A program made the translations under genes and the position numbers. Below are positions 1 to 40,868 of a stretch of 40,868 bases of DNA, piece by piece (positions within the stretch are counted from its first letter, which is position 1; each line of letters starts with the position of its first letter). The notes under the pieces are model-generated. The model was not told where the DNA came from, did no database searches, and saw only the letters and a list, made by a program, of their open reading frames with translations. The stretch covers positions 1 to 40,868 of the forward strand of contig JAITGS010000057.1 of the NCBI GenBank assembly GCA_031280435.1, read 5' to 3'. This DNA comes from Tannerellaceae bacterium. GTDB lineage: Bacteria > Bacteroidota > Bacteroidia > Bacteroidales > Tannerellaceae.

Positions 1-33
1 AAGTATTAACAGCAGGATACAACGATTCATCAT
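1..33 (-). CDS. N-terminal start of an exported or lipoprotein gene (partial)
   Basis: Read on the minus strand from the double ATG at 33-28, the first codons give MMNRCILLLIL, a short basic start followed by a hydrophobic run, as in a Bacteroidetes signal peptide. The gene continues off the left edge, so its product cannot be named. The group II intron begins roughly 200 bp upstream of this start. With only eleven codons visible the call rests on the signal-peptide pattern alone and could be chance. Confidence 0.35.
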   Translation of the reverse strand, partial: MMNRCILLLIL

Positions 34-225
34 GATAAATCAAGGAACAAGGGACAGAGAGTTTTTCTACTTCCGCATGGCTAAATATTTTTCGTAGCAC
101 CTCAAAATAAGATTTAGCCCTATTATATGGAAAATCGAGTTACCTTTGCCGTACTTTGTAAAGCTATGGCAGGACTAAAACGAAAATGTCAAGTCCATTC
201 AGGACAAAGTAAGAAAATCCGTAAA

Positions 226-2165
226 GTTTGTTAGGACGAGACAAGTTGAGGTGTAAGGTGCAAGCGTATCTAGATATAGATACTTGCACCTTGCAGTGTG
301 CCGTGAGAATGTGGAATGGCCGCCGCATTCGTAACTGCAATATAGATGGAAGTTTGGCCTTCCGCAATCGCTTTACAGGAAGAGATTGCAAACCGGTGTA
401 TGCTGCTCTGTTCAAAAGGCAGGGTGGTGAGCGATACATGACGGCATTAGCCGTTAGGTGGCTGTATAGGAGATGACCGAAAGGGAACCATTGATTATGC
501 GTCGAAATGCAACAAGATGATGTCAAAACCGGGTTGATGCAAGAAATCCGGGATAAGTTCAGAGGAAACCTGTTTACTGTCTGTTCGACATCCGGCGTAG
601 AGGTGGCATGACCTATATGGAGGCTATGTTGTGGAACACGGGAACCCACCAAAAGATGCTAAGGGAGCAGCCAAAAGCGGTAACCCCGCAAGGTTGAGTA
701 CCGATGCTTTTGGTGGGGGCGGACTGCTTCGTAGTAGTGATGAGGTTGCTGTAATGGCAATGGAGCGAAGGGGGCAGCTTATTCGGCGTATTTGTATTGT
801 ACAACTAATTAAATTTCAGGATGACACAAAATCAAGACGCAAAACCGTTTACAATCGACAAGTATACAGTAATGGATGCTTGGAAACGTGTTAAAGCAAA
901 CAAAGGAAGTGGGGGGATTGACAATGTAAGTATAACCGATTTTGAGGCTAATCTCAAATGTAACTTATACAAACTGTGGAACCGCATGAGCTCGGGGAGT
1001 TACTTTCCTGACGCTGTAAAGTTAGTGGATATACCTAAACCATCGGGCGGAACACGTCCGTTAGGTATTCCGGCAGTAGAAGACCGTGTCGCTCAAATGG
1101 CGGTTGTCATGCTGATAGAGCCGAGAATGGAGCAAGAGTTTCATTCGGATTCATATGGCTATCGCCCGAATCGAAGTGCTCATGATGCATTGGCAAAAGC
1201 ACGAGAACGCTGTTGGCGGCATGATTGGGTATTGGATATGGATATCAGCAAATTCTTTGATACCATAGACCATGATTTGCTCATGAAGGCTGTAGAACGT
1301 CATGTTCAAGAAAGGTGGGTACTGCTTTACATCAAGCGTTGGCTGAAAGTTCCGTACGCGACTCAAACCGGAGAACGTATAGAAAGAAATATGGGTGTTC
1401 CACAAGGTTCGGTCATAGGGCCGATTCTTGCGAACCTGTACCTCCACTATGCGTTCGACAAATGGATGTCGATTTATTATCCATCTATTCCTTTTGAACG
1501 TTATGCCGATGATACAATATGCCATTGTCGGAATCTTGAAGAAGCCCAAAGGCTTAAAGCGTCCATAATCGAACGTTTCGCAACCTGCAAGTTAAAGCTG
1601 AACGAAGCCAAGACACGTATAGTTTACTGCAAAGACGGAAAACGAAAAGGTGAACATACTGAAATCACATTTGATTTCTTAGGTTATACCTTTCAACCTC
1701 GTGCTTTGAGAAACAAAAATGGTCGGGTTTTCAATGGTTTTTCTCCTGCAATCAGTACGAAAGCCAAGAAACGTATCCACGAAAAGATGCGATGTTGGAA
1801 TCTGGGTAAACGTGTTCAGATAAAATTATCTGACATTGCTGTTGGAATAAATGCAGAGGTTCGAGGTTGGGTAAACTATTATGGAAAATTTTATAGTAGT
1901 TCGCTGAAATCATTTCTTCAGGAAATCAATTTGAAATTAGCACGTTGGGCAGAAAGGAAGTATAAGCGCTTTAGGATAAATCCGAACAAGGCTTATAAAT
2001 GGTTAGTGAAAGTGGCATCTGAAAATCCTCGTTTGTTTTATCATTGGCAATATGGAGTCAAGCCCAACAGATTGAAACCGTTTGGATAAGAAGAGCCGTA
2101 TGAAGGGAGACTTTCACGTACGATTCTGTGAGAGGCTTGGGCATTTCAGCCCAAGCCTACTCGAC
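226..2165 (+). mobile_element. Group II intron with encoded maturase (5' end approximate)
   Basis: The 3' end is well supported. Domain V lies at 2093-2127 (GAGCCGTATG, GGGAGAC, then GTACGATTCT as the returning strand). Domain VI follows as a stem of GAG-AGGCTTGGG against CCCAAGCCT-A-CTC, leaving A2159 bulged as the branch-point candidate six bases before a predicted 3' splice site at 2165 (ending GAC). The maturase ORF sits upstream of domain V, as expected for domain IV. The 5' end is uncertain: no clear GUGYG is seen, and GTTTG at 226 is a guess that precedes a sequence resembling intron domain I. A strong hairpin (GGTGCAAG against CTTGCACC, about 258-292) fits domain I. The intron lies between divergent features and interrupts no recognisable ORF. 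Confidence 0.8.
821..2089 (+). CDS. ltrA: Group II intron reverse transcriptase/maturase
   Basis: A 422-residue protein carrying the reverse-transcriptase palm and fingers followed by a maturase (X) region. The catalytic YADD is at residues 228-231, preceded by the usual MGVPQGSVIGPILANLYL block at 191-208, with SYGYRPNRSAHDAL at 111-124. The C-terminal third (RGWVNYYGKFYSS and on) matches the group II maturase-specific domain. The protein stops soon afterwards, so an HNH endonuclease domain is absent; such En-minus enzymes usually retrohome at replication forks. It binds its own intron RNA, assists splicing and copies the intron into DNA. The stop lies only four bases before domain V. It is not a diversity-generating-retroelement RT: no template/variable repeat pair was seen. 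Confidence 0.95.
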   Translation: MTQNQDAKPFTIDKYTVMDAWKRVKANKGSGGIDNVSITDFEANLKCNLYKLWNRMSSGSYFPDAVKLVDIPKPSGGTRPLGIPAVEDRVAQMAVVMLIEPRMEQEFHSDSYGYRPNRSAHDALAKARERCWRHDWVLDMDISKFFDTIDHDLLMKAVERHVQERWVLLYIKRWLKVPYATQTGERIERNMGVPQGSVIGPILANLYLHYAFDKWMSIYYPSIPFERYADDTICHCRNLEEAQRLKASIIERFATCKLKLNEAKTRIVYCKDGKRKGEHTEITFDFLGYTFQPRALRNKNGRVFNGFSPAISTKAKKRIHEKMRCWNLGKRVQIKLSDIAVGINAEVRGWVNYYGKFYSSSLKSFLQEINLKLARWAERKYKRFRINPNKAYKWLVKVASENPRLFYHWQYGVKPNRLKPFG

Positions 2166-2213
2166 CCTCATCTAAATAACTGATATTCAGGGAGCATTTT
2201 TTGTCGTTTTTTC

Positions 2214-2244
2214 TTGTTTTATCGAAAAATCATGCATATATTTG
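2214..2244 (+). promoter_or_regulatory. Bacteroidetes-type promoter downstream of the intron
   Basis: TTG at 2214-2216, a 20-base spacer, then TATATTTG at 2237-2244, an exact fit to the Bacteroidetes sigma-ABfr pattern. The predicted start near 2250 lies just before a 22-codon reading frame (2257-2325, starting MQTGTGQAWSKKL). No larger gene follows on this strand, so the promoter may belong to a truncated element or a small RNA. Confidence 0.55.
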
Positions 2245-2256
2245 CCCCGAAGTTTT

Positions 2257-2325
2257 ATGCAGACAGGGACAGGACAAGCATGGTCAAAAAAGCTCTTTGA
2301 AACAGTCCCAAATCGTACCCCATAA
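2257..2325 (+). CDS. Tiny ORF (22 codons) after a good promoter
   Basis: ATG at 2257 to TAA at 2323-2325, beginning about seven bases after the predicted transcription start, so it would be nearly leaderless. The product contains WSKKLFETVPNRT. No family is recognised. It may be the remaining 5' end of a transposase-like gene, because the sequence after it is an inverted-repeat element, or simply chance. Confidence 0.2.
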   Translation: MQTGTGQAWSKKLFETVPNRTP

Positions 2326-2381
2326 GACGGAAATAAATTCTAATACGCTGTTTTATAGTTGATCAACCTTTGTCAATTGAT

Positions 2382-2523
2382 AAAAAGCAATTATTATAGC
2401 TTCCGGTTAGGGGACTTCTAATAATTAGATTTTTCAAGGCTTGCGACGGAGGCAAAAGCGGAGTGTACTTTAGTACATGAGCATTTTGCAGCCGTTGCAT
2501 AACGCAGAAAAAGCAATTATTAG
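2382..2523. repeat. MITE-like imperfect palindrome with three related end motifs
   Basis: CTAATAATTAGATTTTT at 2418-2434 is nearly the reverse complement of AAAAAGCAATTATTAG at 2508-2523. A 15-base direct copy, AAAAAGCAATTATTA, also occurs at 2382-2396. Between the arms the sequence is largely self-complementary: GGCAAAAGC faces GCATTTTGC, and the centre is TGTACT-TT-AGTACA. The whole strip folds as one long hairpin. It lies just after the 3' end of the polysaccharide operon and the far side of the intron. It carries no transposase, so it is either a non-autonomous element or the end of a degraded insertion sequence. Confidence 0.5.
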
Positions 2524-2530
2524 GAGTTCA

Positions 2531-4738
2531 CTAAAGCTTCATCCAGTCGGGCGTCCAGATGACGGAGCCATCATCGAGGCGATGATCGCCGGGGCCTTGG
2601 GTGGGTCGCATCAGGCCGGTCACGACGTAGTAGTTGCGCAGGAGGCGGGTCAGTACGGCCTCGCCTTCGCCGGCTGCACGCACCGGGCCCCAGTCGGCGC
2701 CATAGCCTCCGAGAGCGGCGGAGCGGACGTCGGGCACGTAGGTGGGCCATTTGCCTCCGTTCCATGTATAGCCGAAGAAGAAGGGCACGGCGTAGGGGGC
2801 CATCTCGCGCTTCCAGTCGATTTGGAACTTGATGAAGGGCTCGCCGGGGAAGGTGGCTATGGCGTAGCGATTGTTGAGCACTATGGTGGAGAAGCGGATG
2901 CGGGCCACGTCGCTGTCGAAGCGGTTGGCCAGGTCGAGCGAGTCGGTCATGACCAGCATGGAGGGCTCGTCGGCGGGGTGGGGGAAGAGCTCGCGGGCCA
3001 GGGCGACGGCCTCAATGCCTATCAGCTTGCCCATGCGGGCCACCATGTCGTAGAAGCGTTCGGGCTCCGAGCCGTCGGTAGGGGTTTTGAAGAGGGCGCA
3101 CTGGTTGCCGGCTCCGCCCTGAATGAAGAGGCAGTTGAGCGTGTTGCCGAAGGCTTCCTCAACGTATCGCGCGGCATAGCCTACGTAGTCGGCGGAGATA
3201 ATGCCGCGGAGGTCGACCAGCGCATCCGGATGGCAGGCATAGTTCATGATCACAGCGCGGGGCCGGCCTTTGGCATCGTCTATGCGGATGACTCCTACCG
3301 AAGGGTCGGTGGGCCCGAAGGGGATGCGCTCCTTGTTGAGGTATCGGAAGTGGCCGTTGGGATCGGCGTACCAGGCCTCGCGTGCATGCCCGTCGTCGCG
3401 AAGGATGAGGCGGTTGAAGGTGAGCTGAGGCGTTTCGCGATGGCCTCCCGATATGCGGGCCTCGAACATGTTGGCGGCGGCAAGGTCGATAGCCTCCGTG
3501 AGCTGGGCCGCAATCCTGTCGCGGTCTGATGCCCCGGAATGAGTGTGCGACGGGCAGAAGTAGAGCTCGCTCAGCTTGTGCTTCTTCTTGAGCGATTCGA
3601 GCAGGGCCGGATTGGTATATCCTCCGAGGTCGAACGACAGGAAGGCTATCCTTTGGCCGTTGAGGCTGAGGATAAGGCTGCGGGCGTAGAGCGAATCGTG
3701 CAGTATGCGGTCGGGCACGTTCTTGGGGCTGATGTTCACCTTGGCCGAGCCTGCCCAGAGCTTGTTGTCGGTTTGCACTACCTTCCGGATAGTCCCGTCG
3801 GGGTTGTAGTAGAGCTTGTCGACGCAGACGGAGCGCAGCCAGTCGTTGGGCTCGCCGTTCTTGCGCGAGAGCTGACTGTTGTGATAAAAGGCGTACCACT
3901 GGCCTTTGTACTCTACGATGGAGCCATGGTTGGTGTAGCTGTCCGTCGGGTCCATGTATATGCCCTGATGCGTCCATGGGCCGAGCGGGCTTTTGCTTGT
4001 GGCGTAGCGCATGCGGTTGTCGCCGGGCACGCCTTCCTTGTCGTTGCCTTCGTCGTGGTTGTCGGAGTAGGACAGGTAGTAGATGCCGTTGCGCTTATGA
4101 ATCCAGGTAGCTTCGTGGAAATCGACTAAGCCTTCCATGACGCGCATCTCGCCGTCTATCTCGGTCATGTTGTCTTTGAGCTTGCCTCCTTTGCAGACGC
4201 CTCCTCCTCCGTGATAGAAGTAGGCCTGCCCGTCGTCGTCAACGAACACGCAGGGGTCGATGAGCGGGTCGATGTTGGGGATGTAGCCGATGACGCTGAA
4301 GTCGCTCGCCGGCTTCTTGCTGGTGGCGACGCCAATCTTCCAGGTGCGGTTCCAGGGATCCTCGCTGGGGTGGGGGAAGTAGAAGTAATAGGTGCCGTTG
4401 CGATAAACGCAGTCGGGCGCCCACATGAACTTGCCGTCGTTCCTGAGCGGCTTGCCCCATGGCACCTGGCTGGCGCGGAGGATTTCGCCGTGGTCCGTCC
4501 AGTTCAGCATGTCGTCGGTCGAAAACACATGGTACTCGTCCATGAGGTCGCAGCCGCGCGGCGGAGAGATGTCGTGCGAAGCATAAACATAAAGCCGCCC
4601 GTCGGCCCATACTCGAGCCGAAGGATCGGCCGTGTACATGTGCTTGATGAAAGGATTGTTCTGCGCCCACAGGGCCTGCCCGCCGAGCAAGGCAAGGACA
4701 GCTATAAGCAGTGACAGTATTTTGGGATGTTTCTTCAT
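2531..4738 (-). CDS. Fusion: GH43 glycosidase plus neutral-ceramidase-like hydrolase
   Basis: A 735-residue exported protein with a signal peptide (about residues 1-26). Residues 27-320 form a GH43 five-bladed propeller, the family of beta-xylosidases and alpha-L-arabinofuranosidases: TADPSARVW holds the likely general base D38, IDPCVF has D161, FHEATW holds the acid E209, and NHGSIVEY has the propeller His. Residues 328-725 match the neutral/alkaline ceramidase family: AGSAKVNISP opening, zinc-site SHTHSG (H398, H400), NYACHP (H503), SADYVGYAARYVEE and FIQGGAGNQ. Both halves keep their key motifs, so both may be active. It is the last gene of the SusC/SusD operon, so it probably removes arabinose or xylose side chains plus an ester or amide-linked group from the same glycan. 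Amide/ester specificity is inference. One continuous frame joins the halves. Confidence 0.85.
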   Translation of the reverse strand: MKKHPKILSLLIAVLALLGGQALWAQNNPFIKHMYTADPSARVWADGRLYVYASHDISPPRGCDLMDEYHVFSTDDMLNWTDHGEILRASQVPWGKPLRNDGKFMWAPDCVYRNGTYYFYFPHPSEDPWNRTWKIGVATSKKPASDFSVIGYIPNIDPLIDPCVFVDDDGQAYFYHGGGGVCKGGKLKDNMTEIDGEMRVMEGLVDFHEATWIHKRNGIYYLSYSDNHDEGNDKEGVPGDNRMRYATSKSPLGPWTHQGIYMDPTDSYTNHGSIVEYKGQWYAFYHNSQLSRKNGEPNDWLRSVCVDKLYYNPDGTIRKVVQTDNKLWAGSAKVNISPKNVPDRILHDSLYARSLILSLNGQRIAFLSFDLGGYTNPALLESLKKKHKLSELYFCPSHTHSGASDRDRIAAQLTEAIDLAAANMFEARISGGHRETPQLTFNRLILRDDGHAREAWYADPNGHFRYLNKERIPFGPTDPSVGVIRIDDAKGRPRAVIMNYACHPDALVDLRGIISADYVGYAARYVEEAFGNTLNCLFIQGGAGNQCALFKTPTDGSEPERFYDMVARMGKLIGIEAVALARELFPHPADEPSMLVMTDSLDLANRFDSDVARIRFSTIVLNNRYAIATFPGEPFIKFQIDWKREMAPYAVPFFFGYTWNGGKWPTYVPDVRSAALGGYGADWGPVRAAGEGEAVLTRLLRNYYVVTGLMRPTQGPGDHRLDDGSVIWTPDWMKL

Positions 4739-4813
4739 GATGATAATATGTATATATGTATTGATGAGTTACTCTTGGGGTGCAAAATGCAATTCCCGCC
4801 TGCCCATGCGGAG

Positions 4814-5006
4814 AATGTGTCAAAAGTAATTTCCGACTGAAAAAATAAGTCATTCCCGCGAAGGCGGGAATCTCCGATCGAAAAACGGGACGATTGCATA
4901 ATCCTTAGGCACAAAGGGCTTATACAATCGTCCCAGCTCTCGATCGGAGATTCCCGCCTTCGCGGGAATGACCTATTGTTCGAGCGTGAAGGGCTTTTGA
5001 CACATT
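4814..5006. repeat. 193-bp nested inverted-repeat element inside the operon
   Basis: Three nested pairs of arms share one centre. The outermost is a perfect 13-bp pair (AATGTGTCAAAAG at 4814-4826, its reverse complement at 4994-5006). The middle is a perfect 32-bp pair (4849-4880 and 4941-4972) made of GTCATTCCCGCGAAGG, then CGGGAATCTCCGATCG. The inner pair is GGGACGATTG at 4887-4896 against 4925-4934. The CATTCCCGCGAAGGCGGGAATG core resembles short palindromic repeats scattered in many bacterial genomes. It fills the 318-bp gap between the pectate-lyase-like gene and the GH43 fusion and holds no convincing gene. Confidence 0.8.
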
Positions 5007-5056
5007 TACCCCCTGTTTTTCGAGCGAGAAATACATTGTGCACGACCCCTTATTGA

Positions 5057-6370
5057 TTATTCGGTGCCCAGGTTGCCTTGCACGTAGGCGTTCTTGCTGT
5101 TGTTGATGATGTTCACCTTGCCCTTGACGGTATTCTCGCTAACGATGGCGCGGGATACTTTCTCGCCTATTGAAACCTGCGGAGCAAGGCTGATGAAGTC
5201 GCATCCGCGAACCACTACCGTACCGCTGTTGGCCTGAATGGCTGCGCGGCCTTCCTTGTTCCTGTCCCATTGCACGAAGATGCAGTCGGAGAAGCCCACG
5301 GTTCCTGTGCCGGCAATCACGGCATTCTGGTTGCATGGCCCCCAGAAGGCGCAGTTCACAAAGCGAACATTGCCGCGATTGGCCTCGGTGACGACCACCA
5401 TGGTTGGGTCGGCGCCGTCCATGGCAACAAACTCGCCGTTGGTGATCAGCAGCCCGAAGGCGGCGCTCTGCTCCACCAGTACGGAGTTATGGCAGGCGTC
5501 GGCTCCTATGCCGAGGAAGTTGCCGTTGCAGGCTCCGCGCGCTCCCGAGCTTGCTCCGAACTTGTATCCGGTTTTATATCCGTAGCAGAAAGTGTTGAGC
5601 ACGTAGTGCCAGTCGGTACGCTCGAAGATGAAGGCTTCGCCGTTCTCCTTTTGCCATTTGAAGAGGGCCGGCTTCATGCTCCACCACGGATTCCAGTGCA
5701 CGTTCTCTATGCGGCCGATGTCGTAGATGCCGTCTACGAATATTCCTCGCCGCAGGGGCTGCCCGCTGATGTTGCGTATAAGGGCGCGCTCGTTCTTCGA
5801 AGCGTCGATGGCGTTGTAGGGATTGAGCATCTCGACGTCGAGCAGGGCGGGGTTCTTGCCTCGCATGGCTATGCCCCATGGGAAGGCTTCGGGAATCTTT
5901 TCGGGATCCTGCGTGGGCCAGTACATCACCACGCCGCGCAGGGTGCTGTTGGTGTTGAGGGTGACGGCCGGCGCCCCGTTTTCGTTGCCGCGGCTGCCGG
6001 TTATCAGCAGGGTTGTGCCGTCGTCGCCGGGCTTGGGCAGGCCTTCGTTTCGGATGCCGTTGTGCGAGGGCACGGATTCTATGCTCCCCTTGAGGGTGAC
6101 GGCCTGCGGGATGTTGATGCTTCCGGCCAGCAGATAGGTTCCGCGGGGAATATAAACCGTGCCGCCGGGCTTGCCGAAGGAGTCGAGTGCCTTCTGGAAG
6201 GCCTGAGTATCGTCGGTTGTGCCGTCGCCTTTAGCTCCGAATGTTGTTACGGAAACCACGTCTACCGATTCGGGATAGGGACGTATGTCTGCCCTGCGCC
6301 TTTGCTCCTGTGCAAAGAGTATGTTGCCGGAGACGAGGAGGGCGATTGTCAGTATAACAGTTCTGTTCAT
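5057..6370 (-). CDS. Pectate-lyase-superfamily (GH28-related) exported protein
   Basis: A 437-residue protein starting at MNRTVILTIALLVSG, a clear signal peptide ending near residue 21. The reading frame stays open 61 codons further upstream, but that part lacks signal-peptide character and overlaps intergenic hairpins, so the inner ATG is chosen. The mature start VTTFGAKGDGTTDDTQAFQK is the signature of the right-handed beta-helix Pectate_lyase_3 family (PF12708). The rest alternates short hydrophobic strands and turns as in beta-helices. It probably cleaves or binds a pectic or other acidic polysaccharide in the periplasm or at the surface. Catalytic residues cannot be assigned by eye. It sits between the DUF3823 gene and the GH43 fusion in the same operon. 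Confidence 0.85.
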   Translation of the reverse strand: MNRTVILTIALLVSGNILFAQEQRRRADIRPYPESVDVVSVTTFGAKGDGTTDDTQAFQKALDSFGKPGGTVYIPRGTYLLAGSINIPQAVTLKGSIESVPSHNGIRNEGLPKPGDDGTTLLITGSRGNENGAPAVTLNTNSTLRGVVMYWPTQDPEKIPEAFPWGIAMRGKNPALLDVEMLNPYNAIDASKNERALIRNISGQPLRRGIFVDGIYDIGRIENVHWNPWWSMKPALFKWQKENGEAFIFERTDWHYVLNTFCYGYKTGYKFGASSGARGACNGNFLGIGADACHNSVLVEQSAAFGLLITNGEFVAMDGADPTMVVVTEANRGNVRFVNCAFWGPCNQNAVIAGTGTVGFSDCIFVQWDRNKEGRAAIQANSGTVVVRGCDFISLAPQVSIGEKVSRAIVSENTVKGKVNIINNSKNAYVQGNLGTE

Positions 6371-6414
6371 AACGTTTGTATATGTTTTTAGTGCTTGATA
6401 AGCGGTTTTAAAGA

Positions 6415-6564
6415 GCCGCCTCCGTGAAAGTACGGAGGCGGCCGGGACATTTATGTATAAGCTAATGTTTGGATAGCCTTTGTTGTTCTTGCCTTGTGCC
6501 GGAAGAGAGAAGATGAGATGGTGTCCCCTTTCTCTTCCGGCGGGGTGCCGCAATCACCTGCGGC
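6415..6564. terminator. Cluster of three hairpins between operon genes
   Basis: Three perfect stems occupy the 214-bp gap. GCCGCCTCCGT pairs with ACGGAGGCGGC (6415-6425/6432-6442). GCCGGAAGAGA pairs with TCTCTTCCGGC (6498-6508/6531-6541). GCCGCA pairs with TGCGGC (6547-6552/6559-6564). None has a clear following U-run on the minus strand, so they look more like mRNA-stabilising or processing stems after the susCD-DUF3823 portion than complete terminators. They would allow lower expression of the two downstream enzymes. Confidence 0.45.
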
Positions 6565-6584
6565 TTCTCCGGAATCTTTATGAC

Positions 6585-7343
6585 TTATGGAACTGTGATC
6601 TTAACTATCGGAGAGTAGTTGTGCTTGCGATTGGCATCGTTCACGGCTGCGCCTAATCTCACGTAGTACGTGTATCCGGACTTGACGGGGAGGGGGCCCA
6701 CGCTGTAAACCTTGCTTGTTTCGCTGTCGCCGACTTCGTCTTTCCAGCTTTTGTTAATCTGGATCCGACGGTCGTTGTACTGGCCTATGTCGATTTTGCT
6801 GTCGGCGCCATTGCCGCAGAAGGTTGTAAGGCTGAGGAAGGGCCTTATCTCATAGAGGTCGGGCAGCCCGTCGCGCCTGGGAGCTTTCAGCCGGCAGGTG
6901 AGGGTGAGGTCGGTGCCGTTGAGAGTGGCATTGAAGTCTATCACCTGGAGGTAGGGCGTCACGGTGAAATCCTGCTCCAAGCTGTTCTTGAGCACAACGT
7001 TCTTAACCGTATCGCAGGGCCAGAAAGGGCCTCCGTAGGGCAGCATATCGTAGGTGCCGGCAAAGAGCTTGGTATTGTTGTAGGTGCCGTCTTGCTTGAT
7101 TGCCAGCGACTGGTGATTGGGGATGCCTGCTTCCCAGGTGCGCTCCCATATCCGGATTTGCCAGTCGTTTTGCGAAGCGAGAAGATTCTCGCCCGTATAC
7201 GAGTCGATTATCTTTCCGTGGAATCGTGCATCCGGCGCGTCCCAGTTATCTATTCCCATGCATGAAGCCAGGCTTAAGAGTGCGGCTCCAATCATCATTG
7301 TATATAATATATGTTTCATGTTCATTCGCATATTATGGTTCAT
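6585..7343 (-). CDS. DUF3823-family lipoprotein (SusE/F position)
   Basis: A 252-residue lipoprotein: signal segment, then lipobox LASC with the acylated Cys near residue 28 from the first Met. The mature start DNWDAPDARFHGKIIDSYTG is typical of DUF3823 proteins (PF12866), which follow susD in many Bacteroidetes loci and are thought to bind glycan at the cell surface. Two beta-sandwich halves are likely: about residues 35-130, then the rest ending SPIVKITVP. Several in-frame Mets (residues 1, 5, 7, 9) make the exact start ambiguous; the first lies two bases after the susD stop, consistent with coupled translation. Confidence 0.85.
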   Translation of the reverse strand: MNHNMRMNMKHILYTMMIGAALLSLASCMGIDNWDAPDARFHGKIIDSYTGENLLASQNDWQIRIWERTWEAGIPNHQSLAIKQDGTYNNTKLFAGTYDMLPYGGPFWPCDTVKNVVLKNSLEQDFTVTPYLQVIDFNATLNGTDLTLTCRLKAPRRDGLPDLYEIRPFLSLTTFCGNGADSKIDIGQYNDRRIQINKSWKDEVGDSETSKVYSVGPLPVKSGYTYYVRLGAAVNDANRKHNYSPIVKITVP

Positions 7344-7345
7344 AC

Positions 7346-9277
7346 TTAACGAAGCGGATTTTGGGGAAGCAGATTGTTATTCTTGTTGATCTCGCCCTGC
7401 GGTATGCCTTCGTAGAAGGCGCTCTTGGAGGCAGTCCAGGTTTTATTGTTTCTCTCCCATTCGTCGAGATAGATGTACTTGTTCTCTTCCGGAATGAAGT
7501 AGCACATAAGCACGCGCGGCTTCCAGTTGTTCAGCACGCGGTCGACGGTGCGCCAGCGACGCAAATCCCACCAGCGATGGTTCTCGAATGCCAGCTCGCG
7601 ATGACGTTCGTCGCGTATGAACTGGAGGTTGCCGTCGATAGGATAGCCGTAGGTGCCGCTGAGGTCGGTTGGGTCGTCGACGGGGCGGGTTACTTTGGCT
7701 CCGGCGCGCTCGCGAAGCTTTTCGATGTAGTCGAAGGCTTCCGCTTTGTTGCCCAGCTCGTAGGCGGCTTCGGCAATGTTGAGGTAGATCTCGCCGAGGC
7801 GGAACACTATCCAGGGCTGTCCGCTTCTGTACTCGCGAACGTCGCTCACGGCCATGCTCGGATTAATGTACTTGCGGATGAAGGCTCCCGAACTGCAGTT
7901 GTTCTCATAATCTCCTCCGTCGAAAAGCCCGTGGGCGCCAACGATAGGATATTTATCCTCGTAGAGCTGCTGTCCGCCTTTAGTAGCCAGTATGCGATTC
8001 GTCTTCGAATTGACGGGAGCGTTGTTGCTGCCGTCCTGCGCATCGGTTGCGGGGCCGGGGAAGGATACGTAGATACCGCGCTGTATGCTGAAGGTCTTGC
8101 CGCGCAGCTCATCGCCGTCGAAATACATGGTGCCTCTCATGCGGGGCTCCATGCCGTTGCGTATGTCGCTGCGCTCATCGAAGCGAACAGGCTTGCCGTC
8201 GGCGTCGACAATGTCGGGAAAGTCGTACATCTTCATCAGGTCTAAGGGAGGATAGCTTTGGGCGCCTACGAAGGTCGACATGTCGGGGTAGGGCGACATC
8301 ATCGCATCATACGAATGGCGCAGGCGTGTATCTCCCGGCACCGTCTGGTCGTAATCCTTGATGAAGATATTCTCAGGCGAAGATGCATCTATAAAGATGT
8401 TGGCAAAGTTCGTGGCCTTGTCCGGGTAGTTCTTCGTATAGAGCGAATACTGGCCGGAGTTGTCAATCAGCTTGCCGGCATCGAAGGCGTACTGGAAGAA
8501 CTCAACGGCCTTAGCCGGATCTATTCCCGCGAAACCTTGCTGATAGGCCTGCTCGGTGTTGAAGCCCAGGTATTGCGTGTACTTGGCAATAGTTCCGGCA
8601 TAGAGCATGGTGCGCGACATCAGGGCGGCGGCGGCGTATTTGTTGGCGCGTCCGATTTCCGTAGTCGCCTTCATGTTGTCTATGGCGAACCGGAGGTCGT
8701 CGTAGATGAACTTCCAGGTGTCGTACTCCGTAGCGCGCTTAACGTTCAGGAGCTCCTTGTCGCCGGTGGGGTCTTGCACCTCGGTTACGATAGGTACGCC
8801 GCCGTAGCGCTTGGCAAGTCCGAAGTAGTAGAACGCACGCAGGAAGCGGGCCTCGCCGAGCAGGGCGTTGTACAGCGCATCATCATACTGATCCTTATAT
8901 TTCGGGAAGCTTGTGATAAACACGTTCACGTCGCGGATACGGTTATAGGGCCAGTATCCGAATCCGTTGTTGTTAACTCCCATCCAGCCGTTGATGGCTT
9001 CGCCGCTCATGTTCATCTGCGCAAACTTGCCGGCTTCCCAGTAGTTGCCGGGGCGATAGCCGGTTTCGCCGTTGTCGGGATTACCCGAACGTGAATAGTA
9101 GTTGAAATCCTCTATCGGGAGGTTATTGTATATTCCCGTAAAATATTTCTTGACACCAAATTCGTTGCCGAATAATTCCGCTTCGCCCAGGATACCTTTA
9201 GGCTCAAGTTCGAGTTCGTTGCACGAGCCGAATATGCATCCCAGCAGGGCTATGAATAATATATGTTTGAATTTCAT
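7346..9277 (-). CDS. susD: SusD/RagB-family surface glycan-binding lipoprotein
   Basis: A 643-residue lipoprotein with signal MKFKHILFIALLGCIFGSC (lipobox FGSC, Cys19). It has the SusD organisation: TPR-like helices in the N-terminal half (YNALLGEARFLRAFYYFGLAKRYGG in two overlapping helices) and the C-terminal signature RHRELAFENHRWWDLRRWR. SusD proteins cap the SusC channel outside the outer membrane and capture oligosaccharides. The gene starts 12 bases after susC and ends two bases before the DUF3823 gene, so the three are one transcription unit. Length is slightly above the usual 500-600 residues. Confidence 0.97.
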   Translation of the reverse strand: MKFKHILFIALLGCIFGSCNELELEPKGILGEAELFGNEFGVKKYFTGIYNNLPIEDFNYYSRSGNPDNGETGYRPGNYWEAGKFAQMNMSGEAINGWMGVNNNGFGYWPYNRIRDVNVFITSFPKYKDQYDDALYNALLGEARFLRAFYYFGLAKRYGGVPIVTEVQDPTGDKELLNVKRATEYDTWKFIYDDLRFAIDNMKATTEIGRANKYAAAALMSRTMLYAGTIAKYTQYLGFNTEQAYQQGFAGIDPAKAVEFFQYAFDAGKLIDNSGQYSLYTKNYPDKATNFANIFIDASSPENIFIKDYDQTVPGDTRLRHSYDAMMSPYPDMSTFVGAQSYPPLDLMKMYDFPDIVDADGKPVRFDERSDIRNGMEPRMRGTMYFDGDELRGKTFSIQRGIYVSFPGPATDAQDGSNNAPVNSKTNRILATKGGQQLYEDKYPIVGAHGLFDGGDYENNCSSGAFIRKYINPSMAVSDVREYRSGQPWIVFRLGEIYLNIAEAAYELGNKAEAFDYIEKLRERAGAKVTRPVDDPTDLSGTYGYPIDGNLQFIRDERHRELAFENHRWWDLRRWRTVDRVLNNWKPRVLMCYFIPEENKYIYLDEWERNNKTWTASKSAFYEGIPQGEINKNNNLLPQNPLR

Positions 9278-9289
9278 ATCTGTTGTCTT

Positions 9290-12200
9290 TTAAAATTTAA
9301 TACTCGCGCCAAAGGTATAGGTTCGGTTCACGGGATAGTTGTAGAACTGAACGTAGTCGGTGGACGCGCCTCCGTCTGATCCGGGACGTTCGGGATCCAC
9401 GTCGTGGAGGCCCGTAAAGGTCAAAAGATTATATCCGTTCACATAAACCCTGAGGTTCTTTATCCCAAGCTTGCCGATTATGTGTTTGGGCAGCGTATAT
9501 CCGAGTTCCAGCGTTTTGAGCCTCACGTATGACGCATCCTGGATGTTGTTGGTTGCAAGCCGGCGGCCGTCGTGGCCGGTAACCGGATAATACCCCTCTA
9601 TCCACTTGGTGTTCTCGTTGAAGTAGTCCGCATTGGGATCTTCCGGGCGCCAGCGGTCGAGGAACCATGTGAGCGTGTTCTGTCCGCCGAAGGCAAGGGC
9701 CTCAGTCAGGACTTCCGCATACTGTACGTACACTCCGTAGCTTCCCTGGAAGTGCATGGAGAGGTCGATGTTCTTCCATGAGCCTCCGCCTGAGAGGCCG
9801 AAGTTGAACACCGGCAATCCTTTGCTGGCCACCGGATGCTCATCCTGGCCGTTAACCACGCCGTCGCCGTTCCAGTCGAGCTCGTACCAGTCGCCCGGCA
9901 CTTTGCCCTGTCCTTGCGGCACCTCGGTGTAGTTGCGAATCTGATCGTAGCTGGTGAACATGCCGCCTATTTCGCGAGCCCACCAGATGTCGTTGTAGCG
10001 TCCGTTGGTACGGTTGCGCCAATAGTCGTAGGAGTTGCTGGCATCGGTTTCGAGCCAGTCGGTGCGCATGCTCTTGGTGGCCGAAAGCTGAGCGTTCACA
10101 AAGTAGCTCAGTCCGGAAGATAGGCGGTTGCGATGGTCGAGGGAGATTTCCCAGCCGAAGTGGCGGTCGCTGTTGAGGTTCTCCTGGGGCAGCGATGCTC
10201 CTACGGTTCCGGGTATGACCGCGCCGCTGGTTGCAAGCAGGCCCGAACGGTCGCGACGGAATACCTCGAAGGTACCGCTCAGCTTGCCGTCCCATATTCC
10301 GAAGTCGAGTCCGGCGTTATAAATCTTAATCTTATACCATGTGAGGTTAGGATTCGGTATGCCCGTCGGAGACACTCCGCCGCTGAGCACGTTGTCGAAG
10401 TACCAGCCCTTTTGGCCGCCGTCGAGGCGATAGCCTACTATGTTCGGAGGATAGCGGCTGGCCGAAGCATCGTCGCCCATTTCCCCGTAGGAGAGGCGAA
10501 TCTTCAGGTTCGTAAGGAGCTCAAGGTTGTTCTTGATGAAGGCTTCCTCGCTCACGCGCCATCCGGCCGATACGGAGGGGAAGAGGCCCCAGCGGTTTTC
10601 CGTCGGGAACTTCGACGAGCCGTCGTAGCGGAATCTGACGTCGGCCATGTACTTGCCGTCGAAGTCGTAATTGAACTGCCCTACTATGCTCTGGCTCGTG
10701 CGCTCCCAAACGCCGTTGCCGTCGCTGGTGGCGCTCTGGTTGCGGTCTTCGCCCGCAAAGAGGTATTCCGACTTGATCATGAGCTCGCGGTAGGCCCGGA
10801 AGTTATCCCAGGTATTGTAGTTCTCCTCGAAGAGGAGCAATCCGGCGACATTGTTCTTGCCGAACTTGTTGGTGTAGTTCAATCCGAGCTGCATATTGGT
10901 TGACCAGTCGAAATTGGCCGAGCGGGTGATGCCGGCCGGCGAGTTCTTGGTGGACGACGTATATGTATCCGAAGCGGAATTATATACATATAAATTATAT
11001 GTGCTGCGATACTCGGTATTCTCCGGAAGGCTCAGGCTGTAATCGTAGGAAGCCTTGGCCGAAAGCCCCTTCAGGCCCGGAATGTCGTAGGTAAGGATAA
11101 GGGTACCGTTGAACCGGCGCTGCTTGTTGATGTTATAACCCACGATGTCCGAATTGGTTTCGGCCACCATATTATGCCCGTCGTACAGGCGGCTGTTATC
11201 ACCGTTCAGATAGAGAGGATTGTCGTTAGCGTAGATGGGAGCGTCCGGGCGCAGGAGCCAGGTTTGCTTGTAGGTGCTCCATCCGGTGCCGTTCGGCCGA
11301 TGATTTTCGGCCAGGATAGCTCCGACGGAAACCTTAGCCTTAAGGCGGTTCGTAATGGTGGCGTCGACGTTGGAGCGGAAGTTCCAGCGATTGGAGTAGA
11401 GGTCGTCCGTTTTGTAGGCGCCCTCCTGCTTGGCATATCCTAAGCTCACGAAGTAGCGCAGCTTGTCGTTGCCGCCGTCGAAGCTGAGGTTGTGCTGCTG
11501 CTGCGGAGTGACATCCTTGAATACGGCGCCCATCCAGTCGTACGAAGGCTTGCCGTCGAGGTAGGGCTGAATCTCCTCCTGCGGATAAATAGGATTACGC
11601 CGCACGAGATAGTTGCCGTTAAAGTCCTGCCAGTTCTGCTCGTTGCGCAGCGTCATGTAGTCCTGGGCCGTCACGCCGTGAGGCACGTAGAGGAAGGTCT
11701 GGAGCGTATAGTTGCCCGTGTAGGTGACATCCACCTTGCCGTTCTGCGCCGTACCGCTCCTGGTCGTAACGAGTATAACCCCGTTGCCGGCCCGCAAGCC
11801 GTAGATAGCCGCCGCACCGTCTTTCAGCACAGAAACGTTCTCGATTTCCTCCGCATCCATACGGGAAAAGTAGCCCTTGTCGCGCGGAATACCGTCTATG
11901 ACGAACAGAGGATCGGTATCCCTGTCGCCGAATCCGCGAATATCAATACGGGTGTCGTAGTCGCCGGGCGAGCTGCTTCGCTGCGACACACGCACGCCGG
12001 GCAGCTTGCCCGTAAGCATGTTCACCACGTTCTCGTTCTTGGTAACTACAATCTCGTCGTTGTTCACGGCCACAACCGAGCCCGTCAGCGTAGCCTTCTT
12101 CTGTTTGCTGTATCCCACAACCACAAGCTCCTCAAGGGACGTGGCCGAAGGCTCAAGCTTAATGTTCAGCGAGCGCTGGTTCGTGATGCGAATACGTTGC

Positions 12201-12442
12201 GCGACATATCCTATATAGGATATGTTTAGTGTAGCACCCTGTGCTACACTAATAGTAAACTTTCCGTTAACATCCGAAACCACCCCCTGGGTGGTGCCCG
12301 CCACAACAATGGCGGCTCCGGCAGCCGGTTCGTCGAGTTCGTCGGTGATAACACCGGTGACCGACACAGTCTGGCTCCATCCCGCACTCAGGAAGCAAAG
12401 CAGGAAAGCCATGATGATGAATGTTTTTTTTCGTTGTATCAT
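9290..12442 (-). CDS. susC: SusC/RagA-family TonB-linked outer-membrane transporter
   Basis: A 1050-residue protein: signal peptide about 1-23; carboxypeptidase-regulatory-like domain (VTGVITDELDEPAAGAAI to about residue 110); TonB box and plug starting LEELVVVGYSKQKKATLTGS with NGVILVTTRSG; then a large beta-barrel ending YTFGASIKF with the terminal Phe typical of outer-membrane proteins. It imports oligosaccharides across the outer membrane using TonB energy and works with the SusD protein encoded 12 bases downstream. No N-terminal STN (FecR-interaction) domain is present, and no ECF sigma/anti-sigma pair or hybrid two-component gene adjoins it, so the control of this locus is not evident locally. 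Confidence 0.97.
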   Translation of the reverse strand: MIQRKKTFIIMAFLLCFLSAGWSQTVSVTGVITDELDEPAAGAAIVVAGTTQGVVSDVNGKFTISVAQGATLNISYIGYVAQRIRITNQRSLNIKLEPSATSLEELVVVGYSKQKKATLTGSVVAVNNDEIVVTKNENVVNMLTGKLPGVRVSQRSSSPGDYDTRIDIRGFGDRDTDPLFVIDGIPRDKGYFSRMDAEEIENVSVLKDGAAAIYGLRAGNGVILVTTRSGTAQNGKVDVTYTGNYTLQTFLYVPHGVTAQDYMTLRNEQNWQDFNGNYLVRRNPIYPQEEIQPYLDGKPSYDWMGAVFKDVTPQQQHNLSFDGGNDKLRYFVSLGYAKQEGAYKTDDLYSNRWNFRSNVDATITNRLKAKVSVGAILAENHRPNGTGWSTYKQTWLLRPDAPIYANDNPLYLNGDNSRLYDGHNMVAETNSDIVGYNINKQRRFNGTLILTYDIPGLKGLSAKASYDYSLSLPENTEYRSTYNLYVYNSASDTYTSSTKNSPAGITRSANFDWSTNMQLGLNYTNKFGKNNVAGLLLFEENYNTWDNFRAYRELMIKSEYLFAGEDRNQSATSDGNGVWERTSQSIVGQFNYDFDGKYMADVRFRYDGSSKFPTENRWGLFPSVSAGWRVSEEAFIKNNLELLTNLKIRLSYGEMGDDASASRYPPNIVGYRLDGGQKGWYFDNVLSGGVSPTGIPNPNLTWYKIKIYNAGLDFGIWDGKLSGTFEVFRRDRSGLLATSGAVIPGTVGASLPQENLNSDRHFGWEISLDHRNRLSSGLSYFVNAQLSATKSMRTDWLETDASNSYDYWRNRTNGRYNDIWWAREIGGMFTSYDQIRNYTEVPQGQGKVPGDWYELDWNGDGVVNGQDEHPVASKGLPVFNFGLSGGGSWKNIDLSMHFQGSYGVYVQYAEVLTEALAFGGQNTLTWFLDRWRPEDPNADYFNENTKWIEGYYPVTGHDGRRLATNNIQDASYVRLKTLELGYTLPKHIIGKLGIKNLRVYVNGYNLLTFTGLHDVDPERPGSDGGASTDYVQFYNYPVNRTYTFGASIKF

Positions 12443-12827
12443 TTGTTTCTTCGTAATAGTAATGAGTTCTATTAGTATTAATAAATATGTGTTGGCGATG
12501 CATAGCCATCACCGGCGTCATGATGAGCATCCGGCTCATTGCGCGACCCTGGGGGTCGAAATTCAGGAACTGTTAAACTTTTTTGTTGCATTCATAAGAT
12601 TAAACATTAGACAATAGGGATAACTAAATCACAAAAAAACGGAAATGGAGAGCAGTGCTTAAAAACGCCGTAAGTTTAGGCCCCAGGCGTTAAGAAGTGT
12701 ATTAGCATACGTCTTAATACCGCCCTGAGGGTAGATAATATTTCGTTACGATTTTATTAAGGGAGGATTACAGAGAACGAAGGCGCCTTGCCGAGCCGCA
12801 GAACAGGCGCAAAAGCCACTGCCGCTA
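12443..12827. other. Regulatory strip upstream of susC
   Basis: This 385-bp gap holds no convincing gene. Near susC two stems could fold in its leader: ATGAGC against GCTCAT (12523-12539) and CGACCC against GGGTCG with a 3-base loop (12544-12558). Further out, TTAAGA/TCTTAA and GTATTA/TAATAC form overlapping weak stems at about 12690-12720. No exact TAnnTTTG box was found on the minus strand, which would fit a locus needing a dedicated activator. Confidence 0.4.
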
Positions 12828-13868
12828 TTATTTTGCGGAATACGTCACACTCCTGCCCCTGCCGGATGCTTCAATCAGCCCTTGGGTTTTCAGGTCGGAC
12901 AAAATTCTTTTTACGGTTGAATTTGAAATAGCAAGCTTGTCGGCTATTTCTCCCGATTGTATACCGGGATAGTTTTGTATCAACGTCAGAATCAATTTTT
13001 CACGAGGAGAAAGCTGCGTATCCTTTCCGCTCTGCTTAAGTTTCAGCATTAGTTGTTGTTGGATATTTTGCAGCGAACTGAGGAAAAACTCTGTCCAGAC
13101 AGTTATGTTTTCAGCCGGTCGATTCGCCTGACAGGCCCGCAAAGCACGATAGTATTCCGCCTTTCTGTTCTCAATTTCATACTCAAAGCTCACGTACTGA
13201 ATCCAGGTATAGCCGTTGCGGAGCAGAAGCAGAGCCGAAAGCAGCCGGCTAAGCCGTCCGTTGCCGTCCTGAAAGGGATGAATACTTAGAAACTCATAAA
13301 CGAATGCCGCAATTTTAACAAGCACATGGACCTCATTTTCGGAATTATACCATTCCACAAGCCGCCTCACAGCATCCTCCGTTGCAAAGCCCGCCTCGGT
13401 TGTTCGGAAAATAATTTGTCGAGAGCCATCGCCGAAAGTAGCTTCCACCGCATTTGTGAGCGTTTTGTAGTTCCCTTTATGCCATTCGTCTTTGTAGCTA
13501 TATTTCATCAGCGTATTATGCAAACTCTTGATATTATTTTCGCTGATACTTATGTTCGGATAATTCCCGGCAATCAAATCGAGCGTATCGAAATAGCCCA
13601 CAACCTCCTGCGAATCCCTGTCGACAAGCTTTGTAACATCAATGTTTTTGAGCAAGACATTAATCTCATCGTCAGTCATTCTGTTACCCTCAATGCGGTT
13701 TGAAGCGCCCACGCTGCGGATGGTTGCAATAGTTTTAAGCTGCTTCAGGCTTTGTTTTTCGCGGAACTCTATGGAAGTCCATTCCGAATCGAAACGGTCG
13801 ATTTCGCTAATGGCGTTTATCAAAGCCCAATCCATATCTATCCTGAAGTTAAACACTGTATTATCCAT
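12828..13868 (-). CDS. Fic-domain AMP-transferase with C-terminal winged helix
   Basis: A 346-residue Fic protein. The active-site motif HPFQDGNGRLSR is complete at residues 197-208 (catalytic H197), so AMP transfer to a target hydroxyl is expected. The N-terminal helix carries SNRIEGN (S56 to N62), matching the inhibitory (S/T)xxxE(G/N) motif; with the inhibitory helix before the Fic core this is a class II, self-inhibited Fic protein. Residues about 288-346 form a winged helix (GEIADKLAISNSTVKRILSDL), suggesting DNA binding and autoregulation or target choice. No antitoxin gene is adjacent, consistent with the built-in inhibitor. The methyltransferase gene lies 119 bp upstream on the same strand. 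Confidence 0.93.
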   Translation of the reverse strand: MDNTVFNFRIDMDWALINAISEIDRFDSEWTSIEFREKQSLKQLKTIATIRSVGASNRIEGNRMTDDEINVLLKNIDVTKLVDRDSQEVVGYFDTLDLIAGNYPNISISENNIKSLHNTLMKYSYKDEWHKGNYKTLTNAVEATFGDGSRQIIFRTTEAGFATEDAVRRLVEWYNSENEVHVLVKIAAFVYEFLSIHPFQDGNGRLSRLLSALLLLRNGYTWIQYVSFEYEIENRKAEYYRALRACQANRPAENITVWTEFFLSSLQNIQQQLMLKLKQSGKDTQLSPREKLILTLIQNYPGIQSGEIADKLAISNSTVKRILSDLKTQGLIEASGRGRSVTYSAK

Positions 13869-13987
13869 TTCTTATTATTTTGTAGTGATACGATTTGAGC
13901 CGTAAAGATGCGAAAAGAATACGAAAACAGGCCTAAGTGTGCGGAAGTATTACGGAAGTAACTCTTTGCCTATCCTGAAACGGCAGG

Positions 13988-14839
13988 TTAAAGCATGCCG
14001 GATAAGTCATTGATATGGTTAAGGCGTTTTATCGTTAAATCAATATATTCTTTTTCGATTTCTATGCCTATAAACTTTCTTTTGCCTATGATTTTTGCGA
14101 CTACGCCTGTTGTTCCGCCGCCGTTAAAAGGATCGAGAATCAGGCTGCCCTCATTTGTTGAAGATAAAAGAATTCTTGTCAGCAGAGATAAGGGTTTCTG
14201 AGTAGGATGTTTGCCGAAAATTTTTTCATTCGGAGCCGGAGTGGGAATACTCCAAACGCTGCGCATCTGCTTATCGGGCATTTTCATTTTATCCTCGCCG
14301 AAAGCCCCCGTCTTCATTTTTTCATAGTTGAAAATATGCCTTGCCTTTTTGTCCTTCCTGGCCCAAAGCAGGGTTTCATGACTGTGGGCAAAGGTCGTAC
14401 AGGCCAGGTTCGGAGCAGCATTGGGCTTAAACCAGGCAATATCGTTAAGGATATGAAACCGGAGTTTTTGCAATAAAAAGCCGCACTGATAAATGCTGTG
14501 ATTGGTTCCGCTTATCCATATTGTGCCCTCCGGTTTCAGTATTCTGCGACATTCGGAAATCCATTTTTCGTGAAATTCCATATCATTATCGAAGCCCTCG
14601 CTCCTGTCCCATTTTCCCTTATTAACAGAAACCATTTTTCCGGCCTGGCAGCTTATTCCGCCATTGGATAAATTGTATGGAGGGTCGGCAAAAATCATAT
14701 CAATTCTATTATCCGGAATCATATTCATTATCTCCAGACAGTCGGCATTATACAATGATGTTTCCGCGGTTTCGTAAGCAGGTTCAGGGCTTTTTTCCTC
14801 GCTTAATCGCCTTCCCGTATCAATTAAATTAGCTGTCAT
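13988..14839 (-). CDS. DNA adenine-N6 methyltransferase, DpnA-like
   Basis: A 283-residue beta-class amino-methyltransferase: catalytic motif DPPY at 52-55 precedes the AdoMet-binding DPFNGGGTTG at 236-245. Stretches such as ISCQAGKMVSVNKGKWD, WISGTNHSIY, LNDIAWFKPNAAPN and FGKHPTQKPL closely match my memory of the second DpnII-system methylase (DpnA, GATC, active on single strands) and its relatives. The frame is open 38 codons upstream, but the inner ATG is preferred: a TATATTTG box lies about 28 bases before it, and the upstream part is low-complexity. No restriction endonuclease is beside it, so it is an orphan or works with the Fic gene. GATC specificity is inferred from family resemblance only. 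Confidence 0.9.
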   Translation of the reverse strand: MTANLIDTGRRLSEEKSPEPAYETAETSLYNADCLEIMNMIPDNRIDMIFADPPYNLSNGGISCQAGKMVSVNKGKWDRSEGFDNDMEFHEKWISECRRILKPEGTIWISGTNHSIYQCGFLLQKLRFHILNDIAWFKPNAAPNLACTTFAHSHETLLWARKDKKARHIFNYEKMKTGAFGEDKMKMPDKQMRSVWSIPTPAPNEKIFGKHPTQKPLSLLTRILLSSTNEGSLILDPFNGGGTTGVVAKIIGKRKFIGIEIEKEYIDLTIKRLNHINDLSGML

Positions 14840-14866
14840 ACTACCTGATTTTTTTTGTTTATAAGG

Positions 14867-14874
14867 CAAATATA
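14867..14874 (-). promoter_or_regulatory. -7 box for the methyltransferase gene
   Basis: On the minus strand the sequence reads TATATTTG, an exact TAnnTTTG. The predicted start near 14860 gives a leader of about 20 bases to the ATG at 14839 and lies inside the longer open frame, which supports the shorter protein. No TTG was found at the expected -33 distance. Confidence 0.45.
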
Positions 14875-14991
14875 CTGAAACGAGGCATAAGTCCGGAGGC
14901 CGGCCCCCTGCGGCGGAAAACAGGCCCCGGCCGAGGCCCCTCTCCCGCCTCAACCAATCGAAAAGGCCTCCGAAAAAAAAATCGTCACCTA

Positions 14992-15020
14992 TTGTTTATT
15001 TAAAAAAATCCTTATATTTG
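14992..15020 (+). promoter_or_regulatory. Promoter of the first DUF6261-like locus
   Basis: TTG at 14992-14994, an 18-base spacer, then TATATTTG at 15013-15020. The predicted start is near 15027. The resulting transcript would run through a structured leader, a terminator-like hairpin at 15327-15379 and the 42-bp repeats before reaching the DUF6261-like gene at 15609. Confidence 0.6.
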
Positions 15021-15048
15021 CCCCCACCAACAATCGGAATGAAGCGAA

Positions 15049-15603
15049 ATGCAATCTGAAATCAACATACCAGCAATGAACACACAGGCGGCCCAACGGA
15101 CGCCGGGTGAGTTAAGCACATTAATATCAGCACACATTATCCAAAACACAGCTACAAAAGTTTTAACATCCACTTACGTAGAAGCCAACTCCTTGACTTT
15201 CCCTTTGCACAGCTGTTACGGTCCAAGGTCTACGGAAAGCCGGCAGCCGGTTGCGGAGGGTTTTTTTATACGTCACAGTAGTATGATGCCGCGAGGCATT
15301 GTTGATAAATTATTAATGTTAGGCGTGCTCCGGCATCAGCAGCTCCTTGCTAAGGGGAGCCGTGGCCGGAGCCTTTTTTGGTTTATTCAAAAGGGAAAAC
15401 TTGCCTACGCGAACGGGCGAGTTTTTCCTTCTTTTTTGTTGCCGGTGTTGGCTAAGTTTTTCGGAGCTCCGAAAACCTTGCGCGGAAAGTCGCTGGAGTT
15501 TTTCGGAGCTCCGAAAAACTTGCGCGGGAAGTTGATGGAGTTTTTCGGAGCTCCGAAAAACTGCTTTTACGATCCTTATTATAAACTAATTCAAAATTTT
15601 TAA
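15049..15603 (+). CDS. Leader ORF of doubtful coding status, containing 14-residue repeats
   Basis: Open for 184 codons from ATG 15049 and ending five bases before the DUF6261-like start. Its C-terminal part encodes a 14-residue repeat, FFGAPKNLRGKLME and variants, because the DNA repeat period of 42 is a multiple of three. Against a real protein: the middle is low in domain-like character, a terminator-like hairpin with a T6 run lies inside it, and the repeat unit is a perfect DNA palindrome. In favour: it stays open for 555 bases and could be translationally coupled to the next gene. No family is recognised. Confidence 0.3.
   Translation: MQSEINIPAMNTQAAQRTPGELSTLISAHIIQNTATKVLTSTYVEANSLTFPLHSCYGPRSTESRQPVAEGFFIRHSSMMPRGIVDKLLMLGVLRHQQLLAKGSRGRSLFWFIQKGKLAYANGRVFPSFLLPVLAKFFGAPKTLRGKSLEFFGAPKNLRGKLMEFFGAPKNCFYDPYYKLIQNF
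15327..15379 (+). terminator. Terminator-like hairpin in the leader
   Basis: GCTCCGGC (15327-15334) pairs perfectly with GCCGGAGC (15365-15372), with an inner stem of GCTCC against GGAGC, and is followed by a run of six T (15374-15379). It lies about 350 bases after the promoter and about 230 bases before the DUF6261-like start. It would end a short non-coding RNA or act as an attenuator for the gene. Confidence 0.55.
15456..15561 (+). repeat. Array A: 42-bp tandem repeat with 22-bp perfect palindromes
   Basis: Copies begin at 15456, 15498 and 15540, exactly 42 bases apart; the third is truncated after its palindrome. Each starts with GTTTTTCGGAG followed by its exact reverse complement (the first copy has one base changed at the right end), then a linker like TTGCGCGGGAAGTTGATGGA. 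A degraded earlier copy may begin at 15421. The array ends 48 bases before the DUF6261-like gene. Array C at the right edge of the window shares the GAAGTnnATGGAG and GCTCCGAA segments. Confidence 0.85.
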
Positions 15604-15608
15604 TCGCA

Positions 15609-16478
15609 ATGGGAATCATTAAATCTCACAGTAAGTTATTGTACAACACTGACAATGCACAGTTCTTGCAGTTCTTTTATAACCTTGTTATAACTATTGC
15701 CGGGCAGGTGACGAGTATTCCGCAGCTTACGGGCTTGTGGAATGCCATCAAAAATGGAACGCAGCGGCTCGACGATAGCTTTAAATGGCCGGCAAAGTCG
15801 CCGGATACGCGCAAACTTGTGGCTCTCGACCTGCAACGGGTGGGCTTGTTAACCATGATCTTTAATCCTATTAAGGACGCCGCCAAATATGCGGTTGATC
15901 CGGATGTTAAAGAATCGGCCGAAACACTGCTGGATCAGGTGGAAAACTATTCGGATACTAAAGAGCTGGCCTACGAAGGCAAAACTTCCATGATCACCAA
16001 CTTTGTTCAGGAGCTGGAAAAGCTTGAAAACAACATTCACATAACCCGCCTTGGCGTGGCGGCTAATCTCGCTACCCTCAAGGCAAAAAACAGCGAGTTC
16101 GAACAGCTCTATATCACCAGAAGCGAGGTGCAGTACACCCACACGGTTACCGGAACAACCACCAAACTGAGAGTGCAGCTTGTGACCGCTTTCAACAATT
16201 TCGTAACCGCTCTGGAAGGCTTGCTGCTGATGGAGACGGACCCGGCCGTTATCGGCGAGCTGAACGTGATTGCTCTTAAAATCAATGCCGAAATAGTTAA
16301 GGCCACCGCCGTACTCGACCGCCACCTGGGCATCACCGCTTCGGGCAACAGCAATAACACTCAAACCCCCGATATAACCAACCCTGCGCCTCCGAATATC
16401 CCGCCGCAACCGCCGTCGAACACTCCTCCCGGAACCGGGCCCGTGGATCCGAACGAGCACCCGCCCGCAGGAGAGTAA
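15609..16478 (+). CDS. DUF6261-like helical protein with proline-rich tail (copy 1)
   Basis: A 289-residue protein without signal peptide or membrane segment. Residues 1-245 are predicted to be mostly helical and follow the plan I associate from memory with DUF6261 of Bacteroidetes: LLYNTDNAQFLQFF near the start, VTSIPQLTGLWNAI, a central SAETLLDQVENYSDTKELAYEG, then LGVAANLATLKAKNSEF. The same landmarks recur in order in the protein at 28717-29535, so the two are distant paralogs. The tail (about 246-289) is Pro/Asn-rich and probably disordered. Function unknown. The gene follows array A; like its paralog it is directly preceded by a tandem array of 41-42-bp units. Confidence 0.7.
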   Translation: MGIIKSHSKLLYNTDNAQFLQFFYNLVITIAGQVTSIPQLTGLWNAIKNGTQRLDDSFKWPAKSPDTRKLVALDLQRVGLLTMIFNPIKDAAKYAVDPDVKESAETLLDQVENYSDTKELAYEGKTSMITNFVQELEKLENNIHITRLGVAANLATLKAKNSEFEQLYITRSEVQYTHTVTGTTTKLRVQLVTAFNNFVTALEGLLLMETDPAVIGELNVIALKINAEIVKATAVLDRHLGITASGNSNNTQTPDITNPAPPNIPPQPPSNTPPGTGPVDPNEHPPAGE

Positions 16479-16838
16479 AAAAACGCGCCAAATAACCGGG
16501 CAGCGGAGAGGTGGTTTTGTACGGTTTCCACGGTTCGTTTTAATAGTTGTTTTAATTTAATAATTCAGGCTCCGTTGCCGCTTTTTTCCGAGTAGGGCTA
16601 CGTAATAATATGGGGGATTTAATCAGTTATAATGGAAAATGGAATCTACTAAGTGCCGAATGGCCCGAAAGGGCTTGATTTTTATGACGACGGCTTGCAA
16701 TGCAGGCCGGGCTCGCAATACAGGTCATTCCCCTGAATCCGGGAATGATTTGCTTTGCAGGGAGGCCTCTCAAATCGCCCCTTCTTAGCTAAAATATTAT
16801 TTGCCGAATAATCCGAATCCAGACCGTAGAGCTTAAAC
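16479..16838. other. Intergenic strip with short hairpins
   Basis: No gene is seen in these 360 bp. GCCC-GAAA-GGGC at 16663-16674 followed by TTGATTTTT could be a weak terminator for the DUF6261-like transcript. TCATTCCC at 16725-16732 pairs with GGGAATGA at 16741-16748 and recalls the core of the nested palindrome at 4849. A TATTATTTG at 16795-16803 is one base off the -7 consensus spacing and may serve the next gene. Confidence 0.4.
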
Positions 16839-19400
16839 ATGAACGCTATAAAATCCATGAAGATCCTGGCAGTTTTGCTCATAGCCTTTGCGCTGCAAGC
16901 CAAGGCTGAGGACGCTTGGGGAGGCCTCTATTTCCGCTCATTCGAAGTGAACAAAGACAGCCGGACGCGACTGCAGCTCACGCCCGACCGGCCTATGAGC
17001 CTTCCGGGGGGATTCACGCTCAGGTTCGACTTTAAAATACGCCCGGAACACGAAGTTTTCGGATATATCTTCAGGATAATAGGCAATGAGAAAACCAACA
17101 TCGACCTTATATCCAATTCCACGCAATACGATAATATAGTTCTGGTGGTAGATAACCGCACTTTCATTGAGTTCAGCCTCAACGAGCTGCCCGCACCTAC
17201 AACTCAATGGACGCAGGCCGTAATCACGGTTGACACCAGGCGCGAAAGGCTGGAATTTACCTTGGGCGACCTGCAGAAATCGGCCACCTGCGACAACATC
17301 AGCGGACTCAACAAATTTGATATACACTTCGGAGGAAACGACCATCCCGTGTTCGGAACAAGCGACGTGGCGCCCTTCCTGCTGCGCGACCTGGAGCTGG
17401 AAGGAGCACGCAACAACCGCCCGCTGCTATTCTGGAAACTGTCGCGGCACCGCGCCGACGCCGTTTACGACGAATACGAAAACGCCCGCGCCGCCGTGAC
17501 CAATGCCGCATGGGAAATAAACCGCCACTCGCAATGGGAAAAGCTGCGGACGCTTGAAATCGACAGCCGATACCCCAAAATCGCCTTCAACCGAAACCGT
17601 AAGGAGGCATACATTGTGGGCCGCGAATCTATATACATATATAATATGGCAGCGGACAGGGTTGAGGTCATGCCATTCAGGCAAGGCCTGCCTCTCAACA
17701 TTGAGCCCAACCAGATGTTTTACGATGCCGAGTCGGATTGCCTGATAATGTATGAATTCGACACGCAGAAGGTGATTACTTTCAGCTTCGCAACGCAGTC
17801 GTGGAGCAATACCGACGGCAGAATTCAGCCCCCGCCGCGCTACCGGCATCACAACAAGTGGTACGACCGGCGCACTGGCCGGGCCTACATGCTGGGCGGA
17901 TACGGCTTCCACCTCTATTCGGCCCTGCTGCAATCTTTCGACGGCCGGAACCAATGGGAGAGTGTCGACCTGGCCGACGATTTTCCGCCGCGATACCTGG
18001 CCGCCATGGGGGAGTACGCCGACAGTCTGCTGCTCTGCTTCGGCGGCTACGGGAGCGTGTCGGGCCGCCAGCACGAGGCTCCGCACAACTATTACGACCT
18101 CTACGTGCTGAATCCGGCAACCCGCACGATCCGGAAGCTGTGGGAGCTCGCCAGCGTCGACGAGGCCTTCGCCAATGCCGGCTCCCTGATAGTGAATCGC
18201 AGCGCCCGGGCCTTCTACACGCTCTCTTACCCAAACAACGTTTACGAAACTCGCGCCACCCTGCACGAATATCAGATCGATGCGCCCGGCTATCGCAAGC
18301 TGGCCAACGCCATCCCCTTCCTCTTCAACGACGAGGAATCCTTCGGCGACCTGTTTATGCCGCAGGACAGCTCTGCCATCTACGCCGCCCTGTCGAACTC
18401 TACGCCAACGGGCAGCGTCCTCAACTTCTACTCCATAGCCTATCCGCCGCTGAGCGTTGACGATACCCTCCAGGCTGCCCCGGCCGAACCATGGTCTGAT
18501 GTTCTCAGCAAGTATTTGGCCGTACTCGCACCGGCGCTCGTCATCATCGCAGCCGGCATAGCGGTAGTGCTGAAGAAGCGCCGCAGCAAGTCAGCCCTCG
18601 AACCTGTCGAAGCCGAGACGGATACGGTGCCCGAAATGCCGGACAGCATAGCCGGCCCTGCCATCAACTTGCTGAACAACTTCCGGGCCCTCGATGCGCA
18701 AGGCGGCGACGTCACCCACCTTTTCTCGCCCACAAGCACGCAGATCTTCCTACTCATATACTTCAAAACCGTTTACGACAAAACCGGAATCACCTCCAAC
18801 GAGCTCCAGCAGATGTTCTGGCCCGACAAAGACTATGAGAGCGCGCAAAACAATCGCAATGTTTATTTCACCAAACTCCGCTCCGTACTGAGCTCCATGG
18901 GCAACGTGCGAATCGACCGCCTGAACAACTTCTGGGTCTTGGCCTACGACGCCAGGAAAATCCACAGCGACTATACTCAGGTGATGCACAACCTGCGCCG
19001 GATGCAGAACAAAGATGGAGCCGGCAAAGATCTGCTGCGCGAAACCCTCCGGCTAATCAACAAAGGCAAACTGCTCCCCTTCCTCAAGGCCGACTGGCTC
19101 GACCACTACAAAACCGACTATGCCAACACCATAATCGAATCCCTAACCCAAATCTCCGAACATCCCGGCATACGCAACGACAACCAGCTCCTCCTCCAAG
19201 TGGCCGACGCCATCCTGATGCAAGACGAAATAGAAGAGTTCGGCATACGCCTCAAATGCAGCGTCCTCTACAAGCTGGGCAAAAAGCAGCAAGCCATGCA
19301 ATGCTACGACAAGTACGCCGAAACCTACCAGGCGCTGCTCGACGTACAACCGAACTTTAGCTTCAGAGAGGTCAGGAAAGGCGGATTGGGAGAGGCCTAA
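16839..19400 (+). CDS. One-piece transmembrane regulator: LamG/Kelch-like sensor, winged-helix output
   Basis: An 853-residue protein. Signal peptide about 1-23 (the ATG at 16857 is an alternative start). Residues 27-200 look like a LamG/concanavalin-type sandwich (FTLRFDFKIRPEHEVFG, WTQAVITVD). Residues about 235-550 contain Kelch-like blades (KWYDRRTGRAYMLGGYGFH, DSLLLCFGGYGS). A single membrane segment lies at about 560-580, followed by KKRRSK as a cytoplasmic anchor. Residues about 630-705 resemble an OmpR/SARP-type winged helix (TSNELQQMFWPDKDYESAQN, then VYFTKLRSVLSSMG), and 720-845 are TPR-like helices as in BTAD domains. The topology suggests periplasmic sensing and direct transcriptional output with no phosphorelay. 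The ligand is unknown, perhaps glycan. The nearby SusC/SusD locus lacks its own regulator, but a link is only inference. Confidence 0.75.
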   Translation: MNAIKSMKILAVLLIAFALQAKAEDAWGGLYFRSFEVNKDSRTRLQLTPDRPMSLPGGFTLRFDFKIRPEHEVFGYIFRIIGNEKTNIDLISNSTQYDNIVLVVDNRTFIEFSLNELPAPTTQWTQAVITVDTRRERLEFTLGDLQKSATCDNISGLNKFDIHFGGNDHPVFGTSDVAPFLLRDLELEGARNNRPLLFWKLSRHRADAVYDEYENARAAVTNAAWEINRHSQWEKLRTLEIDSRYPKIAFNRNRKEAYIVGRESIYIYNMAADRVEVMPFRQGLPLNIEPNQMFYDAESDCLIMYEFDTQKVITFSFATQSWSNTDGRIQPPPRYRHHNKWYDRRTGRAYMLGGYGFHLYSALLQSFDGRNQWESVDLADDFPPRYLAAMGEYADSLLLCFGGYGSVSGRQHEAPHNYYDLYVLNPATRTIRKLWELASVDEAFANAGSLIVNRSARAFYTLSYPNNVYETRATLHEYQIDAPGYRKLANAIPFLFNDEESFGDLFMPQDSSAIYAALSNSTPTGSVLNFYSIAYPPLSVDDTLQAAPAEPWSDVLSKYLAVLAPALVIIAAGIAVVLKKRRSKSALEPVEAETDTVPEMPDSIAGPAINLLNNFRALDAQGGDVTHLFSPTSTQIFLLIYFKTVYDKTGITSNELQQMFWPDKDYESAQNNRNVYFTKLRSVLSSMGNVRIDRLNNFWVLAYDARKIHSDYTQVMHNLRRMQNKDGAGKDLLRETLRLINKGKLLPFLKADWLDHYKTDYANTIIESLTQISEHPGIRNDNQLLLQVADAILMQDEIEEFGIRLKCSVLYKLGKKQQAMQCYDKYAETYQALLDVQPNFSFREVRKGGLGEA

Positions 19401-19458
19401 GGTGAAATAGACTCCGCCACAAGAAAAATCCAAGATTTATTTGTCTACAACAAAAAAA

Positions 19459-19482
19459 GCAGGTACTGCTACCCGCCTTTTT
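19459..19482. terminator. Bidirectional terminator between convergent genes
   Basis: GCAGGTA-CTGC-TACCCGC (one mismatch) is followed by T5 on the plus strand and, read from the other side, by T7 on the minus strand. It would stop both the regulator gene and ahpF. Confidence 0.7.
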
Positions 19483-19531
19483 CCTGATAACCTTTTGAAT
19501 TGTGGAGAAGGTTAGTTTTTACACGCAAGGT

Positions 19532-21073
19532 TCAATTTTCTGCAATCATCAGCTCAGTGAATGCCGTCAGCGCACCTTTGGCGCCTTCACCCATAGAGAC
19601 TATTATCTGCTTATAAGGAACAGTCGTTACGTCGCCAACGGCATAAATTCCCGGTCGGTTTGTATGGCAGCGCTCGTCGACCTCTATTTCGCCAAAGCGA
19701 TTTGTTGATACCACATCGCGGAATTTGGCGCTGTTGGGCGCAAGGCCAATCTGCACAAATATGCCGTCGAGATCGACCTGCGTTTCTTCATTTGTCTTAC
19801 GGTTTTTCACGCGGACAGCCGTAACTTTCTCGCCGTTGCCAACGACTTCTGTTGTTTGCGATGAGAGAAATATCTGCACGTTAGCGAGCGAGCGGGCTTT
19901 CTTCTGCAAGACTTCGTCGGCCTTCAGTTCGTCCAAAAATTCATAAACCAGGACTTCGGAGCAGATGCCCGCAAGGTCTATGGCCGCTTCTATTCCCGAA
20001 TTGCCTCCGCCAACGACAGCCACGCGCTTGCCTTTGTAGAACGGCCCGTCGCAATGAGGGCAAAAAGCCACTCCGCGACCGATGTACTCGGCTTCGCCGG
20101 TGACGTTCAGCCGTCGCCAGCTTGCACCCGTAGCGATGATGACTGCCGGAGCGATCCAGCGTTCTCCTCCTACGGCGGTAACAACCTTCAGGCGATCGTC
20201 CTCCTGTATGTTTTCAACTATGCGATGCTCAAAAAGATCGATAGGGTATGCCTGCAAATGGGATTTAAGATTAACCGCCAGGGTCTCGCCTGTGATGTAC
20301 GGCACCGAGATGAAGTTCTCTATTCCCACAGTTTCCTTTACCTGTCCTCCTATACGTTCGGCAATGAGCGCAACTTTCAATCCTTTCCTCGCCAGATAAA
20401 TGGCAGCCGTCGATCCCGAAGGCCCGGCTCCTATTACAATAGCCTCATACGTTTTTGCCTCCGCACCCGATTCGCTTCCGTATATGGTTTCGAGTTTGCT
20501 TAGCAATTCGCCCAGGCCGGCTCTTCCGGCATGAATCAGTTTGCCGTCGGCATAAACCGAGGGAACAGCCTGGATGCGCAGCGCGTCGGCCTCTTCTTGG
20601 AACAGGGCTCCGTCAACCATTTCATGGCTGATATTATCGTTCAGGATGGCCATCACGTTCAGGGTTTGTACCACGTCGGGGCAATTGGTGCAGGTGAGGG
20701 AAACGTATGTTGTCAGCTCAATTTTTCCCTTAAGGCCGGCGATTCTTTGGCGTATACCTTCGTCGGGCAGGTTTTTACCTTTCCCATCGCTATTCAGTAC
20801 GGCGAGCAGTAGAGATGAAAACTCATGTCCGTTGGGAACACCTCTGAATCGGATGCCGATATCCCTCCCGTTTTTCAGTATCGAAAAACCAAGCACGGGG
20901 CCTTCCGACGTCAGCACATTAACTTTCTCGGAACAGTCGGCAATGTCGGTCAGCAAGTCAATCATCTCCGAACCACTCTCGTGCTGAGGCGGAATGATTG
21001 CACTAAAAATATATTCGCCTTCCAAAAAGGCGAATATATTTTTTACTTGATCTTTAGTTCCAAGGTCGAGCAT
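19532..21073 (-). CDS. ahpF: Alkyl hydroperoxide reductase subunit F
   Basis: A 513-residue flavoprotein of normal AhpF length. The N-terminal double-thioredoxin-fold domain has the redox pair C128/C131 in TCTNCP. FAD binding starts at GAGPSG (215-220). The thioredoxin-reductase-like pair is C338/C341 in FCPHCDGP, followed by NAD(P)H-binding VVGGGNSG. It reduces the AhpC disulfide with NADH. The start codon overlaps the ahpC stop (TGATG), so translation is coupled. Confidence 0.97.
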   Translation of the reverse strand: MLDLGTKDQVKNIFAFLEGEYIFSAIIPPQHESGSEMIDLLTDIADCSEKVNVLTSEGPVLGFSILKNGRDIGIRFRGVPNGHEFSSLLLAVLNSDGKGKNLPDEGIRQRIAGLKGKIELTTYVSLTCTNCPDVVQTLNVMAILNDNISHEMVDGALFQEEADALRIQAVPSVYADGKLIHAGRAGLGELLSKLETIYGSESGAEAKTYEAIVIGAGPSGSTAAIYLARKGLKVALIAERIGGQVKETVGIENFISVPYITGETLAVNLKSHLQAYPIDLFEHRIVENIQEDDRLKVVTAVGGERWIAPAVIIATGASWRRLNVTGEAEYIGRGVAFCPHCDGPFYKGKRVAVVGGGNSGIEAAIDLAGICSEVLVYEFLDELKADEVLQKKARSLANVQIFLSSQTTEVVGNGEKVTAVRVKNRKTNEETQVDLDGIFVQIGLAPNSAKFRDVVSTNRFGEIEVDERCHTNRPGIYAVGDVTTVPYKQIIVSMGEGAKGALTAFTELMIAEN

Positions 21074-21639
21074 CAGATTTTTCCTACAAGGTCAATACTC
21101 GGCTTGAGCGTAGCGTCGCCCTTTTTCCACTTAGCCGGGCATACTTCGTTCGGATGCGAAGCCACGAATTGGGCAGCCTCCGTGATGCGAAGCAATTCCT
21201 CGGCATTTCTGCCGATGCCGTTGTCATGAATCTCGGCAACCTTAATTTTACCTTCGGGATTGATCAGGAAAGTGCCGCGATATGCGCGTCCGTCTTCCTC
21301 AATCAATACGCCGAATGCGCGGCTTATTGTGAAAGTTGAATCGGCCAACATAGGATATTTGATCTTGCGGATCGTTTCCGATGCATCATGCCATGCTTTG
21401 TGCACGAAGTGAGAATCGGTACTTACAGAATAGATTTCCACACCCATTTGTTGGAATTTTGCATACTGATCAGCCATATCACCAAGCTCTGTCGGACAGA
21501 CAAAAGTAAAGTCGGCAGGGTAAAAGAAAAAGATAGCCCATTTGCCTAAAACATCTTTCTCGGTGACGGTTTTGAAACTTCCGTTGTGATACGCCTGTAC
21601 ACTGAAGGCAGGCAATTGCGAATTAATAATAGTTTCCAT
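21073..21639 (-). CDS. ahpC: Alkyl hydroperoxide reductase subunit C (peroxiredoxin)
   Basis: A 188-residue typical two-Cys peroxiredoxin: peroxidatic C48 in FTFVCPTEL and resolving C167 in NEVCPAKW. It reduces hydrogen peroxide and organic peroxides and is recharged by AhpF, encoded next. The frame is open for nine more codons, but the METIINSQLPAF start gives the family's normal length and leaves a leader of about 39 bases after the promoter identified at 21684-21714. Confidence 0.97.
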   Translation of the reverse strand: METIINSQLPAFSVQAYHNGSFKTVTEKDVLGKWAIFFFYPADFTFVCPTELGDMADQYAKFQQMGVEIYSVSTDSHFVHKAWHDASETIRKIKYPMLADSTFTISRAFGVLIEEDGRAYRGTFLINPEGKIKVAEIHDNGIGRNAEELLRITEAAQFVASHPNEVCPAKWKKGDATLKPSIDLVGKI

Positions 21640-21683
21640 GTTGAATTGTTTTTTTAAGTGTGACAATTATTTTTTATTCGATG

Positions 21684-21714
21684 CAAATGTAGGCCGTGCA
21701 ACTATGCTTGTCAA
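21684..21714 (-). promoter_or_regulatory. ahpCF promoter
   Basis: On the minus strand TTG (TTGACA context) at 21714-21712, a 20-base spacer, then TACATTTG at 21691-21684: a full Bacteroidetes promoter. The direct repeat GCAACTATGC (21698-21707 and 21716-21725, 18 bases apart) overlaps the spacer and the -33 side and may be an operator. Confidence 0.65.
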
Positions 21715-21735
21715 TGCAACTATGCCTATGTAATG

Positions 21736-21750
21736 ATAGAACTGCTCTAT
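21736..21750 (-). promoter_or_regulatory. OxyR-like half-site upstream of ahpC
   Basis: ATAG-N7-CTAT at 21736-21750 fits half of the OxyR pattern (ATAG-N7-CTAT-N7-ATAG-N7-CTAT). It lies about 22 bases upstream of the -33 element, where an activator would sit. Another CTAT occurs at 21726-21729, but with N6 rather than N7 spacing. Activation of ahpCF by OxyR is known in Bacteroides; this exact site is inference. Confidence 0.4.
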
Positions 21751-21870
21751 TATTCCGTATGTTTGGGGGAAATTTTCAGTTTCTCTAACGATAAAATCTT
21801 CTTCCTGTTAAGTTGTTGGGAGCTCCCGCCGGTTCGGCAGAGCAAGTCCCTGAAAAGATTTCGTCAGGCC

Positions 21871-22066
21871 ACTAAAGAATAGCTTCTTTGCCTCCGGGAT
21901 TCCTGTCCGGCCGCCAAAGAATAGCTTCTTTAGTATATTTTGAGAGGGATTGTGCGAGAAATCGGTGCAGAATTATTGATTTCTCGTGGAGCAGGCTTTT
22001 ATTTTCCCTCGTATTACACGAATCATAGCGAAGGTTCTTTTGCCTGTTCGCCGAGATTCGTGTAAT
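21871..22066. repeat. 42-spaced AAAGAATAGCTTCTTT pair and two inverted repeats
   Basis: AAAGAATAGCTTCTTT occurs at 21874-21889 and 21916-21931, 42 bases apart. The sequence before the first copy (GATTTCGTCAGGCCACT) partly matches the linker before the second (GATTCCTGTCCGGCCGCC). The pair also folds as one long hairpin with ACTAAAGAA/TTCTTTAGT outer arms. Further on, CGAGAAATC pairs with GATTTCTCG (21955-21963/21978-21986) and ATTACACGAATC pairs with GATTCGTGTAAT (22013-22024/22055-22066). No gene is seen between 21640 and 22104. Confidence 0.6.
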
Positions 22067-22104
22067 CAAGGGGAAATTGGTGCCGGAAGGCGATACTTAT
22101 TTTA

Positions 22105-23424
22105 TTAAAGTCCGCTGAAGTCAACGTCGTTGAACAGCAGCGAAGGAATTTTCCATGAGCTGCTTTCGCGCGGATCGTTGCCGGCTTCGGCAAGATTATT
22201 CCAAAGGGAGAGCATGTTGCCGGTGATGTTCATCTCATTAACAGGCTGGGTTAATTTGCCCTTTTCGATGAGAAATCCTTCGATGCCATATGAAAAATCG
22301 CCTGTGCTGCTGTTGCTGTTTCCACCATTGAAGCCGCTCACAAAAACACCTTTGTCAACGCTTGCTATCAGCTCGTCGGTATTCTTCGTGCCGAGTTGGA
22401 GTTGCAGTATGGAGGGAGATTCGACGGTTGGCGCGGCGTCCAGCTTGTTGGCATAATAGGTGTCGATGTAGTAGGTTTTGAGAACGCCGTTTTCGAACAC
22501 GGGCATCTTGCGGGTGGCAACGCCTTCGCCGTCGAAGTAGCGTGCGCCTATGGTTTTCAGTTGATGCGGATTGTCGATGAGCGTGATGTTGTCGCCCAAA
22601 ACCTTTTGATCGAGCTTGTTGAGCAGGAATGAATCTTTTTGCTGGATAGACGAACCGTAGATGGCTCTTATCAGCGGCGAGATAAGGCGGGTGGAGTTGA
22701 GGTTGTCAACCACCATGCGGTATTTCCCGGAAGCAGCCTTCTTTTGTCCCAGCTTTTTAATTGTACGTTCGAGGGCTTTTGTGCCTATGTCCGTCTTGAT
22801 AAGTGTATCGAAAAAGAGCGAGCTGTCGTACCAGTATGATTCCGGACGTGCGTCGCCGTCTCCTTTAATACTTACGGAAGCAACGAGAGAGAAGGATGTG
22901 CGCGAGGTCTCTGCTTCGAGCCCATTGCTGGCGATGAGGTACCTGTTGATCAGTTCGTCGCTGAATGAGGAGTTCGGAGAGATGGTGCGCGGATCCTTGT
23001 TCATCATTTCTTCACAAACGCTCATGGCGAGTTTCACTTTGTCGTCAGGCTGAAGCGACTCAAAGGCCGGATCGCGCTGCTGCAAGTCGGGTTGTCCGCC
23101 TTTGTAGTAGCGATCGGAAGCGGGCAGGGTGCGGGCTTTATCCTCGGCAAGGAAGCGGGTTGATTCTATTCCGTTGCGGATAAATCGTTCGAGCTCCTTT
23201 TTGTCGAGTCGATTAGTTGAAAACGAACCGTATCGGCCGTCGACAAAGAGTTGGATTCGCAAGCTGCTTTCAGAGGCTTGCGTGAGGCGGTCGACTTTCA
23301 TTTCCCTGATTTCGAAGGAGCTGTTGGTTCCGCTTGCAAGTACAACGCGGGCGGATTGGCATCCGTTTTTGATGGCGAAATCGAGGGCCCATTGGGCGAG
23401 TTTTTTCTGTTCCTGTGTTATCAT
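22105..23424 (-). CDS. TldD/PmbA-family protein, PmbA (TldE)-like subunit
   Basis: A 439-residue protein from ATG 23424, two bases after the tldD-like stop. It has the TldD/PmbA fold landmarks (ESSLRIQLFVDGRYGSFSTN near the N terminus, GVLKTYYIDTYYANKL and GDFSYGIEGFLIEKGKLTQPV near the C terminus) but no HExxxH, so it is the non-metal partner. TldD and TldE form a heterodimeric protease that trims peptides. The frame is open 32 codons upstream into the tldD-like gene; the inner start is chosen for spacing and lack of homology-like sequence before it. The start MITQEQKKLAQW has no signal peptide, in contrast to the partner. Confidence 0.88.
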   Translation of the reverse strand: MITQEQKKLAQWALDFAIKNGCQSARVVLASGTNSSFEIREMKVDRLTQASESSLRIQLFVDGRYGSFSTNRLDKKELERFIRNGIESTRFLAEDKARTLPASDRYYKGGQPDLQQRDPAFESLQPDDKVKLAMSVCEEMMNKDPRTISPNSSFSDELINRYLIASNGLEAETSRTSFSLVASVSIKGDGDARPESYWYDSSLFFDTLIKTDIGTKALERTIKKLGQKKAASGKYRMVVDNLNSTRLISPLIRAIYGSSIQQKDSFLLNKLDQKVLGDNITLIDNPHQLKTIGARYFDGEGVATRKMPVFENGVLKTYYIDTYYANKLDAAPTVESPSILQLQLGTKNTDELIASVDKGVFVSGFNGGNSNSSTGDFSYGIEGFLIEKGKLTQPVNEMNITGNMLSLWNNLAEAGNDPRESSSWKIPSLLFNDVDFSGL

Positions 23425-23426
23425 AT

Positions 23427-24959
23427 TTAACTTTCTCCTCCTACTGTAAGTTTGCTGACTAAGGCCGATGGCATTCCGCAGGTGACGGGGCATGATTGTC
23501 CGTCTTTGCCGCAAGTCCATGTGCCGTTGTCCATTTCATAGTTGTTTCCTACCATAATTATATCGGCGAGGGCTTTCGGACCGTTGCCTATGATGTTGAT
23601 GTCTTTGATGGGCTGCGTCAGCTTGCCGTCTTCAATAAGGTATCCGTTTTTAACGAAGAATGTAAAGTCGCCTGCGCCTATTTGTACCTGTCCGTTGGTG
23701 AAATTGGCGGCATATATGCCTTTCTTCACTTCGGAAATCATGTCGGCCTCGCTAACGTTGCCTGCTTCCATGTAGGTCGATCGCATGCGCGGAATGGGCA
23801 TGAGGCGGAAGGATTGGCGGCGTCCGTTGCCTGTTGAAGGGATGCCGTAATGGCGGGCGCTGATGCGGTCGTGGAGGTAGCTCGTGAGAACGCCTTCGCG
23901 AACGATGTATGTTTTCTGTCCCTCAACGCCCTCGTCGTCTATATTAATCGAGCCGCGATTGAAGGGGATTGTACCATCGTCGACGACATTGATGTTTTCG
24001 TTGCAAACTTTCTTGTTCCATTTGTCGGAGAAGATAGAAATGTTCTTGCGGTTAAAATCAGCCTCGAAAGTATGACCGATAGCCTCGTGAAGCAGTATTC
24101 CCGATCCTCCTGCTCCCATCACTACGGGCATCTCTCCACCTTTGGGCTTGACCGCCTTGAAGAGAATGGAAGTTTTCTCAACCACCTCGCCGGCAATGGT
24201 GTCGACAATCTCATCGTTGAGAAATTCAACTCCCATGCGGTAAGCGCGAGCAGCATACGAATTTTCGATCCTGTCGTTTTCCTGCATTATGCACGAAGCC
24301 GAGAATGTAATCATCGGGCGATAATCGTAATAAGCAACGCCTTCTGAGTTGCAGAAGAAGATGTGCGAAGTGGTATCGTTCATCCCGGCGTTTACTTTAA
24401 TCACACGCTTGTCGAGAGCGAAAATCTTGTCGTTGAGAGCTTGCAGATAGGGAGCCTTCTCCTTAGTAGAGACGGTATCCCATGGAGTCTGCACCGCGTA
24501 GAAGCTACCCGGAATCTTCTCCGTTAGATTAACCGGCTCCTTCTGAGAAGCTCCGTCGGCAATGCGGGCCGCAGTGCGTGCAGCTTTCAGCATCTCGTCG
24601 AGGGTAATATTCTCGATGTAGGCATAACCCGTTTGATCGCCCGATAAAACTCTAACTCCCATTCCGAAGTCGATGTACGACGAAGCGCTGTTAACCGCTC
24701 CGTCTTGCAGTCCAATCGAATTGTAGAACGAGTGTTCAAAGAAAAGTTCGGCATAGTCGCCTCCCTTCTCAAGCGCGGTAGCAAGTACCCTTTTAAGATC
24801 ATTATCAGTTACCTGAAAATGATTCATTGCCATGGCTACGCCTATTGCCGCGGCGGTTGCGTCGCCGGAGTTACATCCTCCGATGAGCGCAGGCGCAGCT
24901 AATGATCCGAGCATGACCATGCCTCCTGTCTTGATAAAATCACGTCTGTTGTAATTCAT
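23427..24959 (-). CDS. tldD: TldD-family metalloprotease with Tat-type signal
   Basis: A 510-residue TldD-like protein with the zinc motif HEAIGH (H291, E292, H296) in GSGILLHEAIGHTFEAD, so it is the catalytic subunit. It begins MNYNRRDFIKTGGMVMLGS, a twin-arginine signal, and then ALIGGC (Cys29), which could serve as a lipobox. Export to the periplasm is therefore likely, unlike the cytosolic E. coli TldD. The PmbA-like partner follows two bases downstream without an evident signal, which raises the question of how the pair meets. Confidence 0.9.
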   Translation of the reverse strand: MNYNRRDFIKTGGMVMLGSLAAPALIGGCNSGDATAAAIGVAMAMNHFQVTDNDLKRVLATALEKGGDYAELFFEHSFYNSIGLQDGAVNSASSYIDFGMGVRVLSGDQTGYAYIENITLDEMLKAARTAARIADGASQKEPVNLTEKIPGSFYAVQTPWDTVSTKEKAPYLQALNDKIFALDKRVIKVNAGMNDTTSHIFFCNSEGVAYYDYRPMITFSASCIMQENDRIENSYAARAYRMGVEFLNDEIVDTIAGEVVEKTSILFKAVKPKGGEMPVVMGAGGSGILLHEAIGHTFEADFNRKNISIFSDKWNKKVCNENINVVDDGTIPFNRGSINIDDEGVEGQKTYIVREGVLTSYLHDRISARHYGIPSTGNGRRQSFRLMPIPRMRSTYMEAGNVSEADMISEVKKGIYAANFTNGQVQIGAGDFTFFVKNGYLIEDGKLTQPIKDINIIGNGPKALADIIMVGNNYEMDNGTWTCGKDGQSCPVTCGMPSALVSKLTVGGES

Positions 24960-25008
24960 TTATTATATGTATTATGAAATGTATGCGTTTATAAAGCCAA
25001 TCTGAAAA

Positions 25009-25485
25009 CTACTGGAGTCTGGATTTGCTGCAAAGCGAAACAATATAAGCGTCGCTCTTAAGCGCTTCCCTGTTTTGACTCGTGAGGCTTACTCCCAGGC
25101 CTTCAATAACTCTTATCAAACTGTCTACGGCGAGCAACGTACGCTCGTCGGGCAGTTGCCTCTCGCCGGATGCCTTTCTATTTTCGCGAGATTTGCGTAG
25201 CCGGGCGTTATCGTCTTTCGTTTGCCTGTTAATTGAGTTGATGATGCGCTTTTGTTCGCGCGTTGGAGAAAAATTCGTTAGTTTCTTCTTTATCTTTTCT
25301 ATTACCGATTCGTCGTAATTGGGCGATAAATCCTTTGTGCGTTGAACATTGTCGAGGTAAAGGATTTTAGATCGAAAGTCGGCTCTCAAGTCGCCCTGAA
25401 GAGAGTTAATGTAAAATTCTGCGGTTCTGTTCTTAATGTATCGTTTGATTTTCCCGAAGTCAATTGCTTTTTTATTTGCAGCCAT
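25009..25485 (-). CDS. Hypothetical charged helical protein
   Basis: A 158-residue protein rich in Lys, Arg, Asp and Glu with no signal peptide or membrane segment. It contains FSPTREQKRIINSINRQTKDD and a C-terminal hydrophobic helix (LLAVDSLIRVIEGLGVSL). No family is recognised. It lies 49 bases before the tldD-like gene and may be co-transcribed. A likely TAAATTTG -7 box stands about 37 bases upstream of its start, which supports it being real. Confidence 0.65.
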   Translation of the reverse strand: MAANKKAIDFGKIKRYIKNRTAEFYINSLQGDLRADFRSKILYLDNVQRTKDLSPNYDESVIEKIKKKLTNFSPTREQKRIINSINRQTKDDNARLRKSRENRKASGERQLPDERTLLAVDSLIRVIEGLGVSLTSQNREALKSDAYIVSLCSKSRLQ

Positions 25486-25521
25486 GATGCGTTTTTCATT
25501 ATATATTATTTACTCTTTCTG

Positions 25522-25549
25522 CAAATTTAAAATATCTACATTCTAACAA
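25522..25549 (-). promoter_or_regulatory. Promoter of the hypothetical gene and perhaps tldD/pmbA
   Basis: On the minus strand TTG at 25549-25547, 17-base spacer, TAAATTTG at 25529-25522. The -7 box is exact; the spacer is two to three bases short of usual. Confidence 0.4.
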
Positions 25550-25567
25550 TATGGAACTATCGGCCTT

Positions 25568-26461
25568 TTAATGTTTTTTGGGAAAATCACCCTGCCGCCC
25601 CGCCATCCACACCCCGCCAAGTATGCAAATCGCCCCAACTACCGCAACCGGAGTGATAACCTCGCCAAGTATCAGCCGCGAAGCCGCAAGCGTAACTATC
25701 GGAGTAAGGTAAATATAATTAGTGGTACGGATAGCCCCCAGGTTCTTCACCGCAACGTTCCACAAGACATAACACAGCATCGAAGCCAGCAAACCAAGGA
25801 ACAGCAGGTTCCCTATAACCTCCGGACTCCGCAGCGCCTCCCCAGCATGCGGCGAAGGCCAGGCGATAAGTATCGGAACCATCGTAACAAGCCCGTAGAA
25901 AAAAACCTTCCGCGTGATAAACAAAACCGGATACCGCAAGTCGAGCCGCTTCAGCACAATCGTATACACGCCCCACAAAGTAGCCGCCGCAACCGTAAGC
26001 AAATCGCCCACAGGATTCAACTTTAATATAAAGCTACCGTTGTACACAACGCAGGCAACCCCTCCCAAAGCCATAAGCGAACCATATGCCAGCCAACGCC
26101 CAACCCGCTCGCCCTTAACCCAAACATGCGACATCAAAGCCGTTATCAGCGGAGCCGTACATATAATAAGCGAAACGTTCGACGCCAAGGTATAGCGCAA
26201 CGCCGTATTCTCCGCCAAAAAGTACAGCGAGCCGCCCGTAACGCCCATAACAGCCAGCAGCAACTCATCCCTTTTAGTTGCGGCAAACAACATTTTCGGA
26301 CTCGCAACCCATATCGCCCCATAGGCAACAGTAAAACGCAAAACAAATATGCCGGCCGGATCAAGACCGCGCATAAGCAAGACCTTTGTGGAAACAAACG
26401 TTATTCCCCAAACAACCGTAACAAACAAAGCCAACAAATGATATAAGCCTTTTCCTTTCAT
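25568..26461 (-). CDS. EamA-family drug/metabolite exporter
   Basis: A 297-residue inner-membrane protein with about ten hydrophobic segments arranged as two EamA repeats (first repeat from LLALFVTVVWGITFVSTK, second from PVGDLLTVAAATLWGVYTI). The family exports amino acids, nucleosides or other small metabolites; the substrate cannot be told. The start at 26461 (MKGKGLYHLL) is chosen because the longer open frame adds 32 residues outside the family pattern and overlaps the divergent promoter region. Divergent from the GH3 gene. Confidence 0.92.
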   Translation of the reverse strand: MKGKGLYHLLALFVTVVWGITFVSTKVLLMRGLDPAGIFVLRFTVAYGAIWVASPKMLFAATKRDELLLAVMGVTGGSLYFLAENTALRYTLASNVSLIICTAPLITALMSHVWVKGERVGRWLAYGSLMALGGVACVVYNGSFILKLNPVGDLLTVAAATLWGVYTIVLKRLDLRYPVLFITRKVFFYGLVTMVPILIAWPSPHAGEALRSPEVIGNLLFLGLLASMLCYVLWNVAVKNLGAIRTTNYIYLTPIVTLAASRLILGEVITPVAVVGAICILGGVWMAGRQGDFPKKH

Positions 26462-26569
26462 ATTGATCTCAAAAAACGGCCGTAAATGTACGCCATGCAC
26501 AACGATATCCCAAATAAGCGACACCCCCCGAACGCCGGCCCGCACCCATCCACCCAAAAAAACTTTCGC

Positions 26570-26577
26570 TACATTTG
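26570..26577 (+). promoter_or_regulatory. -7 box for the GH3-family gene
   Basis: TACATTTG, an exact TAnnTTTG, ends 22 bases before the ATG at 26600. No TTG is present at the -33 position. Confidence 0.4.
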
Positions 26578-26599
26578 CGCATCATACATTGTTAAAACT

Positions 26600-28117
26600 A
26601 TGGATATCCTCACGAAATCGCTATCCCAGCTATTCATCCCACGCCAAAAGGCAATGGATCTTATCACCCTCAACGCCGCCGACATTCAGCAGCGACAACT
26701 GTTCAGCCTCCTGCGCAAAGCCGCCGACACCGAATGGGGCCGAGCCCACGATTTCAAATCCATACGATCATATCGAGACTTTACGCAACGCATCCCGCTG
26801 CAATCATACGACAGCCTCAAGCCACGGATAATGAAAATGATAAACGGCGAGAAAAACATCCTGTGGCCCGGACAAGTAAAATGGTTCGCCAAAAGCAGCG
26901 GAACCACAAGCGATAAAAGCAAATTCATCCCCATGACCCGCGAAATACGAGCCGCACAATACCAAGGCGGCTTCGACGCCGTAGCAGCCTACCTCCGCCA
27001 TAACCCAGGCAGCCGCTTCTTCTCAGGCAAAGGCCTCATCCTCGGCGGAAGCCACAGCCTCTCGCCACTCAACCGCCAGGCACATTGCGGCGACCTCTCA
27101 GCCGTGCTCATCCAAAAGCTCAACCCCCTTGTAAACCTTATCAGAGTGCCCGGCAAACGCATAATACTAATGGACGAATGGGAGCAGAAAATAGAAGCCA
27201 TCGTAAACAGCGCCTCTAACAAAAACGTATGCAGCCTCTCCGGCGTACCCTCCTGGATGCTCGCCCTCATCAAAGCCGTGCTACGCAAAACCGGGCGCCG
27301 AACCCTTTCCGACGTATGGCCAAACCTCGAAGTATACTTTCACGGAGGAATAAGCTTTGAACCCTACCGCGACCAATACCAAACCCTTATCCCATCGCCC
27401 ACAATGCGCTACGTAGAAACCTACAACGCCTCCGAAGGCTTTTTCGGCCTGCAAGACGACCCCGCCTCCCCCTCGCTGCTCCTCATGCCCGACTACGGCA
27501 TCTTCTACGAGTTTGTACCACTCGCCGAAGTCGAATCCAGCAATCCCCCCGCCGTAGCCATCGACGGCGTTGAAACCGACAAGAACTACGCCCTTATAAT
27601 CACCACCTGCGGAGGCCTCTGGCGTTACGCCATAGGCGACACCATCCGATTCACCTCCCTTAACCCCCACAAATTCGTTATAACCGGGCGCACCAAGCAT
27701 TTCATCAACGCCTTTGGCGAAGAGCTCATGGTTGACAACGCCGACCAGGCCATCAGCCAAACATGCCGCCAGACCGGAGCCCGCGTAAAAGAATACACCG
27801 TAGCCCCGCTCTTCATCCTCCACCTCGGCAAAGGCCTCCACCAATGGTTTATCGAATTTGAAAAGCCCCCCGCCTCGGTGCCCGGCTTCGAGTCGCTGCT
27901 CGACCAAAACCTCCAGCAGCTCAACTCCGACTACGAAGCCAAGCGATACAAAAACATCGCCCTCATGCCCCTGCAAATCACCATCGCCGCCGAAGGATCC
28001 TTTTACAACTGGCTCCGCCTCAAAGGCCGCCTCGGCGGTCAGCACAAAGTTCCCCGCCTAAGCAATTCACGGCTATTTATCGACGAGCTGATGGCTATCA
28101 GCCGGGATAGAAAATAG
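26600..28117 (+). CDS. GH3-family (auxin-responsive-type) acyl-adenylating enzyme
   Basis: A 505-residue member of the GH3 family (PF03321), ATP-dependent acyl-adenylating and amide-forming enzymes. Visible landmarks: KWFAKSSGTTSDKSKFIP (ATP-binding P-loop-like motif, about residues 94-111), MRYVETYNASEGFFGLQDD, and WRYAIGDTIRFTSLNPHKFVITGR linking to the C-terminal domain. Bacteroidetes carry GH3 proteins of unknown substrate. The chosen ATG follows an exact -7 box; the earlier in-frame Met at 26486 would place the promoter inside the gene. Codon use is markedly C-rich at third positions compared with neighbours. Confidence 0.9.
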   Translation: MDILTKSLSQLFIPRQKAMDLITLNAADIQQRQLFSLLRKAADTEWGRAHDFKSIRSYRDFTQRIPLQSYDSLKPRIMKMINGEKNILWPGQVKWFAKSSGTTSDKSKFIPMTREIRAAQYQGGFDAVAAYLRHNPGSRFFSGKGLILGGSHSLSPLNRQAHCGDLSAVLIQKLNPLVNLIRVPGKRIILMDEWEQKIEAIVNSASNKNVCSLSGVPSWMLALIKAVLRKTGRRTLSDVWPNLEVYFHGGISFEPYRDQYQTLIPSPTMRYVETYNASEGFFGLQDDPASPSLLLMPDYGIFYEFVPLAEVESSNPPAVAIDGVETDKNYALIITTCGGLWRYAIGDTIRFTSLNPHKFVITGRTKHFINAFGEELMVDNADQAISQTCRQTGARVKEYTVAPLFILHLGKGLHQWFIEFEKPPASVPGFESLLDQNLQQLNSDYEAKRYKNIALMPLQITIAAEGSFYNWLRLKGRLGGQHKVPRLSNSRLFIDELMAISRDRK

Positions 28118-28202
28118 CCGCGAACCCGCGCGATAAAAAAAGACGCCGGCCATATCCTCGCCGTCAGGATTTGGCCCCGGCAATCCGGCGCCGTATCATA
28201 AC

Positions 28203-28626
28203 TGTTGCAATATCGCCATGCAGTTGCGCGAAGGTTTGCACAATGTTGCAATATCGCCGTGCAACTGCGCGGATATTTGAACAATGTTGTAATATCTCCA
28301 TGCCATTGCGCGAATGATGAAACAATATTGCAATACCGCCAGGCAATAGCGTAGATAATTGCACAATATTGTAATAGCCTCATGCAATTGTGTAGACGCT
28401 TACAAAATATTGTAATATCCACATGCAATTGCGTAGCAACTTTCACAATATTAAAATATAGTAAAGCAATAGCGTGGATACTTAATCAATATTGCAATAC
28501 AGTCAAGCAATTGCGTAGATATTTTCACAATATTGAAATGTAGCATATCAATTGCGTGGAGATTTAAGCAATATTGCAATCTTGTCAGGCAATCGCGTGA
28601 AGCTTTATGCAATATTGCAATGCCGT
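28203..28626 (+). repeat. Array B: ten 41-bp tandem units plus a partial, strictly in phase
   Basis: Units start at 28203, 28244, 28285, 28326, 28367, 28408, 28449, 28490, 28531, 28572 and, truncated, 28613: every step is exactly 41. Each unit opens with T(A/G)TTGnAAT, has GCAATTGCGTG or a close variant at unit positions 18-28, and ends CAA. The stretches between these blocks vary from unit to unit. The two blocks are short palindromes (ATTGCAAT, CAATTG). The array ends about 29 bases before the -33 element of the next gene, so it lies upstream of the promoter. 41 bases is about four helical turns, placing all sites on one face of the DNA. The remaining 28118-28202 holds nothing recognised. 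Confidence 0.9.
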
Positions 28627-28654
28627 ACAAAAAAAATCGCAGTGCAAAAAACTC

Positions 28655-28685
28655 TTGACGATATGAAAAACAGATTATATCTTTG
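28655..28685 (+). promoter_or_regulatory. Promoter of the second DUF6261-like gene
   Basis: TTG at 28655-28657, 20-base spacer, TATCTTTG at 28678-28685. The predicted start near 28692 gives a leader of about 25 bases to the ATG at 28717. Confidence 0.7.
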
Positions 28686-28716
28686 CCGCATTATAAATTT
28701 GATACGCACATATACT

Positions 28717-29535
28717 ATGCAGAAGCCCATTAAGACAACTATCAAGACGCAACTAAGGTTATTATATACCTCCGAGCACATCGGATTCTTTGCCGGCGAT
28801 ATTGTAGTCGGAATCAATCCGGTTATAGCGTCGGTACCAAGCCTTCAGCCCTTATATACAGCGCTGCAAAACAAGGTTGCAACCGAGGAAGCCCTGTTTA
28901 AGAAGATCCTGGCATCGTCGTTAACTCCCGAGCTTAGCATGCTTCACAGGGAGCGGATTTCGGCCATTGGGGTGATCCAGGCTACTGTTCGCCACGCCCA
29001 ATTTTCACAAATTGAGGATATCCGTAAGGCTCACCATATCCTTACGCCGCTGGTTAAGACGTATAAAAAGGTCAAGAAGGCCACCTATCCCGGCGCTAGC
29101 GGCATGATCGAAAATCTTATTGCCGATTGCAGGAGCGCCGAATACTGGCCGCACGTACAGGCCCTCGGAATGGCTCAGCTGATTAACCGCACGGGCGATG
29201 CGAACGATCTGTTCAGTAAGAAATTCATGGAGCGGGCGGTTGACCACGAGATTATTGCAAGGCAGGGTAAGGTGTCGCTTGTGAAGCCCGAAGTTAACAA
29301 CGCGTTTATGATCTTCCTCGACGGCGTTAACACTGCCTATATCATCAACGAGCTTGGGGCAAATGATCCAGCGCTGAAAGAAAATCTCACGAAAATTATT
29401 GATGTGGTTAACGCCGCCGTTACCGAGATGAAGAATATCCTGGCCCGGCGCGGGCATCATCGCGCATCGCGGCCGCCGGGCTCCAAGGCTTCGGGCGCGG
29501 GGCGGACGGGCGCCAAGCCTCAATCGGGTAAATAA
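28717..29535 (+). CDS. DUF6261-like helical protein with basic tail (copy 2)
   Basis: A 272-residue protein starting MQKPIKTTIKTQLRLLY. The frame is open to 28552, but that part lies in the repeat array and across the promoter, so the inner ATG is chosen. Landmarks shared with the paralog at 15609 in the same order: LLYTSEHIGFF, VASVPSLQPLYTAL, YKKVKKATYPGASGMIENL, LGMAQLINRTGDANDLF and VNNAFMIFL. The tail (about 247-272) is rich in Arg, Lys, Gly, Ser and Pro, so it could touch nucleic acid. No signal peptide or membrane segment. Function unknown; the family name is from memory of the pattern. Confidence 0.7.
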   Translation: MQKPIKTTIKTQLRLLYTSEHIGFFAGDIVVGINPVIASVPSLQPLYTALQNKVATEEALFKKILASSLTPELSMLHRERISAIGVIQATVRHAQFSQIEDIRKAHHILTPLVKTYKKVKKATYPGASGMIENLIADCRSAEYWPHVQALGMAQLINRTGDANDLFSKKFMERAVDHEIIARQGKVSLVKPEVNNAFMIFLDGVNTAYIINELGANDPALKENLTKIIDVVNAAVTEMKNILARRGHHRASRPPGSKASGAGRTGAKPQSGK

Positions 29536-29578
29536 AAATTTGTACTGTGATGATTTACGCCCATCCGGTTGGCGCTTG

Positions 29579-29609
29579 CGTTTCCGGCCTGTATTACCGG
29601 CTGGAAACG
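29579..29609. terminator. Hairpin between convergent genes
   Basis: CGTTTCC pairs with GGAAACG, extended inside by GGCC/GGC pairing, and is followed by GTTCTTT. It lies between the ends of the DUF6261-like gene and the LolE-type permease gene. The T-tract is interrupted, so terminator function is tentative. Confidence 0.35.
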
Positions 29610-29663
29610 GTTCTTTAGGGATGCGCCGCAGGCCGGAAGGCGGGCGCTTATCCTTGTTCTTTT

Positions 29664-30905
29664 TTACTCAAACCGTATCGTCTTGGCGGGCGATATGGTT
29701 GCCACAATTCTCGACGGAAGCAGCATCATCAGCATGGCGACAGTCATTGCTCCGGCGTTGAGGAGGAGTAGCGACTGGAGGTTGAGGCTTACCGGCACGG
29801 CGTCGAGGTAGTAAGTTGCGGCGTCGAGCTTGATAAAGCCGAATTGCTGTTGCAGCAGGCAGATAGCTATGCCTGCGGCGTTGCCCCACAACATTCCTTT
29901 CCCGATCAGGAGGAAGGCTAAGTAGAGGAACACTCTGCGGATGCGGCCTCCGGTTGCGCCCATGGCCTTAAGTACGCCTATCATGCCGACTCGCTCGAGG
30001 ATTATGACGAGGAGGCCTGATATCATGGTGAAGCCCGACACGGCTATCATCAGTACGAGGATGATGGCCACGTTGATATCGAGCACGTCGAGCCATCCGA
30101 ATATCATGGGGTTGAGCTCGCGCATGGAGCGTACCAGCAGGCTGTTGCCTTTGCTGTCGGTTATGGCGGCGAGCGTGGTTGCGAGTGAGTCGGCGGTTTG
30201 GTCGAGGCGTGCGTAGTTGTCTACCTGTATTTCGAGGCCGCTTGATTCGTTGTCGTCCCATCCGTTGAGGCGTCGGATGTGCCGTATGTCGGCTATTACG
30301 TAAAGCTTGTCGTAATCTTCAAAGCCTGTGTCGTAGATGCCTGCGATGTGGAATCGCCGTGCTCGCACGTTGTCTTGCAGGAAGTAGGCTGCGAGCGATT
30401 CGCCGCTCGAGAGGCCGAGCAGGCTGGCTATATGCCGCGATACGAGGACTTGGCTGGATATGCTGTCGGGGCTGATCTGCGGCGTTTCTCCTTCTACGAG
30501 GTATTTGCGGAAGAAGCTGAAGTCGTATTGGGCGTCGACTCCTTTTATTACGATGCCTTGGTTGTCGTTGGTTTTCTTCAGCAGTCCGGGCTTGGTTGCG
30601 AAGGCGCAGGCGGCGGTTACTCCGGGTTGTGAGAGCACGGCGTTTAGGAGGGTTGCGTCGGTTACGATAGGGTGTGTCTCGAAGGATATGTTGCCGTCGA
30701 AATTGGTTACGCGGATGTGGGATCCGAAGCCGGCTACTTTGTTGCGTATTTCTTTTTTGAACCCCATGATTATTGCTACGGACAGTACCATCACGGCCAG
30801 CCCGAGGGCTACTCCGGTTACGGCTATGCGTACTGCCGGGGCCATTTGCCGGCCTCCGCCGTCGGCCCGGTATATCCGGCGTGCGATGAAGTATTCGAGG
30901 TTCAA
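29664..30905 (-). CDS. LolC/LolE-type ABC transporter permease (FtsX family)
   Basis: A 413-residue permease with an N-terminal membrane segment (VRIAVTGVALGLAVMVLSVAIIMGF), a periplasmic domain of about 230 residues, and three C-terminal membrane segments (from VAIILVLMIAVSGFTMISGLLVIIL). This is the LolC/E plan: extraction of lipoproteins from the inner membrane for delivery to the outer membrane. No LolD ATPase gene is adjacent; it would be elsewhere. It follows the aminotransferase gene by 15 bases. MacB-like permeases share the topology and cannot be fully excluded. Confidence 0.85.
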   Translation of the reverse strand: MNLEYFIARRIYRADGGGRQMAPAVRIAVTGVALGLAVMVLSVAIIMGFKKEIRNKVAGFGSHIRVTNFDGNISFETHPIVTDATLLNAVLSQPGVTAACAFATKPGLLKKTNDNQGIVIKGVDAQYDFSFFRKYLVEGETPQISPDSISSQVLVSRHIASLLGLSSGESLAAYFLQDNVRARRFHIAGIYDTGFEDYDKLYVIADIRHIRRLNGWDDNESSGLEIQVDNYARLDQTADSLATTLAAITDSKGNSLLVRSMRELNPMIFGWLDVLDINVAIILVLMIAVSGFTMISGLLVIILERVGMIGVLKAMGATGGRIRRVFLYLAFLLIGKGMLWGNAAGIAICLLQQQFGFIKLDAATYYLDAVPVSLNLQSLLLLNAGAMTVAMLMMLLPSRIVATISPAKTIRFE

Positions 30906-30920
30906 GGCTACGGGGGTCGG

Positions 30921-32114
30921 TTATCGGTTGTTGTAGGCTTGCAGGGCGAGGGCGAGTAGCTCAAGGGCTCGAGCGAGGTCGTCTTTTTTGAGTACGTAGG
31001 CTATTCGCACCTGGTCTTTGCCGAGGCCTGGGGTGGTGTAAAAGCCTGATGCGGGGGCGAGCATTATGGTTTGCCCGTCGTGCCGGAAGTGGCTGAGGCA
31101 CCAGGCGCAAAATTCGTCGGCGTCGTCTACGGGCAGTCGGGCAACGGTGTAGAAGGCTCCCATTGGGATTGGGGAATAGCATCCGGGGATGCGGTTCAGT
31201 CCGTCGACAAGGAATTTGCGTCGTTCTACATATTCGTTGTATACGTCGAGCATGTATTCTTCGGGTGTGTCGAGTGATGCTTCGGCGATGAGTTGTCCTA
31301 TCAGTGGCGGGCTTAACCTGGCCTGGCACCATTTCATTACGTTTTCGCGTACTTGTGCGTTTTTCGTGATAATGGCTCCGATTCGTATTCCACATTCGCT
31401 GTATCGCTTGCTTACGGAGTCGATCAGCACTACGTTTTCTTCGATTCCTTTAAGGTGGAAGGCTGAGATGTATGGGGCTCCGGTGTAGCAAAATTCGCGG
31501 TATACTTCGTCGGAAAAGAGGAAGAGGTCGTATTTTGCTACGAGGTCGCGCAGCTGGTTCATTTCGCTGCGGGTGTAGAGGTATCCTGTGGGGTTGTTGG
31601 GGTTGCATATCAGGATGCCTTTGGTTCGGGGGGTTATAAGTTCTTCAAACTTATTGAGCGATGGCAGTGCAAATCCTTCGTCGATACTTGATGGTATGGT
31701 TCGTATTACGGCTCCGCTTGAGATGGCGAATGCCATATAGTTAGCGTAAGCTGGTTCGGGCACAATGATTTCGTCGCCTGGGTCGAGGCATGCCATGAAG
31801 GAGAAGAATACGGCTTCGGATCCTCCTGTGGTGATTATTATATCGTCGATATCTACTATGATATTAAACTTTGCGTAGTATCCAACCAGTTTTTCCCTGA
31901 AGCTGCGTATGCCTTCGCTGGGCGAGTATTCAAGCACTGCTCTGTCGATTCTCTTGAGGGCTTGCATGCCTATGGCCGGCGTGGGCAGATCGGGCTGGCC
32001 GATATTGAGGTGGTATACTTTTACGCCTTTGGCTTTGGCTTTATTGGCGAGCGGGACGAGCTTGCGTATGGGCGACTGGGGCATTGTTATCCCCCTTTCG
32101 GAAATGTTGGGCAT
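30921..32114 (-). CDS. Class I/II PLP-dependent aminotransferase
   Basis: A 397-residue fold-type I aminotransferase: NIGQPDLPTP near the start, TGGSEA (phosphate contact) at 96-101, NPNNPTG at 171-177, SDEVY at 201-205, and the PLP lysine K236 in DSVSKRYSECGIRIG. Probably an aspartate or aromatic/branched amino acid aminotransferase; substrate cannot be set. The frame is open much further upstream (to 32840), but that part is arginine-rich shadow sequence opposite the aldo/keto reductase gene. The ATG at 32114 follows an exact TATATTTG box by about 46 bases. Confidence 0.93.
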   Translation of the reverse strand: MPNISERGITMPQSPIRKLVPLANKAKAKGVKVYHLNIGQPDLPTPAIGMQALKRIDRAVLEYSPSEGIRSFREKLVGYYAKFNIIVDIDDIIITTGGSEAVFFSFMACLDPGDEIIVPEPAYANYMAFAISSGAVIRTIPSSIDEGFALPSLNKFEELITPRTKGILICNPNNPTGYLYTRSEMNQLRDLVAKYDLFLFSDEVYREFCYTGAPYISAFHLKGIEENVVLIDSVSKRYSECGIRIGAIITKNAQVRENVMKWCQARLSPPLIGQLIAEASLDTPEEYMLDVYNEYVERRKFLVDGLNRIPGCYSPIPMGAFYTVARLPVDDADEFCAWCLSHFRHDGQTIMLAPASGFYTTPGLGKDQVRIAYVLKKDDLARALELLALALQAYNNR

Positions 32115-32160
32115 GGTGATGTATATATTTAATGTATAAAACCTTTTTGTTTTGAAGGCG

Positions 32161-32168
32161 CAAATATA
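32161..32168 (-). promoter_or_regulatory. -7 box for the aminotransferase operon
   Basis: Minus strand TATATTTG, exact match. The nearest upstream TTG is 15 bases away, shorter than usual. Confidence 0.4.
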
Positions 32169-32253
32169 CTTGTTTAGGAGATGCAAAAGAATATTCTGCC
32201 GGCATGGCGGGATTTGTATATCTGCGTGTGGCTGTATGCGGTGATTAAAGCAA

Positions 32254-32287
32254 AAGGCCGCCGGGCTGTATTTTGCCCGGCGGCCTT
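32254..32287 (-). terminator. Terminator of the aldo/keto reductase gene
   Basis: AAGGCCGCCGGGC (32254-32266) pairs perfectly with its reverse complement at 32275-32287 around an 8-base loop. On the minus strand the stem runs into TTTTGC, so it ends transcription 25 bases after the reductase stop. Confidence 0.8.
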
Positions 32288-32311
32288 GGCGACTGGCTTT
32301 TCGATGAGGGG

Positions 32312-33199
32312 TTAGCTTCTTACGTTTTTCATTACTCTTGTTGCGGCGTCGTTCATCTGTGCTGCGGTTTCCATGCCGAGGGTCATGCAGTGTGCGTTGG
32401 CTTCGGTAAGGATGTAGCGGATTGATTGTTCGCGTTCGGAGTCGCTTACGTTGAGTCCTTCGCCGAATACTTTCATGGCTATGATTCCTTTGCCGTTTTG
32501 CTTGGCTACGGCCAGAACTTTGTTGATTGATTCGGGCGTACCGTCCATTTTCGACTGGAAGGGGTTGATTCGGGCCATGATTACGTCGACCCATGGCGAT
32601 TCGGAGGCTTCTACAAGCGCGTCGTAGCTGTGGCATGATACGCCTACGGCTTTTATTATTCCTTCTTGCTTGGCTTTTGAGAGTTCGTTGATGAATCGCT
32701 TGCGGTCGTTGGTCCATCCGGCCTGGAAGAGGCAGTGTAGCAGAACGATGTCGTAATAATCGGTTCCGGCTTCGCGGCGGAGGCGGTCGATTGTTTCGCG
32801 TACGGTTTCGCGTAGTTGCGCGTCGTCGGGCGAGGTCCATACTTTTGTGAGCAGGGTGATGTTTTCGCGCGGTAGTCCTTTAATGGCTTGTCCTACGAAT
32901 GGTACGGAGCCGTAGGAGTCGGCTGTGTCGTAAAAGCGGATTCCGGCGTCGTAGGCGTGCCGGGCGAGTTTCACGAAGTTGTCCATGCCGAGGCGCGTTT
33001 GATTGGATGACCGGTTGCCTCCTACGGAGCCTGTTCCCATTGCGATGCGTGATACGGTGAGGCCGGAGGCACCGAGTTTTACTGTGTCGACCGTTGGGGC
33101 GGGGTTGATGCTGAGCGTTCCGGCTTTGGCTACTGCTGCGAGGCTTGCGAGGCCGGTTACGCCTGTGCGGATAAATGTTCGTCGGTTAATGTGCTTCAT
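32312..33199 (-). CDS. Aldo/keto reductase with Tat signal
   Basis: A 295-residue protein starting MKHINRRTFIRTGVTGLASLAA, a twin-arginine signal. The mature part is an aldo/keto reductase barrel with the catalytic tetrad D91 and Y96 (YDTADSYG), K119 (LLTKVW) and H155 (IVLLHC). Unlike cytosolic relatives it would act outside the inner membrane. The substrate is unknown; Bacteroidetes encode many such Tat-exported oxidoreductases. It follows the arginine decarboxylase gene by 47 bases. Confidence 0.92.
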   Translation of the reverse strand: MKHINRRTFIRTGVTGLASLAAVAKAGTLSINPAPTVDTVKLGASGLTVSRIAMGTGSVGGNRSSNQTRLGMDNFVKLARHAYDAGIRFYDTADSYGSVPFVGQAIKGLPRENITLLTKVWTSPDDAQLRETVRETIDRLRREAGTDYYDIVLLHCLFQAGWTNDRKRFINELSKAKQEGIIKAVGVSCHSYDALVEASESPWVDVIMARINPFQSKMDGTPESINKVLAVAKQNGKGIIAMKVFGEGLNVSDSEREQSIRYILTEANAHCMTLGMETAAQMNDAATRVMKNVRS

Positions 33200-33246
33200 T
33201 GCGTGTGTGTTTGGGGGATTTATGATTTAATGATTAATTGGGGATT

Positions 33247-33783
33247 TCATTCTACTTCGGGCATGAGGAAGTCGAGGAAGCATAGGGCTGCGATGGCGGT
33301 ACCGTATCTTTTTTCGATGGTCATTCCTTCGGTTATGAAGTTGAGTTCGCCAAGGTAGTATTTGCCGTAGGTTTGAATGTGGAGATCGTTTATTACGCGT
33401 ATAAGGCGGGATTCGAGTTCTTCGATGCGGTATCGTCCGCTTACTTCGCATACGAGTCCTCCGACTTTCTCGTCGAAGTTTTCGTCTTTATACATCCATG
33501 CGTATACTACTCCTGCCGATACAAATTCGTCTTGATATCCGTGCGATGAGGCCATGATTGTTTTGAGCTCGGATCCGAATGGCGGCAGGTCGATTTCGTC
33601 CATTGTAACCAAGTGCGCCGTTGCGGGTATTACTGACGAGTAGGTCATGATGTTAAAATCGGATATTCCTGCGTCGTACAGGGCCATGTGATACGATCCG
33701 GCATGTTTTTCAAGGTCCGACTCGCCGCTTCCTTTTGTGATAAAAAAGGTGTTTGGGATTAAGTTTCCAACTTTCTTTACCAT
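33247..33783 (-). CDS. Pyruvoyl-dependent arginine decarboxylase
   Basis: A 178-residue PvlArgDC. It starts MVKKVGNLIPNTFFITKGSG, contains HAGSYHMALYDAGI and the self-cleavage site YSSVIP (S49-S50): cleavage between the serines turns the second into the pyruvoyl cofactor. The product is agmatine and CO2, feeding polyamine synthesis or acid resistance. The open frame extends 29 codons upstream, but family members begin near MVKK. Length matches the archaeal and chlamydial enzymes (about 165-195). Confidence 0.9.
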   Translation of the reverse strand: MVKKVGNLIPNTFFITKGSGESDLEKHAGSYHMALYDAGISDFNIMTYSSVIPATAHLVTMDEIDLPPFGSELKTIMASSHGYQDEFVSAGVVYAWMYKDENFDEKVGGLVCEVSGRYRIEELESRLIRVINDLHIQTYGKYYLGELNFITEGMTIEKRYGTAIAALCFLDFLMPEVE

Positions 33784-33844
33784 GCTTCTAATAATGTTGC
33801 TTTTGATTGTTTGATAAGATATTGAATTAATAATTACGTGAGAG

Positions 33845-33852
33845 CAAAAATA
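33845..33852 (-). promoter_or_regulatory. -7 box for the arginine decarboxylase gene
   Basis: Minus strand TATTTTTG fits TAnnTTTG about 60 bases upstream of the start; no -33 TTG is seen. Confidence 0.3.
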
Positions 33853-33942
33853 CGAACTTATTTGGAACATCCTAATTGGCTGGCGGCTGCGCGGCTTGGC
33901 GGCGCAAGGCAGCGGGGTTTATATTTTTATAAAGATTATAGA

Positions 33943-33973
33943 TTGGAGCGGGATATGTGGATTAATATCTTTG
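33943..33973 (+). promoter_or_regulatory. Promoter of the superoxide dismutase gene
   Basis: TTG at 33943-33945, 20-base spacer, TATCTTTG at 33966-33973. The predicted start near 33980 excludes the longest open frame (from 33838) and leaves two candidate ATGs, 33991 and 34057. Confidence 0.65.
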
Positions 33974-34056
33974 CAGGAAAAATAATCACCATGTTATCAA
34001 TCATTTTAAGTTTATTAGTTTTAACAAGTAATCAAATTACTCAAAACACAGAAGTC

Positions 34057-34632
34057 ATGAAAATAGAATTAGTAACATTACCCTATGCCTCCAACGCTTT
34101 GGAGCCCGTAATCAGCCGGCAAACAATAGAGTTTCACCATGGCAAGCATCTGCAAACCTATGTGAATAACCTGAACAACCTGATTCAGGGAACCAAGTTT
34201 GAGAACGCTCCTTTGGAGACAATTGTAAAGGAGTCGGAAGGCGCCGTTTTCAACAATGCCGGACAGGTATTAAATCACAATTTATATTTCACCCAGTTTT
34301 CTCCCAACGGCGGCGACGAGCCTTCCGGGAAGCTTGCCGCGGCCATCAATGCCGAATGGGGATCGCTTGCCGGTTTCCAAAAGGAGTTTGAAGCGGCCGG
34401 CGTGAGTCTTTTCGGTTCGGGATGGGTATGGCTGGCCTCCGATGCTTCGGGCAAGCTTTCGATAACGAAAGAGGCTAACGCGGGCAACCCTGTAACCAAG
34501 GGCTTGAAGCCTCTTTTAGGTTTCGATGTTTGGGAACATTCCTACTATTTAGATTACCAGAATCGCCGGGCCGATCATCTCAAGGCTCTGTGGGCGATTG
34601 TTAATTGGAAGGTGGTTGAGAGCCGGTATTGA
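34057..34632 (+). CDS. sodB: Superoxide dismutase, Fe/Mn type
   Basis: A 191-residue SOD from MKIELVTLPYASNALEPVIS. Metal ligands H27 (HHGKHLQTYVNN), H74 (NHNLYF), D157 and H161 (DVWEHSYYLDY) are all present. It converts superoxide to oxygen and peroxide; the sequence resembles the Bacteroides cambialistic enzyme. An upstream in-frame ATG at 33991 would add 22 residues, MLSIILSLLVLTSNQ and on, which look like a signal peptide and follow the promoter by about 11 bases. Both cytosolic and exported forms are therefore possible; the shorter start matches the family. Confidence 0.95.
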   Translation: MKIELVTLPYASNALEPVISRQTIEFHHGKHLQTYVNNLNNLIQGTKFENAPLETIVKESEGAVFNNAGQVLNHNLYFTQFSPNGGDEPSGKLAAAINAEWGSLAGFQKEFEAAGVSLFGSGWVWLASDASGKLSITKEANAGNPVTKGLKPLLGFDVWEHSYYLDYQNRRADHLKALWAIVNWKVVESRY

Positions 34633-34711
34633 TACTTAGCGATCGAGCCGTACTCAGCGGCTCAAGAAATAGTTGATCATTCGGATTTGTACATTAAATT
34701 GACCGACAGGG

Positions 34712-34749
34712 GGCCGCTGAATCTTTAAAAGTTCGGCGGCCTTTCTTTT
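34712..34749 (+). terminator. Terminator after the superoxide dismutase gene
   Basis: GGCCGCTGAA pairs with TTCGGCGGCC (one G-T pair) around a 10-base loop and is followed by TTTCTTTTT. It lies between the convergent sod and lptG-like genes. Confidence 0.75.
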
Positions 34750-34762
34750 TGCCCTGCTTCGC

Positions 34763-35851
34763 TTATCTCGGCGCCTTGAGGTAGAGGAAAGCGGCGATGA
34801 GGGTGTACAGTGCGTTGGGGATCCAGGCGGCAATCATCGGGCTTACCAGTCCGCTAACGGCAAAGGTTGAGGTAACGGTGGCGAACAGTATGTACGAAAA
34901 GCTTAATCCGATGCCGATGCCGATGTTCAATCCCATTCCTCCTTTCATTTTCCTCGACGATAGGGCTACGCCGATGCAGGTAAGTATAAAGGATGCCATG
35001 ATGGCGGCAAATCGCTTGTGGTATTCAATCTCGAAGGTCTGGATGTTGCCGATGCCTCGCTGTTTCTGGCGGTTGATGTATTGGGCGAGTTCGGGGGTTG
35101 TCATCTTTTCGCAATCGTCAACCGAGATGAGGAAGTCGGAGGGAATGATTCTAAGGGTAGTGTCTTTACGGCTGCCGGTGGTGATGTGCTCGTACATGCC
35201 GTCGAAGTCGCGGATCATGTAGTCGATGATTTGCCAGCGGTAAAGGGTGTCGTACTTTATTTCCTTGGCGGTAAGACGGGAGATTAGCTTTTTGTCGTCG
35301 AAATGTTCGAGCGAGAAGCGGTAGCCCATTCGAGCGCGGTCGGCGTACTGATCGAAATAGGCTATGATGTTGGGCTCTACTTCAAGCCTCATGTTACGTA
35401 CCGATTCAACGGCCCGGTTTCTGAAGTATTTATTTTGGAATTCAATCCTCTTGATATTTCCAGTAGGGATCACAAAGGCGTTAAGCAGCGCGGTAACCAA
35501 GGCGATCACGGCTGCCGATATCCAATAAGGCAGCATCAGGCGGCGGAAGCTCATCCCGCTCGACAGCATGGCTATCACCTCCGAATTGCCGGCCAGACGG
35601 GAGGTGAAAAATATTACAGCAATGAAGGTAATGAGGGCGCTTATCGTATTGAAAAACCAGGGTATGAAGTTGAGGTAATAATCAAATACAATCTCTTTCA
35701 TGGTAATCTCCGGCTTCAGGAATTTGTCGATCTTTTCATTCATGTCGAATACGATCGAGATGGCTAAAATCAGGATCATGGCAAAGATAAACGTGCCCAG
35801 GAATTGCTTTATGATATAGCTGTCGATGCGCTTGAGGCCAAATACTTTCAT
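34763..35851 (-). CDS. LptF/LptG-family permease
   Basis: A 362-residue YjgP/YjgQ family protein: two or three N-terminal membrane segments (FLGTFIFAMILILAISIVF; SALITFIAVIFFTSRLAG), the conserved EVIAMLSSGMSFRRLMLPY, a periplasmic jellyroll of about 150 residues, then three C-terminal segments. LptF and LptG pair in the inner membrane with LptB to lift lipopolysaccharide towards the outer membrane. It starts six bases after tgt, an arrangement I recall as common in Bacteroidetes. Confidence 0.92.
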   Translation of the reverse strand: MKVFGLKRIDSYIIKQFLGTFIFAMILILAISIVFDMNEKIDKFLKPEITMKEIVFDYYLNFIPWFFNTISALITFIAVIFFTSRLAGNSEVIAMLSSGMSFRRLMLPYWISAAVIALVTALLNAFVIPTGNIKRIEFQNKYFRNRAVESVRNMRLEVEPNIIAYFDQYADRARMGYRFSLEHFDDKKLISRLTAKEIKYDTLYRWQIIDYMIRDFDGMYEHITTGSRKDTTLRIIPSDFLISVDDCEKMTTPELAQYINRQKQRGIGNIQTFEIEYHKRFAAIMASFILTCIGVALSSRKMKGGMGLNIGIGIGLSFSYILFATVTSTFAVSGLVSPMIAAWIPNALYTLIAAFLYLKAPR

Positions 35852-35857
35852 AACTAT

Positions 35858-36988
35858 TTACAATCTGTTTGATAGAGATGGAATAATCGCGGCTTTCCAG
35901 GAGCTGAAGTCGCCCGCCTCTATATGAGCGCGAGCCTCGTCCATCAGTCGCTGATAAAAAGCCGAGTTGTGGATAGACGCAATCTGGAGGGCCAATATTT
36001 CGTGAACTTTAAACAAATGATGCAGATAAGCCTTAGAGTACTCGGTATCGACAAACGACCGCCCGTCGCCGTCGACCGGCGAGAAATCATCCTCCCACTT
36101 CTTGTTCCTCATATTAATAACCCCCTGCCGGGTAAATATCTGACCGTTGCGTCCGTTGCGCGTAGGCATTATGCAGTCAAACATATCAACACCGCGCGCG
36201 ATAGCCTCCAACAAATTCGCAGGCGTGCCCACTCCCATCAGATATCGCGGACGCTCTTGAGGTAAAATATCGTTAACAATCTCGATCATCTCGTACATCT
36301 TTTCAACCGGTTCGCCCACGGCCAAGCCGCCAATAGCATTGCCGTCGGCCCCAAGCGAAGCTATATGCCGGGCGGCGCGGCGGCGGAGGTCGGGGTACAC
36401 GCATCCCTGAACAATCGGGAAAAGGCTCTGCTCGTAGCCGTACTTCGGGGCGGTTTGAGCCATGCGGTTAAGGCAGCGGTCGAGCCAGCGCTCGGTAAGA
36501 TTGAGCGAGCGGAGGGCGTAGTCGTAATCGGCGTCGCCGGGAGTACATTCGTCAAAAGCCATGATAATATCGGCCCCTATGCTGCGCTGAATGTCAACAA
36601 CCCTTTCGGGCGAGAAGAAATGCGGCGAGCCGTCGATATGCGAACGAAACTCGGCCCCCTCCTCCTTCAGCTTCCGGATGGCCGAAAGCGAAAAAACCTG
36701 GAAGCCTCCGCTATCGGTAAGTATCGGCCTCTCCCATCCGATAAACCCATGCAACCCGCCGGCTCGCTCCAGGATATCAACGCCCGGACGGAGGTAAAGA
36801 TGATACGTGTTTCCAAGAATAATTTGCGCTCCGATATCGCCCGTAAGCTCGCGCTTATGGATGGTCTTAACCGTACCCTGCGTGCCCACGGGCATAAAAA
36901 CAGGCGTGCGGATCGTTCCGTGAGCGGTAACGATCCTGCACGCCCGTGCCTCCGAATTAATGTCGCGATGATCTATTTCAAATGTCAT
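35858..36988 (-). CDS. tgt: tRNA-guanine transglycosylase
   Basis: A 376-residue TGT that swaps guanine-34 for preQ1 in GUN-anticodon tRNAs. Visible: LGNTYHLYLRPG, general base D92 in TDSGGFQ, nucleophile D271 in FDCIMPTRNGRNG. The C-terminal zinc-site region, normally CxCxxC about 35 residues after the nucleophile, reads DGDGRSFVDT here (about 307-316), with no cysteine. The flanking INMRNKKWEDDFSP and YSKAYLHHLFKVHEILA are conserved, so this is a replaced site and not a truncation. I believe other Bacteroidetes TGTs share this, but that is from memory. Confidence 0.95.
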   Translation of the reverse strand: MTFEIDHRDINSEARACRIVTAHGTIRTPVFMPVGTQGTVKTIHKRELTGDIGAQIILGNTYHLYLRPGVDILERAGGLHGFIGWERPILTDSGGFQVFSLSAIRKLKEEGAEFRSHIDGSPHFFSPERVVDIQRSIGADIIMAFDECTPGDADYDYALRSLNLTERWLDRCLNRMAQTAPKYGYEQSLFPIVQGCVYPDLRRRAARHIASLGADGNAIGGLAVGEPVEKMYEMIEIVNDILPQERPRYLMGVGTPANLLEAIARGVDMFDCIMPTRNGRNGQIFTRQGVINMRNKKWEDDFSPVDGDGRSFVDTEYSKAYLHHLFKVHEILALQIASIHNSAFYQRLMDEARAHIEAGDFSSWKAAIIPSLSNRL

Positions 36989-37325
36989 TCCTCTTTTTTT
37001 TGCGCAACAAATGTACTCTTTTTCGGGAGATATCCCCTCCGTCGCTCATCCCGAAGCCGTACCCCCATGCCGTTACGCCAGGCCTTCTTCTTAGCCTCCG
37101 GCACGATAACACGGCAGCTCCGCTTCCCCCAAAGAGGCTTCGCCGGAAAAACGCGCCTTTGCAAACAAGAGCAACTTTATTTTCAATTTGATGAAGTATT
37201 GCCGAATCAAAAAACACACATATCTTTGAAACGCTTTAAAGACATGTTTATTCCAAAAAAGAACTGTTGAACACATAATTAGAATTTCTACAAACAATTT
37301 ATTCTCGTTACGACTTATATTAAGT
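36989..37325. other. Divergent promoter region of tgt and the AraC-type gene
   Basis: No gene is supported in this 337-bp strip. On the minus strand TACATTTG at 37015-37008 is the likely -7 box for tgt (20 bases before its start; no -33 TTG). On the plus strand the promoter of the AraC-type gene lies at 37199-37228. Confidence 0.5.
37199..37228 (+). promoter_or_regulatory. Promoter of the AraC-type regulator gene
   Basis: TTG at 37199-37201, 19-base spacer, TATCTTTG at 37221-37228. The leader would be about 90 bases long. Confidence 0.65.
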
Positions 37326-38333
37326 ATGGAAAAACCAGACGACTTACTACCGGACAATCTGCAAATTGAAGCACTCCAGCAACGATGTTTCAGAGTATAC
37401 GTCCTCATGATGCTTTTCAATACCATCCTTGCCACCCTATTGATGTGGGATCTTCTCAACATGCTCCCTTTAGGTTTTTTCCTCGGCGCCATATCCCTCG
37501 CCCATTTAGTCGGACTGATAATTTCGGCCCGCACCCCTATGGTCAAGCTAAAGCCCATAATCACCGTTATAATCATCGTATCGGTAATCATCATTTCGCC
37601 CGTGGCCGTTATTTCGCACATATTCGGCAACCGCGGCAACTATCTTTGGATAGCCCTCGCCCCGATGGCCACTATGGTGCTTTATCCGGAGATAAAGCCC
37701 AGCCGCATGATAATATTTTTCTGCTCCTCGGTATTTCTGATGGGAATGCTGATGGCAATAGGCAGCTCGCTCATCCCCGTTTTTCACCTCTACCTGCAAG
37801 ATTGGTACCTCCACATAGCGAAGCACACGTTAAGTACGCGCGAGAAAATTGCCATCATGCACCCCACCCTTGCGGTACCGATCTTCTTCTTTTACTTTTT
37901 ATACTACATCCAAAAAATATCCGAAGCCAAGATCATCGCTGCATACGACACGGCTGTAACAGGTCAATTCAGCAAAGACGAAGAGCTATCGGCCGCCCGG
38001 TATGCCGAAATCTTTGCCTCAATCGAAGATTATTTCCGCAAGAGCAAGCCATACCTCGACCCGGCCTTCAGCATCGCTCAGCTTGCCCGCCACCTCAACA
38101 GCAACACAACCTACATATCAAGAGCCATCAGCATCCACAACGGCATGAGCTTCACCACTTACATTAACACATACCGCGTGCGCCACGCCAAAGACATGAT
38201 AAAGCACAACAGCAACGAATACACCCTTGAATACATCTACACCTCCTCAGGCTTCAAAAACCAATCAACCTTTAACAGAGTTTTCAAGCAGATGGAAGGC
38301 GTAACGCCCAGCGAATTTTTTGGAGAGTTTTAA
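37326..38333 (+). CDS. Membrane-anchored AraC-family regulator
   Basis: A 335-residue protein with about six hydrophobic segments in residues 20-200 (for example VYVLMMLFNTILATLLMW, PIITVIIIVSVIIISPVAV, LAVPIFFFYFLYYIQ). A cytoplasmic AraC/XylS double helix-turn-helix follows at about 235-335: FSIAQLARHLNSNTTYISRA, then YTSSGFKNQSTFNRVFKQME and GVTPSEF. The membrane part probably senses a signal and passes it to the DNA-binding part. No target is evident; its neighbours are tgt and the small secreted-protein cassette. Confidence 0.92.
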   Translation: MEKPDDLLPDNLQIEALQQRCFRVYVLMMLFNTILATLLMWDLLNMLPLGFFLGAISLAHLVGLIISARTPMVKLKPIITVIIIVSVIIISPVAVISHIFGNRGNYLWIALAPMATMVLYPEIKPSRMIIFFCSSVFLMGMLMAIGSSLIPVFHLYLQDWYLHIAKHTLSTREKIAIMHPTLAVPIFFFYFLYYIQKISEAKIIAAYDTAVTGQFSKDEELSAARYAEIFASIEDYFRKSKPYLDPAFSIAQLARHLNSNTTYISRAISIHNGMSFTTYINTYRVRHAKDMIKHNSNEYTLEYIYTSSGFKNQSTFNRVFKQMEGVTPSEFFGEF

Positions 38334-38359
38334 GATTGGCTTAGAGATTTGAAAATGCT

Positions 38360-38396
38360 AAGGGCCGTCGAACATCCGGAAAGTTCGGCGGCCCTT
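38360..38396. terminator. Terminator after the AraC-type gene
   Basis: AAGGGCCGTCGAAC pairs with GTTCGGCGGCCCTT (one G-T pair) around a 9-base loop, then ATTAATTT. It lies between convergent genes and may serve both. Confidence 0.65.
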
Positions 38397-38425
38397 ATTA
38401 ATTTCTCACCTTTCGGCTTGCAAAC

Positions 38426-38789
38426 TTATTTCAGTATAATCTTAAAGGTTTCGATACCTCCCTTATCATTGGTTATTTGCAGTATATAAATCCCCGCCGG
38501 CTGTGCGGAGAAGTCGAGGGTTCCGCCCGTTGCGGGGAATCGCCCGCTGGCTACCGTTGAGCCGGTAGCGCTGCTTACCAAAGCGTAATCAACGAGCAGC
38601 ATTAGGGTAGTTTATAGCGTAAATTGCATCTATATTCATTCTTTCAGGCTCACTATAATCACACATAATCATTGTCACCACAGGGCTACCCATAGGAGTA
38701 TAAATGTCGTTCTTCTGCACATTGCACTGTGCTTTTACTAAATATATAGTAATTAAAAGAAGATAAAACGATAATATAACTTTTTTCAT
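38426..38789 (-). pseudogene. Small secreted protein with T9SS sorting domain, frameshifted
   Basis: The first frame (38789 to 38589) encodes signal peptide MKKVILSFYLLLITIYLVKA and a short mature part ending AINYPNAAR-stop. One base further (at about 38594) the next frame continues VDYALVSSATG and runs to 38426, ending PAGIYILQITNDKGG and FKIILK-stop. Joined, YPNAA-VDYALVSSATG...GIYILQI...FKIILK is a standard type A T9SS C-terminal sorting domain. A single-base shift therefore separates the signal peptide from the sorting domain. The intact protein would be about 122 residues. It is either a decayed gene, a phase-variable one, or a sequencing error. Confidence 0.8.
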
Positions 38790-38801
38790 AACATATCAAA
38801 T

Positions 38802-39296
38802 TTAAAAAGCCGTATTGGCATACACAATAACATCATACTTCATCTTAAGAGACGCTGCAATAAACTCACTGTAATCGTCGGTAACAAAGTCATTGCCCAA
38901 GCAGTCAACAAACCACCGCCCTCTACTGTCCGCAAACCAACATATAACAAATAGATCTTGGCCCTTATATTGCTCCAAATAAATACGACCCGCATGATAT
39001 AATGTCGTATCCTTTTCGGCCGCTTCTATTAAATCGGCAAGCCATGGGAAATTAGCGATCGGATCTTTTACTCCGCATGCCGTTATGTCGTGATTAAATA
39101 TATGTTCCCCATCAGGCAAAAAGAACGTTGGAGGTTCATCCGCCTCGCCCGGTTCTTCTTCCGGTTTTTCTTCCGGATCGGGATTGCCTTCCGTTAGTTC
39201 GTCATTTTGTTCGTAATCCGGATTCTGAACAGGTAACGGCTCTTTTTTGCAGGAGCAAAACGACAAACACAGTAATATTAATATAATGTATTTCAT
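38802..39296 (-). CDS. Small lipoprotein with the ACGVxDPIANxPWLADL motif
   Basis: A 164-residue lipoprotein: signal and lipobox FCSC (Cys near residue 16), an acidic Pro/Glu-rich linker (about 20-58), then TACGVKDPIANFPWLADL at about 72-89 and a C-terminal domain. The same motif occurs in the lipoprotein at 39937-40374, so they are paralogs. The motif is one I remember from many short Bacteroidales lipoproteins; function unknown. It starts six bases after the stop of the gene at 39303, within a four-gene cassette. Confidence 0.85.
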   Translation of the reverse strand: MKYIILILLCLSFCSCKKEPLPVQNPDYEQNDELTEGNPDPEEKPEEEPGEADEPPTFFLPDGEHIFNHDITACGVKDPIANFPWLADLIEAAEKDTTLYHAGRIYLEQYKGQDLFVICWFADSRGRWFVDCLGNDFVTDDYSEFIAASLKMKYDVIVYANTAF

Positions 39297-39302
39297 AATT
39301 AC

Positions 39303-39911
39303 CTATCTTATTAATTTGTATGATAACTCATCTATTATACGCATAGTTTCACCATTAGGCAAACCGGAAAACAAAACGGAGTTCTTATCCTTATCAGGCA
39401 GCGTATCCAAGCTTTGCTTGCTCATTTTGGAAAGCACATGCGCTCTTGCATATATATTAGTTCTAAGTCCAAGCTGTATTATATCTGCGTACATAGCTTT
39501 CTTTTCATAGCCCGAAACAAGATTCCGCAATACAGCTTTGGTATTTACCATATCCGCTACATTTTGCAATTCATTACGACAAAGCATCAGTTCCAGTTTT
39601 TCTTTTGAAATCGTTTTAATAAAATTCAACTCGTCTGCAGCCGGTTCTTCCGTCGCTTTAACGCCCGAAGGAACAATTGCGTTTTTCACCAAAGCAGCAT
39701 ACTCAAATATGCCGTCCTTGTTCTTAACAATCATGTTTCCACTCATGCTTTCAGTCCACGACATAAATTCATCCCCACGCGAGCGGACTGTTAGTGAGGT
39801 ACCATCCGCTTGTTTGATCCTTCTTGGGGTAGGATCTGCCGACGCTGCCAAAGCGCCGGTAAAGGCATTCAGTAATATGAATGCAATGAAAAATCTAAAG
39901 AAAGCTTTCAT
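39303..39911 (-). CDS. Exported protein resembling a detached protease propeptide
   Basis: A 202-residue exported protein with signal peptide (about 1-23). The mature start, DPTPRRIKQADGTSLTVRSR and GDEFMSWTESMSGNMI, looks like the N-terminal pro-region that precedes M6-type metalloprotease and similar T9SS-secreted peptidases in Bacteroidetes, but no HExxH or other catalytic domain follows. The rest is helical and charged (LNFIKTISKEKLELMLCRNE). It may be a free inhibitor/chaperone-like propeptide or a truncated protease. Gaps to both neighbours are short (6 and 25 bases). Confidence 0.75.
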   Translation of the reverse strand: MKAFFRFFIAFILLNAFTGALAASADPTPRRIKQADGTSLTVRSRGDEFMSWTESMSGNMIVKNKDGIFEYAALVKNAIVPSGVKATEEPAADELNFIKTISKEKLELMLCRNELQNVADMVNTKAVLRNLVSGYEKKAMYADIIQLGLRTNIYARAHVLSKMSKQSLDTLPDKDKNSVLFSGLPNGETMRIIDELSYKLIR

Positions 39912-39936
39912 CGTAATTGTTTGTTGAGAATTAATA

Positions 39937-40374
39937 CTATTTGTCTATAACTTTAATACTCCATAATCTTGTTACCCTCTCATAATTATCTTTAAACTCC
40001 GGAAAGGGAGCTGCATTATTGCCGAGAACAGCAATACATTCTTTTGAGCAAGTATAAACAGACATTATAGGGCCACACTCGCAGCAACAATCCAGTTGAC
40101 TGTAATAGGTAAATTGAACTCCTATCAGATGCCTGTCTTCTGTTTTGTGCTGGTACAGGTTTATATATGCTCCGTAAAAGTGGTCATCATTCCGCGCCTT
40201 ATCAAGCGCTACAGCCACAGTATCCGCCAGCCAGGGGAGATTCGCAATCGGATCCGTCACGCCGCAAGCTGTATAGTTGCGATCCTCTGTAATAGTAATA
40301 ATCCTCTCGCGTGTTTTACACCCGGCCAGGCACAGTAAAATAATAGTCGTTGATATTAAGATTTTCACTTTCAT
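39937..40374 (-). CDS. Small Cys-rich lipoprotein, paralog of the one at 38802
   Basis: A 145-residue lipoprotein: signal MKVKILISTTIILLCLAGC (lipobox LAGC, Cys19), then TACGVTDPIANLPWLADT at about 35-52. A cysteine cluster follows (DCCCECGPIMSVYTCSKEC, about 94-112), unusual for a periplasmic or surface protein and possibly disulfide-bonded or metal-binding. It is the first gene of the four-gene cassette; CAAAGCTA at 40512-40519 reads TAGCTTTG on the minus strand and could be its -7 box. Confidence 0.85.
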   Translation of the reverse strand: MKVKILISTTIILLCLAGCKTRERIITITEDRNYTACGVTDPIANLPWLADTVAVALDKARNDDHFYGAYINLYQHKTEDRHLIGVQFTYYSQLDCCCECGPIMSVYTCSKECIAVLGNNAAPFPEFKDNYERVTRLWSIKVIDK

Positions 40375-40765
40375 GAGATAAACGGTTATTCATTGTTATT
40401 GGGAAAGCTATATTTGCCCACAGTCTCCTTCATTATGGAGCAATGCCGGGCATTGATAAATCCTGTTTGTATGTTTGTTTTCTATTTGTTGGGGAAAAAA
40501 ATCCTGTTCGACAAAGCTATATTTATTCCCCTTGGCTCCCCATCTTAAGGCTAAGCGGGAGCCCCTGCGAAACGCCGTTACGCGCTGTCGGCTTTAGCGC
40601 CGGCTGTATATACGAGATGTAAAAGCAATTCAATAAATCCATAATCCTTAATTAGTATGTGTTGTGATTTCCCAAAAGAAATACTTATTCCCTTATGCTC
40701 CAAATTTAAATATTCCCGCCAACTGTTTCCGAAATCCACCGAAAAGCCTCCAAAAAAAATATTAA
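40375..40765. other. Leader-like strip before the edge array
   Basis: No gene is supported. A plus-strand -7 box TATATTTG lies at 40409-40416, followed by CAATGCC-G-GGCATTG at about 40440-40455. If this is a promoter, its transcript would run rightwards into array C after about 350 bases, mirroring the promoter-leader-array order of the first DUF6261-like locus. No TTG is found at the expected -33 distance. Confidence 0.35.
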
Positions 40766-40868
40766 AGCTTCGGCATGTTACCGAAACCTCCATCGAGAAC
40801 TCAATGAAGGTTTCGGCAACGCTCCGAAGTGTCCATCGAGAAGTCAATGGAGGTTTCGGTAACACTCC
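40766..40868 (+). repeat. Array C: 43-bp tandem repeat running off the window
   Basis: TTCGG recurs at 40769, 40812 and 40855 and CATCGAGAA at 40791 and 40834: an exact 43-base period, two units plus a partial third. Each unit can fold: CCGAAACCTCCAT faces ATGAAGGTTTCGG around CGAGAACTCA. GAAGTCAATGGAG (40840-40852) matches array A's GAAGTTGATGGAG at 11 of 13 positions, and GCTCCGAA (40821-40828) matches exactly, in the same orientation. Confidence 0.8.

Follow-up and report, generated by a model that had tools for sequence, protein, structure and literature searches.

DUF6261 proteins are encoded beside tandem repeat arrays, and the reading of the sequence data that we favour, at a probability of roughly 0.6, is that each protein would bind its own array in cis and in trans in the manner of the plasmid centromere sopC, with a REP-RAYT-like spread. 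The pairing of a DUF6261 gene with an upstream array is not a matter of chance.

DUF6261 genes and arrays in the window

The window is the whole stretch of DNA analysed, 40,868 nucleotides of a Tannerellaceae genome (G000; assembly GCA_031280435.1, contig JAITGS010000057.1). The sequence-only reading had placed arrays of 42 and 41 bases before two distantly related proteins; TRF finds both arrays, and the two proteins, 24% identical to each other, both belong to DUF6261 (Pfam PF19775, 85.8 and 81.3 bits against a gathering score of 27). The features are as follows.

15455..15562, + strand: array 1 (TRF: period 42, 2.6 copies, 93% matches), upstream of DUF6261 gene 1
15457-15476, 15499-15518 and 15541-15560, + strand: array 1 palindromes TTTTTCGGAGCTCCGAAAAA, one per 42-bp unit (TRF, pattern search)
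15609..16478, + strand: DUF6261 gene 1, copy D11 (289 aa; PF19775, E 3.8e-24)
16437..16475, + strand: C-terminal tail of D11, GPVDPNEHPPAGE, carrying the motif DPxEHPxxGE
28203..28622, + strand: array 2 (TRF: period 41, about 10 degenerate units, 72-74% matches), upstream of DUF6261 gene 2
28678..28685, + strand: TATCTTTG, a putative Bacteroidota -7 element that follows array 2 and ends 31 nt before the ATG of gene 2
28717..29535, + strand: DUF6261 gene 2, copy D18 (272 aa; PF19775, E 9.2e-23), without the shared tail motif
40781..40868, strand not assigned: array 3 (TRF: period 43, two palindromic units at the contig end)

The palindrome TTTTTCGGAGCTCCGAAAAA has one mismatch in the first unit of array 1, and the unit cores of array 2 are CAATATTG and GCAATTGCG-like. 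As for the third array, its 43-base period at the window edge was recovered by TRF, but no kinship to array 1 was detectable, since whole-genome BLAST matched it only to itself and its own reverse strand, with no other copy in the genome. The partner gene of array 3, if any, lies off the contig.

Arrays lie upstream of DUF6261 genes in several taxa

The window's genome holds 44 DUF6261 genes. When genes with at least 500 bp upstream were counted and the array was required to fall within 700 bp, a tandem array of period 40-42 bp (or 21 bp) directly preceded 31/39 DUF6261 genes, compared with 41/246 other genes (Fisher p 1e-14) and with 37/86 other genes whose upstream gap was at least 150 bp (p 2e-4). 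Eight of the 39 fell below the array threshold; D12, D17 and D34 show 2-3 units by eye despite failing it, the array of D32 ends 617 bp upstream, and D22, D40, D43 and D44 have no upstream array. Downstream, non-coding 40-42-bp arrays were found within 1.5 kb only at D01 among the 44 copies, at least five of which have less than 1.5 kb of downstream sequence.

Arrays were also present upstream of 27/28 DUF6261 genes in the sister species G009, at 17 of the 22 copies examined (of 40) in G010 and at 4/9 copies in G007, and at none of the eight copies in G001, G004, G011 and G019 together. For the wider phylum we used 13 DUF6261 loci from six genomes (one from another family of the order, four from another order, one from another class): in the upstream 600 bp the top lag was 41 or 42 with identity of at least 0.60 at 9/13 loci, the other four falling short, compared with 0/13 when the 600 bp downstream of these genes were taken instead, and with 1/150 windows upstream of other genes from genomes with few copies. 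The enrichment that had been proposed from the window alone was found in its own genome, in the sister species, in other families, and in another order and class. An equal frequency beside unrelated genes, the outcome that would have spoken against the proposal, was not observed (31/39 versus 41/246), yet arrays are common beside such genes, and some of these belong to the sequence families of DUF6261-linked arrays.

Phased and often palindromic units

Among 123 arrays, the periods were mainly 41 (46 arrays), 42 (36), 21 (14) and 40 (12), and arrays reached up to about 15 units. For 74 arrays the palindrome score was 5.73, against 3.55 for the shuffled consensus, and columns within the palindrome were more conserved (0.914 against 0.871, p 7e-5); only 29/74 arrays had a palindrome that beat the shuffles at p<=0.02. 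A CRISPR identity is not supported, since the eight arrays inspected repeat whole units without unique spacers, and Rfam gave no match to the arrays of the window.

Array sequences differ between paralogues and follow orthologues

Arrays differ in sequence between paralogues, and even D12 and D20, which are 86% identical, have array cores that are different by eye. When the copies were compared with their orthologues in G009, the array was the best match of 32 in 6/9 pairs with at least 67% protein identity, and 0/11 pairs below 60% identity shared an array (permutation test: 0 of 5000). D11 itself has the orthologue N24 in G009 (56-58% identical, with a downstream gene family common to both), whose contig stops 216 bp upstream of the gene, with no array seen in those 216 bp. 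The idea of a dispersed two-part system in which protein and array have co-diverged is thereby backed by both the multi-genome pairing and the orthologue comparison, though common ancestry of a linked cassette could account for part or all of the orthologue array similarity.

Cognate arrays elsewhere in the genome

In 777 kb, a quarter of G000, 13/31 DUF6261-linked arrays had at least one cognate array in trans (reversed sequence control: 0/31), and 18/31 had none in this quarter. Array 1 has a cognate at G000:C111:1552-1781, with six palindromes at 42-bp spacing and, by eye, units in inverted orientation; this cognate stops about 70 bp short of another gene's start codon. For array 2, BLAST against the whole genome found no further copy. 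In G009, visual comparison matched 3/12 control-region arrays to arrays that accompany DUF6261 genes at other places in the genome.

Control DNA away from DUF6261 genes contained 58 arrays of the same periods in 375 kb. The 49 of these lying in classable gaps were distributed as 11 in convergent, 29 in tandem and 9 in divergent gaps (9.9, 29.2 and 9.9 expected by length), showing that the dispersed arrays track intergenic space without promoter bias. Their density in control stretches was 0-2.5 per 100 kb in G020, G011, G019 and G007 (0-9 DUF6261 copies) and 6-16 per 100 kb in G010, G009 and G000 (over 30 copies); G001 runs against this trend, with 7.2 per 100 kb (two arrays in 28 kb) for only 2 copies.

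DUF6261 proteins and their tails

Searches for domains, families and structural relatives linked the proteins to no known family beyond DUF6261. No known DNA-binding domain was detected with Pfam (10 members in the wider scan), the nearest nucleic-acid domain match being one WHEP-TRS (E 0.16, one member); no PDB relative was found, Pfam searches gave no transposase domain, and no ParB match appeared at E<=1 among 10 members. For the two window proteins, there was no ToxN match in Pfam and no match in PADLOC. A plasmid or phage origin was tried by tblastn with D18 only, which matched nothing in the plasmid or phage collection. Among 73 loci of two genomes, the largest recurring neighbour family, leucine-rich-repeat-like by eye, adjoins 5 loci, and no recurrent ParA-like or NTPase family was seen in a neighbourhood scanned in part with Pfam, where a single-locus ATPase could lie. 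Judged by titles and the start of abstracts, the literature on DUF6261 offered nothing relevant, and the titles returned for such arrays included no matching description; no such repeats are mentioned in passages from PMC12483993, which deals with a Tannerellaceae symbiont. The family also includes a class of 364-394 aa with a C-terminal domain.

The tails of the two window proteins differ, as had been noted; the tail of D11 is not private to it, however, since its motif DPxEHPxxGE is present in 30/44 paralogues of its own genome. A different motif was found in 17/31 tails of G009, and neither genome's motif occurred in the other. Identity at codon positions 1/2/3 was 0.85/0.90/0.57 among 26 tails, indicating that the tail is under amino-acid selection and is not the product of recent copying. 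The residue differences among D12, D20 and N01, which fall largely within the first 55 residues and around 185-225, are too few to point to specificity residues.

Promoter position and stem mismatches

The motif TAnnTTTG, which we take to be the Bacteroidota -7 promoter consensus, ends 5-80 nt before the ATG in 26/42 copies, where 200 shuffles gave a mean of 1.9 and a maximum of 7; it is missing from 16/42, D11 included. It lies between array and gene in 21/21 copies having both. Deviations in the palindrome stems, read on the gene strand, were A-C in 52 cases and G-T in 41, that is, without G-U bias, and 160 deviations disrupt a pair whereas 10 are compensatory. The promoter position and the lack of an RNA bias in the stem mismatches suggest that double-stranded DNA rather than RNA is likely the form recognised.

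Discussion

We propose that each DUF6261 protein is a sequence-specific binder of double-stranded DNA that reads its own array, a step that we consider probable. The array would be a row of often palindromic sites spaced by 41-42 bp, which is four helical turns, or by 21 bp, which is two, a phasing that would align the protein copies on one face of the helix, and the palindromes may be read by a dimeric protein. Self-regulation through the gene-adjacent array, upstream of the promoter, is probable, and arrays with that sequence at other chromosomal positions would be extra sites for the same protein. The short C-terminal tail, common to most G000 paralogues and following a disordered-looking linker, probably recruits one common partner, in which case many separate protein-array pairs would feed one process. 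This process would most plausibly be one that anchors or bridges loci of the chromosome, like a plasmid centromere complex; taken on its own, such a structural role is a tentative suggestion. More speculative still is the picture in full: dozens of distinct private-address pairs on some Bacteroidota chromosomes, each protein having a DNA-binding fold not recognised before and binding its own helically phased arrays both in cis and at dispersed loci, with a shared tail and one partner joining them into a combinatorial system for chromosome organisation or segregation, and with specificities arising via duplication and joint divergence.

Several other explanations have to be weighed against this. 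Slippage- or recombination-prone intergenic DNA in this genus might produce passenger repeats, those at DUF6261 genes being a by-product of wide gaps, and arrays at 37/86 other wide-gap genes fit this; the reading is nevertheless much weakened and very improbable, since DUF6261 genes exceed the wide-gap genes (p 2e-4), two other species show 17/22 and 27/28, in another order and class the same period is found upstream of DUF6261 genes but not on their downstream side, periods are confined to 40-42 and 21 bp, and cognate sequences are shared in trans. Tandem units of this size just 5' of a gene recall toxI-toxN, so that array-transcribed repeat RNA might restrain the protein as in a type III toxin-antitoxin system. 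Here, however, the array would have to lie downstream of a promoter, and the gene's motif is on the wrong side of it in 21/21 copies (a second promoter further upstream could exist); the stems without G-U bias, the inverted units of the C111 copy, and the lack of matches in Rfam (window arrays), PADLOC (window proteins) and the ToxN Pfam search make such a system highly improbable as well. Less remote, though unlikely, is that the proteins are ordinary transcription factors, the upstream array serving as operator for self-regulation and the dispersed arrays as operators of a regulon. The position of the array upstream of the promoter motif and the C111 copy of array 1 close before another gene's start codon agree with this, but the dispersed arrays have no preference for promoter-bearing gaps, and operators as long as about 15 units are unusual.

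A serious rival, which we hold possible but clearly less probable than binding with a cellular role, is that array and gene form a selfish element, a mobile or amplifying cassette like REP-RAYT of little benefit to the cell, in which DUF6261 promotes the spread or upkeep of the array and the dispersed arrays are non-autonomous. Within one genus, genomes carry from 2 to 44 DUF6261 matches, and the dispersed arrays track intergenic space in a neutral manner. D01, D20, D25 and D31 have arrays in common with their G009 partners with no shared flanking gene seen (for D01, D20 and D25, only 392-663 bp upstream and about 4.3 kb downstream were available in G009). A D18-like gene is absent downstream of the GH3 gene in all 12 congeners, of 15, that have the full 1.5 kb there, and other arrays lie near this gene in five congeners; an empty-site comparison at D11 had little to draw on, the methylase gene near it being matched in only 1/17 congeners. 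Coevolution of REP and RAYT, as described in passages of PMC2817692, is a published precedent. Against a selfish element stand the lack of a transposase domain and of a recurrent neighbour gene, the selection on the tail, and the loci of D38, D08 and D33, which have genes in common with G009 on both sides, indicating that units can stay put.

If sequence-specific binding of the arrays is correct, an uncharacterised protein family would gain a function, each genome would offer dozens of naturally occurring protein-DNA pairs of differing specificity that could make a recognition code and its evolution readable, and the system would point to an unknown means of marking or folding bacterial chromosomes. 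Even a selfish element would be a transposase-free analogue of REP-RAYT.

Comparison with known systems

Plasmid iterons are direct repeats of about 20-22 bp, two helical turns, near an autoregulated Rep gene; DUF6261 differs in having no Rep domain match and in its dispersed arrays. In ToxIN, a type III toxin-antitoxin system, a repeat array also lies upstream of the protein gene, but the DUF6261 array is upstream of the promoter motif, bears no RNA signature and has cognates in trans. For sopC of F (parS-F), PMC6238139 describes a set of twelve 43-bp repeats and, with them, ten 16-bp inverted repeats to which ParB binds; plasmid centromere sites may sit upstream of the operon or be scattered, according to part of PMC5016525. 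The likeness to sopC with ParB/SopB is in tandem direct repeats of nearly equal length, whereas DUF6261 has neither a ParB match nor a recurrent ParA-like neighbour, and its loci lie on apparently chromosomal contigs, with dozens of distinct pairs per genome. A RAYT gene, in the account given in passages of PMC2817692, lies beside its own palindromic REP class, which is dispersed genome-wide, gene and repeat coevolving. DUF6261 resembles this in a repeat class dispersed in intergenic DNA (13/31 arrays have copies in trans within one quarter of the genome) that co-diverges with the gene; RAYT is, however, a tyrosine (HuH) transposase flanked by two inverted REPs, and DUF6261 has no transposase match and long phased tandem arrays on one side. 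Archaeal SegAB, as portrayed in parts of PMC12284271, has palindromic SegB sites upstream of its own operon and many more across the chromosome, takes part in chromosome organisation, and shares with DUF6261 sites upstream of the protein's own gene plus scattered ones. SegB is one RHH protein with an ATPase partner and 13-bp sites mostly within genes, whereas DUF6261 has intergenic arrays and many parallel specificities.

Results

Both helical-protein genes that the sequence-only reading had described as of unknown function belong to DUF6261 (PF19775; 85.8 and 81.3 bits for D11 and D18, Pfam cut-off 27), and the two proteins share 24% identity. Tandem-repeat search confirmed the upstream arrays and their periods of 42 and 41 bp:

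15455-15562, array 1, period 42 bp, upstream of D11 (15609-16478)
28203-28622, array 2, period 41 bp, upstream of D18 (28717-29535)
40781-40868, array 3, period 43 bp, two units, at the contig end

The window comprises contig C127 in full. Each unit of array 1 contains a 20-bp palindrome, spaced at 42 bp. Array 3 had been taken as a relative of array 1, for which BLAST shows no relation. The window also carries a group II intron (348-2165), with a reverse transcriptase/maturase ORF (821-2089) enclosed by matches to the Rfam D1-D4 and catalytic-domain models at 348-459 and 2091-2165. Near D11 lies an N6_N4 DNA methylase gene (13988-14953) matched at E<=1e-50 in only 1/17 congeners (G012), indicating that this stretch is variable between species.

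The genome's assembly (3.06 Mb, 143 contigs, 83% complete) yielded 44 DUF6261 matches (D01-D44), all above the family cut-off, and the DNA surrounding all of them was examined. Five were left out of the upstream count (D09 and D23 without a start; D04, D29 and D37 with <200 bp upstream). An array with period 20-22 or 38-45 and TRF score of at least 80 was found within 700 bp upstream of 31 of the 39 remaining genes. The other eight were D12, D17, D22, D32, D34, D40, D43 and D44, although two or three units are visible by eye upstream of D12, D17 and D34; the D32 array ends 617 bp upstream of the gene. In the comparison with other genes that had been proposed from the sequence, control genes in 375 kb of this genome had an array in 41/246 cases (Fisher p 1e-14), or 37/86 when the upstream gap was at least 150 bp (p 2e-4), showing that arrays are common throughout it and that DUF6261 genes nevertheless stand out. 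A separate REP-like repeat of ~130 bp, dispersed and non-tandem, contains GATCGGAGATTCCCGCC as well as GCGGGAATGACC parts and was seen upstream of D03 (L033), D05 (L035), D14 (L043), D19 (L047), D29 (L056), D32 (L059), D33 (L060) and D39 (L065).

DUF6261 was present in 17/17 same-genus genomes searched, with 2 to 40 matches each. Under a uniform rule (TRF score at least 80, within 900 bp), arrays were found in the sister species G009 at 27/28 copies with at least 300 bp upstream (35 matches, 31 parsed, four fragments dropped), in G010 at 17 of the 22 copies examined out of 40, in G007 at 4/9, in G012 at the one copy examined out of 12, and at the single copies of G022 (another genus) and G025 (another family); the eight copies of G001, G004, G011 and G019 had none. 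A draw across the phylum gave DUF6261 in 7/345 genomes, own genome included. Upstream autocorrelation (lags 15-60) peaked at 41 or 42 in 11 of 13 loci from the six others, and identity at lag 41/42 was at least 0.60 in 9/13, compared with 0/13 downstream of the same genes, 1/150 windows placed upstream of other genes in five genomes with few or no DUF6261 copies (12/150 at any lag) and 0/600 random, mostly coding windows (8 at any lag). Among the nine positive loci, which represent a different order of the class and a different class, are all 5 copies of the single-contig genome G347; the pairing is therefore old and no artefact of assembly. The signal was absent at the G269 locus, the sole one from another family of the order, and at one G051 locus, and weak at L282, whose start may be misplaced, and L284. 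Two sorts of DUF6261 gene without an array recur across genomes, one encoding about 245-255 aa (L129, L131, L134, L123, L136) and the other about 220-235 aa (L130, L132, L128); judged by length and end alone, they may be the ancestral, non-amplified form, and D44 may belong to the shorter sort.

The lag profile of the arrays is highest at 41-42, roughly four helical turns, and rises slightly at 20-21, roughly two. Palindromes in the arrays scored 5.73 against 3.55 for shuffled consensus, and their columns were better conserved (0.914 vs 0.871, p 7e-5); taken singly, only 29/74 arrays were significant (p<=0.02). On the gene strand, deviations in the stems (A-C 52, G-T 41, other 67, compensated 10) show no enrichment of G-U. 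The recognised form is likely DNA, not RNA. In 26/42 copies a motif of the Bacteroidota -7 type, TAnnTTTG, has its end 5-80 nt ahead of the start codon (200 shuffles: mean 1.9, maximum 7). In 21/21 copies having both motif and array, the motif sits between the array and the gene.

A survey of 777 kb of the own genome gave 123 merged arrays, of period 41 (46), 42 (36), 21 (14), 40 (12) and a few others, which clustered into 19 multi-member families. Ten families combine DUF6261-linked with unlinked arrays, one is confined to a pair of arrays at the D01 locus, and the other eight lacked a DUF6261-linked member in the stretches covered; two of those eight are coding or 23/46-bp repeats. Low-complexity T/A runs may be what joins one large family. 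The 23/46-bp class (L069:263-558, L074:13235-13352, L083:1822-1954, L081:7096-7261), with cores GATCCC or GATCGCC, is distinct and absent from the listed arrays that precede DUF6261 genes. Profile search of the same 777 kb detected a cognate array in trans, that is, a matching array elsewhere in the genome, for 13/31 DUF6261-linked arrays (reversed sequence: 0/31), some cognates being DUF6261-linked themselves (D06/D20, D25/D42). The cognate of array 1 (C111:1552-1781) has six palindromes ~70 bp before another gene, its units inverted in orientation by eye; for array 2, BLAST finds no cognate elsewhere in the genome. Control DNA of G009 (90 kb) contained twelve arrays: three match, by eye, DUF6261-linked arrays elsewhere in G009 (L248:6930, L250:1990, L252:3126), and another, L250:7486, immediately precedes a DUF6261 fragment at the contig end.

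The earlier inference that protein and array co-diverged was supported by comparing array-bearing copies of own genome (32) and G009 (28; N-numbers), which formed 20 reciprocal-best pairs, nine with at least 67% protein identity. In these nine, the orthologue's array was the best match of 32 in six and second or third in two, the arrays of N21/D28 being without similarity; below 60% identity it was best in 0/11 (permutation: 0 of 5000). The arrays of N01/D20 have GCGATAATTATCGCGAGCCAT in common and those of N15/D31 CGGATACACGTGTATCCGG, with no shared flanking gene seen in either pair. D38, D08 and D33 share genes on both sides with the G009 partner locus, and the D33 array has no similarity to its partner's (protein identity 55%). 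Array cores of the 86% identical paralogues D12 and D20 differ by eye. Simple linkage accounts for part of the co-divergence, but not for the trans copies.

DPxEHPxxGE stands at or near the C-terminal end of 30/44 own-genome proteins, including paralogues just ~25% identical overall, and INPxDLNPPxAGE takes its place in 17/31 G009 proteins, with no crossover between the two genomes. Identity at codon positions 1/2/3 of 26 tails was 0.85/0.90/0.57, indicating selection on the amino-acid sequence and no recent copying of the DNA; other reading frames of the 777 kb contained no DPxEHPxxGE. In a 364-394-aa DUF6261 class of G010, G007 and G022 (loci among L120-L128, L137, L140-L159), the short tail is replaced by a different C-terminal extension, of which one example fragment matched nothing in NCBIfam or PHROGs. 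From these tail sequences, one shared partner per genome would be the simplest reading.

Discussion

A promoter regulon is disfavoured by placement: the 49/58 control arrays in classifiable gaps are distributed over convergent, tandem and divergent gaps (11, 29 and 9) as gap length predicts (9.9, 29.2 and 9.9). Such placement is consistent with a structural or a selfish role, and a selfish element is a serious rival explanation of the whole system. No gene family adjoins more than 5/73 DUF6261 loci; one of leucine-rich-repeat-like ORFs, seen at L032 (with 63-bp coding repeats) and other loci, adjoins five. The GH3 gene preceding D18 is present in 15 congeners, with other arrays nearby in 5/15, and tblastn with D18 found no D18-like gene downstream in the 12 having the full 1.5 kb there. 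By coordinates, a more divergent DUF6261 gene lies downstream of GH3 in G010, so this search alone misses distant members.

None of the papers found by searching the open PMC library describes a DUF6261-array system in its title or abstract opening. The system's architecture is nearest to the F-plasmid centromere, with twelve 43-bp repeats and ten 16-bp inverted repeats (PMC6238139), and its evolutionary layout to REP-RAYT (PMC2817692). The protein and its neighbours or layout place it outside both, so we regard it as a new category of system, one in which DUF6261 is predicted to bind the arrays.
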